A DNA stretch of 64,000 nucleotides from Siphlonurus alternatus. Taxonomy: Eukaryota > Arthropoda > Insecta > Ephemeroptera > Siphlonuridae. Below, piece after piece: positions 1 to 64,000 of this stretch. Where the stretch lies: assembly GCA_949825025.1 (NCBI GenBank), contig OX463784.1:16806124-16870123 (forward strand), read 5' to 3'. The notes beneath the pieces were generated by a model. That model had not been told where the DNA came from. It worked only from the letters and a program-made list of their open reading frames with translations, and searched no databases. The translations under genes and the position numbers were made by a program. Positions within the stretch are counted from its first letter, which is position 1. Each line of letters starts with the position of its first letter.

Positions 1-164
1 GTATAGTAAAATGAGAATTATTAAAACATTGATTGATAAAAATACATAAGTAAAACATTTTAATTTATTAAAAATAAATTTAACAATTATTGAGGTATTT
101 ATATTAATATAATATATTATTAATAATAATAAAACACAAAAGTCTTCAATATTTTCAAGAACAA
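1..164. other. AT-rich flank, nothing recognised
   Basis: This stretch is AT-rich and has no open frame, repeat or RNA gene that I can support. It lies beyond the 3' end of the sphingomyelinase gene. Confidence 0.5.
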
Positions 165-485
165 CATCTTAAAATACATTACAATTTTTTATTGCAAAAA
201 TGAATAGAGGGTACTAAATTATGTTAATATGAATTAATTCAGATTTTTTCAGTCATCATGGAACTATTTTTACAACAATTATTGAAAGTTCTACAAGTTC
301 TATTGGCCCCGCTGAATCCTTAATAAAAAAGGATAGACGCCTCCATGGGGCATGACCGTACTATCACTAATTTTTTAAAAGTAGTATCGACAAAAAATCT
401 GAAAAAAATCAGAGTATTCTAATTTAAAACATTTAAACACTTTATTCATTTCTGCAATAAAAAATCAAGCAGGATGTCCATTGTT
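165..485. repeat. MITE family 1 copy (foldback)
   Basis: About 320 bp with inverted arms. The left arm contains ATTGCAAAAATGAATAGAGG and the right arm ATTCATTTCTGCAATAAA, ending in GATGTCCATT. The same arms recur at 3588, 4060, 20078, 30663, 51321, 62900 and 63517. It has no coding capacity, so it is a non-autonomous DNA element. It is moderately diverged from the other copies. Confidence 0.75.
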
Positions 486-508
486 TGAAATGACATTAAA
501 TTTCATTT

Positions 509-514
509 TTTATT
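509..514 (-). terminator. candidate polyadenylation signal of the sphingomyelinase gene
   Basis: AATAAA on the minus strand, about 105 bases after the stop codon at 618. A second candidate lies at 441-446. Position is the only support. Confidence 0.3.
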
Positions 515-617
515 TATATTTTTTAGATAACAACGTGAAAAAACTAAATATTTTTAGTGTAAAATAAAATAGTTTTACAATAATTTTGTGTTACACTCTC
601 CGCTACAATATTTTTCG

Positions 618-3600
618 TTAAGGTAAAAGCTCCTCGATCGAGAGGGTGGTGGGCGTGCCTGTGGTGGCCCTGAGAGTGGTGGTGGTCCTGCTGGTCTTCC
701 TCGGACTCGGCTTGGGCAGTGCACGGCACCTCCTGAGGTCCGAGGGGTCACTCGATACGATCTCACATAGAAGGTCCCTCAGACATTTGTTGTCGCAGCC
801 AGTAGCGACCGCCGCGTCACTGTGGCGGATGTAGTTCCTGAAATTGTTACACTTTAGTTAATGCAGGTGACATGAAGGACTGTGCGCAGAAATTTTGGCT
901 ATTTTTCCGATCATTGGAAAAATCACAAAAACAACAAAATCTATATATACGCGTATAAAGATGAAATGTTTTTTTAATACTACTTGTCTGAAGGCATGTG
1001 ACAACTAAATATGGTGCTGTCAATTTTGGAAAATTAAACTGTGTTGCTACTGAAAGAGCATTTATATGATTTTACAATGCTAATCAGATTCAAGAATCTT
1101 CGTTTGACCATGGCAAGTAGTTCAAATTTTTACCACCGCATCAGGTTCTCCACCAAGCTTTATGGTCTCAATTGAAACTTTTAAATTCTGTTTTTTACTG
1201 ACTTATTATGACTTATATTATTTAATATTATTAGCAATGCTTTAACGATACTGGAGTGTGTGCAACAATTTATAAAATTTACTGTGACAACTAAATAATC
1301 AGCAGCTATTAATTTTAAAATGAAAAATTAATGTCAGTGGTAAATATATAATATATGATTAATAGACATTACACCACTTTGAAAATGTTAGCAAATCTTC
1401 CTGATATCATGAAATTATTTTTTCATGGGAAATTAGACCAAAATCGGTGAAATTTTCGAGATATTCAGCATTTAAGATTAACATTGTTTTAAATGGAAAA
1501 AGCTGTGGCTTTTAGTCAAATCGCTATCTTTTTTTACACGAAAACATTAATTACTCAAAATCTACACACACTAAAAATAAATTACTAAAAATATATTATA
1601 TAATATATATATTTTTCTTCTATTGTGATCTATTTAATAGTGCATCAAGAAATCGTATATATGTGGAGATAATAAATCAATTATATATTAAAAAGAGTGA
1701 AAGTGATTTTGAAAACTTAAACTATTTTTAAATATAAAAAAAAAAAAAAAAAAAAAAACATCAATATTAAAGAACCTGATAATAATGAATAATAGATATG
1801 TTAAAGGCATACAGGCCTCAAATTACAAATTAGATAGTCACCAAGTGGGTTTAGAGTATATAATCAACATTCGCATCATTTTTTTCCACGCGTGATGCAT
1901 CCGTGCGAAGTCGCAGTTCATAGTAAGAAATTTAGTCCTTGATGACGTCATGAAATCCTTGATGACGTCACAACTCAATGCTAATCGGTGCTAGCTGTGA
2001 GTTGTGACGTCAGCAAGGACTTTCTTTGTAGCGCGACTTCGCACAGACGCACCGCGCGCAGGTAAAAATAATACGAATGTTTATTATAAACTCGAGCAAC
2101 ACTTAATGTCTGTCTAATTTGTAATTTGAGGCCTGTATCCCTTTAATAGTATAAATTTACTTAAAATTATTTGTGTAAACCTATGCATGTTAATTTTAGG
2201 TAATTTTAATTAGATTTAAGTACCTGTTATGTATGATTTATGTAACAACTCTGACGTGATCTATGCTGTAAAGCCAACGATCGAAATAAAATTATTATTA
2301 TTATAATATATACTCAATATATATTAAATTTTCGCAGCATCTGATCATTTTTGACGTGCTTGTTTAACAGCAAAACTGATTCACGGGGAGCTTTATTGGA
2401 GACGTCATTTAACCCTTACATAATATTAACCTGTTCAAAACTTATGGTTACTGAACAGGTTGCGAAATATTATTTGAGGGTATATACAGAGTCGTCGCCT
2501 TGCCAGAGTTGCGGCCTTTTTGTTTATAATCACTATGCCCCTAAGAGTAACACAGAGTTGCATAGGGATTATCAATTAAGGCCGCAAGTGGGAAATTTTC
2601 CAAGGCGATGAGTGTACATTTGTTTTTGAGCATGTCAATATTACTTTTAGAAATAACACAACACCGTATCGTACCCGTGGTATCTCTTCAACAGGTCAGT
2701 ATCCGCAGCCATTCGCTTAACCAGCAGGTCCAGTTCTGAAGGTAACATCGAGTCAATGCCGTAGTCATCTTTGAAAGAGTAGAGCTTTTTCCAGTTGGGA
2801 GGTTCGGAAAACCCGGCCAGGTTCGCTTCAGTCAGGTTGTAGTACCACGTCTCGTGGTCAAGCACGCGCTACATGGGTGAAATTATAGCAATGTCATATC
2901 ATTTTTTATACTTGGGTTATTAAAAAAGATTTTTTTTTTAATTCACTTCTTTTTTAAAAGAAGTGAATTAAAGAGAAGCGTAATTTTTCTCATTATTTTA
3001 AATAACAAAGTAGTCTTATCATATAAAAAGGTTCTAAGAAATTCAATTTCCATTCAAGTTAAGATTTTATTTTTATTGTGAAATTCGTACTGACTTATTT
3101 ACAATAATATACGGAAAAAATATTGCATTTCAAAATTAAGTTTAATTCAAAATGCATTTTGCGTCTTCAAATGAAATATGTATTTTATAGAAATTCACCT
3201 TTTTTTTTTTTTTTTTTTTTACATATTTTTGAAGTACAGCCTCGGAAAATTTCATTTTGTGGCCTTATTAATCACCATTCCCCGTAAGAATAACACACAA
3301 GGCATGGTGATGAACAAGACTGCAAGAAGGACATTTTTCAATGTGACGAGTGTACATTCATTTTAATTACACAGTACTTACGAACGAGTCAGTTGCGTCC
3401 ATTGTGTAGACTCGATAGTTGGGGTTGAGATTGACGTACGCGGTGCCACTGCCGGCGGTGAAGGCCACGTTGGTAGCCCTGGTGGTGTTTTTGAGGTCGT
3501 AGTAAATGGAGAAGTGATCGTTGTGGGAGTGACCGTGGAACTGAGCCACCACCGTGTTTTCAAACCTGAGGATATTGATGGAGTTTAATGGATTATCGAT

Positions 3601-6600
3601 CTCAATTTTTTTTATTGCAGAAATTGCAGAAGTGTGCAAAGTTATGCTACCTTGATTTTTTTCAGATTTTTTAGAGCCCGGGAACTATTTTTAAAAAATT
3701 ATTAAAAGGTCTTTTTGTGACGTCACGAGACGCCGCTTCTTAAGAAAAATATAAGAATTGCCGCCTCATGACGTCACGAAAAGGACTTTCAATAATTTTT
3801 TAAAAATAGTTCGCTTCATCAAAAAAATCTGAAAAAAATCAGGGTAGCATAACTTTGCACGCTCTATCCATTTCTGAAATAAAAATTTTTAAGGTCGATA
3901 CTCCATTACAGGAAGAAAATCATATGTTCGTCAATGAATTTATATATATAAGGAGTCATGTTTGGGTTTCATGATATGCTCATAAATAAGATTTTTTTTA
4001 TTATTATATTATAACTATATTTTACCATGATATTCAAAGATGAATTCATCAAAATAAAAATCCATGCCAAGGTCGGGTTTGAACCCATGTCCCTTTTAGG
4101 TCCTATCCTTTTATTAAGAGAGACGTAACTTTCAATAATTTTTAAAAAATTAGTTCCTGAATTATAAAAAATCTGAAAAAAAAATCAGAGCAGCATAACT
4201 TTGCACTCTATTTATTTCTGAAATAAATTTTTTTGAGGTCAATACACTCCATTGTGATTTATTAAAAATATTGTCTCACCTGTCGATGATCTTCTGGTAC
4301 TCCTTCCTCCAGGGTGCGAAGCACTCGGGGGAGTTCCCGGCGATGTGCGCCAGCAGATGGACCTTCTGTCCCGCCTTCTCGGCCTCCAGCAAAGTCTCCG
4401 CCAGCCAAATCAGCTGACCGTAAGGGTCCTTGTTGTTCACCAGCAGCCACCTGAGAAATAATTTAGCAATATATAATATTTCTAAGATATAATATACTTA
4501 CATTATTCCTTAAAGATAAGGTAACACGGATTAGCTGATCAACGTGCTCACATTTGATTAACATGGTTACGGGCAATGCCTGCTTGGTCTGCTGACTTGA
4601 AGTCAATATATCAATCAAATTCATTTCAATTTGATTAACATGTAAACCTTAGCAAATTCACAAATATTCTGAAATTTTTTTAGACATATTTTAGTACCTA
4701 CAGAAAAACACAAACACAATCATCCTTCCGCAAGGAAGACTTCTTCCCATTAACTTCACCTTACATCCCGAGAAGCTGTCTCGGCAGGCCCAGGCTAGTT
4801 TAATTGTTAACTCGTGTCAAAGAACACACACTACATCAGGATCTATATAGCTGTAACTCAACATTATCAATTAATCGATTTATGATTGGCAGACTTATTA
4901 TTTGTTTGGATTTATTCGTTTGAATAACAATTAAAATTTGTGTTACAAAAGGGAGAGTCGGAGTCGGACACTTGGTCGCAGGACATTTGACCGTGGACTT
5001 TTGGTCAAGGATATTTATCCTTAAGAATGATTATCTCACCAGTTGTAGTGGTAGCAGACGTTATTGTTGAGCACCACTGCTAGGAGGCCCGGCCGCACCT
5101 CGTACTTGTAGTAACCGCCCTTGAAAAGCGTGTCTCTGACGTCAGGAAGCCACGACCCCCACGTGTCTGCCGCGAGTTCGAACAGCCACTCGGTTGAGAT
5201 GTTGGCGGGAAGGTCTTCCAAACCAGTGTCCTCAACGAACCTAAAGAAAAGGAAGGATGAGACACTTCAAGTCAGCTGATTTTGCAGTGTTCCCATCGTC
5301 CTACCGTTCTATCCAAACCTATGTAAAAAAAAAAAAACTCGAAATTACTTTTTTTGGCATAAAAAAATAGAGGAAAATAAATTATCGATTCATTATCTGA
5401 AAGTCCCAAAATAGGAAGGGGGGTGTCTAGAATATTTTTTCAAATCAATAGCTTTAATAATTTTTTGAGACAAATTTCAAATCTCTCACTTGGTGGCTTT
5501 TTATATATGGAGAAATTTTTCTCGCCAGGAAACACTTGAAGAAGTCTTCATTGCTTTGTTTTGTTTCTGAAAATTGTATTAAATTTTTAAAATCTAAAAC
5601 ATTATTAACGGTTTATTACGGTTAAATTTAAATATTTTTATTCGTGTGTTAATTTAAATTCATAAAATTTGTAAGTTAAGGCTATACTCTTTACTGAACA
5701 CTTTATTCAAATTAAGCAGAGTAACAAATTTAGTCAATGGAGAAAACCTGAAAGAATTTTTTATTGCAAATAGAGGCAAAGGATTCTTATGTCTTAAATA
5801 TTTATAGCATGAATTTGGCAACAAAGGGTTTTGGAGAACGATTTAAAAGTTGTTAGAGACTTAATTCTTTTAGAGAAATGCATTTTTTTACATATGTTTT
5901 TTTATAAATCACGGTTATTTCAACTAAACGTATATAAAAATAAAAAAAGGTTGCAAGTTGTCCAAGTTGCATAAATATACCCAACTTTATTTTCTACATG
6001 AATTGCATGATTTTGGTTTCTGATCAAGAATTTTTTCAAAGTCCCTTTAATTAACCAGTAAGATTTCTTGACTTGTATGAAAACTCACACATTGAGGGGG
6101 TGCGGCTCGTGGTTACCGATCACTGGCAGAACAGGCACGTCCGGGTAAGTTTCTCTGATCTCATCTATCACGAGCGTGATCGCCTCGGTGTTCGATTCCA
6201 CCCCCGTCAACCACATGGCGTGGTCTACTGCGTCTCCAGTAAACATTACGTATGCCACGTTCTGTAACACAAGATGATTTTATTAATTAAAATCGTAGCA
6301 CTGCGAAAATAAAATAAGAATGATCGTGCGTTAAAATCACTGAACCAGGAAAAATTTTCTCGATAAAACTTTGTTAATTGTTTTTGTTTTTTCCAGTTGC
6401 TCGGTGAGCTTTGCAAAAACTGACCGGTATTTAATTAAATGCAAGCTTTTTTGTATTTTTAATTCGTTCATTTCGTCGCCTCAGAATGTAATTAAGTAAG
6501 ATAACTACACAAAATTTTTATGGGAAAACGAATCTTAAATACCATAAGCATAATAACTAATAAGAGTAGTTATATAGTATGGATTTTTTTTGTAGCTATC

Positions 6601-9600
6601 TGACTTGCATTCTGAGGTGACGAATTCATGTATAGTATAATGTTATTTTTCATGAATGGATAATTTTTCACTTTTCATTCTTCCCCTGAAAAATATGCAA
6701 CTTCTTCAACTCTGAAAAAGTAATAACGAAAGAGTTTATATAAATTTCTTATATAATATTAATAATAATCCCAGAATTACTTGTTATTGCTTACTATAAC
6801 GTGTTTGTATAAAGGCCCAACATTCACATACTTTTATGCAAAGCAGAAAGCATTAAAATCAGGTATATAGCCTTTTGGCTTTCAGGTGACGCTGTGACGC
6901 TGTCCACAGGAAAAGCAAACCATGCAAGCAAATGTAAAATAATTTTTTTCTTTCTGCTTCCTTGCTCGAATATGCTTGCTTTGTTTTGTATGTGAACGGG
7001 TCGTACTAGTTTCCTTAGTTCAAAGTTTATTTAAATAACTTAATTATAAAGATATACTTACCGGGTGTGACTTCTTTGCTTGCTGAATGAGGTCAGTAAA
7101 CGCATGTAGCGGAGTATCGCAGTCTCGGTAGTCCCCCCAGTAGCCCGCCGCGTCTTTCTTCTTATCCTGAGTTACCTGGTCGCCATGGCAACACGTGGGC
7201 TCGAGACACACCGCGTTGGAGCCGGGCTCGTACCTCAGATCCACGTGCACGTCTGTCAGCTGCAGAACTTGCATCGTGGCCGCGTCGTCCTGGACACGTG
7301 GCACGTATTGTTAGTCACGTGGTCTCGTCATGTGCATGGTATATATAGACCAAACCCATGTGATTTTATCTGGTAGCAATGTAATTTTTTCTATTTTTTC
7401 AATAGTTTCTCAATGCTTTAGAGCGTATGGTTGGACTAAAGGAGGGGTAAGGAGGGGAGGTAAACATCAGGGCGTTATCCTTTAATGAGGCAACCCAACA
7501 ATCTCGTGGGGCTGCTCTATATAACGGCCGGGTATTCAAAATCATTTAAAACTATATTTTTTTAAGTGTCAGTTTTAGTTATTTTAAGTACAAAATTTTA
7601 GACTTATTGGGCGAGATTCACGAAGCAGTAAGCCATGCCAATAAGATCATGCCATGCAGGTTTCTTAACCACGTTTAACTTAACCACGTTTAACTATAGG
7701 TGGTTTAACATGTAAAGCAGGTATAGTTAAACGTGGTTTAGCTAAATTAAGCTAAACGTGGTTAGAAACCTGGCTAACTGCTTCGTGAAGCACACCTAAA
7801 ATAAATAAATGTGTTTTTATGAATGCTTCTTTAACCTTTAAAAAGCTCTTTAATAAGGATATTATACAAGAGCGAATTTTAAAAGCGATGCAACATGAAT
7901 GCTGCACATTTTTGCTTTCAAATCCCATGACGTTATATTAACGCCGTGCATGATTAAGTATATTATAGTTATCGCACGTTGCAAATTTTCTTGAAAATAG
8001 AACACCAAAATTGCATCGTATATACTATGTATATACCTTAAACATTTAAATTGCTATAAATAATTAATAAAGGTATCTTGGCATTCTTGGTGCATGACAC
8101 TTACTGGGGGCAGTTGCGGTTCCTCAACTTCAGGTTTGGGTCCCATGAAGCTCAGGTCGAGGTTCCACTGGTAGTGTTTGTTGGTAAGACCGCCACACTC
8201 GGGATAGAGTGCAAGGCCACATACCTCGAAGAAATTAATATCCATCTTCATTTCCTTGCGCGTTTTAACAATATGCATGAACAAGTCCTGTAAATATGGG
8301 AATAATAATATTAATTTTTGGTGTTACTATTAGATGATTCTGTCAGATACATTGCAGTAAAATATACAATGACATGTTTGAACAATGTTGAAGCTGTAAC
8401 AATATACTTTTATGTATACATTCAAATAACTCATCTCACTTTCAACTTTCAATGTATTGTTAGGTGGAGGATATAATATATGCAATGCAACGCTGAAAAC
8501 AAACAAGTAAATTTATTTTTGTAAACAATAACACAATGAACTAATGAGTAACATTGCTATTGTATTGTTTTTTTTTATTATTAACTGCATGCATATAACT
8601 AATATTAAAAATAATTTATAATATTATGCTAAAACATGTACGTGTTTATTAGAAAAAAACAAAACATATATTATATATATTTAACACTATTTATGTACAC
8701 TGTGTAAGTAAACATATAACGATAATAACTTTTCGTTAAGTATAATACGTGCGTAATTATAAATGTATATTTTTGTACAAAAAATTCAAACTTTAATTTT
8801 CAAAATAACAAAATATATATATGAAAAACTTACAATAAATTTCAATAAATTTATATGGAACAACAAAATTAGCAGGATCAGCCATTTCCTAAAATTGTAT
8901 TGCATATAAGATACAAGACCATATACAGATGAACACTCATGTCATCGCCTTGGAAAATTTCCCACTTGCAGCCTTGTTAATCACCGTGCCCTGTGTTATT
9001 CTTATGAGGCATATAATAGTCATTAGCAAGGCCGGAAAGGGAGATTTTCCGGGTTGATGCATTGACTGAACAAAGCCTCTAGATTTATTATTTAATTATA
9101 TATTTATAGTTTTATGCTATATAATAATCTAATTATCTGTTATGTAGTGCATTATTAATAGTGTATAGAGCTTGACTGTAATGCTATACATGTAGGAACG
9201 GATCGCATTATATATTAAAGTTTGGTCTGATATATATTAATATGTATAATTATATATTTATTCTATTATGTGTAACTTTTGAAGCTACTATTATATAGGC
9301 GGGTCACACACTATATAGCTGCCTTTGTATCGCATCTTATGATTTTGCATATATGATAAAAATTTAGAGTCGGTTCTAAATGAGAAACGTACGATCGCAT
9401 GTGTGATACGAAACGAAGCTATATGCATGTACGCAAGTACACCTGATGACCGCGCACGCGCGTATTAGGTTCTTATTTTTGTATCACACGCTGCGAACGC
9501 GTGCGATCTAGTGCGAGAGAGAGGCATTAAGTTATTATAATATAAAATAAATATATATTTACCATATGGTTCTCGATGAACCCCAGGCACACCTCCTTGG

Positions 9601-10963
9601 TCTGCAGGTTAAAAAGTACGCACATGTTGAGTGCCTTCTCGGCGAGCATCTCGCGCGTGTCTCCAATCCTTATCCAAGAAAGCACGATGTTGACGCCGAG
9701 ATGACAAATGCCGCACGACACCTGTTCACCATCATCACGAGACTGTCAGAGACGAAACGTGCCCTCTCTGTCATTCTGCAGGGCTACAGATTTTAATGAC
9801 TGACGATGATTTAATATATAATACTAATTTTTAAGTAGAGGTTGTTTTCATTTCGATTTCAATTGAGAGCAATGAGAGAAATTTTTTAACAGGCAGAGAT
9901 AAATTATGAATACATAATAGGAATAGCATACATATATGATAGAAATAATTATGAATCTTACCTTAAAAAATACAGGTCAACAACTTGGGTATGAAAGAAA
10001 AAAAAATAATTAAAATTGATTTGCAGAAATTAAAAGGTGTACAGAAATCGACAGTAATTTAGACGAGAAGTTATGAATTTTCCTTTAAATAAAGTCCCTA
10101 AACTTCAGTCGTTCTCGATTAATAGTTCATTAATAAACTATACTGGGCAATTTATACTTCTAAATTATTTTATATTATTTGTTATTTTTTTGTGTAAATA
10201 ATTATAATATATTTTCTAAATTTCTTTATTCTTTTTTTATTTATAGGTGAATAGATACTGCATAATGATTAGGTTGCTTCTGCAGCCGTTTCTATTTGCC
10301 CCATAGGCTAGCTGTTATATGTTTTTATTTGAAAGATTTAAATGATTTAAAATTTAATAATAATAAAATAAAATAGAATAAAAAAAATATATCAAATAAC
10401 AAAATAAAATATAATTATTAATAATCCTCGTTGGAAATTTTCTGACCATGCAAAGTAATCGAGGTTCAAGAAGTATTATAGTGATTATAATAAAGAGTCT
10501 TATTCACATTTGAGTTTTGATTCAACATTGATTCAACAGCAGAGGCATTATACAGTATAGTATAATAAATATAAGAATAATTTAGTTACATCGTAGGGAT
10601 GTAATTTATAGCATAAAATCTACAAAATCATTGAAATAATTACAGAATAAATTTATATTTATAATCATACATAAATATATTGACGTAATACATACACTTA
10701 AGGTAACAATAATTTACAAAACAAGAAGTACTCACCTTGCTTTGACCAGCTCGGCCTTCCAAAATTTTCATATCAAATTTATTTTGGCTTGGTTTATACG
10801 GAGTTTGCAATCTTAACATATCCAAAGCATTATCAAATTTTGTAGTTGCTATCCCTGTATCTAAATACTTATTAATATCATCAGTTAAAGGTGATGGCTT
10901 AGTAATACAATACACTGTAGATATACATAGTAGGAGAAACAAAATATTAAGTCCAACCTTCAT
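618..10963 (-). CDS. SMPD1-like: acid sphingomyelinase (sphingomyelin phosphodiesterase), 10 exons, 646 aa
   Basis: Secreted or lysosomal zinc enzyme that cleaves sphingomyelin to ceramide and phosphocholine. Exons run in order 10736-10963, 9563-9721, 8105-8287, 7062-7289, 6089-6261, 5040-5240, 4280-4450, 3382-3565, 2675-2868 and 618-837. Every junction is GT-AG and the phases close, giving 646 codons plus stop, close to the 630-residue human enzyme. Residues 1-19 form a signal peptide. Exons 2-3 encode a cysteine-rich saposin-type domain. The calcineurin-like phosphoesterase follows, with metal ligands D203/H205 (TDVH), D276 (TGD), N316/H317 (GNHE), H426 and H458/H460 (HGH). Exon 10 carries the cysteine-rich C-terminal domain. 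Two oddities: the usual HIPPG loop after H426 reads HIAGN, and residues 612-646 are a Ser/Thr/Pro-rich tail. The start ATG has a good Kozak context and heads the signal peptide. The gene looks intact. SMPDL3-type paralogues are less likely because a saposin domain is present. Confidence 0.95.
1801..2146. repeat. foldback MITE with TTAA ends
   Basis: Inverted ends TTAAAGG...CATACAGGCCTCAAATTACA and the reverse complement ending CCTTTAA. An inner pair of arms carries TGACGTCA. It lies in intron 9 of the sphingomyelinase gene. Confidence 0.8.
2490..2613. repeat. MITE family 3 copy (about 125 bp palindrome)
   Basis: Inverted arms around GTCGTCGCCTTG and CAAGGCGATGAG. Related copies are at 3236-3356 and 8941-9059, all in introns of the same gene. 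Confidence 0.65.
3236..3356. repeat. MITE family 3 copy
   Basis: A palindrome related to 2490-2613. It shares the GGCCTTATTAATCACC-type arm and ends in GAGTGTAC. It lies in intron 8 of the sphingomyelinase gene, 26 bases from exon 8. Confidence 0.6.
3588..3907. repeat. MITE family 1 copy (GGAGTATCGA subfamily)
   Basis: A foldback with the family 1 core (TTATTGCAGAAAT, then GTTATGCTACTCTGA-like sequence). The outer ends read TGGATTATCGATC and GGTCGATACTCCATT. It lies about 20 bases upstream of the exon 8 splice acceptor, so it abuts functional splice sequence. Confidence 0.75.
4060..4255. repeat. partial MITE family 1 copy
   Basis: Only the right-hand part is recognisable: AACTTTCAATAATTTTTAAA through to AGGTCAATACACTCCATT. 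The left end shares the stretch around GAACCCATGTCCCTTTTAGG with the copy at 51321-51630. It lies in intron 7 of the sphingomyelinase gene. Confidence 0.55.
4508..4690. repeat. fragment of the TTAA foldback family
   Basis: Contains ATAAGGTAACACGGATTAG and TTTGATTAACATGTAAACCT, which match the arm of the full element at 38047-38442. The ends are lost. It lies in intron 6 of the sphingomyelinase gene. Confidence 0.45.
6472..6632. repeat. MITE family 4 copy
   Basis: Inverted arms CGTCGCCTCAGAATG and CATTCTGAGGTGACG. Related copies are at 51086-51229 and, as a single arm, near 42990-43020. It lies in intron 4 of the sphingomyelinase gene. Confidence 0.6.
7395..7525. repeat. single arm of the 51.7-52.6 kb foldback family
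   Basis: Shares GGAGGGGAGGTAAACAT, GGGCGTTATCC and AACCCAACAATCTCGT with both arms of the element at 51732-52622. Only one arm is present here, in intron 3 of the sphingomyelinase gene. Confidence 0.5.
7609..7796. repeat. MITE family 2 copy (GATTCACGAAGCAG)
   Basis: Inverted ends GGGCGAGATTCACGAAGCAG and CTGCTTCGTGAAGCACACC, with several internal copies of AACCACGTTTAA-like sequence. The second copy is at 12185-12333. Confidence 0.75.
8941..9059. repeat. MITE family 3 copy
   Basis: Starts GTCATCGCCTTGGAAAATTT and ends GGAGATTTTCCGGGTTGATG, an imperfect palindrome. It lies in intron 2 of the sphingomyelinase gene. Confidence 0.6.
9298..9525. repeat. diverged MITE related to 41729-41942
   Basis: Shares blocks with the element in the giant transposon: GGTTCTAAATGAGAAACGTACGAT on one side, ATTAGGTTCTTATTTTTGTATC and GCTGCGAACGCGTGCGA on the other. 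The ends are degraded. It lies in intron 2 of the sphingomyelinase gene. Confidence 0.45.
9722..10735. other. intron 1 of the sphingomyelinase gene, nothing further seen
   Basis: AT-rich intron between the signal-peptide exon and the first saposin exon. I see no repeat arms or open frame worth annotating. Confidence 0.5.
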
Positions 10964-11006
10964 GGTGACTGCTTTCTAAATATATTTATTTCATAAAAAA
11001 ATATCG

Positions 11007-11014
11007 TATTTATA
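11007..11014 (-). promoter_or_regulatory. candidate TATA box of the sphingomyelinase gene
   Basis: TATAAATA on the minus strand, about 45 bases upstream of the start codon at 10963. A start about 30 bases downstream would leave a very short leader. Position and motif are the only support. Confidence 0.35.
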
Positions 11015-11440
11015 CTGGTTTCACCGTTATAAAAATAGAAAAGAAAAAAAATATATAAATTTAATTATATTATGTTGTTGTTTTTTTTCTAAAAAATATT
11101 GATTACATGTAAACAATTAAATTATAATGAGGTCAAAATATTATCTTCCAAATTTCAACCCATATCAAAAAACATATGTTAAACGACTATATACCAGCCT
11201 TAATATTTGACAGAATTATTGATAATTTATTACAATTTTGTGTCAATTTTTACAATAGTACTATTAATTATTAAATGAATGTTTTTTTTATTATTTATAG
11301 GGGCTTAATATGATTGAACTTCCCGTTATTTTTTATAAATTAAAATATCTTAGTTTTGCATGCTGGCTGCATGAGATAAGTTAATCTTTATCTCTGTACG
11401 ATGCAGGTACATAATATTATACAGTTATATTGCAAATTAT

Positions 11441-12122
11441 TATATCGTCCCTCGTTGGCAATAATAAACTATCTGCCTAGCTACCACGATTTCGTTGCAA
11501 TAATGAGCTGTCTGTTATTTCAGGTGAGCGCAATGGACAATTTGCATCAACTTTTTTTGGTAGCTCAATCGAAAGAGGAGGTCGAAAAATACACCTGTGA
11601 ATTTTATGCGACTTTTATTTGTACTGCATCATGGCTAAAAGAGAGGTCACGTGACCTGGAGGCGGCGCCCGTGTCGCCCGTGACGTACGTCATTGAACTG
11701 TCTGGTCAAGCAAACGATTGTCTATATAACGCTTGTAAAAAATAAATTAATTGTTGCTTGTTTCCATAGCAACGTGGTTGTTTGCAAGCGTTATAAAGTC
11801 GATCGTTTGTTTGACGGAACAGTTAAGTGACGTCACGGGCGACACGGGCGCCGGCTCCAGGTCACGTGACCTCTCTTTTAGCCATGATGCAGTACGAATA
11901 AAAATCGCATAAAATTCACAGGTGTATTTTTCGACCTCCTCTTTCGATTGAGCTAGTAAAAAAAGTTGATGCAAATTGTCCATTATGGGCTGTAAGTCAG
12001 TGTAAAATAAAGTTCACTATTGCGCCCACCTGAAAAAGCAGATAGCTCATTATTGCAACAAGATCGTGGTGGTATAGGCATATAATATAGCTCATGACAT
12101 TATTGCGGACGAAAGACGATAT
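11441..12122. repeat. foldback element, about 680 bp, with an open frame on each arm
   Basis: The two arms are inverted copies: CACGATTTCGTTGCAATAAT and ATTATTGCAACAAGATCGTG outside, TCGAAAGAGGAGGTCGAAAA and its complement inside. Each arm holds a similar short open frame containing QSKEEVEKY, one per strand. A related but diverged element is at 40651-41160. It lies in the 3.3 kb intergenic stretch between the sphingomyelinase and transporter genes. Confidence 0.75.
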
Positions 12123-12184
12123 GTGTTATTTATGTATAAGTTATAATAACGCTTTTATTTTTAAATTTTACCGATGGTGAAAAA

Positions 12185-12333
12185 GGGCGCGATTCACGAA
12201 GCAGTTATAACCACGTTTACCTTAACCACGTTTAACTATAGGTGATTTAACACGTAAAACAGGCATAGTTAAACGTGGTTAATTAAGCTAAACGTGGTTA
12301 GAAATGTAGCTAACTTCTTCGTGAATCGCACCC
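12185..12333. repeat. MITE family 2 copy
   Basis: Inverted ends GGGCGCGATTCACGAAGCAG and GAAGAAGTTAGC-type sequence ending TCGTGAATCGCACCC. It is about 150 bp with internal AACCACGTTTA repeats, homologous to 7609-7796. Confidence 0.8.
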
Positions 12334-13349
12334 AAAAATGGCATTAAATACCTCATTTGAAAAATATTTTTAAGTTGAACTTATTTTGACAGTAAATTGT
12401 ACTTAAACTAATCAGTTCATCAATTAAAACAATAAAAAAATAATAGGAGAATATTGTGTTTAAATAGTTGTGAATTTTTTATGATGATATATATAAATAA
12501 ATCAATAATATTATAATATTAAAATATAATATAATATAAATATAATAACATAATAAAATATTATATAATAATATTTGAAGAAAAAATGCTAAATAATTGA
12601 ATTTTTGTTCAGGTGTTTATAATTTTTAATTCATTTAATGAGAGCGATAGAATGAGAATAACACAATTTCGTAATATTTAAAATATATATTTATTACTAT
12701 ACGAATATTTATTTACAATGTAAATTTCACATTATGTATTACGTATTTATACCAACAAATATCCAATAACAATTATAGATTGTTTTGTAAATTTGAGTTA
12801 AAAATGAATAAATTTGAATTCATAAATATTTCTTTGTCATCTCCACGATCTCAACGCAAAAAGTGTTTGGAAAAGATCGCGATTTAACAAAATTTTAAAA
12901 TGTTATATATACAGTAAACGTGATTTTGAATATGAGATATTATAATAACAAAATTATATTACAAGAATTTTTTTTAATTTTATATTCCCTGCTACCCAAA
13001 TAATCCTAATTAAAATAATGTCATGGAAAATAATGCTGGCTAGTAACGTGCACCTATAATAACATTCATACAATATACATTAATTATAAATGTACAGTAC
13101 ATCCCTCATTTAAGACAGCACAAATAAACTTTACTTCTATGTGATTTACCTCCTGGCACTGCAGCAGTAGCTCCAATAGACAAAGAAATAAAGATTTGAC
13201 ATTTTAGAGAAGGTAAGAAGAATAAGACCTTTATCAATAGTTAAAAAAAAAAAAAAAAAAAATGGGGGGATACTTTGGATTGCCGTAAAGGGTGCAATAA
13301 CAGAAAAACAATATACAGTAGAGTCTTAAAAAAAAAAAAAAAAAAAAAA
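12334..13349. other. AT-rich intergenic stretch
   Basis: Low-complexity AT-rich sequence with A-runs at about 13243-13261. No gene or paired arms recognised. Confidence 0.45.
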
Positions 13350-13465
13350 GCAAGAGTTGATGCCTGAAAATCTCCGGAATCGACGTATTTAATTTCTACT
13401 TATTAAAAGCGGAACTACGCATAAATTTACGTCACTTCTGTGAATTTTCAGGCATCAACTCTTGC
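13350..13465. repeat. small MITE with 22 bp inverted ends
   Basis: Starts GCAAGAGTTGATGCCTGAAA and ends with its reverse complement, a near-perfect pair of arms about 116 bp apart. An A-run directly abuts the left end. Confidence 0.75.
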
Positions 13466-14226
13466 TTGTTAATACCAACAGAATAAAAAAGCAAGATACA
13501 AAGAAGTGATGTATTAACTGTATTTAACATTTAGACATAACTCACATAACAAAATAACATGCATGGTTTATAAATCTTCCACATATTTCTTAAAATAATA
13601 TCACATAAATCTACTTTTTTTTTTAAACTTAATATTAATTACTTTGACCCATTCAGAATATAAAAATATGCAATAATGTACTTTTATTACTAAAAAATAC
13701 TATTTTTAAAATAGTTAACAAAAAATATTATTATGAGCTGGCACTATAAAATTAAGCAGGAAAAACACATTCATTCTTTGACTTCAATAAAATTCTTTCT
13801 TGGTTATGAAATATTTCTGCCACAGAATTTCAATAAATAAACATTTAAACAGCATTAAAGTGACAAAGTGTACTTTAATAATGAATGGAATAATGTAAAT
13901 AGTTGTGAACCCAAGACGAAACAATTTCGGAGTGGGGATGATATTCAAGTTAATAAAATGTTCAACTTTGCATCTTATTACAATTGAACAGATCAAAATT
14001 ACATCAAAACTGTACCTTATAGTTATATTTTCAGGTGAAAGTATTATCAGGATTGAAAATGTGGTATCATCTTTTATTTCATTCACTACGTTCACATGAC
14101 GGTGTTTAATAAGAATAATATTATCTGTCGTCAACGAATCATATTAAATACCATCATGAATATTGCCTAATAATTCACAATAACATTAAATTGCTCTGTA
14201 AAAAAATAAGTATGTAATGTTATAAC

Positions 14227-14232
14227 TTTATT
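14227..14232 (-). terminator. candidate polyadenylation signal of the transporter gene
   Basis: AATAAA on the minus strand, 76 bases after the stop codon at 14308. Confidence 0.35.
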
Positions 14233-14307
14233 TCCTATATTTAGATATCAAAATAAAATACAGTACTATATACCAGAGCATAATGTAATATTTTAAAAAG
14301 TTTGCAC

Positions 14308-17169
<2,862 letters not shown>

Positions 17170-18489
17170 CGTACTTTCAAAATATAATTAGTTATTAATT
17201 TTATAAGTATATTTTATTTTCTAGACATGATTTAATTCTTTAATTCACCAATATCTTCAAACTTTTTAGCACAAGCTTACGTTGACAGCTGACGAACAGC
17301 TGGCAATATTTTTGTTTTGATACATTCGCGCCCTCTATTGTTACAACATCAAACTAATTACAAATATAAAAAACAGGCAATTTTCACAATTATAAATAAA
17401 AATAATTAAAAATATTAAAATACAATTTAGCATATTGACAAGATAGAAGTAAAAAGTCAACTTTTATTTTAATATAATCCTAAATAGGCCCAAGATGTGG
17501 AGAGTACGGTGTCAAAACAACTGTCAGCCTGAAAGCTATGCAACCTTGTTTGGTTTCATGCTCGAAGGGAAGCATACATTACAGGCGGACATCCTACAGT
17601 GCAATGCAGTGTACGTTGACCGCTCCCTTTAAATAAATAGATTCGCAGTTCAACAAAAGTAAAAAAAAAAAAAAAAAAAAAAATTTTGGGGAGCAATTTA
17701 ACTATATAATTTACAAGTTCTTTTGCCCTTACATTTAAGAATTTCATTTTATTTTCCTTCGAATATTTTATACGAATTAAAGTCACAGAAAATATATTAC
17801 GTAATTCTTTGGTTTATTACCATGAATTGATACTTATTATTATAGCTTAATCCAAGCTTTGAATTTTAGCATGTTTTTTTTTTTAAAATTATAAAATTAA
17901 AGATAATTCATTAACTATAGTAATGTTTCAATTTGTATCTATTGCATAGAGAATTTAACAAAGATATAAGAATTCTAGGTGAAAGTTAGGTTGCTGGCTT
18001 TAATTAATTTTAAATAATATATATGAATATAATAAGCTCACTTTTTAAATTATATAATTATTTTCGTACTATAATAATATATTATTATACATTATCATTT
18101 TACAAAACTTAAAAGTGCTTTTCTACAGATAGACAAACAAAGCAACTTCGGAACAGGTTATAGAAGATCTCTATAGTGTCCGTTGTTTGCTAATTGCCAA
18201 TTCAGAATAATAAAGTCTTAACTAATGATAACGTTTAGGCTGGCCAGATCTGGGTATAATATGCATTAAAATAAGAAATATTATTATATCATTTTACAAC
18301 ATATTTATTATTTATTTATATTAAATGCCTGATGTTGATACACTGAGTTAAAAACCAGAGTTTAAATTACAAAATTAGTTCAGGTTTATTACAGTACTTG
18401 AATTCTTCTTATTTCTCTATTCCTCATTTTTACTGTACACAGATAGTCAGTAATCACATAGAAATGGACCAGGACAATTGCATGCTGCC
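17170..18489. other. intergenic: upstream of transporter, downstream of zinc-finger copy A
   Basis: AT-rich, with an A-run near 17660-17682. It should hold the transporter promoter and the 3' UTR of zinc-finger copy A. No specific motif or repeat arms were recognised. Confidence 0.45.
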
Positions 18490-19998
18490 CTACTCCTTTT
18501 TACTTTCACTACAAATATGTTCTGTCAAAATTTTTAGTCGATTGCTACCAAATTTACAATTTTTACAATTATAAACATAACTATTAGAATGAGTTGCTTC
18601 ATGTCTTTGCATTTCATGTTTTTGTGTAAATTGTCTATTACAAAATTTACAAATGAATGGTCTTTCGCCTGTATGAGTTCTTGTATGTACACGGAGGTTA
18701 TTAGCGGTGTGGAAGGTTTTATCACAGAATTTGCATTCAAATGGACGAAGGTCTAAATGTATCCTACGAATATGATTTCTTAATATGAGAGCTGTTACAT
18801 AAGACTTTGGACACAAGTGACATTTAAATGCCAAATTACCCTCATGTATCATTTCATGAGTTTGTAGAGCTTGTTTGTGTAAGAATCTTTTTGGGCAATA
18901 TTGACATTGATGTGGTTTTTCACCTTGATGGGCTTGTATGTGTAAATTTAAACCAATTTTAGTTTTATACATTTTAGCACACATTTCACATTGAAAATTT
19001 GGTTGATCAATATGTGTATTACCATTTTTTGCTCTTTTATGTTTTAATATATGATCTTTAAAATGAAATTCATTAGCACTATATCTGTTACATATTTTAC
19101 AATGAAAGTTTGATTTTTTAATATAAAATTTTGATTCCGTTGTAAGAGCTACTTTTTTATGAGTTTTAACATGTTTTTTAATACTTGCTTCATTTTTGTG
19201 TTTTTTATTACACATTGTGCATTGATAAAACCATTCTTTCATATGAACTTTACGAATATGAGTATCAATATAACGTTTACAGGAAAATTGGCGTTGACAA
19301 ACATCACACACAAATTCTTTCGCGTTGTGAGTTTGTTTATGACTTCTCAATGTGTCAACATTCAACCATTTATAACACACAGGGCACTTTTCTTTTCTTA
19401 ACCCACCATGTCGAAGTATATGATATTTCAGATGACATTTTTTCTTATATACCTTGTCACATATCGGGCATTTCAATTCACTAATTTCCTTTCCCACGAG
19501 TTTCTTCTTATGACTTTTTTTAAGCTCTTCAGTTCTTTCATTTGCTAATTTTATAATTTCATTATCATTACATACATTATGAACAATTTTTTTAAATTTA
19601 TTTTGAATTAGTTCATTCAACAAATTTACTTTTGGTGTATGTGCTTGTTTAATATGTTTATTTAGCTCAGTGCTACTATTAAATATTAGATCACAACCTT
19701 CTGTACATAGGAAAAACACATGTTCATTATCATAATGATTTTCCAGATCATCTTTATCTATACAAGTCACAGAGCATTCTTCACAAACAAATGCATTAGG
19801 TTTTGTAACGGGAACTATACCAATGTTTATGAGCTCTTCAATTTGTTGTTCTTCTATGGGGTCTGATGTTGTAGGTAAGTTTTCTAGAAGTTCAGGGAAG
19901 GCATCTTCTGAATTGTCAGAGAAATTGTCTGCCAACATCTCGGGGCTGGCAGGAGGAGAAACAGCAACTGAGGAGGCAACTACTGGGGAGTCTGGCTG
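18490..19998 (-). CDS. C2H2 zinc-finger exon (exon 3) of ZAD zinc-finger gene copy A
   Basis: Exon encoding 502 residues plus stop, with about 13 C2H2 fingers joined by variable linkers. One TGERP linker is near the C-terminus, and the last finger is atypical, ending in His-Ile-Cys. The exon opens at a strong TTTTTTCCAG acceptor in phase 0, so it cannot be the gene start; it needs upstream exons. The only matching donors are the ZAD exons at 45286-46315, which end in the same phase. In copy B (53883-58383) the same three-exon order is compact. Joined, copy A gives 89+46+502 = 637 residues. Such proteins are nuclear DNA-binding regulators in which the ZAD mediates dimerisation. The ORF is open end to end. 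The target is unknown. Confidence 0.9.
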   Translation of the reverse strand, partial: QPDSPVVASSVAVSPPASPEMLADNFSDNSEDAFPELLENLPTTSDPIEEQQIEELINIGIVPVTKPNAFVCEECSVTCIDKDDLENHYDNEHVFFLCTEGCDLIFNSSTELNKHIKQAHTPKVNLLNELIQNKFKKIVHNVCNDNEIIKLANERTEELKKSHKKKLVGKEISELKCPICDKVYKKKCHLKYHILRHGGLRKEKCPVCYKWLNVDTLRSHKQTHNAKEFVCDVCQRQFSCKRYIDTHIRKVHMKEWFYQCTMCNKKHKNEASIKKHVKTHKKVALTTESKFYIKKSNFHCKICNRYSANEFHFKDHILKHKRAKNGNTHIDQPNFQCEMCAKMYKTKIGLNLHIQAHQGEKPHQCQYCPKRFLHKQALQTHEMIHEGNLAFKCHLCPKSYVTALILRNHIRRIHLDLRPFECKFCDKTFHTANNLRVHTRTHTGERPFICKFCNRQFTQKHEMQRHEATHSNSYVYNCKNCKFGSNRLKILTEHICSESKKE

Positions 19999-20077
19999 CT
20001 GGAAAAAAGTTGAGATTTTTATTAATGTCTAATGGCTTCATGAATCTTGTCTCTTTATTGAAATATAATTTTATAGC

Positions 20078-20324
20078 AATGGACATCCTACATGAATTTT
20101 TTTTTATTGCAGAAATAATAGAGAGTGACAAAAATTATGACACTCTGATTTTTTTATTTTATCCCACCCCCTTATTCAAGGAACTACTTTTAAAAAATGA
20201 ATTAAAGTGCATGCATGTGGCCACATTCCCTGGATGGAGGGGCGTTAGTGGGTGTCCAAGCCTTTTTTTTTTTTTTTTTTTTAATAATCCAGAGGGGACA
20301 ACAGAGGTTGCAAAACTTTTACTA
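20078..20324. repeat. left part of an interrupted MITE family 1 copy
   Basis: Starts AATGGACATCCTACATGAAT and TTATTGCAGAAATAATAGAG, the left arm of family 1. It is cut at 20325 by another element. The right arm resumes at 21503 and its last bases lie beyond the giant transposon at 44676-44690. Confidence 0.7.
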
Positions 20325-21502
20325 AGGCTGTGTTCGAATTGACATAATTATTATATGTACGGTTAGTATGCGTACCCATACATTTTGTATGCGTATATAT
20401 ACCGTGCGTATGAAAATTAAAAGATTTAATTCGGACATCTATACAGATTCATACCATGCCATCTGTTATTAAAGTTTAGAACTACTCAGCTGTCATACCC
20501 AGTCCATAGCCCTCTGGTGGAAGGCCAAGACCAGCAGGGGCGATCGTCAACTGTCAAGATATTAGCCGTCTGAAATTTAAAAAATAACACGCAAAGTAAT
20601 CGAAGTAATGGGGAGGAACTATTTTTTTAAAAATATTTACCTGATATTATTGAAGGTATCTTGTAGTGCGATACTACTTTAATGTAGTCTCCTGCGTGCT
20701 GATTATTTTATTTAGTTGATAAATATTATATTACCTGAGAAATATTACGGTAAAGTCAGGGCGGGAACTTAGTTATATCTTCCAAGCCTTGGATATGTAT
20801 CATGACGTCACGGAATATTGAAAATGCAAAAAAGTACTTGCATCAACTTTCATACATTATTTTCGATGTAGTTATAACTTTACTTGATATACAAAGTAAA
20901 GAAATTGCAATTAAGTAAAGTGAAAGTCACTGATCGCTATGAAGAAAGGTTTTCAATGTTTATATGACGTCATCGCCAGTAAACTAACTTTTTCCTTCGC
21001 GGCTTCGCGCATGCGCAGATGTAACAGAAGTCGGGTTCATAAAAATTAATTGGAGTGTATTAATATTGGTTTTGCGTGAAAAAGAAGGTTGTTACGCAAG
21101 ATTAGACTATATTAGAGTTAAACTAGTTTCATTTTCAAAACTCTAGCACACAGCGCAATTGTCGTAAACCGCGACCAAAGTGAAGTCCTCTCCCATTTGA
21201 TTACACGCAAAGCTGCTGCTCAGTAGGACGGCTATTGAAAAGTGGGCGCGGTCAGGTCTTGGCCTTCCACCAGAGGGCTATGCCCAGTCCCTTGTAATTT
21301 TGAATTTGCCGCTCAGTGTGCATTCAGTTCGTACGCCTGGTATGCATTTCCGTGTACAGTCGGTGTGGTACGGTATGCACCGTGCATACTGATGCGCATC
21401 AATACATACAAACAAATAACTATACGAATGACGTCATATACCAAAAAAATGACAGTCAATATTGTACATACAGACTGTTTTATGTCAATTCGAACACAGC
21501 CT
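20325..21502. mobile_element. 1.18 kb foldback element inserted in a MITE
   Basis: Perfect 22 bp ends: AGGCTGTGTTCGAATTGACA at the left and the complement ending GTTCGAACACAGCCT at the right. Inner inverted blocks include CTCTGGTGGAAGGCCAAGAC. No transposase is seen. It sits in the large intron of zinc-finger copy A. Confidence 0.85.
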
Positions 21503-21767
21503 AAATACAGTACATATATATTTAAAAATAGTTCAGGGACTCAAAAATAACTGAACAAATTCATAGTAACATAATTTAGTGCTGTACCGTCCATTCATTG
21601 GTAAAAAAAATATACATACAGTAAATATATGTATGTATATTTGTGTACTGTTTTTTTTCCTGTACCAATTCTCAATAAACAACTATTATTATTATTATTA
21701 TTATTATTAAATATTAATAAAAAAAAATAATAAAAAATAAAATAAATAAAAAATTGTCATGTATGTA
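21503..21767. repeat. right part of the interrupted MITE family 1 copy
   Basis: Contains TTTAAAAATAGTTCAGGGAC and GTAACATAATTTAGTGCTG, the right arm of family 1. It is itself split by a (TTA)n-bearing insertion at about 21600-21740. It ends AAAAATTGTCATGTATGTA at the giant transposon; the remaining GGTTGTCCATT lies after 44677. Confidence 0.7.
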
Positions 21768-21788
21768 CCCACGTCTAAATCTGGACTA
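21768..21788 (+). repeat. left terminal inverted repeat of the giant transposon
   Basis: 21 bases beginning CCCACGTCTAAATC, preceded by TA at 21766-21767. Perfect inverted match to 44655-44675. Confidence 0.9.
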
Positions 21789-24700
21789 GTCTGAGCTGAT
21801 TAAGGTAGTTCAAATCAGTTCATGCAGTTCAAATGGGCTAATATTCTGGACTGTTTTGAACAGCGAAGCTCAGATCAGTTCAAAACAGTTTTTAACTATT
21901 TTGAGCTGTTTCCTGCTCAAAATTGTTGCAGTTCAATGCAGTTTGAATTAGTTCATATCAGCTCATAACCTTTCTGCAGCTCAAAGTAGTTTCGGCTAGC
22001 TCAAACTAGTCCTGTAGTTCAGGACAGACCACCGCAGCTCAGACAGTCCAGTTTAGTTCAAACCAGTTCAGCGGCAGCCCAATGCAGCTCAGACAGTCCA
22101 GTCTAGTCCAAATTAGTTTATTGAAGCTCAGACAGTCCACTGCAGCTCAGACAGCCCCGTCTAGTTCAAATTAGTCCATTTAAGCTCAGACGGCCACTGT
22201 AGTCCAGGACAGTCCACCGCAGCTCAGACAATCCAGTTTAGTTCAAACCAGTTCAGCGGCAGTCCAATGCAGTTCAGACAGTCCAGTCTAGTTCAAATTA
22301 GTCCATTGATGCTCAGACAGTACACTGCAGTCCAGAACAGTCCACTGCAGCTCAGACAGTCCCGTTTGGTTCAAATTAGTCCATTTAAGCTCAGACGGCC
22401 ACTGTAGTCCAGGACAGTCCAACGCAGTTCAGACAGCCCTGTTTAGATCAAACCAGTTCAGCGGCAGTCCACTGTAGCTCAGACAGTCCCGTCTAGTTCA
22501 AATTAGTCCATTTAAGCTCAGACGGCCACTGTGGTCCAGGACAGTCCACCGCAGCTCAGACAGTCCAGTTTAGCTCAAATTAGTCCATTGAAGCTCAGAC
22601 AGTTCAGTCTGGTTCAAATTAGTCAGGGGCGATCGGTCCATAGATGCGAAGAATGCACTGCATGACCAACACAGATGGGAATGATGGGATTTTTTTTTAT
22701 TGTCTTTTGGTGCTCCAAGCATATAATTTTCATTAGTTTGAATTTATAATTTTGAATAAAATCCCGCTGATCTTATTCTCGCTTGTCTTCGTATTTTTTC
22801 GCGATTTAAGACTGCGGCCCGAGTGATCGCAGTCATCACTACGTCACTAGAACCGGATCTAGCCAATAGAAAAGGCGCAAAATGAGATGGTGGGTGGGGT
22901 GGGCTATTGTAAAAATAATAGCTGGTGAAGCGCTGTATTCAGAGCCTCCTCAACCAATCAAAATCAGATGACGAGAAACTTTGATATTCATATTCAAAAA
23001 TATTTAATATTTTAATAAATAAATAAGCATGTTACTCTTTTAAAATAAAAATATCAATTATGAAATTACCACATTTATTCTAATTTTTAAATTACCTAGT
23101 CTGTAGTCTTATAGTCTCTAGTCTGATTTTTTTGATAGAAAAAATATTCTTTGCAAGCTAGCGCCATATATATGCTGTGTTGCAAAAACGAACTACTTAG
23201 TAGTTAGTAAATTTCGCAAGCTAGTACGGAAGCGCACACGTCTGGTTCTGTTCAGTGATGCCTGCGATGTATTTTGCTTGTGTTATGCGTGTACTGTCTA
23301 GGGAGTTTCTTTAAACTGTGTGAAATATACCTAATATAATAAGTTGACAAATTTATTGATAATTTACCAAAAAGAGCGTCGTCTATATATGAAATTTTAT
23401 TTTTAGTAAGTTTGTTTTACATTGACATATATATGGTAGAATAAAAATTATACTTATTATAATATAATTTAGGAGCAACGGAAAATGAGAAATAAGACTT
23501 TATAATTTGCACCGTTGATTAAAAAGAATGAAAAATATATACATTTAAAAACATTGAAATTAGTAAATTAACTTTTTTTTTTTAGAATACGGCAAAAATA
23601 TTAAAGAAACAAAAACATCATCGATGGTATATATAGCTTCGGTTATAAAAAAAAAATCAAAGTTTTCATTGATTTTTAATAAAATAATACTGGATTGATA
23701 ATTTTAGGAATCATATAAAACTTTGAATCATGTTTCTGGAGTGTTAATTTTGAACTTCAAAATTTATTTGCCACGCCCCTTTTTTAGAAAAAATCGCGCC
23801 TGCGGCGGGCTGTACGGGGGGCTCGGCCCCTCGGACCCCCCTTTGGCATTTTATTCTCGTCGTTTTCAATGCGCATGACTATGTAGTAAGGTCACCGATC
23901 GCCACTGAAATTAGTCCTTTGAAGCTCAGACAGTCCACTGCAGCTCAGACAGTCCCGTCTAGTTCAAATAAGTCATTTAAGCTCAGACGGCCACTGTTGT
24001 CCAGGACAGTCCACCGCAGCTCAGACAGTCCAGTTTAGCTCAAACCAGTTCAGCGGCAGTCCAATGCAGCTCAGAGAGTCCAGTATAGTTCAAATTAGTC
24101 CATTGATGTTCAGACAGTACACTGCAGTCCACCGCAGCTCAGACATACCAGTTTAGCTCAAATTAGTCCATTAAAGTTCAGACAGTCCACCGCAGCTCAA
24201 ACAGTCCAGTCTAGTTCAAATTAGTCCATTGAAGCTCAGACAGTCCAGTCTACTTCAAATGAGTTCATTGAAGCTCAGACTGTCCACTGCTGTCCAAGAC
24301 AGTCCAATGCAGTTCAGACAGTCCAGTCTAGTTCAAATTGATACATTGAAGCTCAGACAGTCCACTGCAGTCCAGGACAGTCCACCGCAGCTCAGACAGT
24401 CCAGTCAAGTTCAAATGAGTTAATTGAAGTTCAGACAGTCCACTGCAGTCCAGGACAGTCCACCGCGGCTCAGACAGTCCAGTCTAGTTCAAATTAGTCC
24501 ATTGACGCTCAGACAGTCCACTGCAGCTCAGACAGTCCAGTTTAGTTCAAATTAGTCCATTGAAGTTCAGATAGTCCATTGAAGTTCAGATAGTCCACTG
24601 CAGTCCAGGACAGTCCACCGCTGCTCAGACAGTCCAGTCAAGTTCAAATTAGTCCATTGACGCTCAGACAGTCCACTGCAGTCAAGGACAGTCCACCGCA

Positions 24701-25700
24701 GCTCAGACAGTCCAGTCTAGTTCAAATTAGTCCATTGACGCTCAGACAGTCCACTGCAGTCCAGGACTGTCCACCGCAGCTCAGACAGTCCAGTCTAGTT
24801 CAAATTAGTCCATTGAAGCTCAGACAGTCCACCGCAGCTCAGACAGTCCAGTCTAGTTCAAATTAGTCCATTGACGCTCAGACAGTCCACTGCAGTCCAG
24901 GACAGTCCACCGCAGCTCAGACAGTCCAGTCTAGTTCAAATAAGTCATTTAAGCTCAGACGGCCACTGCAGTCCAGGACAGTCCAGTCTAGTTCAAATTA
25001 GGCCATTGAAGTTCAGATAGTCCACTGCAGTCCAGGACGGTCCAACGCAGCTCAGACAGTCCAGTCAAGTTCAAATTAGTCCATTGACGCTCAGACAGTC
25101 CACTGCAGTCAAGGACAGTCCACCGCAGCTCAGACAGTCCAGTCTAGTTCAAATTAGTCCATTGACGCTCAGACAGTCCACTGCAGTCCAGGACTGTCCA
25201 CCGCAGCTCAGACAGTCCAGTCTAGTTCAAATTAGTCCATTGAACTTCAGACAGTCAACTGCCTGCAGTCCAGGACAGTCCACCGCAGTTCAGACAGTCC
25301 AGTCAAGTTCAAATGAGTTAATTGAAGCTCAGACAGTCCACTGCAGTCCAGGACAGTCCACCGCAGCTCAGAAAGTCCAGTTTAGTTCAAACCAGTTCAG
25401 CGGCAGTCCATGGACTCAACTGCGCGCAGCCCAGGACAGTCCACTGCAGCTCAGACAGTTCACTCTAGCTCAAAAGAGTTTAAGGCATTATATAATATTA
25501 ATAATCATTAATAGTTATTTTAGCAATCAATAATACTTTGTCCAGGGCAGTTCGCCACAGCTCGAAATAGTCTATAGCCTTGTTAAAAGATGTACATTGA
25601 TATCCTGCCTTACCGCAGCTCAGAACAGTTCATAATCTAAATCAAACAAGTCAACACGTTATACGGCTGTATTGAAGTCCACCATAGTTCAGAATAATCC
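21780..25700 (+). repeat. left subterminal tandem array (78 bp unit, AGTCCA-rich)
   Basis: Tandem units contain CTCAGACAGTCCACTGCAGT, CAGGACAGTCCACCGCAG and TAGTTCAAATTAGTCCATTG. Successive copies at 24661 and 24739 are 78 bases apart. AGTCCA occurs several times per unit. Units diverge toward both edges. The array is interrupted at 22624-23907 by a hAT-like element. The right-hand array is the same unit in inverted orientation. In plant CACTA elements, subterminal repeats of this kind are the binding sites of an element-encoded protein; that role here is inferred. Confidence 0.9.
22624..23907. mobile_element. hAT-like non-autonomous element, 1284 bp, 8 bp target duplication
   Basis: Ends CAGGGGCGATCGGT and ACCGATCGCCACTG match at 13 of 14 positions as inverted repeats. 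The flanks are an exact 8 bp direct repeat AAATTAGT (22616-22623 and 23908-23915), part of the array unit. 8 bp duplications with CAGGG-type ends are typical of hAT. No transposase frame is visible, so it is presumably mobilised in trans. Confidence 0.88.
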
Positions 25701-26248
25701 AATTATAAGCCTTGAAATGTGCTATGTACATAATTAAATGTACATTTAATATTTTTAGTGAGAAGTTAAATGGAAAGAAAAATTAAAAAAAAAATGTATA
25801 TAGTTTAATTCATACTCACATTTATTTGATAGAAATTAAAAAAAATATGTACAGCTGGAACATACAAAGTGGATACAAAAATAATATAACTATACAAATA
25901 TATTTTACTTTCACAACATCATGATTCAATTCAACAGGTGAGACATTCCATTGCAATATACTTAATTTTCTTTTATTTGAAACAGGCATCTATATAATTA
26001 TATCAATATATTTATGAAATATTAAGATTTGTTTTTAAATTCAAGAGAATGCACTTCATTTATTAATTAATATTATATACAGTATAAAATTGGGGGAAAA
26101 ACCGTAATGCAGAAATCTTGATGTGTTAATGAACATGCAACTTAGGTTTAAACATTTCATATTTATGATTTCATGTTTTAATTTTTTTCATTTTAGAGTA
26201 CCTAACAGAAAAAATTCAGTTATCAGTTACTATTTTCTAAAAAAAATT
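25701..26248. other. AT-rich spacer inside the giant transposon
   Basis: Between the left array and the foldback at 26249. No open frame or repeat arms recognised. Confidence 0.45.
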
Positions 26249-26672
26249 CAAGTAGACCTCCATAACAAACCAAAATTCAAAAAATTCTATCTCAAATAAG
26301 TTTGCCAGAAAAAAACAAGCCAAATTCAGAATGAATGCGTCGCTTAACACGGGCCTTACCTGACAAAGACCCTCGAATATCTCCTAAAAATACACCGTCA
26401 GGTGGTAAGGAAAAAATGTAGTGATGTTCTATGAACCAAGCTTTAACCAAAAACCGAATAAATTTTTTTCGCTCAAATCCGTTTTTCCATAAAAAAATAT
26501 CGGTATATTTTTTTCATACCAGCTAACGGTGTACTTTTTTTTTTTTTAAATATTTGAGGGTCTTTGTCAGGTAAGACCCCATGTTAAACGATGACTCTGA
26601 CTTTGTAATTTTTTTCGGGCAAAACTACGTGAGATAGAATTTTTTGGATTTCGGTTTGATATGCAGGACCAC
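26249..26672. repeat. foldback MITE downstream of the transposase gene
   Basis: Arms contain CAAAAAATTCTATCTCA at the left and its complement TGAGATAGAATTTTTTGG at the right, with inner arms CCTGACAAAGACCCTCGAATA and complement. It resembles 29687-30200, which ends in the similar AAAAAATTCCATCT motif. Confidence 0.75.
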
Positions 26673-27099
26673 TTCAGCCATTTTTATAAAATAATAACTC
26701 AACCTTTCTTTTCTGATAAGAACTCTACTTTAAAAATTATGTTGAAGTTATTAGTGCACTAATAAACAGTCACAATCCTCCGCCTTTTAATTAAGTTTCA
26801 GCAGATAATGTTTGAAACATACACCGAACGAAATTCGGTAACTGATGATGTCAGGTGCATTCAGAGCAAAATATATATGCATTATGATAAAAGCTCTGAA
26901 AAAACTTCACGACATTGCTGCAAATTTGCTCGTTGAGCTTTTCAAACATTTTCTGCTGCTGGAATTTTTTCGTGGAAAGAATATTTTTGTTTTTTCACTT
27001 TTTTTTTTTTTTCGCACTAAAATGTTTATCAAAATTCAAAATACATAGTAAAATTAAAAAGTGGAAACTACTACTACTTTTTTAGGTCAGAGACACAAA

Positions 27100-30000
27100 C
27101 TATTGCACTTCACACTTATTTGCAGTTGTACATACAAATATTTCATCATGAATTTCTAGATAGATACATTTTTCTACAATCTCTGAAATTGGTAGAGACT
27201 CGTAATTATTTGTTTTGGTTGCAGTAAAGATGTGATCCATGCTAAATGGCTCAATACTATTTTCAGGAAATCCTTGAAATTCAAAGTTTTCAGTGTGAAG
27301 AATTTGCACATAAATAGAGATTTGAGGAACTGCATCACAGTCCATGGCCTGAGCAATTTTTTCAATTATACAGAAAGAACCGTTTCTCAGCTTAACACAA
27401 GAGTCCATATTTCTAGTGTGCATTTGGCTAAAGGCACTCCTATACACTACACCATTTATTATAACCTTAGGATGGACAAGAGAATTTCGGAATTGAGGAT
27501 CTACTTTTCCTTTACCATACACTTTAGGTTCAATTTGTAATGCCGCACTACTGTGTTTCACAGCGTTCATACAAAACTCACTTATTTTTTCATTTGTAGT
27601 GTTATATGTAATATATGAAGGCATATCTTGTAATTTTAATAATCTTTCTACAATTTGATTAATCACACCTTTACAGCCAGTGCAAAAATTTTTGATGCTA
27701 CCAATCTTAGATTCATATGGAAATGCTCCTGTGCACCACAATGGACCAGACCTAACAACATTAATTGGAAGGTGTGTCATAGAGTGAACATTGTATGTCA
27801 TACACTTCCTTCCGTATAATGTTTGCACACCCCATACAAATGTTAACAACAAACCTTCAGCATCATTTAAATTATCATGTGATACTTCTTCTTGGTTTAA
27901 AAGAAAGAGAGCCTTGGCAAAGAGAGCCCAATGTGCAAGATACAAAGGAGGCATAACATTTTTCAGTACAGGTATTGACAAATACATGAACCAATACTTC
28001 CACTCACTGGCTTTCCACAGCCTGCGATCCGCAAAATTTCGTGGGCGTCTGGAGTCTTGTAAATATGGTAGTCTAATATTTTTGAGACTGTCATTTATCA
28101 GTTTTATTTTTGCAGGACTTCCAATACTGAAGGGTTTGTTGGCAGCTGCATCAATCCATAAAACGCATGTAAAATACTTTGACAACCCAAGACAGGCAGA
28201 GTGCATGTATTCTGCAGTAAAGGACGACATCATTTTTATTCCAGGAACTACACTGAGAAATGACTTTCCTTTAACTCCATTTACTCTCGTACCTGTCTCA
28301 TCAGCTGCAATTGCGTCACGCTCCCATTCAGAATCTGTTCTGTCTCTTGGAAGCTGATCATACATTTCGTAACGATTGTAACTTCTACCTACTGCGTCAT
28401 TTGGATGATGACACTCATTACAACCATATTTTCCGTTGAATTGTACGCAGTTTTGCAGCTTAGGTCGAGCTATTGTATCTGCAACCCAGCAAAGAGGAAA
28501 AAACTTGGTGTTTATTTTCTCACCACCTGCTGATCTCCAGTTAACACCAGTGTCGGCTAAAAAATGTATCCATTCAAGAAAAGGTTTATAAAATATGGGC
28601 ATTATAGGTTCTTCCCTTCCAAACCAAATACCTGCCAGGATCACATTTTTAAACCTGATGAGAGCAGGCAAGCAGTTTAAAGATATCATCATTACCCACA
28701 TTGAATTTTTACTATTGGCATGAACAGGAGCTCCGTCAGAGAAATTATTGTAAGTGCAAATATTAGGACCAAACTTTTGACGTAATTCTTTATGTAACTC
28801 TCCATCGTGTATATCTTTCAGATTAGGACCTGGTGATTCTTGCTCTGGTTTAAAATGTTCACAAATGCCTTTTCTTTCTAAAGTTTTTCTAATTTGATCT
28901 TGAAGGTTTGGAATTGCAAAATAATTATTCGACTGATGACTCAATTTTATCATATTTTGGCAAGATTCACAGAACAATTCTTTTCTTCTATTTGTTTTCT
29001 CAAGTTTTCCAAGGAATTCTTTACAGTCACGACAATACAAATAGTATGACAAATTTGATGTAGATTTTTCAAGTAATTTCTTAACTAAATACATTGTATC
29101 AGGAAACTCGTTCCGTCCAATTAATAAATTTAACATAATGAACAAGTCTAAAATCATTAAATCAGGAATATGATATTTAAAAGACAAAGATAGTAACATA
29201 CAAATTGCATCCATTACAGTACAACCACCTTCACAAACATTTCGTGCACAATTGGGTAAACCAAAATCAAAATTTTCATGTATTGATTCTGAACCAGACT
29301 CAGAATTATTGTCAACGTTTTCTTCTTCTTCATCATCTTCTTCATTAGAATTTTCATCACTTGAAGTATCAAAAAAATCATCACTATCAATTTCATCACT
29401 TACATATAATGTTGGCCGTTCATCACGATCTGATCTAGCATCTGCCAATTCTTCTACATAAATATCAGAATCACTTTCTGATAATTCAGCTAGTTGTGGC
29501 TCCCTTGAAGTGGAAGCTCTTGCATTTGGCCCTCTTGATGTTGCAGCCTGCCCCTTTTCAGTGTCAAATTGAAGACAACGTGTAGCAAGCAGCGCATTCT
29601 CACGGACCTGAAATGAAACTGTACGTTATTGATATGAATTACATAGAGTGAGCGATTTTATATTTTTGTAATATTTTATTATCTTAAACTATTTTAACCT
29701 GCCTTCTATTGAGAAATGAAAACCAAAAAATTCCATCTTAAATAGCTTCACCAAAAACAATTCCCAAATTTGGTGTTTCGGAGGCCTTTAACATGCATCC
29801 TTAAGGAACAGAAAACAACTTTTTACACCAACTTCATCTGAACTATGGTACCAATTAAAAAATACTTACGTAATCTATGATGAATTCTTCAATGGATTGT
29901 CAAATAAAAAAAAAATTACGCAGCTGTTTTTCCGAAAAAAAAAGTAAATAAATTTTTGGGGGTCAATTCCAGTAAGGATTTTCAAGATTTTTTCAGGAAA

Positions 30001-32428
30001 AACGGCTCCGTACGTATTTTTTAATTAGTACCATAGTTCAGACGAGGTTAGATTAAGAAGCTGTTTTCTGTTCCATAAAGATGCATGTTAAAAGCCTCTG
30101 AAACACCAACTTTGGAAAGTTTTGGTAGTAAAAGCTATTTGAGATGGAATTTTTTGGTTTCATATCTCAATAGTAGAGGGCGAGTTTAACTATTTTTACA
30201 AAATAAAATTTTCCAAAAATTGAAACCACTCACTCTACATTAAAGCAAAGCAATTTTGAAAAATAAAATAACTAACGTATTTATTTTAAATTCTGTGGTA
30301 ATGGAGGTAACGTTTTCTTTTTTAACGCAGAATATTATGATGATAATTTGCTACAACCACCAAGATCTGCACAAACGGTAGCTCCAGGCAGGCTCACGCT
30401 CAGATCCTTCAGCGCTCATCGTCGCGACCCTCCTACTCACCAGGGCTTCGCAGCGAGCAGCCGAAGCCACTCGCTTTCTGCCACCGGCGGCCTGGTATAG
30501 GCACAACGCTTCAGCGCCATCCATTTTCAGGGTTAGTTGCTAGTATATATTATTATATTTTTACTAGCTCACTAGTACCGGTATCTTAGTATTCACTAGT
30601 ATACATTTTCTTAAACTGAATCACTCACTAATTGTTAAACATTAATTCTACCAAATTGTGCTACTCTGAAATTTTTCATATTTTTTTGAGACCCGGAACT
30701 ATTTTTAAATAAATATTGAAAGTTCTATAAGTTAAGTTGGCACCCCTGAAGCCTTAATAAAAAGAATAGGATCGGGGTGCGTGGGCGCACTTTCAATAAT
30801 TATTTAAAAATAGTTCCGGGTTTCAAAAAAAATCTGAAAAAATCGGAGTAGCATAATTTGGTACTCTCTATTCATTTCTGCAATAAGAAAACTTTCATGT
30901 AGGTTGTCCATTACTCACAAAATTTGAAACCCCGAACCTCCAAAACCCTAACTTGAGCGTTTCGTGGGGTCTTCCGGAACAAGGCCAGCCGCAACCTTGC
31001 AATCCATCACGGCATTTATCTGCGACCAAGGGAAATATGGAAACCTGAGCTAGGATGGACGCTAAAGCTTTTGTTAAATAATCGGAAGTGGAAAAGTGCC
31101 AAGCAATGGTAGATTTGAGTGAAAGTGTTACAAATGAACTTGGAGTCATTAAGAAGAAAAAAAAAATGTGATTACCTCTAAAATGCTGCTCTCGGATGAG
31201 GAACTACGGTCTGCGTCAAAATCAGAGTCGTGACCTTGTGTTGGCTCCTGAAAGATATGCATATGTTATTTTTTGTGTAAAGATGGATTCACATACTATA
31301 AAACTGTTATGGCATGCCGTATGAAAATTAAGATCCCTTTGGTTTTCTTCAAGAGCTAGTTCATCTACGGAACAATTTTCGAGTACAAGAAGGATCCTCA
31401 AATTGTAAATGTGAACATATTAATCATATGTGCAATGTTTTGCAGGGCACAAAAATTTTGTCCTAAAAAAATCTCTCCATAATTTTAATTGTATGTTTCT
31501 TGTTTACAGTATCTTATTATTGCACTCTATCTACTATTATATTTTATCTGCTCTCAGCTTTTTAGTGATTATACATGTAATTGCAGAAATTACATACATC
31601 AAGTCAAGGTCCTTCTGCTCTATACAACAATACGTTATTCCGGTTATTCGTAAACGTTTATAAACAAAACATTATTGTGTAATACGTCTGTTTGGTGAAG
31701 CAAAAAATAGTGTACATTTTGTTGATTTATGCATATATGTACTAGCTGCACTGCATATGAGACAGCATAATATGCATTAATATGTTCATATATTCGTAAA
31801 TAACATGTCAAATCCAAAACCGGCACTTTTTCAAAAATCATTTGCCTCGGCACAAAATTTTTTTTCACTCAAAAGGAGATGCTCTGATATTGAGCTAAAT
31901 TTATGATAAACTAATAACTGCTACATTCCATTAAACATGTTTATAATATTTTTGAATTTTTAAAAACACCAAATATGTGAGATAAAAATTGTTAAAAGTG
32001 CGAATTGTCTTAAGGAGGTCCGAAACAGAGCTACGTGGTGTATGTACATGGATATTTTAATTATTACAGTACAGTATATGCATATAACAATTAAGAATGC
32101 TGATGATGTATGCATATATTATGTATGTACTTTCATACATACTTTTTTTTTCCCCTCCAAACTATGTATTTTTTTCAACCAATTATTAATTATTATTACA
32201 GTATTGTTCAGTTTAACACAATATTCAGTCTATGCATTTTGTATGCATACAGAGCTGAAATAATTATACCTCTGCATCTCCTCGTTTGCTGGTGTCAGTG
32301 GTGTCTCTGGTACCTTCTTCTTCATCTCCTTTACGAAGTCTTTTCTTAGCACGACGGCGACTTCGTGTTCTTTCAGGTGTTTGAGAAGCATCAACGTGTA
32401 ACTGTTTTTTATAAAATTTTCTTTCCAT
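27100..32428 (-). CDS. Tnp2/CACTA-like transposase of the giant transposon
   Basis: Exons 32270-32428 (53 codons, Lys/Arg-rich start), 31176-31247 (24 codons, acidic/Ser), possibly 30441-30539 (33 codons), and 27100-29607 (835 codons plus stop). All are joined in phase 0 at GT-AG sites, giving 912 or 945 residues. The last exon starts with an acidic stretch and then two CxxC knuckles (about 29034-28960). The conserved transposase core follows: SDGAPVHANS (28740), a GCNECH cysteine block (about 28425), AEYMHSACLGLSKYF (28218), and the terminal block NVHSMTHLP...SGPLWCTGAFPYES (27792-27709). This order matches the Tnp2-like transposases of the CACTA/EnSpm superfamily, which cut at the terminal repeats using a DDE-type core. 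The exact catalytic residues cannot be fixed without alignment. The frame is intact, so it may still be functional. It is divergently paired with the BEN gene. Confidence 0.85.
29687..30200. repeat. foldback MITE in a transposase-gene intron
   Basis: Left arm TCTATTGAGAAATGAAAACC then AAAAAATTCCATCT, inverted at the right as GATGGAATTTTTTGGTTTC and CTCAATAGTAGA. Inner arms GTGTTTCGGAGGC and complement. It is related to the foldback at 26249. Confidence 0.8.
30441..30539 (-). CDS. possible additional or alternative exon of the transposase gene
   Basis: A 33-codon phase-0 segment ending at a GTGAGT donor and followed perfectly in phase by the large exon at 29607. An internal ATG at 30524 could make it an alternative first exon (28 codons). 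The acceptor (ACTAG at 30540) lacks a good pyrimidine tract, so first-exon use may be more likely. It is GC-richer than its surroundings. Confidence 0.5.
30663..30915. repeat. MITE family 1 copy inside the giant transposon
   Basis: Arms GCTACTCTGAAATTTTTCA and GAAAAAATCGGAGTAGC, ending TTTCATGTAGGTTGTCCATT. It sits in a transposase-gene intron, so family 1 was still moving after the giant element existed. Confidence 0.8.
31248..32269. other. first intron of the transposase gene
   Basis: AT-rich intron with clusters of TGCATATAT/ATGTATGCAT words. No paired arms or open frame supported. Confidence 0.45.
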
Positions 32429-32943
32429 TTTAAAAAATTAACTGAAGAAAAATATATGAGACGTAATAATCATAATTAAAAGGCACCGTGGAAGTTACAA
32501 ATTTAATTATTTTCTATATTTAAAGCATACAAAGAAGAAAAACTCTCGTAGATCGACGTTCTTGACCAAAGCAAAACAAAAACAGCTGATTTCTGCTATC
32601 CGTAAAAGACTTGAATTGACTTTAATGGTACAAGGTTTATTTAAAGAAATTGTGAAATATTCGTTATATAGCATATTAATTAAATATGAAAAATTTATAA
32701 AAGTTTACTGCATTGATGAGTTTCAAAAATTTGATAATATAGGAGTGGTACTCTTTTGTCTTTTGAAACAAACACCACAATTGACCGGAAGTGACAAAGT
32801 GTGCAAAGTCGCCATTCGCCATTTTTGCTTCCATTCACCATTTTTCACCTAGCCGTTCACGAGTGACAAGCGTGGCTTTCGATAGTTTTCTGTGTTCTGC
32901 GTTGCCTGTTGCCATTTTTGTCTTATAAATATTGCTTTGTAAA
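32429..32943. promoter_or_regulatory. shared bidirectional promoter region of the transposon genes
   Basis: 515 bp separate the divergent start codons of the transposase (32428, minus) and the BEN gene (32944, plus). The region contains the GC-richer stretch CAAAGTCGCCATTCGCCATT near 32805. No canonical TATA box was picked out. Co-regulation of the two genes is inferred from the arrangement. Confidence 0.5.
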
Positions 32944-33551
32944 ATGTACTTTAGAGTAGTTACTTTAGAAGGAGGAAATTTTATAGTTAACGAAGATGCT
33001 TTTACAAAATTTCCTGGAGTGGGAAATATAAAACATGACACTTACTATTTTGTGAAGATAAATAACAAAATCAAGAAGATAAGAGTTGCTGTCATGTCAG
33101 GTAATTAATAAAATAAACATACCTTACAAGATGAATGATTTTTAAGACTGTTAAATGTGTACATTGAACGTGTAGTTTTATATGTATGCATACTGTATGA
33201 TATTGACTATTTTATTCATGCAGAGCATACAAACATGTTTCCCGCGTTCCACAAAATAGCTGGCACATATATATGGCATGCATTCTATATTATAAATGGC
33301 AGCCATTGCCAATTTTTTACCACAAATTCCCGCTTCTAAAAGGAAAAAACCTGGCAAAAACCTCGTATGCATTATATGTACACCTAACATTTTTGTAAAG
33401 ATCAAGGACGGACGAATTAATTGACTAAATAAATACATTTGCAAAAAAAAAAAAATTTATAAAAATATTTTAATATTACGATCTCGTTTTTAATGAGCGT
33501 GATTCATTTTTTTTTTTGTTACATGCTGAATAGGCGACTTGTCCCTTGTCC

Positions 33552-33720
33552 CAGGCGTGGATCCAGAAAAAAAGATCAGGGGGGGGGGGGGGGGCTGCAC
33601 CATAAGGCCAATGTTAAAAAAATTGGGAGTGGGGGAAAAGCCTATATTGCCCATGTTAAATCCAAAATTTCGAGGGGGGGGGGGGGGCTGTCAGCCCCCC
33701 CCTCCCTGGATCCGCGCCTG
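33552..33720. mobile_element. small hAT-type MITE in intron 1 of the BEN gene
   Basis: Ends CAGGCGTGGATCCAG and CTGGATCCGCGCCTG, flanked by CCTTGTCC (33544-33551) and ACTTGTCC (33721-33728), a 7 of 8 match for an 8 bp duplication. The interior holds two long G-runs. Confidence 0.8.
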
Positions 33721-33737
33721 ACTTGTCCTTCCACTCT

Positions 33738-33999
33738 GAGTGCGTTTGAATTCACGGGCCAGCCCGGGCTGGGTAAAATGGCGGTGACCTTGGTCACGTG
33801 GTATGAAACGACATAATTTTGTCATGGGCCAGTTCCCAGTCTGTCTGCTAGGTCTCAGTCGCACTGTCGAGTCGGCCCGCGTCACCCTGGGCCAGCCAGG
33901 AAGTGGCGTCATGAGAGGAGGAAAATGGCCGCCGGGCTGGCCCCACTTGACGACAAAAAAAGCTTCAGCCCGGGCTGGCCCGTGAATTCAAACGCACTC
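33738..33999. repeat. GC-rich MITE with 30+ bp inverted ends
   Basis: Starts GAGTGCGTTTGAATTCACGG and continues GCCAGCCCGGGCTG; the right end is the near-perfect reverse complement. It is much GC-richer than its surroundings. Confidence 0.85.
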
Positions 34000-34646
34000 A
34001 CTGATACTCGCCATCTGTGAGTGGCGCTGCAACTTGCAGTTGGCGCCTCATTTAAGTTGATTAATCACTTGACAGTATGATATCATGCTGTTCATGATCC
34101 ATCAATGGCTGCTCTGTGGTCAACCAAAATCGCTTGGCAGCATGGCGTCACACCAGCCGCGGTGGCCCGAGGTAGTTGTCTTTTACTCGCTAGTATTTGG
34201 AATTGAGAAGTGCTACGGTGAAAACAAATGTACTGAATCATACTAGAATAAATATACCACGTTTTGGCAGTGAAAAATGTCAACTTTTTATCTTCTTTCG
34301 TACCTAACTCGGTTCACAAAATTTTCCCCCCATCTTCTCAATGTATTGTTTTGTTTCTACATACTTTCACCGTAGACGAATTTGTAGCGCCACTCGCAGA
34401 TGGCGAGGATCATTGTAAGGACAAAGCAAGTCGCCTATTCCGATTCCTATTCCGACTAGTACAACCACGGACATTTTGTGCCGCCATGCTGCCAAGCGAT
34501 ACGCAAGCGATTGGTTGAAACACAGCGGCCATTATTTTGAAATGAAATTATGCTGCCAAGTGATTGCGTGATTGATCGACTTAAAAGAGGCGCAAACTGC
34601 AAGTTGCAAAAAGTTACAGCGCCATTCATAGATGGCGAGGATCAGT
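34000..34646. repeat. foldback repeat built from CGCCATCTGTGAGTGGCGCT arms
   Basis: Left arm ACTGATACTCGCCATCTGTG and right arm GATGGCGAGGATCAGTGTAA, with a third internal copy near 34385-34420. This suggests a nested or duplicated arm. It abuts the previous MITE. Confidence 0.65.
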
Positions 34647-35857
34647 GTAAGAGAGTGTGGCCTATATTGACTATATTCATTTTTTAATTGCATATTATAA
34701 CAACAGAAATTTCAATTTATATCATTTATTGCAAAACAGTACAATCATGATATCTTATTTAAATTCATTGTTATTTAATTTTACTATAAATGAACAAATA
34801 AAACTTTTTAAGGATGAATCTCAGTATATTGATATCTCATAATCATAGCGCCTGAATACAACAAGACTTACAGGGGACTTTGAACTCACCATCAATAGAC
34901 CGTAGCATACAAATTTTGAAGCGAATCTGTCTCATCAGTTTTGTGAAAACTGAGGTAGAATTTTAAGATTGACCGTATGGACGAAAACCGGAAATGGAGC
35001 TGTTGTAAGAAATCTGCAAGACTGAATTTGCTCAAACCATAAACGATTAAGTTTTAGAACATACTGTACTAGATTTTTTTAAAATTTATTTGATTTGATT
35101 CATTTGCAGGGAAATATTCTTTGACTCCAGCAATAACTGAAATTAATCATTAACGTAAATTTATTTTTCTGTACAGAAAAGAAAGCGGAATGTGACTACA
35201 AAAGCCCGAAAGGACTTCGCTCTAGATTGGCGCCAATTTCAAAGTCCCAGACGGACCCTGAACATGAGAGCTCCGATAACGACTCGGACCAACTGTTTGG
35301 CAAACGAAGCGTTCCAAATTCATTCCCCAGCTCTCAATCATTGAGTGGGGAACCCAGCCCGTCAAGAATGGTGAGACTAATTATAATATTCACCCACTTT
35401 TAATCACTCCCAAGATCTAGAAAATTCAAAATAGCATTATGAAACTTATATCGTCTCAGCAGTTTTAGTTCACCCCTTTTTGCTGCCTGCGGATTATGAC
35501 CATTTTATATAATGTTCTAAAAGGGTTAATGGAGGATGCATATAATATATGGGCTCAAGCTTTTCCTATCTGTTCTCTGTCCCTGGTCACAGGTTCTACT
35601 CTTGGCTAGGCAGGTTCTAGGTTGGAAAAGTATTAAAAATTATTCCCGTTATTACTCATTACCCCTGCATAAAATCACTCACCTTCTCCGTTTACCTCCC
35701 AAGTGATCAATTCCATATTCAACAAAAAGTGGCAGAAAGTTTACCTTTTTTTTTATTTTTCCCAGCACAAGAAACCCAAAAAAGATGTTAATTCAGGGTC
35801 TGAAACCATGGCAACTTCAAGTGTACCAGAAACCCAAGATGACGAGGAGTTTAATAT

Positions 35858-37318
35858 CTTCTTCTTCTTTTCTTATGCCCACGTTTTGGCGTTTAAGCCA
35901 TTTTACTTCTAGCAAGCCAATAGAGATAGGATTCCTGCTCTTCCCGCTTCATGTTGCCAGGCAACAAGTCAAGTTCCGCTTTTAATGCAGAGCATCTAAA
36001 TAGATGCCCTCTGTCTTGGGGTTCTTTTTTACATAATTTACAAATGTCACTATCTTGGATTTTAAATCTCTTCTGGTAGCATCCAAGGTAGTCATGGCCT
36101 GTGTCTAATCTAAATTTAGCAGTGTCTGTGAGTCTATTGTAAATATGAGTTTTAGCTAATTTAAATATAAGGTCTCCCCATACTTTATCACTTGCTTGTT
36201 TTTTCCAGTCTAGATCAACTTTTTGTTTCACTGCACTATTGATATGAGCTTGAATTGAGTAAATGGAAATATTTGTTGTTGGCTGTGTCATCTTACTGCC
36301 CATCTTGGCTAAATAGTCTGCTTGTTCGTTACCATGAATACTACAATGGGCTGGTATCCACTGTAGAACTATTGTAATACTATTGTCTTGATGATTTTGA
36401 ATTAGCTTTTTACATTCTGCCACTCTTTGGTCTTGAGACTCTGGAGAGGCTATTGCTTGAATTGCTGCAGTAGAGTCTGAAAGTAATACTATTTTACTAT
36501 ATTTAGTTTGGCTATTTATTTTTTCCAGGGCTATTTTGATAGCTTGAACCTCTCCATCAAAGTTGCTGCCATGCTTGCTTGTTGGGGCAGACTCTTGAAA
36601 AAGCTTGCAATATACACCGGCCCCTGCATTACCAACTCCGGGTGTTGCTGATCCATCTGTATAGATGTGAAGCCAGTCCGGGAGAGGATATTTCCGGTGT
36701 ATTTCCTTATTTGCAAGTTGCCTAAGTTCCTCTTCAAGGAGAGATTTTTTGTTACTGATACCTTCTATTTTAATACTATGCTGGACGTTCACCGTCGCCA
36801 CACTAAGATAATTTTCTGATATTTTTTCACGTTTTCTTTGTAAGATGGCCGGATTGAGATATTCTTTTTTTAGTTTTGTTGTCTTTTCTATAAAAGTTTC
36901 TTGAGTTTTCATAGAACTTGGTTGGTATTGATTCCAATCCTCTTCTTCCAATCTTATTAATTTTTCATGTAATTTCATGGCTGCCTTATTTCTTCTTTCT
37001 TGTAAGGGTTCTATGTTGGTATTAATTTCCATAGCTGCAATAGGAGTTGATCTCACTGCTCCATTAATTATTCTGAGTGCCTGATTTTGCACTTTATCCA
37101 CTGCTGATGTTGATGCCTTCGTTGCAGTGACAAAAGGTTCGGTACCATACTCTAGCACAGGTCTAACATACGTCTTGTACGTTGTAGCTAGTGTTTCACG
37201 ATCCGCTCCCCATTTAACGCTAGCTGCCCTTTTCATTAGGGATAGTCTCTTTTTACCTTTGTCTGCATTTCTCTCCAAATGCACCTCACCACTCAGCCTT
37301 CTGTCCAGGGTTACTCCT
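35858..37318 (-). mobile_element. 5'-truncated non-LTR retrotransposon (RNase H-bearing clade) inside BEN exon 3
   Basis: Minus-strand open frame ending at 35893. It starts within the reverse transcriptase thumb (LGVTLDRRL, about 37316), continues through YVRPVLEYG, then an RNase H domain with its acidic residues in place (YTDGSA, FDGEVQAI, LLSDSTAA, HGNEQADYLAK), and ends with a CxxC...H...C knuckle (CKLCKKEPQDRGHLFRC). RNase H places it with the I/R1/LOA-like clades. It is flanked by an exact 10 bp duplication AGTTTAATAT (35848-35857 and 37319-37328), and the 3' end is a GAA-rich tail. The frame is still open, so the insertion is probably young. It is 5' truncated and cannot move by itself. 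Confidence 0.9.
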
Positions 37319-38046
37319 AGTTTAATATTGAAACCACTCAATTTGATGATCCTCAGGTTATATATATTTCTCTTTTTTTTCTCCCTTAAAAATGTTGGTA
37401 GTTTGGTTCGAATGATTTAAAAAAAAAAAATTGATTGTCGATAAAAAGTACTGTTTGAAATTAAACGAATGAATTCTATTTTTATTTTATAATTTTTATT
37501 TTTTTCAGAACGAGCAGCAGTCTAGTGTTATACAAGCTCAAATTAATAAAAAAAAAGATGCCCTAAACATTTCTATAACACCAAAAACTGGACTAGTTGT
37601 AGATGAGGAAACTCTAAAAGGTATTGCAAGTGGGGTCCGCGTTTTGGGAGAGCAATCAATACAAAATCACAAAGTATTGGTTAAATGCCAGGACTTATTG
37701 GAGAAAGCAGTAGAACATCTGGCTTACATGCGTGGCAGCTTTACGGAAGATAGAGCACATGCAAGCACAGGCCCAGGTAAATGTTTTTTAAAGGTGGATT
37801 TATGTATTTCATAGGACCATTTTTTATTTTAAATAATGCAGGTTCTCAAGGCTACTTTTTGCATATGGAATGATAAAAAAAAATATTAAAAAAAAGAAAG
37901 GAATACAATGGTTACAAGATTAAAAATTTAGAAAATATGTACTACAATTATATTCCCTATCTCTCCCAGTCCCCAACCGCCCATTCAAGTTTTCAATCCT
38001 TCTTTGTAACTACAATTCTATATTTCATTTCATGGAATGCATGTTA

Positions 38047-38442
38047 TTAAGGGTAAGATAACACGACACGAACAATCAATTGTTGTAGTCCCATTTGATT
38101 AACATACAAACCTTAGCAACCTCATAATAATTCTGAATTTTTTTTTTTTGAGACAGTTCTTGGCACTAAAAAAATATAGAGAAAATTTCAAAACAATCGG
38201 ACGATCCAATTTTTTTAAATGAATTTTTTAAATTTTCAGTATAGGGCTTTCCCATGGAGACCAAAACTAAAAAATTAATTTAAAAAAATTGGATCGTCCG
38301 ATTGTTTTGAAATTTTCTCCATATTTTTTTAATGCCAAGAACTGTCTCAAAAAAAATTCAGAATCATTATGAGGTTGCCAAGGTTTACATGTTAATCAAA
38401 TGGGACTACAACAATCGATTGTTCGTGTTATCTTACCCTTAA
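38047..38442. repeat. TTAA-flanked foldback MITE in BEN intron 4
   Basis: Starts TTAAGGGTAAGATAACACGA and ends TGTTATCTTACCCTTAA. The arms are long and nearly perfect (GGATCGTCCGATTGTTTTG and complement inside). It shares its tip with the elements at 53263 and 56514. Confidence 0.9.
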
Positions 38443-39604
38443 TTAAAAGTATTAATACCTTATGACATTGTAATATTGAAATTTTGCTACTTTACAGGCT
38501 TCCTTGACACTTCCCAGACGTCTCAACAGTCCAGCAGCGCAAGTTTTGAATTGGCTCCCAGCGGACCAATAGTTCTTGCAGTGAAGAATGGCAAGGTAAT
38601 TTGTTATTGCCATATTATATTGCTTTGTTTATCCTTTTTTTTTTTATTAATGGTGGTTCTGTATTTTTAAGCGCCATCTTGGCTTTGGAATATGGATGAA
38701 TGAGTCCGCATACCAGTCAGTCCTGAATGAAGCACTGACAGGAAAAAACCAGCCAGGCAAATATATTAAGGCCTTGGCTTTAAAGGTGCTTGGACTCAAA
38801 GTCATGGCTACCACTTCTGTAAGTGGCACCGCAAGCCGCTGCAAGAATCGTTCTCTTATAGAACCAGTGAAACCAAAATGTTTGGTTAAGGTGAACAACG
38901 TGCTCCTAATGAACGTTCTGCAAGGTATTTGTTTTTGTTTATCTTCAGAGTTTTTTTGTGTGGAAAATTGCCATGATAAGCCACCATGTCAGGAAATTTG
39001 AATTTTGCTAGTATTTTTACTGCCCCCATTTTGAGATCATGTTTTTTAAATATTAAATTTTTTTTTCTTCTCATACGAGGAAAAAAAAGTAATAATAATT
39101 TGAGCATTGATATCATTGTTTTAGATGATAATTAGGAATATGCAAAAATAGCTGACTTGAGGCCTCTTTAAATAATTTTTTTTTTTTTAGTAAATACTGC
39201 ATCACTGTCAGCTCTTGGCTACTTTGTGTTAATGAGTGAATTCGTTTCTCTGGGTTCGTTGTCAACTGATACCCATTTTAATAGATTGTTGTTGCTGCCC
39301 GACACTCAACTTTTTTTCTCTCCTTTGTGTTTCAGAGGCGTATCAAGCCTACCTAGCCAAAACTGTGCCTAAGAAAGAGGTGAAGGAAATCCTGGGCTCC
39401 ATGACGAGAAGCATCGGAAACAAGATGAGCTGGGCTAAAACCGAGCTAAAAAATCACCCAGAATATAATGGCAAGCCAACCAAGTTATATGTCATTGACG
39501 AGTCCGGAGAAAATGATGATGCCTTGCAGTTTGTGGAGGCAGCATACAACGAGGATGCAGACACGACAGAAGTGATTGAAGATAACAGTGAGTTAAGTGA
39601 TTAG

Positions 39605-40044
39605 AAGTGGATTCAGTGAGCATTTTGTTTCTCTCTGTACAGCAGCTCACAGACAAAGTGAAGTAACAGTAAATGTTTTAAACATGTGAGAATTTTGTAA
39701 ATGTCCAGTGCTTGTCACAAGGATTTTGTATGTAGAACCTCTGGATAGGATATTTCTATACCAATAGCATATGCTAGATTTGCCTCAGTAGCTCTAATAT
39801 TAGAGCTACTGAGGCAAATCTCCAACGTATCATGACAACCGAGTGCTAAATAAGCTGTATGATTGCGGACATTCAATTGGTTACTGTTTTAACCGCCACC
39901 CACTTTTTCCTCATGACTGTGCCTCACCAAAAAGAGCAGCACCATCACCTATCCACAGGTTAAATACAGAATAACAGAATCCTTGGCTTGTCACTGTAAA
40001 AGTTATTCCTCAAGGTTGAATCACATTTAGAAAGTCCCCTAAAT
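39605..40044 (+). other. 3' UTR and downstream region of the BEN gene, with a hairpin
   Basis: Non-coding sequence after the stop codon. It contains the perfect inverted repeat at 39776-39821 and no other recognisable feature. Confidence 0.5.
39776..39821. repeat. perfect 46 nt palindrome (23 bp arms, no loop)
   Basis: The arm AGATTTGCCTCAGTAGCTCT plus AAT is followed at once by its exact reverse complement. It lies 172 bases after the BEN stop codon, so it may be in the 3' UTR. Confidence 0.85.
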
Positions 40045-40336
40045 GACTTAATAGAGGCTTCAAGTCAGCTGATTTTTCGGTCTTCCTACCCGCTATACCA
40101 AATCTATGTTAAAAAGACGTGAATTCGTTTTTCACTAAGCATAAGATTTTTTAGGGAAATTTCCTTTACGGAACTTTTGTCCAAGCTGAAAAATATCAGT
40201 AGATAATTTAGATTTTTTACTTGATTTATAATCGAGAAAAGTTAAAAAAACTATGCTTCATTTTCAAGTACAAGATGTACCTTAGCGACAACAGTTGCGC
40301 AGCGACAGCGCACTCACTTGAAGCCTCTATACTTTC
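40045..40336. repeat. foldback MITE
   Basis: Ends GACTTAATAGAGGCTTCAAG and ACTTGAAGCCTCTATACTTTC. A related arm (CTTCAAGTCAGCTGATTTTG) occurs near 5265, in the sphingomyelinase gene. Confidence 0.7.
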
Positions 40337-40650
40337 ATAAAGGGGCCAAGTTTTAGGCTTTCTGGTGTCTTCAATATTTCAATTGACTGTGTGATTTCGT
40401 TCCTAAATGATGAGATTTTTAAGTCTATTTTCTTCCTTTTATTTAAAATAATAATATTAATCATAATTAAGAAGAAAACTTGTTAACTTTTCTAGTTATA
40501 TATACTAAGTCAATTATTTGTACTAAAAAGACTTAACAGGTAGATTTAATTAATAATTATTCTGTATTTCCTATCTTCAAAGATTTTAATAATTTTCTTA
40601 TGGGGAAGTACCACGCTCAATATGTTAAAATGAATCTTACACATGAAAGT

Positions 40651-41160
40651 GGGCTTACGGGGTGTATTTTTTTTACTGGCTCAATCAAAAGAGGAGGTCG
40701 AAAAATATCCCTCAGATTTTTTGCGATTTTTTTTAGCATTGCATCATACCTAATGTGGAGATTAAAAATGTCTTTTGACCTAGAGGCTCCATCCGCCACG
40801 CCAATGACGTCATTATATTCTTTGGGTCAAAAATATAATGCTTCTAAACAATCACGTTGCTATGGAAACAAATGATAATTTTTAATAAACAAGCAACAAT
40901 GCAATAATTTTTTACAAGTGTTACATAGTTGAACCAAAGAATGTAATGACGTCACAGGCATTACGGATAGAGCCTCCAGGTCAAGAGACATTTTTAAACT
41001 CCATCTTACTATCAGAACCAAAAAGGTGTGCCCCTGAATAGCATACAAGTTCCATAAGGGGTATGATGCAGTGCTAAAAAAAATCGCAAAAAAATCTAAG
41101 GGATATTTTTCGACCTCCTCTTTTGATTGAGTCAGTAAAAAAATTACACTCCGTAAGCCC
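40651..41160. repeat. foldback element related to 11441-12122
   Basis: Arms GGGCTTACGGGGTGTA and its complement TACACTCCGTAAGCCC, with inner arms TCAATCAAAAGAGGAGGTCG and complement. The minus strand has an open frame with QSKEEVEKY as at 11.5-12 kb. Confidence 0.75.
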
Positions 41161-41169
41161 ATTATGAAA

Positions 41170-41420
41170 CAAGTATAAAATATTCTCTCCATCCCCTATC
41201 AGTAGCAAAAATACCAGGTATACGAATTCTAGCTAGTTTTTTTGAGCAATGAATTTTTAAAGTTGACTACGTTGACATGGAGAATTTGAACGTCCATGTT
41301 AAAGTAGTCAGCTTTAAAAATTAATAACTTAAAAACTAGATTGAATTTGTATACCTCATATTTTTGCTACATTGAGGATGTAGAGGAGAACGTTTTAAAT
41401 TTTTTATCATAAATTTCATG
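41170..41420. repeat. decayed core of the TTAA foldback family
   Basis: Contains ATCAGTAGCAAAAATACCAG, ATTTTTAAAGTTGACTACG and the complementary arm, matching the centre of 53263-53615. The terminal TTAA tips are missing. Confidence 0.6.
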
Positions 41421-41728
41421 CGTGGATTTTTTTTTTTTTTTTTTTAATATTGAGCCTTCTATATAAGATCTGAGACTAAATAGTAAAGTTCTTTGAGAGT
41501 TTTTTAATTGTTCTCACTCTCGTAGACAGTATTTCGTTACAATTTTTCTTACATCATTAAATAATATGGAAAACAGATAAATAGTCTGAGATATTTTGTT
41601 GTGTTTATGCTGAATTTGCATAGTAATTGTTTCAGAATTCATTACAGATATTTGAATAAAAATACATACTGTCAGTTATTTGATTTTTAGAGTAAGTAAA
41701 ACTTGATACTTGTATGATTATTGAAATT

Positions 41729-41942
41729 AAGGCCGGTCGCAGACAGGATCGCATGATTTCGCTATTTCTATGATCGTAAGCTTACGATTGTACGTTTCTC
41801 ATATAGAACCGGTTCTAAAATTTCTTATCATACGACAGCATACAATACAAAGCTGTGTGCGCGCGCACAGCTGATCGCATAGGTTCTTATTTTTTTCATC
41901 CTACGCTGCGAAACCATGCGATTCTGTGTGCGACCGGCCTAA
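41729..41942. repeat. MITE with GGCCGGTCGCA ends
   Basis: Ends AAGGCCGGTCGCAGACAG and GTGTGCGACCGGCCTAAA. The inner sequence includes GAACCGGTTC and GCGCGCGCAC. Related to 9298-9525. Confidence 0.75.
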
Positions 41943-42491
41943 AGCTAAACTATGTATTTTTACAACAGGTTACTTTTTCTGACGGGCAATAAGTAAAAAA
42001 CTATATATTGAAACAAGCCCTTTGTAATGTAACCTGTAAGTGTTCAGAGGGTTCAAAAAAATGTGAATTTTTTTTTTTTATAACATAACTTGAGATCCTG
42101 TTGCCATAAATGCAATGAACAAATTTCATGAAGGTTGTCCTCCAATGATGATAGTTTAATAATCATAAGTATATTTATAATATAATCATATATAATCATA
42201 TCATATAATCATAACTACTAAAGTTCTAACATAATAATGTATACTATGTTTTATAACTGTCACTTTTTATTTGCAGTGCAAATATTAACAGAATCAGAAC
42301 GTTTAAATAAATAGCTTTTATTGCAATATTTTATTTTATTGTAGGGTATAAAAACCTGCATGTCTTTACTGGATTTAAGTAACAATGTAAGGATTATTCA
42401 TTACATTTCATGGTAAATTATCATATTTATGATAAATTTATTTATATTTTTTACTAAATGCAACTGCTATATAGAAATAAATTGGACAAGT

Positions 42492-43149
<658 letters not shown>

Positions 43150-44654
43150 GTAATAAACTTATGTTTCTTTTTTAGTCTGAATGGACTATCTTGAGCATCA
43201 AGAAATTGCCTTGGACTGTTCTGAGCAGCAACAAGCTGCCCTGGAAAACCGTACTACTGCTCTCTTGCATTCTTGTTTGTGCTAGACTGGACTGTAGTGA
43301 GCTCCGGTAAGCTGCTCTGGACTATCGTATTGTGCCCTGGACTATTCTGAGCTGCATTGAACATCCCTGGACTGGACTGTAATACGGCTGTTACATCCCT
43401 GAGTAGACTCGTTTGAACTAGACTGAAATGTTTTGAGATGTAGTAAACTGCCCTGGACTGCAATAATGCTTCTAGATATATTATAAGGAATGGACTTGTT
43501 TAAACTAGGCTGGACTAGTCTGAGCTGCGATGGACTGCCCTGAACTGCAGTACAGCTGCTAAAATGTATTGGACGCGTTTAAACTAGGCTGGACTAGTCT
43601 GAGCTGTGATGGACAGTCCTGGACTGCAGTACAGCAGCTATAATGTATTGGACTCTTTTGATCTAGGCTGGACTATTCTGAGCTTCGATGGACTGCCCTG
43701 GACTGCAGTACAGCTGCTATAATGTATTGGACGCGTTTGAACTAGGCTGGACTATTCTGAACTAGAATGGACTGCCCTGGACTGCAGTACAGCTGCTACA
43801 GTACATTGGACGCGTTTGAACTAGGCTGGACTAGTCTGAGCTGTGATGGACTGCCCTGGACTGCAGTACAGCTGCTAAAATGTATTGGACGCGTTTGAAC
43901 TAGGCTGGACTATTCTGAGCTTCGATGGACTGCCCTGGACTGCAGTACAGCTGCTATAATGTATTGGACGCGTTTGAACTAGGCTGGACTATTCTGAACT
44001 AGAATGGACTGCCCTGGACTGCAGTACAGCTGCTACAGTACATTGGACGCGTTTGAACTAGGCTGGACTAGTCTGAGCTGTGATGGACTGCCCTGGACTG
44101 CAGTACAGCTGCTATAATGTATTGGACGCGTTTGAACTAGGCTGGACTATTCTGAACTAGAATGGACTGCCCTGGACTGCAGTACAGCTGCTACAGTACA
44201 TTGGACGCGTTTGAACTAGGCTGGACTAGTCTGAGCTGTGATGGACTGCCCTGGACTGCAGTACAGCTGCTAAAATGTATTGGACGCGTTTGAACTAGGC
44301 TGGACTATTCTGAACTAGAATGGACTGCCCTGGACTGCAGTACAGCTGCTACAGTACATTGGACTCTTTTGAGCTAGGCTGGACTGTTCTGAGCTAGAAT
44401 GGACTGTTGCATGTATGGCAGCAATGAACTGGTTTGAGCTATAATGGACTGCCTGAGTATCAGCGTAAAATAGCTAGTTTGAGCTAGGCTGGACTGTTCT
44501 GAGCTGTATTGTCTGGACTGCCATGAGCTATTTACAGCTGTGGCCAGTTCAAAATTGGTAGCTCAAACAGTTCAAAACCGGCCAATTTTATACAGTTTAC
44601 AACTATCTGAACTAGCATAATTTTGAACTGATCTGGACTGCTGCAGTTCAGATG
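43150..44654 (-). repeat. right subterminal tandem array (79 bp unit, TGGACT-rich)
   Basis: The marker GGACGCG recurs with exactly 79 bp spacing (43731, 43810, 43889, 43968, 44047, 44126, 44205, 44284). Units contain TTTGAACTAGGCTGGACTA and TGGACTGCCCTGGACTGCAG. Two unit variants differ in CTGAGCT versus CTGAACT. The reverse complement aligns with the left array unit, so the two arrays form a long imperfect subterminal inverted repeat. Confidence 0.92.
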
Positions 44655-44675
44655 TAGTCCAGATTTAGACGTGGG
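44655..44675 (-). repeat. right terminal inverted repeat of the giant transposon
   Basis: Ends GATTTAGACGTGGG, an exact 21 bp complement of 21768-21788, followed by TA at 44676-44677 and then the tip of the interrupted MITE (GGTTGTCCATT). Confidence 0.9.
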
Positions 44676-44677
44676 TA

Positions 44678-45285
44678 GGTTGTCCATTAGTGAAGAAGTG
44701 ATTCTTATTTCAATTTTTTTATATCCATGTACAATAGTCAAATGAAAATTTAGCAGCAAGGCACTGTCTAATAACACCATAGGTTTGCATGTATGAAGTG
44801 CCTTTAAAAATTATTTTGATACCAATGATGTTAAAAACTAAAAATTACATGAAGAGTGCCATTGTTGATTGAATCAGTTTTTATACCTCACTACAAGCAA
44901 TAAGTTCAAATGACGGTAATTAATATTGTATCCGATTCATTGACAACAGATATTATGAGACGGCGTCAACAAATCCATATTAAACACCGTCATGCGTATA
45001 CTAAATAATATATTTGAAACTGGCATTTTAATGTTATAAATCTATACTTAATTTCATGTGTTTAAATAACAGCTAGCGGCTGTGGAGGCCTATTTAAGGA
45101 CAGTCGAGGTAATATAATAATGCTGTTGACTTACCCTATAAGGGATCTATAAGGGATGTGGCGTCATGTTACATTATGCAAGTAAATAAATAATTTTCTT
45201 AAAATACTGTAATAATAATTATAAATTTTCAATTCACATGCTAGATTGATTTAGCACACCTCCGTGACACATATCTTTGACTCAC
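44678..45285. other. intron 2 remnant of zinc-finger copy A
   Basis: The first bases are the displaced tip of MITE family 1. The rest is AT-rich with no arms or frames that I can support. Confidence 0.45.
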
Positions 45286-45423
45286 CTCTGTGTTGGGGGG
45301 TGCCAGCAGGTTGTTGAGGAAGGTCTGGGCATCTGCACAGCTCTCTGCCAGTGCGACGCTCATCTCCAACTTGGCCTCACAAGACACACACACCTGCAGC
45401 GGCAGACGGTCTTCCTCGGACAC
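45286..45423 (-). CDS. ZAD exon 2 of zinc-finger gene copy A
   Basis: 46 codons in phase 0, from VSEEDRLPLQVC to APPNTE. It carries the second CxxC pair of the ZAD domain (CVSC). It is nearly identical to the copy B exon at 56094-56231 (two or three residue differences). The donor is GTGAGT. The next usable acceptor in phase is 25 kb away at 19998, because the giant transposon occupies the intron. Confidence 0.88.
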
Positions 45424-45597
45424 CTGTGTGAAGATTTCATTATTGTAATTGTGTTTTTTAGAAACATGAAAATATCGAGAGCAAATATGGCAAACTTTCA
45501 ACATGAAAAGAATTGAGCAATACAGAGAAGCTATAATATATACCTATACAGAAATTATAAATTACAGAACAATTGTAAAAAGCTAAGTGACTATATT

Positions 45598-45851
45598 AAG
45601 GTGCTTTCACATATTCGAAAATCGCTACGAAAACACGCCGTAGCAAATGTTGTTGATTACGCCGTAGAGATCGCGATCTGTTGCTGCGGCGTTCTACGGC
45701 ACGCCGTAGCAAAATCAAACTCATCTTGATTTTGCTACGGCATTCACATGATTTTTCGCCGCAGCTGCCGCAGACGAACGAGAATATGTGAAAGGCTTAC
45801 GGCATTGCTACGGAACTCCGTAGCGATTTTTGAATATGTGAAATCCCCTTT
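45598..45851. repeat. foldback MITE in intron 1 of zinc-finger copy A
   Basis: Arms TTTCACATATTCGAAAATCG and complement near 45815-45845. The inner half contains many CCGTAGC/GCTACGG words. Confidence 0.8.
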
Positions 45852-46048
45852 ACACCATACTCTATATTTATCCCTAAATTTTATCAACGTGATTAATTAA
45901 GTTTTTAACTTATAATTGATTTTAGGCATGATGCAACTACAATAATATGCATAATTTTAGCCAACTAGAATGTTGGTAATAGGACACTTTTCTTTATAAT
46001 TTAATGTACAGTACAGTATTAATCAGGACACATAAAAGCATAACTTAC

Positions 46049-46315
46049 CGTGATGTACAAATATTTCTCCATCTTAAAAGGTAGACTTAGTTCCATCGCC
46101 TCCGTACTGAATATTTGTTTCATATTCTCGTGCTTATCTGCACACATGCGACAACGTTGGTCCACCTCAGATTGACGAATTGCGGCAACTATTTCTGAGT
46201 CTTGCTCGTCATCTTCAAGTAGTTGTGGTGTTAAGGGGGTTGTGTCGTCTTCAGCTTGGAATTCTTCCAGCTGCTCTTCTTGTAGATTCAGAGGCAGGAA
46301 GAGAAGGGGATCCAT
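46049..46315 (-). CDS. ZAD exon 1 (start codon exon) of zinc-finger gene copy A
   Basis: 89 codons from MDPLLFLPLNL to KMEKYLYIT, ending at a GTAAGT donor in phase 0. It holds the first CxxC of the ZAD domain (RCRMCAD). It is 13 residues longer than copy B, from an acidic insertion after residue 21. The start matches copy B. An upstream in-frame ATG at 46417 exists, but sequence before 46315 is not conserved with copy B. Confidence 0.85.
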
Positions 46316-46989
46316 GTTGGCCTCAGTGTTGGGTTCCAATATATATATTATATGTATCATACTGCAACATATACAATAACCGGGTGAGCTCAGGGCCGTC
46401 CCATGCGCACAGTGCATACGTTTATTTTTTTCTGCTCTATTATAAAGTTTTCCGTAAATTAATAGCCACGGCTTAGAAAAGCTGCGCAGAAACGAGTTTT
46501 AAATGTTAGTAGTCTACTGCGCATGGCTTCGCAAAGTGTGCATGATAAGAAAGCTTGAATCCAAATGAAGCTGCGCAAACGCTAGGTGACTAATCTGCGC
46601 ACAGCCAATAGCAACTTTGTATGCTTTACGAACAAAGATAAGAAATTCTACCCCAGATTGCTTGCGAATTGCAGTGTTTAAAAATTCTTTTAATACGTTA
46701 CTGCAACCGGTTTGGCTTGTAATATTGCAAATAAATATCAAATTTGAGATGAGATAAAAAGCAACGTTCTCGCTAATGTTGAACAAAAACTCTGCTCCGG
46801 TAGGGGCCCCTCGTGCAGCGAAACAGCTGTTTTGAGCTCACTATGTGACGTCACCTTGGGTGTTTTTGGCCAAAATACGCAGATCAGTCCAAATTCATAG
46901 GGCTGATGGACCTATCTATTATAGTTGTATCATGGGGTAACCTTACAGGTGTACGATACATGCAGTACATATACTGTAAATTTTTATAC

Positions 46990-49590
46990 AGTACATGTAT
47001 AAATACATTGAATCTTACGATTTTCAAACACAGATTTCAATTTAATATATTACAAACGTACGATTCTAAAAATAAAAATATCACCGTGCATACAAAGTCA
47101 ACACAAAAAAATGTAATATTGAAAATTTAAGAGATAATTTATTGAATATTAAATGGAGAAATGAGATAATTAATTTGGATCAAGCAGCTGATGATTTCAC
47201 AGCTGATATTATTAAAGAAATTAAATTGTGTTCTCCAATTAATAAAAATAAACTATATAACTACAAGCCTTGGTTAAATAATAATAAAAAAAATAAGAGC
47301 AGCTAAATATTTAAAAAATGAAGCCTATAAAACGTACAAAATTAATAAAAATAAAATGTGTTGGGACAGATATAAATTAGCAAGGAATAAGTATTCAAAG
47401 GTGTTAAGGAAAGAGAAATCAATTTATTTTGAGAGTAAGATTGATAAAAATAAAAATAAGAGTAAAGAAATGTGGATTACTCTTAAAGAACTGACAGATG
47501 CTGAAAATAAAAAGGGCAATAATAATCAAAATTTAGATAACGTTGTTTTTCCAACTAATAATGTTCAAAGTGGGAGTAATAATACTGCTACGAATTTCAA
47601 TAATTTTTTTATTGACAGTATTAAAGAAATTGTTTCCTCAATTCCAAATGTAAATAATGATGAAATGTTATATAAATTTTCGAATCATGTATCTTACGAT
47701 TGTAAATTTAGCAAATTTAAACTACTGAATATTCAAGAGTTAAAAAGTATTGTAAATAATCTTAATAGTAATACGGCATCATTTGATGAAATCAGTATTG
47801 ATATTATTAAGAAAACTTTTGATATTATTGGTATACAACTTCTTAATATAATTAATGTGTCACTTGAAACGGGGAAATTTCCAAAGGGCTGGAAAAAAAT
47901 CTTTAATTAAATTGATTGCAAAAATAAAAAATTCAATGCACCCTGCTGATTATAGACTATAGAAATATAGACCTATTAATATGCTACCAGCATATAATAT
48001 GACATATTACTTGAACTTGTGGTAAAAAATCAATTATATGACTATTTTACAACAAATAATTTATTTTACAAATATCAATCAGGTTTTATGAAAAATGTAT
48101 CAACTGAATCATCATTGCAGTTTTTATTATCAAATTGGCGTGATGATTTAGATAATGACAACGTTATGATTTCTGTAATGATCGATCTGAAGCGTGCGTT
48201 TGAAACTATTGATCGAAATATTTTAATTAATAAACTGAAGTGTTATGGGATCGATGGAATGGTGTTGCAATGGTTCGAAAGCTATTTAGAAGGCAGAAAA
48301 CAATGTACTGTTATTGGTAATGAATCTTCTGAATTTCGGGCATGTAATGACGGAGTTCCACAAGGTTCAGTGTTAGGTCCATTGCTGTTTATTATATATA
48401 TAAATGATATGCATTTACATGTAGATAGCTCGTTGATTAATTTGTTTGCAGATGATATTCTTATCTCAATCTCAGGTAAAAATTTAAAATATTATGTGAG
48501 GATCTCAATAAGGATCTAGAAAAACTAAGTTATTGGTTTCATATGAACAAATTAAAACTAAATGTAAAAAAAAACTACTTGTATGATAATTGCAAGTTCA
48601 AATCGTAAGATAAATAATATTTTTGCTGATAATCCAAATGTAAATATTATTTTAGACGGAGAAGTACTTAAATTTGAAAAAAATGTAAAATATCTTGGTA
48701 TTTTAATTGATTGTACACTGAGTTTTAATGATCATGTTGAGATGATGTCAAAGAAAATTGGTAAAAAAATTGGTTATTTATGCAGAATTTCAGGGTTTTT
48801 AAGTACTTGCTGTAAAATAATGGTTTACAAAACCATAATTGCTCCTCATTTTGAATATTGTGCATCATTGTTTTTTAATACAAGAGAAATATTAATATGT
48901 TACAGAGACTGCAAAACAGAGCCATGAAAATTGTATTGGGTTGTAAAAAAAGAACCCATATAAAATTGATGCTAGAAACTTTGCAATGGTTAAGTGTTAA
49001 ACAAAGGTTTGCCTTAAAGGTGCTGCTATTTTTTTATGATATTATTAATGATAAATTTCCAATTCATTTTAAAAAAGAGCTTATTAAGAATAGTGAAATG
49101 CATATTTATAATACAAGAGGCTGCAATAATTATTTTAGAAAATGTGTTAACAAACATAGATCGGAAAAGGATCAATTTATAACTGTGGTAAAAAATTGTT
49201 TAATGAATTTTGCCTATTAATATAAAAACATGGGAACATGTTCTACAAAAAAAAATGTTTAAAAGATTATGTATAGAATTTGTTAAAGAAAAATTTGTGT
49301 ATACCAGATAAATGTATAAGATTATAATTACAGTATATGTCATAAGTCAATAATATATATTTTTTTTATATAGCTATAATTGGTAACTATAAAATGTATA
49401 ATTAATTATTAAGATGGTTTTTTGTATCCTAAAAATATTGTATGCATACTGTACAGTAGGCATAAAATTCTATGAACTATCATAAATTTTATGAACCATC
49501 TGTTTTATATTGTTTAATTAAAACAATATATAAACTATATTTGTACTGAATAGCGAAAGCTAAATAAAGATTATTTCATTTCATTGCATA
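46990..49590 (+). pseudogene. decayed non-LTR retrotransposon (CR1/Jockey-like reverse transcriptase)
   Basis: Reverse transcriptase pieces in several frames: linker to palm (47110-47910), then palm and fingers with YQSGFM, MIDLKRAFETID, GVPQGSVLGPLLFIIYINDM and the catalytic FADD (48019-48519), then the thumb with YLGILIDCTLSFNDH (48583-48927), and a C-terminal region (48897-49220). Frameshifts and stops separate the pieces, so it is dead. The 3' end has AAATAAAGATTATTTCATTTC near 49562, typical of CR1-like tails. The 5' end is truncated and the exact boundary is unclear. It lies inside the inferred 5' UTR intron of zinc-finger copy A. Confidence 0.85.
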
Positions 49591-49780
49591 TGCATGAGAA
49601 CCTGAGATGAGATATGCATAGGCATGAAAAAATGTTCCATTGCTTTTTATGAATACTAGGCCTGTGACAACCTTTTGAAGTGTTCATACCTCCGATTGAT
49701 GCTGATGATTTTGAGGTTACAGTAGAGGTAATTTTCTATCAGTTTAGGGAGTAATAAAGGCATATATCTTATAATCTTAC

Positions 49781-49990
49781 CACTTTTGGCATCACAACAA
49801 ACGCAAAACACCATTTACCATTATTTTGTTTACAGCAAGTGTCTTCGAGAATTGATTCAACTTAATCGCAGTTGCGCAAGGAACGCATTTTCGTTACACT
49901 TAATTTACTGCGCACGTAAAAAGTTTACTTTTTGGCGTTTCCAGGCAGGCTCTGCACAGCTGTTTAGACAGTTTTGGCGGTAAAGTGTAA
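49781..49990 (-). other. inferred non-coding first exon and promoter region of zinc-finger copy A
   Basis: Homologous to 60112-60350 upstream of copy B. Shared blocks include CACAGCTGTTTTGGCGG-like sequence, TTTACTGCGCA and CTTGCTGTAAACAA. On the minus strand both end at the same kind of donor (CCAAAAGT followed by GTAAG). This suggests a 5' UTR exon spliced to the ATG exon. The transcription start is not defined. Confidence 0.5.
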
Positions 49991-50234
49991 CACCTCATTC
50001 AAAACTTCAAAAGAACATCCCACACAAGCATCTACAGCAAATCGAGCTAGACATATACGTCCATATAAATCATATAATTATAATATATTTATATTATGTA
50101 GATCTACTAACTAGATATTATTATGTACATGGAACGTCTCTGATGTATAATTATATATACTGCTTAAAGGGAAGCATTTTAATTATGTTCATTGATGTAC
50201 GTACGTACCATTATCCCATCTACCTTTTATATTT

Positions 50235-50742
50235 CAATGGGGTATATACTGACCAAAAAAAAACTTGCAAGTTTTTGTCAATATTTCAAAAGGCACGAGA
50301 ATTTCATGAAGAACAAGCCCTATTACAGCATTCTATGACAATTTCCTGATTTTATATGAATTTTTAAAACCTCTCAAAAATGACGTCATAGCATATTAAA
50401 TTGAATCTTAAATGGGAAAATAGATCAGTTAACATTGCCAAATATCCCATACTTAATATTGAAATGTAACCAAACCTTAATTTGCAAGGTTTTTAGGTAC
50501 TAGAATCACGATAATGAAGGTTTCAAATTCCTACCTCAATAACTTTTCATTTTAGCAATGTTAATTAACTGATGCATTTTCCCATTTAAGATTCAATGGT
50601 ATGACGTCATCAAAAAAAGTTTTAAAAATTTATATAAAATCAGCAAATTGTCGTAGAATGCTCTAATAGGGCTCGTTCTTCATAGAATTCACAGTACTTT
50701 TTATTAGTATTGCTAACTCAAATACCGGTCAGTACCCCATTG
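50235..50742. repeat. foldback MITE between the zinc-finger copies
   Basis: Ends CAATGGGGTATATACTGACC and GGTCAGTACCCCATTG. The inner arms include GAATCTTAAATGGGAAAAT and complement. Confidence 0.85.
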
Positions 50743-51085
50743 TAATTTGTTACAATTTGTATGAATTATTTCTCTGAATATAACATGACATTTAAAAAAA
50801 TAATAATCATTTTTACCATATATATGTTTTGATCGAAAAGCATTTATAATTAAATTGTTCTAATTTTTTTATCACTTATTTATTTTACTGCAGTACACTG
50901 TTTTTGTGTTCAATAAACAATTTATTTATTATTTATTTTAAAAATTGTCCTCACTGGGCCTTGCCTTAATCCTTAATTAACTCTTATTTTATAGCTTTTT
51001 TCAAATTATAATGTAAAATTATTTTTCTATTTTCTCTGTTACTGTATTTGTAATATTATCAATACACCATACACCTTTACATATT
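50743..51085. other. AT-rich spacer
   Basis: No gene or paired repeat recognised. Confidence 0.45.
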
Positions 51086-51100
51086 GTCATCTCAGAATGC

Positions 51101-51134
<34 letters not shown>

Positions 51135-51229
51135 AAAAATTGATGAAAATCAAACTAAAACTTAAAGGTCAAAGTTGTATCATTTTTTTTTTTTTTTTGT
51201 ACGTAGGCGACTTGCATTCTGAGACGACG
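51086..51229. repeat. MITE family 4 copy
   Basis: Ends GTCATCTCAGAATGC and GCATTCTGAGACGAC around long A and T runs. Confidence 0.7.
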
Positions 51230-51320
51230 ATATTATAAAATTTAAAACTGAATTTCCTACAGCTTCTACAGATAAATAAAAAAAAATAGAGGAGCTTTAA
51301 ATATATATATTATATATATA

Positions 51321-51630
51321 TATGGAGTATCGACCTCAAAATTTTTTATTGCAGAAATGGATAGAGGATAAAAAGTTTTACTCTGATTTTTTTTCAGATT
51401 TTTTAGGGACCGGGAAGTATATTGCTAAAAAGTTTTGGCGAGGTCGAGTTCGAATCCACGTCCCTTTTGGGTCCTATCTTTTATTAAGAGAGGCGGCAAG
51501 AGGCGGCACTTTCAGTAATTTTTAAAAAATAGTAGCCGGGCTCTAAAAAAAATCAGAGTAGCATAACTTTGCACCCTCTATCCATGCATTTCTGCAATAA
51601 AAAAAATGAGGTCGGTACTCCATTCTATTA
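51321..51630. repeat. MITE family 1 copy (GGAGTATCGA subfamily)
   Basis: Ends ATGGAGTATCGACCTCAAAA and TTGAGGTCGGTACTCCATT-like sequence, with the family 1 core arms. The interior contains GAGTTCGAATCCACGTCCC. Confidence 0.8.
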
Positions 51631-51731
51631 TGCTCATGCAACAAGAAAAATGCCAATAATAATTAATTGTACAAATTAATTTATATATAGTTGTAATAAT
51701 TGAATAATGTTATAAAATTTGTCAAAATGTA

Positions 51732-52622
51732 TAGGGTAACGTCACGAGATTGTTGGGTTGCCTGCTTATTATGGGATAAAACGGCCTGATGGTTACCTCC
51801 CCTCCCCTACCAAAGAACAACAGTATGCTGAAAAGCATTGGGGAAAAAAAAAAAAAGAAAAAAGAAAAGTTAGAAAAATTTACTTTGTTGACACTTATGA
51901 TTATTTAAAGGTGAACTGAAGGGATTGCTTTTTTTTCCCTTTAGGGAACCTTATATTACCTATCCCATCCCTCTGCACTAATTTTTTCATGGCAGATAAT
52001 TATTGTGCTGCTGTAGGACAATTAGTGAAAAAGTGAAGTTGTGACGTATCAGCGACGGTTGGTTGACTTAAAACTCGCCGCCGTGAAAAAACACACGAGC
52101 GACCGCGAGCGACCGCGGAAACTGCCGAGGGAGCGGCGATCGGCTCGCGATCGCCACTCTCTCGGCAGTTTCCGCGGTCGCTTGTGTGTTTTTTCACGGC
52201 GGCGAGTTTTAAGTCAACCAACCGTCGCTGATACGTCACAACTTCACTTTTTCACTAATTGTCCTACAGCAGCACAATAAGTATCTGCCATGAAAAAATT
52301 AGTGCAGAGGGATGGGATAGGTAATATAAGGTTCCCTAAAGGGAAAAAAAAGCAATCCCTTCAGTTCACCTTTAAGGACACAAAAATGTAACTGGTGTAT
52401 TCTTTATAAACTAGCAGATGATATGAACACAATATATATAAATAAAATGTAATAATTGCCGTCTATAATTTATAATTATTTTTTTTCTATATTTTCTATT
52501 TTTTTTTTTTTTCAATGTTTTTCAGCATACTGTTGCTCTTTGGTAGGGAAAGGGAGGGGAGGTAAACTTTAGGCCGTTATTCTGTAAGCAGGCAATCCAA
52601 CAATCTCGTAGTACTACCCTAT
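51732..52622. repeat. outer foldback element (0.9 kb) hosting a nested palindrome
   Basis: Left arm TAGGGTAACGTCACGAGATT and GGTTACCTCCCCTCCCCTAC. Right arm is the complement (GGAGGGGAGGTAAACTTTAG and CAATCTCGTAGTACTACCCT). A single arm is also found at 7395-7525. Confidence 0.8.
51906..52375. repeat. 470 bp near-perfect palindrome with TTAA ends
   Basis: Starts TTAAAGGTGAACTGAAGGGA and ends with the exact complement. The arms stay nearly identical into a GC-rich centre around 52140 (GCGGCGAGTTTTAAG and CCGCGGTCGC). The two strands therefore encode the same chance open frame. It is inserted in the centre of 51732-52622. Confidence 0.92.
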
Positions 52623-53262
52623 TTGAGTTATTTTTGTAAAAAGTTGAATATGTATAATTATATCTATGTTTAATTGTATTAATAATATTCATTGTTTGTT
52701 CTTTTTTAAGCTAAATCCAAATTGTTAAAATAATGTATAGAATATAGATTGTATAGCATGTATTCACAATGTATCAAATGATATTTAATGTGAACAAATA
52801 AAATAAATAAATTCATTGGAATAAGCGAGCGAGGATCCTTTATATAGCTGCATGGAAATCAGAGTGGATATATATTCGATAGGTAAGGCTTTGCTGGTTA
52901 TTCAATATTCCTATATCCTTTCCTTTAATAAGACTACCTTAAATTAAATTGAAAATTATTATTATATAATATTTTTATTTATTTACATAGATATTAATAA
53001 ACAAAGTATTAAAAAATAGGTAAAAAGTACTAAATGACTCAAGTTTTATTTCAATATTTTCATTCCTATTTCTCTCATAGATATTCCTCATATTCACTGT
53101 ACCAATGAGGGTTTACACGTATACAATTTATGGTTACTATTAGAGGAAGGAGTTGGTAGGAGGAAGGCAGCTTATGGCTGTCTATACTCCGCAGGGGTGA
53201 TTAAGACCGCAGAATGTTGTACAAACAACATAGGTGCCCCACTTACAAGTTAGAAACGGTAC
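52623..53262. other. AT-rich intergenic stretch downstream of zinc-finger copy B
   Basis: No open frame or paired repeats recognised. Confidence 0.45.
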
Positions 53263-53615
53263 TTAAGGGTAAGGTAACACCACCAATGTTAAAAAAAATC
53301 CCTCTCACAAAAATTCTGAAAAAAATTTAAAATGTTCTCCTCTATACCCCCTATCAGTACCTAAAATATCAGGTATACAAATACGATCTAGTTTTTGAGT
53401 TATAAATTTTTAAAGTTGACTACTTTAACATGGAGAAATGAAACTCCCATGTTAAATTCGTCAACTTTAAAAATTCAACTCAAAAACTAGATCGTATTTG
53501 TATACCTGATATTTTAGCTACTGATAGGGGGTGTAGAGGAGAACATTTTAAATTTTTTTCAGAATTTTTGTGAGAGGGATTTTTTTTAACATTGGTGACG
53601 TTACCTTACCCTTAA
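53263..53615. repeat. TTAA-flanked foldback MITE
   Basis: Starts TTAAGGGTAAGGTAACACCA and ends GTTACCTTACCCTTAA. Near-perfect arms include AACTAGATCGTATTTGTATA. Nearly the same sequence occurs at 56514-56868. Confidence 0.93.
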
Positions 53616-53624
53616 AACTGTCTG

Positions 53625-53705
53625 GCGTGCAGACTGGTTATTAGGAGTCTCAGAGAGCATTGTGAACAATGTTGAAAATCAAGTTCCATCATTGGTAACC
53701 AACCA
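53625..53705. repeat. short dispersed repeat, copy 1
   Basis: CTGGCGTGCAGACTGG and GAACAATGTTGAAAATCAAG are repeated in the same orientation at 55815-55925. It begins right after the TTAA foldback. Function unknown. Confidence 0.6.
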
Positions 53706-53882
53706 ACCAATTTATGCCCATGGCTATATATATAATCGTAACAACAATGTCCTGAATGTTAATCTCATGGATTTGAGCAATCTAGTCATTGTGATGGACA
53801 ATAAAAAACATTGATGTAAATATGGTTGTTGATTATGCGTATGTTCCAGACATAATTAGGACCCTCGTCAGTACAAAGTTAT

Positions 53883-56881
53883 TCATATAATAGAGGAGAG
53901 GGCAACTGTCACACTCCTTTTTACCAAAGACTGTACAGTTTCATTACAAATATGTTCTGTCAAATCTTTCAGGCGATTGCTACCAAAATTACAATTTTTA
54001 CAATTATAAAGAACCCCGTTAGAATGAGATACTTCATGTTTTTGCATGTCATGTTTTTGTGTAAATCCTCTACCACAAACTTTACAAATAAATGGTCTTT
54101 CACCTGTATGAGTCCTTGTATGTATACCGAGTTTATCAGAAGTATGGAAGGCTTTACCACAATATGTACATTTAAATGGACGAAGGTTTAAATGTCCTCT
54201 TTGAATATGAATTTGTAGCTTCGAATGTCTAACATAAGACTTTGGGCACAAGTGACATTTAAATGGAAAATTACCCTCATGATTCATTTCATGTTCTGTG
54301 AAAGCTTGCTTGTGTAAGAATCTTTTTGGACAATATTGACACTGCAGGGGTTTTTCTCCTCTATGGAAACCTCGGATGTGGAAATCTAAAGCAGGTTTAG
54401 TAGTATACATTTTAGCACACATGTCACATTGAAATGATGGTGGATTAATGACACTATTCTTTGCGTCATTATTCTTTTCTCTTTTATGTTTCATTAAGTG
54501 ATCTTTAAAATGTAATTCATTAGCACTATATCTGTTACATATTTTACACTGAAAGTTTGATTTTTTAATATAATACTTTGATTCCATTGTCAGCGATATA
54601 TTTTTATGATTTTTAACATGTTTTTTAATACTTGTTTCATTTTTGTATTTTTTATTACAAATATTGCATTCATAAAACCATTCTTTCATATGAACTTTAC
54701 GAATATGCTGATCAATATAACGTTTAATTGAAAACTGACGCTGACAAAAATCACATACAAATTTTTTAGGGTTGTGAGTTTCTTTATGGTTTCTCAATGT
54801 CTTAATATCTACCCATTTATGACACACAGGACATTCCCTTCTATTTAATCCATTATGTTTAAGTATATGATACCTCAGACGACATTTTCTGTTATATACC
54901 TTGTCACAAATTGTACATTTAAATTCATAAATTTTCTTTTGTACAAGTTCCTTTTTATGACTTCTATTTACAAGTTGTATCTCATTTTGAGATTCTAAAT
55001 TTTCTTTTCTTTCATTATCACTATATACATTATGAACAACCTTTTTACATTTATTTTGAATTGTTGCATTTAAGAAACTTACTTTTGGTGCATGTACTTG
55101 TTTATGATGTTTATTTAGCTCAGTGCTACTATTAAATATAAGATAACAACCTTCTTTACATAACAAATTTATGTGTTCATTATAGTAATGGTTTTCCAGA
55201 TCCTCTTTATCTATACAAGTCACAGAGCATTCTTTACAAACAAATGCATCAGGTTTTGTAAGGGTAACTTTACCAATGTTTATGAGCTCTTCAATATGTT
55301 TTTCTATGGGTTCTGATGTTATAGGTAAGTTTTCTAGAGGTTCAGGGAAGGCATCTTCTGAAGTGTCGGAGAAATTGTCTGCCAACATCTCAGGGCTGGC
55401 AGGAGAAGAGTCTAGATCCTGAAAAATAAAGGAAGATTAATATCAATATAAACTTGACGAATACCCTCTTTATTGAAATATAGTTAAAATCGTAAACACA
55501 TTTTTTTTGCTGTCAAATTTTTAGGCAAAACTATTACAAACTAGCCACAAGGTGCTAGTTGTCTATTGATACCTTGGCCCTAGCTTCTGCCAACATCATT
55601 GCAAAAAATTGAAACTCCAGGGGATAAAATATTACATCTATCTGGCATGAAATAAAATTGTCAAGGATGAGAATCAAACTGTGGCTGTTTAAGTATTATT
55701 TGCATGAAGTAGCTCTGGAAATCATTTTGTGACATAGATGAAAAAAATAAAAATTAATAATTTAAAAACATTCTTTAGTAGTTTAAAAAAAATAATGATA
55801 ATAGTTCAGTTTTTATACTGGCGTGCAGACTGGGTATTAGGAGCACCAGAGAGCACTGTGAACAATGTTGAAAAACAAGTTCCGCCACTTCCGCCATTGG
55901 TAACCAACCTAACCAACCAGTTTTTATACTATATATGATACCTCACTGAAATATACAGTATCTGAAAATTTTCTTTCAAATTTTGAATTTGTACTACGTA
56001 CATACAGTTTCTACATCCTCTTCTTTTATTTCAAATGTTATAACATAATTTTAAATGAACAAAAATATGTTTTGTTGAAACATTATAACCCACCTCTGTA
56101 TTGGGGGGTGCCAGCAGGTTGTTGAGGAAGGTCTGGGCGTCTGCACAGCTCTCTACTAGTGCGACGCTCATCTCCAACTTGGCCTCACAAGACGCACACA
56201 CCTGCAGCGGCAGACGGTCTTCCTCGGACACCTGTATGAAGATTTCATTATTGCAATTGTGTTTTTTATAAGCATGGAAATATTGAGAGCAAATATGTCA
56301 AACTTTCAAAACAATAGATATTAAGAAATAGAGAGAAGCTGTCTACAGAAAAATTGTAATATTGCATGTGACTATAGAGGCTTCAAATGTTACCGGGAGT
56401 GAAAATTGCCTCCATATTAGCCACCACATCAGCAAATTTGTATTTTTTCTCTGATCATCTTCTATTTAGGGGTCTTCTGATAATTAATCAAGAGCTTATC
56501 TTTCTCAATTTTTTTAAGGGTAAGGTAACGTCACCAATGTTAAAAAAAATTCCTCTCACAAATATTCTGAAAAAAATTTAAAATGTTCTCCTCTACACCC
56601 CCTATCAGTAGCTTGAATATCAGGTATACAAATACGATCTAGTTTTTGAGTTATGAATTTTTAAAGTTGACGAATTTAACATGGGAGTTTCATTTCTCCA
56701 TGTTAAAGTAGTCAACTTTAAAAATTTATAACTCAAAAACTAGATCGTATTTGTATACCTGATATTTTAGGTACTGATAGGGGGTATAGAGGAGAACATT
56801 TTAAATTTTTTTCATAATTTTTGTGAGAGGGATTTTTTTTAACATTGGTGGCGTTACCTTACCCTTAAATGACAAAAAAGC

Positions 56882-56915
<34 letters not shown>

Positions 56916-58383
56916 TTTTTACATTAACAGGTATTATACTTTATAGGTTTGGATAGGACATTGGGAACAACACAAAATCAGCCGAGTCTTGTATTAAACT
57001 ACGGATATACTATATATTATGCTATATTTATCCCTACATTTTATGATAAATAAATTTAAGTTTGACTTTTTTATTATTCATTTACAGTCATCAACTAATG
57101 TTGGCATCATTAAAACCAACTAAAAAGTTGATTAGAATTCAAACCTGCTTTTAAATCATCTGGTTGCATACATAATCTTTTATCATTATAATATTTTCAA
57201 TGGTAATAATTAGTGATAATATGGCTACGATTTTTTTTTATTCCTAAGCTAAAAATCTAAATATTACTTCCCCTCGGCAGATGACTTATTAGCGCCTTTG
57301 TGCATGCACAGCGATACCAGAAGAAATCAGAAAACATCGTCCAACATTGACAAATATCTGGAAAGTTGGGGGAATTAAGCGAATGTCTGGCTTAGAGGGG
57401 GAAAAAATGCAGCTTATGATGATGTAACCAGATGATGTAACAGAATGTTTGAATTGATGAATTGAATTGAATTGTTTGAATTGATTGATTTATGTCCGTC
57501 GTCTTGAAAAAAGAGAAAAGAAAAAAACAATCAAAAACATTCACTATCAATACAGTAGATTTTTTTAAGGTATAACCTGAGAATTTGTCTGTCAAGGTCA
57601 AGAGGCGTGGCTATAGTGGCAACACTGTTTGCATTGGAATACGCATAAATTTTTAGGAGGGGGTGGTGACATCAGTCCTTGAGAACGTTGCCACATTTCT
57701 CATCAAATATAGGAAACGATCATCGCCACGGTTCAAAATATATGAAAACAATTCAGAAAAATAGTCTAAAAAATTAGGTTTTAGTAAAAAAAAAAGTAAA
57801 AGAATCTGTTGGGGAGTTTTTTTGCAATGCTAATTAACAAATTTAACATTGGAAGGATACAAAATTCTCATTTAAATAAATTAATTATAATTAAACCAAC
57901 GGTTAAAAAATTCCGAAAAAATTCAGAGCTAATTTGACGATTGTTGTGAGTCCACAAAATTAATTTGGAGAAAATCTGTTGTAGCGAATTTTTCGTCCAA
58001 ATTTCTCAGGTTAAGCCTTAAATTTATTTATATTTAAAAAAAAAGATAGGAATATTAGGAACACAACAAAAATAAGTTGATAAATACAGTAGAGAAGAGT
58101 TAATTTCTTTGCGGAAAATAATGTATATACATCCAGACAACAAAACATATCTTACCTTGATATTCACATATTTCTCCATCTTATAAGATAGATTTAGTTC
58201 CATCGCCTCCATACTGAATATTTGTTTCATATTCTCGTACTTATCTGCACACATGCGACAACGTTGGTCCACCTCAGACTGGTGAAATGCGGCAAAATTT
58301 TTAAATTCTTGCTCGTCATCAGCTTGGAATTCTTCTAGCTGCTCTTCTTTTAGATTCAGAGGGAGGAAGACAATGGGGTCCAT
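53883..58383 (-). CDS. ZAD C2H2 zinc-finger protein, gene copy B, 3 coding exons, 633 aa
   Basis: Exons 58156-58383 (76 codons), 56094-56231 (46 codons) and 53883-55418 (511 codons plus stop), all joined in phase 0 at GT-AG sites. Residues about 42-100 form a ZAD domain with CxxC pairs RCRMCAD and VCASCEA. The last exon holds about 13 C2H2 fingers, including TGERPF and GEKPLQ linkers, and ends with an atypical C-C-H-C finger. ZAD domains mediate dimerisation, and the fingers bind DNA, so this is a probable nuclear regulator with unknown targets. It is a tandem duplicate of copy A (18490-46315), with most finger residues shared but many substitutions at base-contacting positions. Copy B ends with about 15 extra residues. 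Start chosen by identity with copy A and Kozak-like GCCAACATGG. The acceptor TTTCAG lies 19 bases before the ATG. Confidence 0.92.
55815..55925. repeat. short dispersed repeat, copy 2
   Basis: Direct copy of 53625-53705, located in intron 2 of zinc-finger copy B. Confidence 0.6.
56514..56868. repeat. TTAA-flanked foldback MITE in intron 1 of copy B
   Basis: Starts TTAAGGGTAAGGTAACGTCA and ends TTACCTTACCCTTAA. Almost identical to 53263-53615, so both inserted recently. Confidence 0.93.
56882..56916. repeat. (ATT)n microsatellite
   Basis: About 35 bp of ATT trinucleotide repeat. Confidence 0.9.
57565..58021. repeat. foldback element with TTAA ends in intron 1 of copy B
   Basis: Starts TTAAGGTATAACCTGAGAAT and ends AAATTTCTCAGGTTAAGCCTTAA. 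The internal arms are weaker. Confidence 0.6.
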
Positions 58384-59092
58384 GTTGGCTTCAATATGGG
58401 TACTGAAACATATATTACAACCATATTAGTTTCATTGTTTTTTTAAGCATAAATGCATATATTCATTCGTTCATTTATACATACACAAAACATCTTCAGT
58501 AGCAGAGAACTGTTTATTTATTGTAGATGTATCATACAGGAGAAAATACATTGGCGCATTGGGCCATGGGCAACATGATGCACCCACTTTCTCCCACCCT
58601 TCTTATATAATATGGCAAGAATAAAACAAAGGGATCCCTCCAAATAAATTCCTCATTAATATCTGAACGTTAATTTCTTTTTACTTCTTAATGTATAATA
58701 TAATATGCACACATAAAAATTTAGTATATAGGCAAGGTGTATAAAGGTTTATAAACCTCTATACATCTTGGTAGTAGGCATATGTATAATTACACCAGCT
58801 ACCGGTACACTACTGGGGGGAGAAAAGGCAGAGACTTTAAAATGCATACTGGTCAAATGAGTTTCAAACGTAGAAGCAATTTTTTAAGTAAAATATACAT
58901 TTTTAGAAACATTAAATGATATATTAATGTTTTTTTTTGGCACATAACATAAATGGTAAACGAATTTGCTTGTCCGCTTAAACCTCACAGTTAATTGACC
59001 GGTACCACAGAGTCTTGGCCTTTTCTCCCTCCATTCGTGTATATTAATTACTGTATATGCATGGCATACTGTAATATATGCCATGAGTCTGT
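58384..59092. other. inferred 5' UTR intron of copy B
   Basis: Between the start codon exon and the upstream non-coding exon. No repeat or frame supported. Confidence 0.4.
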
Positions 59093-59394
59093 GGGCGTAT
59101 TCGAGAAGTCGCTCGGATATATCGGAGAAACATATCCGTGTTTTTTAAGAAAATCTGCGAGTCCAGATCTGGCGGAAGTCGTCACTTCCACCTTTTTACC
59201 GCCAGAGCTCGCCACTAGCAAGAGTCCTCTTTTTTATCGCTCCCGCTCGAGCGATCAACCAAATATGGTGCTGCTCTGTGGGATATAGTTCAACTGTTTT
59301 TTTTTAAATATCTGATGGACTGAGTGTGTGATGTCACTTCCTTTATCTGTGACTTATCTGTCGGAGAAGACAGATTTATTCTCGAATATGCCCT
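59093..59394. repeat. MITE with GGGCGTATTCGAGAA ends
   Basis: Left end GGGCGTATTCGAGAA and right end TTCTCGAATATGCCC, about 300 bp apart. Inner arms CTCGGATATATCGGAG-like. Confidence 0.7.
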
Positions 59395-60111
59395 GTATGT
59401 ATTATACTTTGATGATAAATTTAATTAATATTGATGTCAATGGTCTTTTATATCGGTATAAAGGAACATTGATTGATGCAGTGTGATATAAATATATGCA
59501 TATTTACTATAATATATGCATTCATAATTCACGTCTCCCTGAGATGATGTATAGAGCGTGGTTATACTTAAATGCATGGGTGACCGTTTCAAGTAAAAAT
59601 TACGGTGCTCCCTCCCTATAGGGTAAATTCGTCTCACTTTTCACCCAATGCAGTGATGCACTTGTTTGTGGTTCTTCAGGCTTTGCAGGACATCACTTTG
59701 GTCCATTGATAAAAGTAGAGAGCTGTCCGCGTCCTGTCTTGACTGAGGTTTTCCACGGTTCCCTCAGTCTTACCTAAACAAATGCTGGGACGCTAACAGG
59801 CCGTGACCGCCATCCTTTCTCTACCTTTTTATCCCTACCCATTACTCCGCCGCGAGCTGTTAGCTCTTTATTAGGGGTGTATCCTTGTAAAAAAAAAAAA
59901 TAAAATAAATAATAATAAACTGAAAATAATCATGCAAGAATTGCAAGAATCATGCTTGCACATTATAGTTCAATACCTTATTACTCTTTATAAGAGACCT
60001 GTGAATTTTTATACAATTGAAGTGTCAATTGTTGCTGTTTCTTTTAGTTACAGTAGATCAAGATGCGACTTTCTGTATCAGTTTAGAGAGAAATAAAGGA
60101 AAATTTCTTAC

Positions 60112-60350
60112 TACTTTTGGCTCACAATGCTCACAGCAAATTTCACAGCAAATAATGATAATACGATTAATACGAAACACTATCCGCCATTGTTTATAGC
60201 AAGTGCCTACGAGAATTAATTGGTTCAAATCATAAATGCGCAGTAAATAATTTTTCATTAAAATTAATTTACTGCGCATTTAAAAATATATTTATTTGCG
60301 TTTCCATGCAAGCCCGATGCAAGCTCTGCACAGCTGTTTTGGCGGTAATG
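60112..60350 (-). other. inferred non-coding first exon and promoter region of zinc-finger copy B
   Basis: Homologous to 49781-49990. On the minus strand it includes TTTTGGCGG-type, GCACAGCTG and AATGCGCAGTAAATTAA blocks and ends at a GTAAG donor at 60111. A TTTCAG acceptor before the copy B start codon fits splicing from here. Confidence 0.5.
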
Positions 60351-60917
60351 TAAAACCTCATTCAAAAATACATCCCTGATGGTATCACGTCAAAACCACG
60401 AAAGCATTTTCAACGAATGACTTTTTCCCGAAAACAATTACATCGAAAACAAATATATATAAACGAAATCATTTACCACGAAATTAAATTAACACGAAAC
60501 AAAATAATAACGAGAACAAATATCACGAAAACAATTTGTACGAAAGTAATTTGACCGAAATAAAAAACGATAAAAAAGCTAGGACGAAAGTAAATTTTAG
60601 AACGAAATTATTTTAATACGAATTCAAAAATCATGAAAACAATTTGACCGAAAATTATTTGAACGAAAACATTTTTAAGACGAATACAAAAACCACGAAA
60701 ACAATTTGACCGAAAGTTATTTGAACGAAAACATTTAAAACGAATGGAAAAATCACGATTTATCACGAATACGCGCGTACAATTTGAACGAACTCTATAT
60801 ATTTGACTGAAATAAAAAACACCGACGAAGAAAAATATTAATAAAAATTATACCAATATTAATTAAACAAAAAAAAAAAAAAATTGTAAATTGAAACGAA
60901 TGCAATAAATAAGAACA

Positions 60918-61714
60918 ATACAGACTGAGCCAGAAATGGTGTTCCGAACCCGCATGCTAAAATTTGGGCAGGTTAACTTTGAGCTAGAAATTTGAAATTT
61001 GGCATACGTAAAGCCAAGGGTTCTAAGTTCTTTTGACATGTGTTAAACAATTTTTAAAATTAATATTTCCTACCGTTTTAGGGGTGGATTTCTTATGGGA
61101 TATATATATATATATATATCCATGTTAAATTAAGTTAAATTGATAGAAAAATGTTGGCTGATTTGCACCAAAATTAGTTTTTAAGGTCTTCAGAGAGCAC
61201 GTTGAATTTAATGGTGTAATTTAAAAAGTGATGAAAACAACTCCTAATTAGATAATGACCCTTAATTACTACGTGAAAAAATGATGCTATCAAAATTTTG
61301 ATTATATGCCACTGAAACGAGCTTATTTTTTTACCCCAGAAACGATAATTGAATTTTTTGAATCGGAGCAAGTTAACGATTTAATTTTTAGGGGAGAAAC
61401 ACGTACCATTAAATACAGCGTGCGCGCTCTGAAAACCTTAAAAAGTAATTTTTTGGTGCAAATTTAAAATCGGTTTAACATGGAAATCCCATAAGGAAGA
61501 AATGCAAATCGTGAATCCACCCCTAACAAACGGTAGGAAATAATAATTTTAAAAATTGTTTAATACATATATTATATGTTAAATATGTCAAAAGAACTTA
61601 GAACCCTTGGCTTTACGTATAATATGCCAAATTTCAAATTTCTATAGCTCACAAAGATAACCTGCCCAAATTTTAGCATGAGTTCGGAACACCATTTCTG
61701 GCTCAGTCTGTATT
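60918..61714. repeat. nested 0.8 kb foldback element
   Basis: Ends TACAGACTGAGCCAGAAATG and complement CATTTCTGGCTCAGTCTGTA. The arms run inward through AAGCCAAGGGTTCTAAGTTC and GCATACGTAAAG-like sequence. No coding capacity. Confidence 0.85.
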
Positions 61715-61718
61715 ATAA

Positions 61719-61794
61719 TATATTGTTCTTCCGATCATTCGTTTCAATTTACGATCATTCGTAAATTGAAACGAATGATCGGAAGAACAATATA
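61719..61794. repeat. perfect hairpin, 36 bp arms and 4 nt loop
   Basis: TTCCGATCATTCGTTTCAAT and onward is followed, after TCAT, by its exact reverse complement. It lies at the inner edge of the right arm of the larger foldback. Confidence 0.9.
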
Positions 61795-62071
61795 TTTTTG
61801 TTATAATTTTTATTAATTTTTTTCTTCGTCGGTGTTTTTATTTCGGTCAAATATCTATATAGCGTTCGTTCAAATTGTACGTATTCGTGATTTTTCCATT
61901 CGTTTTAAATGTTTTCGTTCATAGAACTTTCGGTCAAATTGTTTTCGTTAACTATATCTCAAGTAAAAAATTATATGGTAAATGTATGGGAAAAAATATG
62001 GTTTTTGTATGGGTTATCCCATACAATAACCATACTTTTTCCCATACATTGCCCATACAAAATATGGTCTA

Positions 62072-62203
62072 ATGGCCGTAAGTTGCAGCCAACCTATCTT
62101 GGAAAAATCCGACAATTATCCGAGAATTTTAATGTTAATTAGTAAATAATCCACGGATAATCCTCAGATTATTCTCGGATAGGTGGCTGCAACTTACGGC
62201 CAT
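62072..62203. repeat. small MITE with ATGGCCGTAAGTTGCAGCC ends
   Basis: The left end ATGGCCGTAAGTTGCAGCCA and right end TGGCTGCAACTTACGGCCAT are perfect complements, 132 bp overall. The surrounding sequence (61975-62330) is rich in CCATACA/TATGGT words and looks like a further foldback around it. Confidence 0.9.
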
Positions 62204-62543
62204 AAAATCTGGGAAAAATGACCGAAAATACGATATTTTTGACCATATTTCTCTGCACCCTGATATGGTCTAGGTATGGTCAAAGCATGTGATGAAAGCC
62301 ATATTCAAATGACCATATTTATCCCATACAATTTCTAATCTAATCAGCGTAATTAACTAAAGCTAATTAATAAAAGGCTGCATAATTACTTTCTATTCAT
62401 TGCTTGTAAAATTTATTCTTTCATTCAATATGTACAATTTGTAAGAACATTCGACGCATCAACAATATGGAAAACATCAAAAAATTTAATGATCATTTAT
62501 AATTATAACAATAAATATCAAATAATAACAAGTATTCTGAGAG

Positions 62544-62591
62544 TCAGCAACAGGATTGATGAGTGTCTTCCACTTGGCCAGCAATAGATTC
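62544..62591 (-). CDS. possible terminal exon of a gene lying beyond the right edge
   Basis: A good acceptor (TATTCTTTACAG) is followed by 15 codons and a stop (ESIAGQVEDTHQSCC). No partner exon is visible in this window, so this is weak. The protein is not recognised. Confidence 0.2.
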   Translation of the reverse strand, partial: ESIAGQVEDTHQSCC

Positions 62592-62899
62592 CTGTAAAGA
62601 ATACAAAAATGCAATGAGATACGTCTTTCACCATACGTCAAAATACAATATGACGTCACAATTGTGTAGGCAAAACATTGTCAGCGGCATAGCAGATACG
62701 TGTTAAAGTTGGTCTCGAAATTAATTTCTCCTAACAATTCGCATAATTTTTCTTACAATTTGCTTTCATAAATGGTGACAAAAAGAATCATTGCAAACGG
62801 AAAAAAATAATTGACAACCAAAATCAATATTATAAAGGCGACGTTGTGAGTTTCGTTAACACACACATCATAGGATTTTAGGGTTTTCTGCCTACATCT
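62592..62899. other. non-coding stretch, nothing recognised
   Basis: No frame or arms supported. Confidence 0.4.
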
Positions 62900-63089
62900 C
62901 GAAGGATGGCAACTAGACGCCTATTGCTATTGACGCCTCCAGGGGGCGTGGCCTCACTTTCGATAATTATTTAAAAATAGTTCTGGGTCTCAAAAAAAAA
63001 AAACCCCTGAAAAAATTCGGAGTAGCATAATTTGGCACCCTCTATTCATTTCTGCAATAAAAAATTTTCATGTAGGTTGTCCATTAAGG
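62900..63089. repeat. right half of a MITE family 1 copy
   Basis: GCCTCCAGGGGGCGTGGCC, then the right arm ending TTTCATGTAGGTTGTCCATT. The left arm is absent. Confidence 0.7.
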
Positions 63090-63516
63090 GAGGGAACATA
63101 CATGGCCAAAATGTGTCAATTGCTCGAAAATATCAACAATAATTATTTGCGCTGTTTTTTTTTTTTTTTTTTTTTTTTTGCGTTCTCCATGGGAAAGCTA
63201 TGCGCTAAAAATTTAATATATTTTTTTTTATTTTTTATTCATGGCTTTTAGATACTACAACCTGGCCCTCAAAAACTTTTTCAAAGTTTTTTTGTGGCTG
63301 TTGAGATTTACGTATTAATAAATGAGGACTATTTCAAACAGCTGATTCGTGTTACCTTACTCCCGTAAAAACTTCATAAAAAGTTAAACCTCATCTCCTC
63401 GGTCTATTGACTTCATATAATAATAACAAGTTTTTACTATAATATAGATACATAATTATATATTCTTTGTCTTTTTTAAACTGAATCATTCATTGGTAAC
63501 AAAAAATACGTACTAT
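63090..63516. other. AT-rich stretch with a decayed foldback fragment
   Basis: Contains CAGCTGATTCGTGTTACCTTA near 63340-63360, resembling a tip of the TTAA foldback family. No gene seen. Confidence 0.4.
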
Positions 63517-63857
63517 AATGGACAACATACATAAAAAAATTTATTGCAGAAATGAATAGAAGGTACCAAATTATGCTACTCTGAATTTTTTCAGATTTTT
63601 TTGAGACCCGAAACTATTTTTAAATAATTATTGAAAGTCGTGCGATTTCAGTTGGCACCCCTGCAGCCTTAATAAAAAGGATATAGACTGGACGCCTATT
63701 GACGCCTCCGGGGGGCGTGGCCACACTTTCAATAATTATTTAAAAATAGTTCTGGGTCTAAAAAAAATCTGAAAAAATTCAGAGTAGCATAATTTGGTAC
63801 CCTCTATTCATTTCTGCAATAAAAAAATTTCAAGTATGTTGTCCATTGTAGTGAGAA
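63517..63857. repeat. MITE family 1, full-length copy
   Basis: Starts AATGGACAACATACATAAAA and ends AAGTATGTTGTCCATT. The core arms TTATTGCAGAAATGAATAGA and complement are intact. It is the best-preserved copy here and can serve as a reference for the family. Confidence 0.9.
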
Positions 63858-64000
63858 TTAAATTAAAAAGATATAGAAATAACCTATCCAGAGATTATAC
63901 ATACAAAATACTTGTGAAAATATTTGAAATGTTCTCCTTTACATCTCCTATCATGCACAACAATACTTTGTTTAACTAACAACGAGCAGAAGACTTTGGT

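Follow-up and report, generated by a model that had tools for sequence, protein, structure and literature searches.

The 64,000-nt window (the whole stretch of DNA analysed) contains an element bounded at positions 21768 and 44675 by a perfect inverted repeat. Between these ends lie inverted tandem arrays, two divergent multi-exon gene models and several nested insertions (positions are those of the window):

21768–21788, plus strand: left terminal inverted repeat (TIR), CCCACG..., preceded by TA
21789–22623, plus strand: left array, outer part, AGYYCA mostly forward
22624–23907: nested hAT-like insertion of 1284 bp with an exact 8-bp duplication, AAATTAGT
23908–25480, plus strand: inner part of the left array, with forward AGYYCA at ~10-bp spacing
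27100–29607, minus strand: predicted transposase exon 3, with the catalytic residues
31176–31247, minus strand: predicted transposase exon 2
32270–32428, minus strand: predicted transposase exon 1
32429–32943: gap of 515 bp between the two start codons, presumably the divergent promoter region
32944–33100, plus strand: predicted exon 1 of the second gene
35177–35370, plus strand: predicted exon 2 of the second gene
35766–35854, plus strand: possible extra exon of the second gene, running into the non-LTR fragment, end undefined
35893–37416, minus strand: nested fragment of a non-LTR retroelement, with an RNase H ORF
37509–37776, plus strand: predicted exon of the second gene
38051–38438: probable nested TTAA-flanked palindromic repeat
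38498–38595, plus strand: predicted exon of the second gene
38672–38924, plus strand: second-gene exon that encodes the core of the BEN-like domain
39336–39604, plus strand: last exon of the second gene, with stop
43170–44654, minus strand: right array with a unit of 79 bp and minus-strand AGYYCA
44655–44675, minus strand: right TIR, exact reverse complement of the left, followed by TA

This layout, in which unique perfect ends enclose the arrays and the genes, bears out the initial annotation of one DNA transposon with 21-bp perfect inverted ends, TA flanks, arrays in inverted orientation at its two ends and a divergent pair of multi-exon genes. The annotated length of 22.9 kb stands as the distance between the ends but includes nested insertions, of which two clear ones account for ~2.8 kb. 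In both gene models the exons join in frame, with acceptors ending in AG and donors beginning with GT.

The terminal sequence is CCCACGTCTAAATCTGGACTA, and no match to it was found elsewhere in the window with up to 5 substitutions allowed. At separations above 10 kb, the window has 17 overlapping pairs of perfect inverted 21-mers, against 0 in 20 dinucleotide-block shuffles; the 10 of the 17 pairs that were listed include the element ends, together with other dispersed repeats. The flanks read ...ATGTATGTA on the left and TAGGTTGTC... on the right, which places TA on both sides, and the immediate flanking triplets, GTA and TAG, lack the 3-bp target duplication of plant CACTA/EnSpm elements. 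Because TA is palindromic, a 2-bp target duplication and a 23-bp inverted repeat are indistinguishable from one copy. The termini are CCC..GGG, as in TRC elements, whose TIRs start with CCC; they are neither CACTA ends nor the 5'-CA..TG-3' ends found in most cases in the CMC/CMCT group. The exact TIR was not found in viral contigs. When the flanks were joined with one TA as an empty site, no match in the window spanned the junction except one of 35 columns at 63056–63086 (85.7%, E 9e-5), which was not accepted as an empty site. Insertion at TA forms part of the overall reading proposed below, and the insertion site probably falls within an intron of a gene for a ZAD/C2H2 zinc-finger protein.

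The transposase gene model comprises 3 predicted exons and is open over 912 amino acids. In the numbering of ORF 27100–29625, the catalytic triad is D297, D383 and E638, and the C(2)C (C402/C405) and H(3)H (H614/H618) motifs are placed between the second aspartate and the glutamate, as in the CMC/CMCT transposases of the CACTA/Mirage/Chapaev group. These residues are invariant in a three-sequence alignment of the element with its relatives P0001 and P0002, as are two N-terminal CxxC pairs (198/201 and 219/222). The TRC arrangement of two aspartates ~80 residues apart and a CXXC in the third box is likewise present (D297, D383 and C402xxC405). The HMM search of both proteins against Pfam that had been proposed as a check gave neither Transposase_21 nor BEN directly, whereas the two relatives match Transposase_21 at 9.9e-5 (P0001, below the cut-off) and 2.3e-11 (P0002), in agreement with the CACTA/EnSpm-like enzyme first suggested. 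The strict box I and box A patterns printed for TRC elements are absent from the element and both relatives; a relaxed box A, E-x-M-H-x3-L-G, is present in the element and P0002 and absent from P0001. According to PMC1636069, most but not all TRC elements have box I. Repeating the protein search with the three-sequence transposase profile returned solely P0001 and P0002 again, and the profile had no relatives in viral contigs and prokaryote genome contigs. The structure model of the transposase has a mean pLDDT of 29.8.

TA is typical of Tc1/mariner elements and CCC ends of piggyBac, and both identities were rejected on the CMC-type catalytic signature. Animal TRC elements, SmTRC1 included, have CCC ends and 2-bp direct repeats (PMC1636069; PMC4298943), and since CCC ends with a 2-bp repeat are the published animal TRC signature (PMC1636069), the element very probably belongs to this known group, as a TRC-type CACTA transposon.

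The second gene keeps its frame without the possible extra exon at 35766–35854. Scored against a profile built on five BEN domains of solved structure, its BEN-like domain reached 11.5 bits, a value that none of 2000 shuffles reached, that equals the score of BANP when left out of the profile, and that is the highest of 616 sequences; with hhalign, 0 of 400 shuffles did as well. The five-BEN profile was adopted, and scoring limited to the domain, after a test of the whole second protein against a four-BEN profile, in which the best stretch scored 3.8 bits and at least 8 of 2000 shuffles scored 6.2 bits or more. The pairwise score with BEND6 was 50 (1 of 2000 shuffles), NACC1 and BANP gave unremarkable scores (1958 and 896 of 2000 shuffles, respectively), and when the pairwise BEN scores were summed, the domain's ORF came second among 202, behind the non-LTR ORF. 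The second protein matched no Pfam family, BEN included, at E ≤10, and nothing in NCBIfam, the PDB or a search of 5.8 billion proteins; no homologue appeared at E ≤0.001, and the BEN exon had no relatives in viral contigs. The structure model of this exon has a mean pLDDT of 53.5. Judged from the sequence, the BEN-like domain is probably genuine: the BEN protein of the initial annotation finds support in the five-BEN profile, but not in the curated families or the four-BEN profile.

Tandem arrays were detected at 22012–22624 and 24056–25472 on the left and at 43491–44406 on the right, with reported periods that include the 78 and 79 bp originally noted; the left and right arrays match in inverted orientation at ~72–76% identity among the 80 of 201 matches listed. 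The basic unit, however, is about 10 bp rather than 78/79 bp: the arrays are composed of a core, AGYYCA, that recurs about every 10 bp and is built into different higher-order units in the two arms (78 bp left, 79 bp right). AGYYCA occurs 183 times forward and 9 times reverse in the left arm, 5 and 80 times in the right arm, and 15 and 17 times in the inner 17,649 bp, a roughly 50-fold enrichment of the arms over background. The TIR itself and the outermost ~135 bp contain the motif as well, the latter in both orientations in the left arm. Such subterminal motif repeats are a feature of plant CACTA/EnSpm elements. A phase measure at 9.75 bp (seven periods tried) came to 0.75 and 0.59 for the two parts of the left array and 0.17 for the right array, and strict helical phasing at both ends was rejected on the right-arm value.

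In maize Spm, TNPA plays the subterminal-binding part, and we propose the second protein as its counterpart. The transposase would cut at the CCC ends and insert at TA by cut and paste, and the second protein would bind AGYYCA motifs in both arms. Spaced ~10 bp apart, the motifs would face one side of the helix, so that the bound protein could juxtapose the ends for the transposase, or else regulate the element. The whole explanation, a large TRC-group CACTA copy with a BEN-like protein on the arrays of both arms, has in our estimate a probability of about 55%. The array-binding role of the BEN-like protein, drawn by analogy, is tentative, with the odds slightly against it.

A competing explanation retains the TRC element but lets the transposase itself recognise the arrays, for example through its invariant N-terminal CxxC pairs, and assigns the second gene either to regulation or to capture from the host, with no function at the ends. 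The moderate strength of the BEN identification also speaks for it, as does the result of the literature searches, which turned up no TRC element carrying a BEN protein, but in plant CACTA elements a distinct protein handles the subterminal motifs (PMC2613891) and the second gene lies head to head with the transposase gene inside one element; we consider it unlikely. It is still less probable that the arrays are functionless tandem-repeat expansions and that the outer ~200 bp alone matter: tandem arrays do expand by themselves, and the arms grew different units, yet one core motif is inverted and similar (among the matches listed) at both ends, is strongly enriched and extends into the TIR and outermost sequence. 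A chance adjoining of unrelated repeats, conceivable for an element known here from a single copy, is scarcely credible: the perfect ends are unique, each has an array immediately internal to it, and the enzyme is of the kind that published CCC-ended elements encode.

With the element read as a TRC copy whose arrays may be bound by the BEN-like protein, comparison with known systems, as described in the available text of each source, reveals that (i) animal TRC elements (Schistosoma, Tribolium, Aedes) share the CCC ends, the spliced genes and the CXXC of the transposase, as well as, presumably, the 2-bp direct repeats (seen here as TA beside a single copy) and the Transposase_21-type enzyme, and SmTRC1 likewise contains tandem repeats and encodes a second protein, whereas published TRC elements measure 4.5, 5.2 and 9.2 kb and have other TIR sequences, the further SmTRC1 proteins are spliced from one shared transcription unit and not described there as BEN, and 10-bp-motif arrays at the ends are not mentioned there (PMC1636069); (ii) Spongebob/EnSpm-4N1_HM (Hydra, insects), filed as TRC, shares the CCC start and, presumably, the 2-bp duplication but has the TIR CCCAGCCAACATTGAC, a 5.8-kb consensus and a transposase made unreadable by stops or frameshifts (PMC4298943); (iii) plant CACTA elements (Spm/En, Tam1, Tgmt*) share the Tnp2-type transposase and subterminal motif repeats and have a separate DNA-binding protein, the part that our second protein may play, and Tgmt* is similarly large (20.5 kb) and within an intron, but these elements have CACTA ends, a 3-bp duplication, one alternatively spliced gene instead of divergent genes, and motifs of 12–20 bp that number in the tens (28 in Tgmt*), against more than 260 here (PMC2613891); and (iv) the fungal EnSpm-like ESTA shares by description the D-D-E triad with C(2)C and H(3-4)H and, presumably, the TA duplication, but its described members encode a TET/JBP dioxygenase (PMC12730594).

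The initial annotation knew of no described family. That view fails for the CCC-ended TRC group (PMC1636069; PMC4298943) but stands, as far as searches of published papers go, for the combination: neither a TRC element with a BEN protein nor BEN together with such arrays was found in them. New relative to known TRC elements would thus be the ~10-bp-spaced AGYYCA arrays and a second gene with a BEN-like domain. The layout resembles the two-protein plant CACTA system, apparently made from different parts. Plant CACTA elements have received far more study than their animal counterparts, and BEN domains are known from chromatin factors and DNA viruses. If the explanation is true, the two-part CACTA design, a catalytic protein with a subterminal-motif protein, would have an animal version that relies on another DNA-binding fold, and mobile DNA would also carry BEN domains; the AGYYCA arrays are a concrete candidate site for testing binding. 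A bolder and rather doubtful extension is an animal CACTA lineage in which a BEN protein replaces the plant TNPA-type protein and assembles on ~10-bp-spaced arrays of up to ~2.4 kb per end, which would be the first transposon known with a BEN end-binding or silencing partner.

For further contents, 10 reading frames (two of them second-gene exons) were chosen from the 193 frames of at least 40 amino acids in 25400–43500, and none matched a family above its cut-off; Rfam and tRNA scans gave nothing. An 8-bp flanking repeat at 33755–33982 was rejected as a target duplication because it is itself palindromic. The hAT-like insertion splits the left array, and an exon of the second gene may have been cut by a later insertion; the present copy may therefore have lost full competence.

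The ends of the element, a DNA transposon of about 22.9 kb with two divergent genes, are as follows.

21768–21788, plus strand, left terminal inverted repeat (TIR), 21 bp, exact inverted match of the right end
44655–44675, minus strand, right TIR, exact inverted match of the left end

The initial annotation described 21-bp perfect inverted ends with TA flanks, and this description was confirmed: the repeats are exact, TA adjoins both outer sides, and the TIR 21-mer has no further match in the window with up to 5 substitutions allowed. The window contains 17 overlapping pairs of distant inverted 21-mers, these ends and other dispersed repeats among them; 20 dinucleotide-block shuffles of the window contained none.

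Tandem Repeats Finder reported several periods in the arrays inside the ends, including 78 bp for the left array and 79 bp for the right one, and among the matches listed the two arrays match at approximately 72–76% in inverted orientation. The inverted 78/79-bp arrays noted initially are present at both ends, but a shorter unit with the core AGYYCA underlies both periods. This motif occurs 183 times forward and 9 times reverse on the left (21768–25500) and 5 and 80 times on the right (43150–44675); the 17,649 bp between these two regions have 15 and 17 copies, and the 41,092 bp beyond the element have 34 and 26. Neighboring copies are spaced by 10 bp in 98 and by 9 bp in 33 of the 182 left intervals, and by 10 bp in 51 of the 79 right intervals. 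The left outer, left inner, and right parts (borders including ~20 bp of nested insert on each side) contain 56, 127, and 80 matches, whereas 200 single-base shuffles per part gave means of 1.0, 2.0, and 1.6 and maxima of 6, 8, and 6. Periodicity at 9.75 bp is strong for the two left parts (0.75 and 0.59) and weak for the right one (0.17). Both orientations of the motif occur within the outermost ~135 bp of each end, and a reversed copy closes the TIR. The CpG observed/expected ratio is low in the arrays (0.34 in 23891–25480 and 0.35 in 43170–44654, versus 0.90 for window sequence beyond the element).

The transposase gene has three predicted exons, which join into a single 912-aa frame.

32428–32270, minus strand, exon 1
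31247–31176, minus strand, exon 2
29607–27100, minus strand, exon 3

A protein search revealed two relatives (E values of 7.4e-65 and 1.2e-58; 33% and 29% identity). Pfam matched the element's transposase solely to DUF4218 (E of 0.03, below the cut-off); the relatives matched Transposase_21 at 9.9e-5 (below the cut-off) and 2.3e-11. According to passages of PMC1636069, animal TRC elements have TIRs beginning with CCC, 2-bp direct repeats (in 7 of 14 SmTRC1 copies), and a Transposase_21 enzyme with two aspartates approximately 80 residues apart and a CXXC; a passage of PMC4298943 gives CCC and 2 bp for Hydra Spongebob. Comparison with these elements revealed that (i) the CCC start, the two aspartates (86 apart), and the CXXC are all present; (ii) TA at both sides is compatible with a 2-bp repeat, in one copy; and (iii) neither the element's transposase nor either relative has box I or box A in the strict form printed. 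By contrast, the CACTA ends and 3-bp duplication of plant CACTA elements are absent. We place the element in the TRC group as a new variant: the CACTA-related character proposed initially stands, but the group itself is a known one. No such element with a BEN protein appeared among the matches listed from openly accessible papers, and a further relative may exist in print or in Repbase. A single paper combined BEN domain, transposase, and CACTA, and its passages deal with separate matters; another, listed for BEN domain, terminal inverted repeats, and transposon, is on bacterial Tn3.

The second gene has six predicted exons, giving a 412-aa product.

32944–33100, plus strand, exon
35177–35370, plus strand, exon
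37509–37776, plus strand, exon
38498–38595, plus strand, exon
38672–38924, plus strand, exon (core of the BEN-like domain)
39336–39604, plus strand, exon
From 35766, plus strand, possible extra exon, extending into a non-LTR fragment

The protein had no named match in Pfam, PDB, or a large protein database, and only a stray sub-cut-off match in NCBIfam. A four-BEN profile failed on the whole protein, after which the domain alone was compared with a profile built from five BEN domains of solved structure; this comparison scored 11.5 bits, reached by 0 of 2000 shuffles and equal to the score of BANP with the other four BEN domains. The hhalign score against BEN was 26.8, and none of 400 shuffles exceeded 19.1. 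The three forms of the candidate ranked top, at 11.5, 10.3, and 9.2 bits and followed by 6.8, in a set of 616 sequences that comprised the window ORFs of at least 40 aa, both relatives of the transposase, and two forms of the candidate. The BEN protein claimed initially is retained as a BEN-like domain with moderate support from profile comparison, although Pfam was silent and the four-BEN whole-protein test failed.

Maize Spm requires both TNPA, which binds its subterminal repeats, and TNPD; accessory proteins and motifs vary from family to family (passages of PMC2613891). The second protein together with the dense end motifs suggests a similar division of labor, in which the second protein would serve the motifs and the transposase the catalysis. 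Unlike Spm, which is one spliced unit, the element has genes diverging from a central 515-bp gap, and its motif copies are far more numerous.

This copy has an open transposase frame and perfect TIRs, but it also carries later insertions.

22624–23907, hAT-like insertion in the left array, exact 8-bp duplication AAATTAGT, apparently non-autonomous
35893–37416, non-LTR fragment
38051–38438, TTAA-flanked palindrome, probable insertion
33552–33720, 169-bp repeat, probable insertion, flanks alike in 7 of 8 bases
26225–26699, 30649–30912, and 41161–41435, palindromic or window-shared stretches

A long inverted repeat (33755–33982) surrounds CGGGCCAGCCCGGG and has identical 8-mers on its two sides, which are, however, palindromes.

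The element lies between two exons with paralogues elsewhere in the window, and is therefore probably located in an intron of a ZAD/C2H2 zinc-finger gene.

46019–46498, minus strand, ZAD-type exon, one side of the element
18490–20028, minus strand, zinc-finger exon, other side
58024–58425 and 53883–55436, minus strand, their paralogues

The paralogues share 63% (ZAD-type exon) and 70% (finger exon) amino-acid identity, and a 254-column middle match between 18490–20028 plus 45280–46498 and 53883–58425 (minus strand) reaches 92%. Pfam zf-AD matched only the 58024–58425 copy (E of 0.02, below the cut-off). A gene of the ZAD type points to an animal host, probably an arthropod. Just beyond the right end lies a retroelement reverse-transcriptase fragment (47278–48519, with RVT_1 in 47998–48519).
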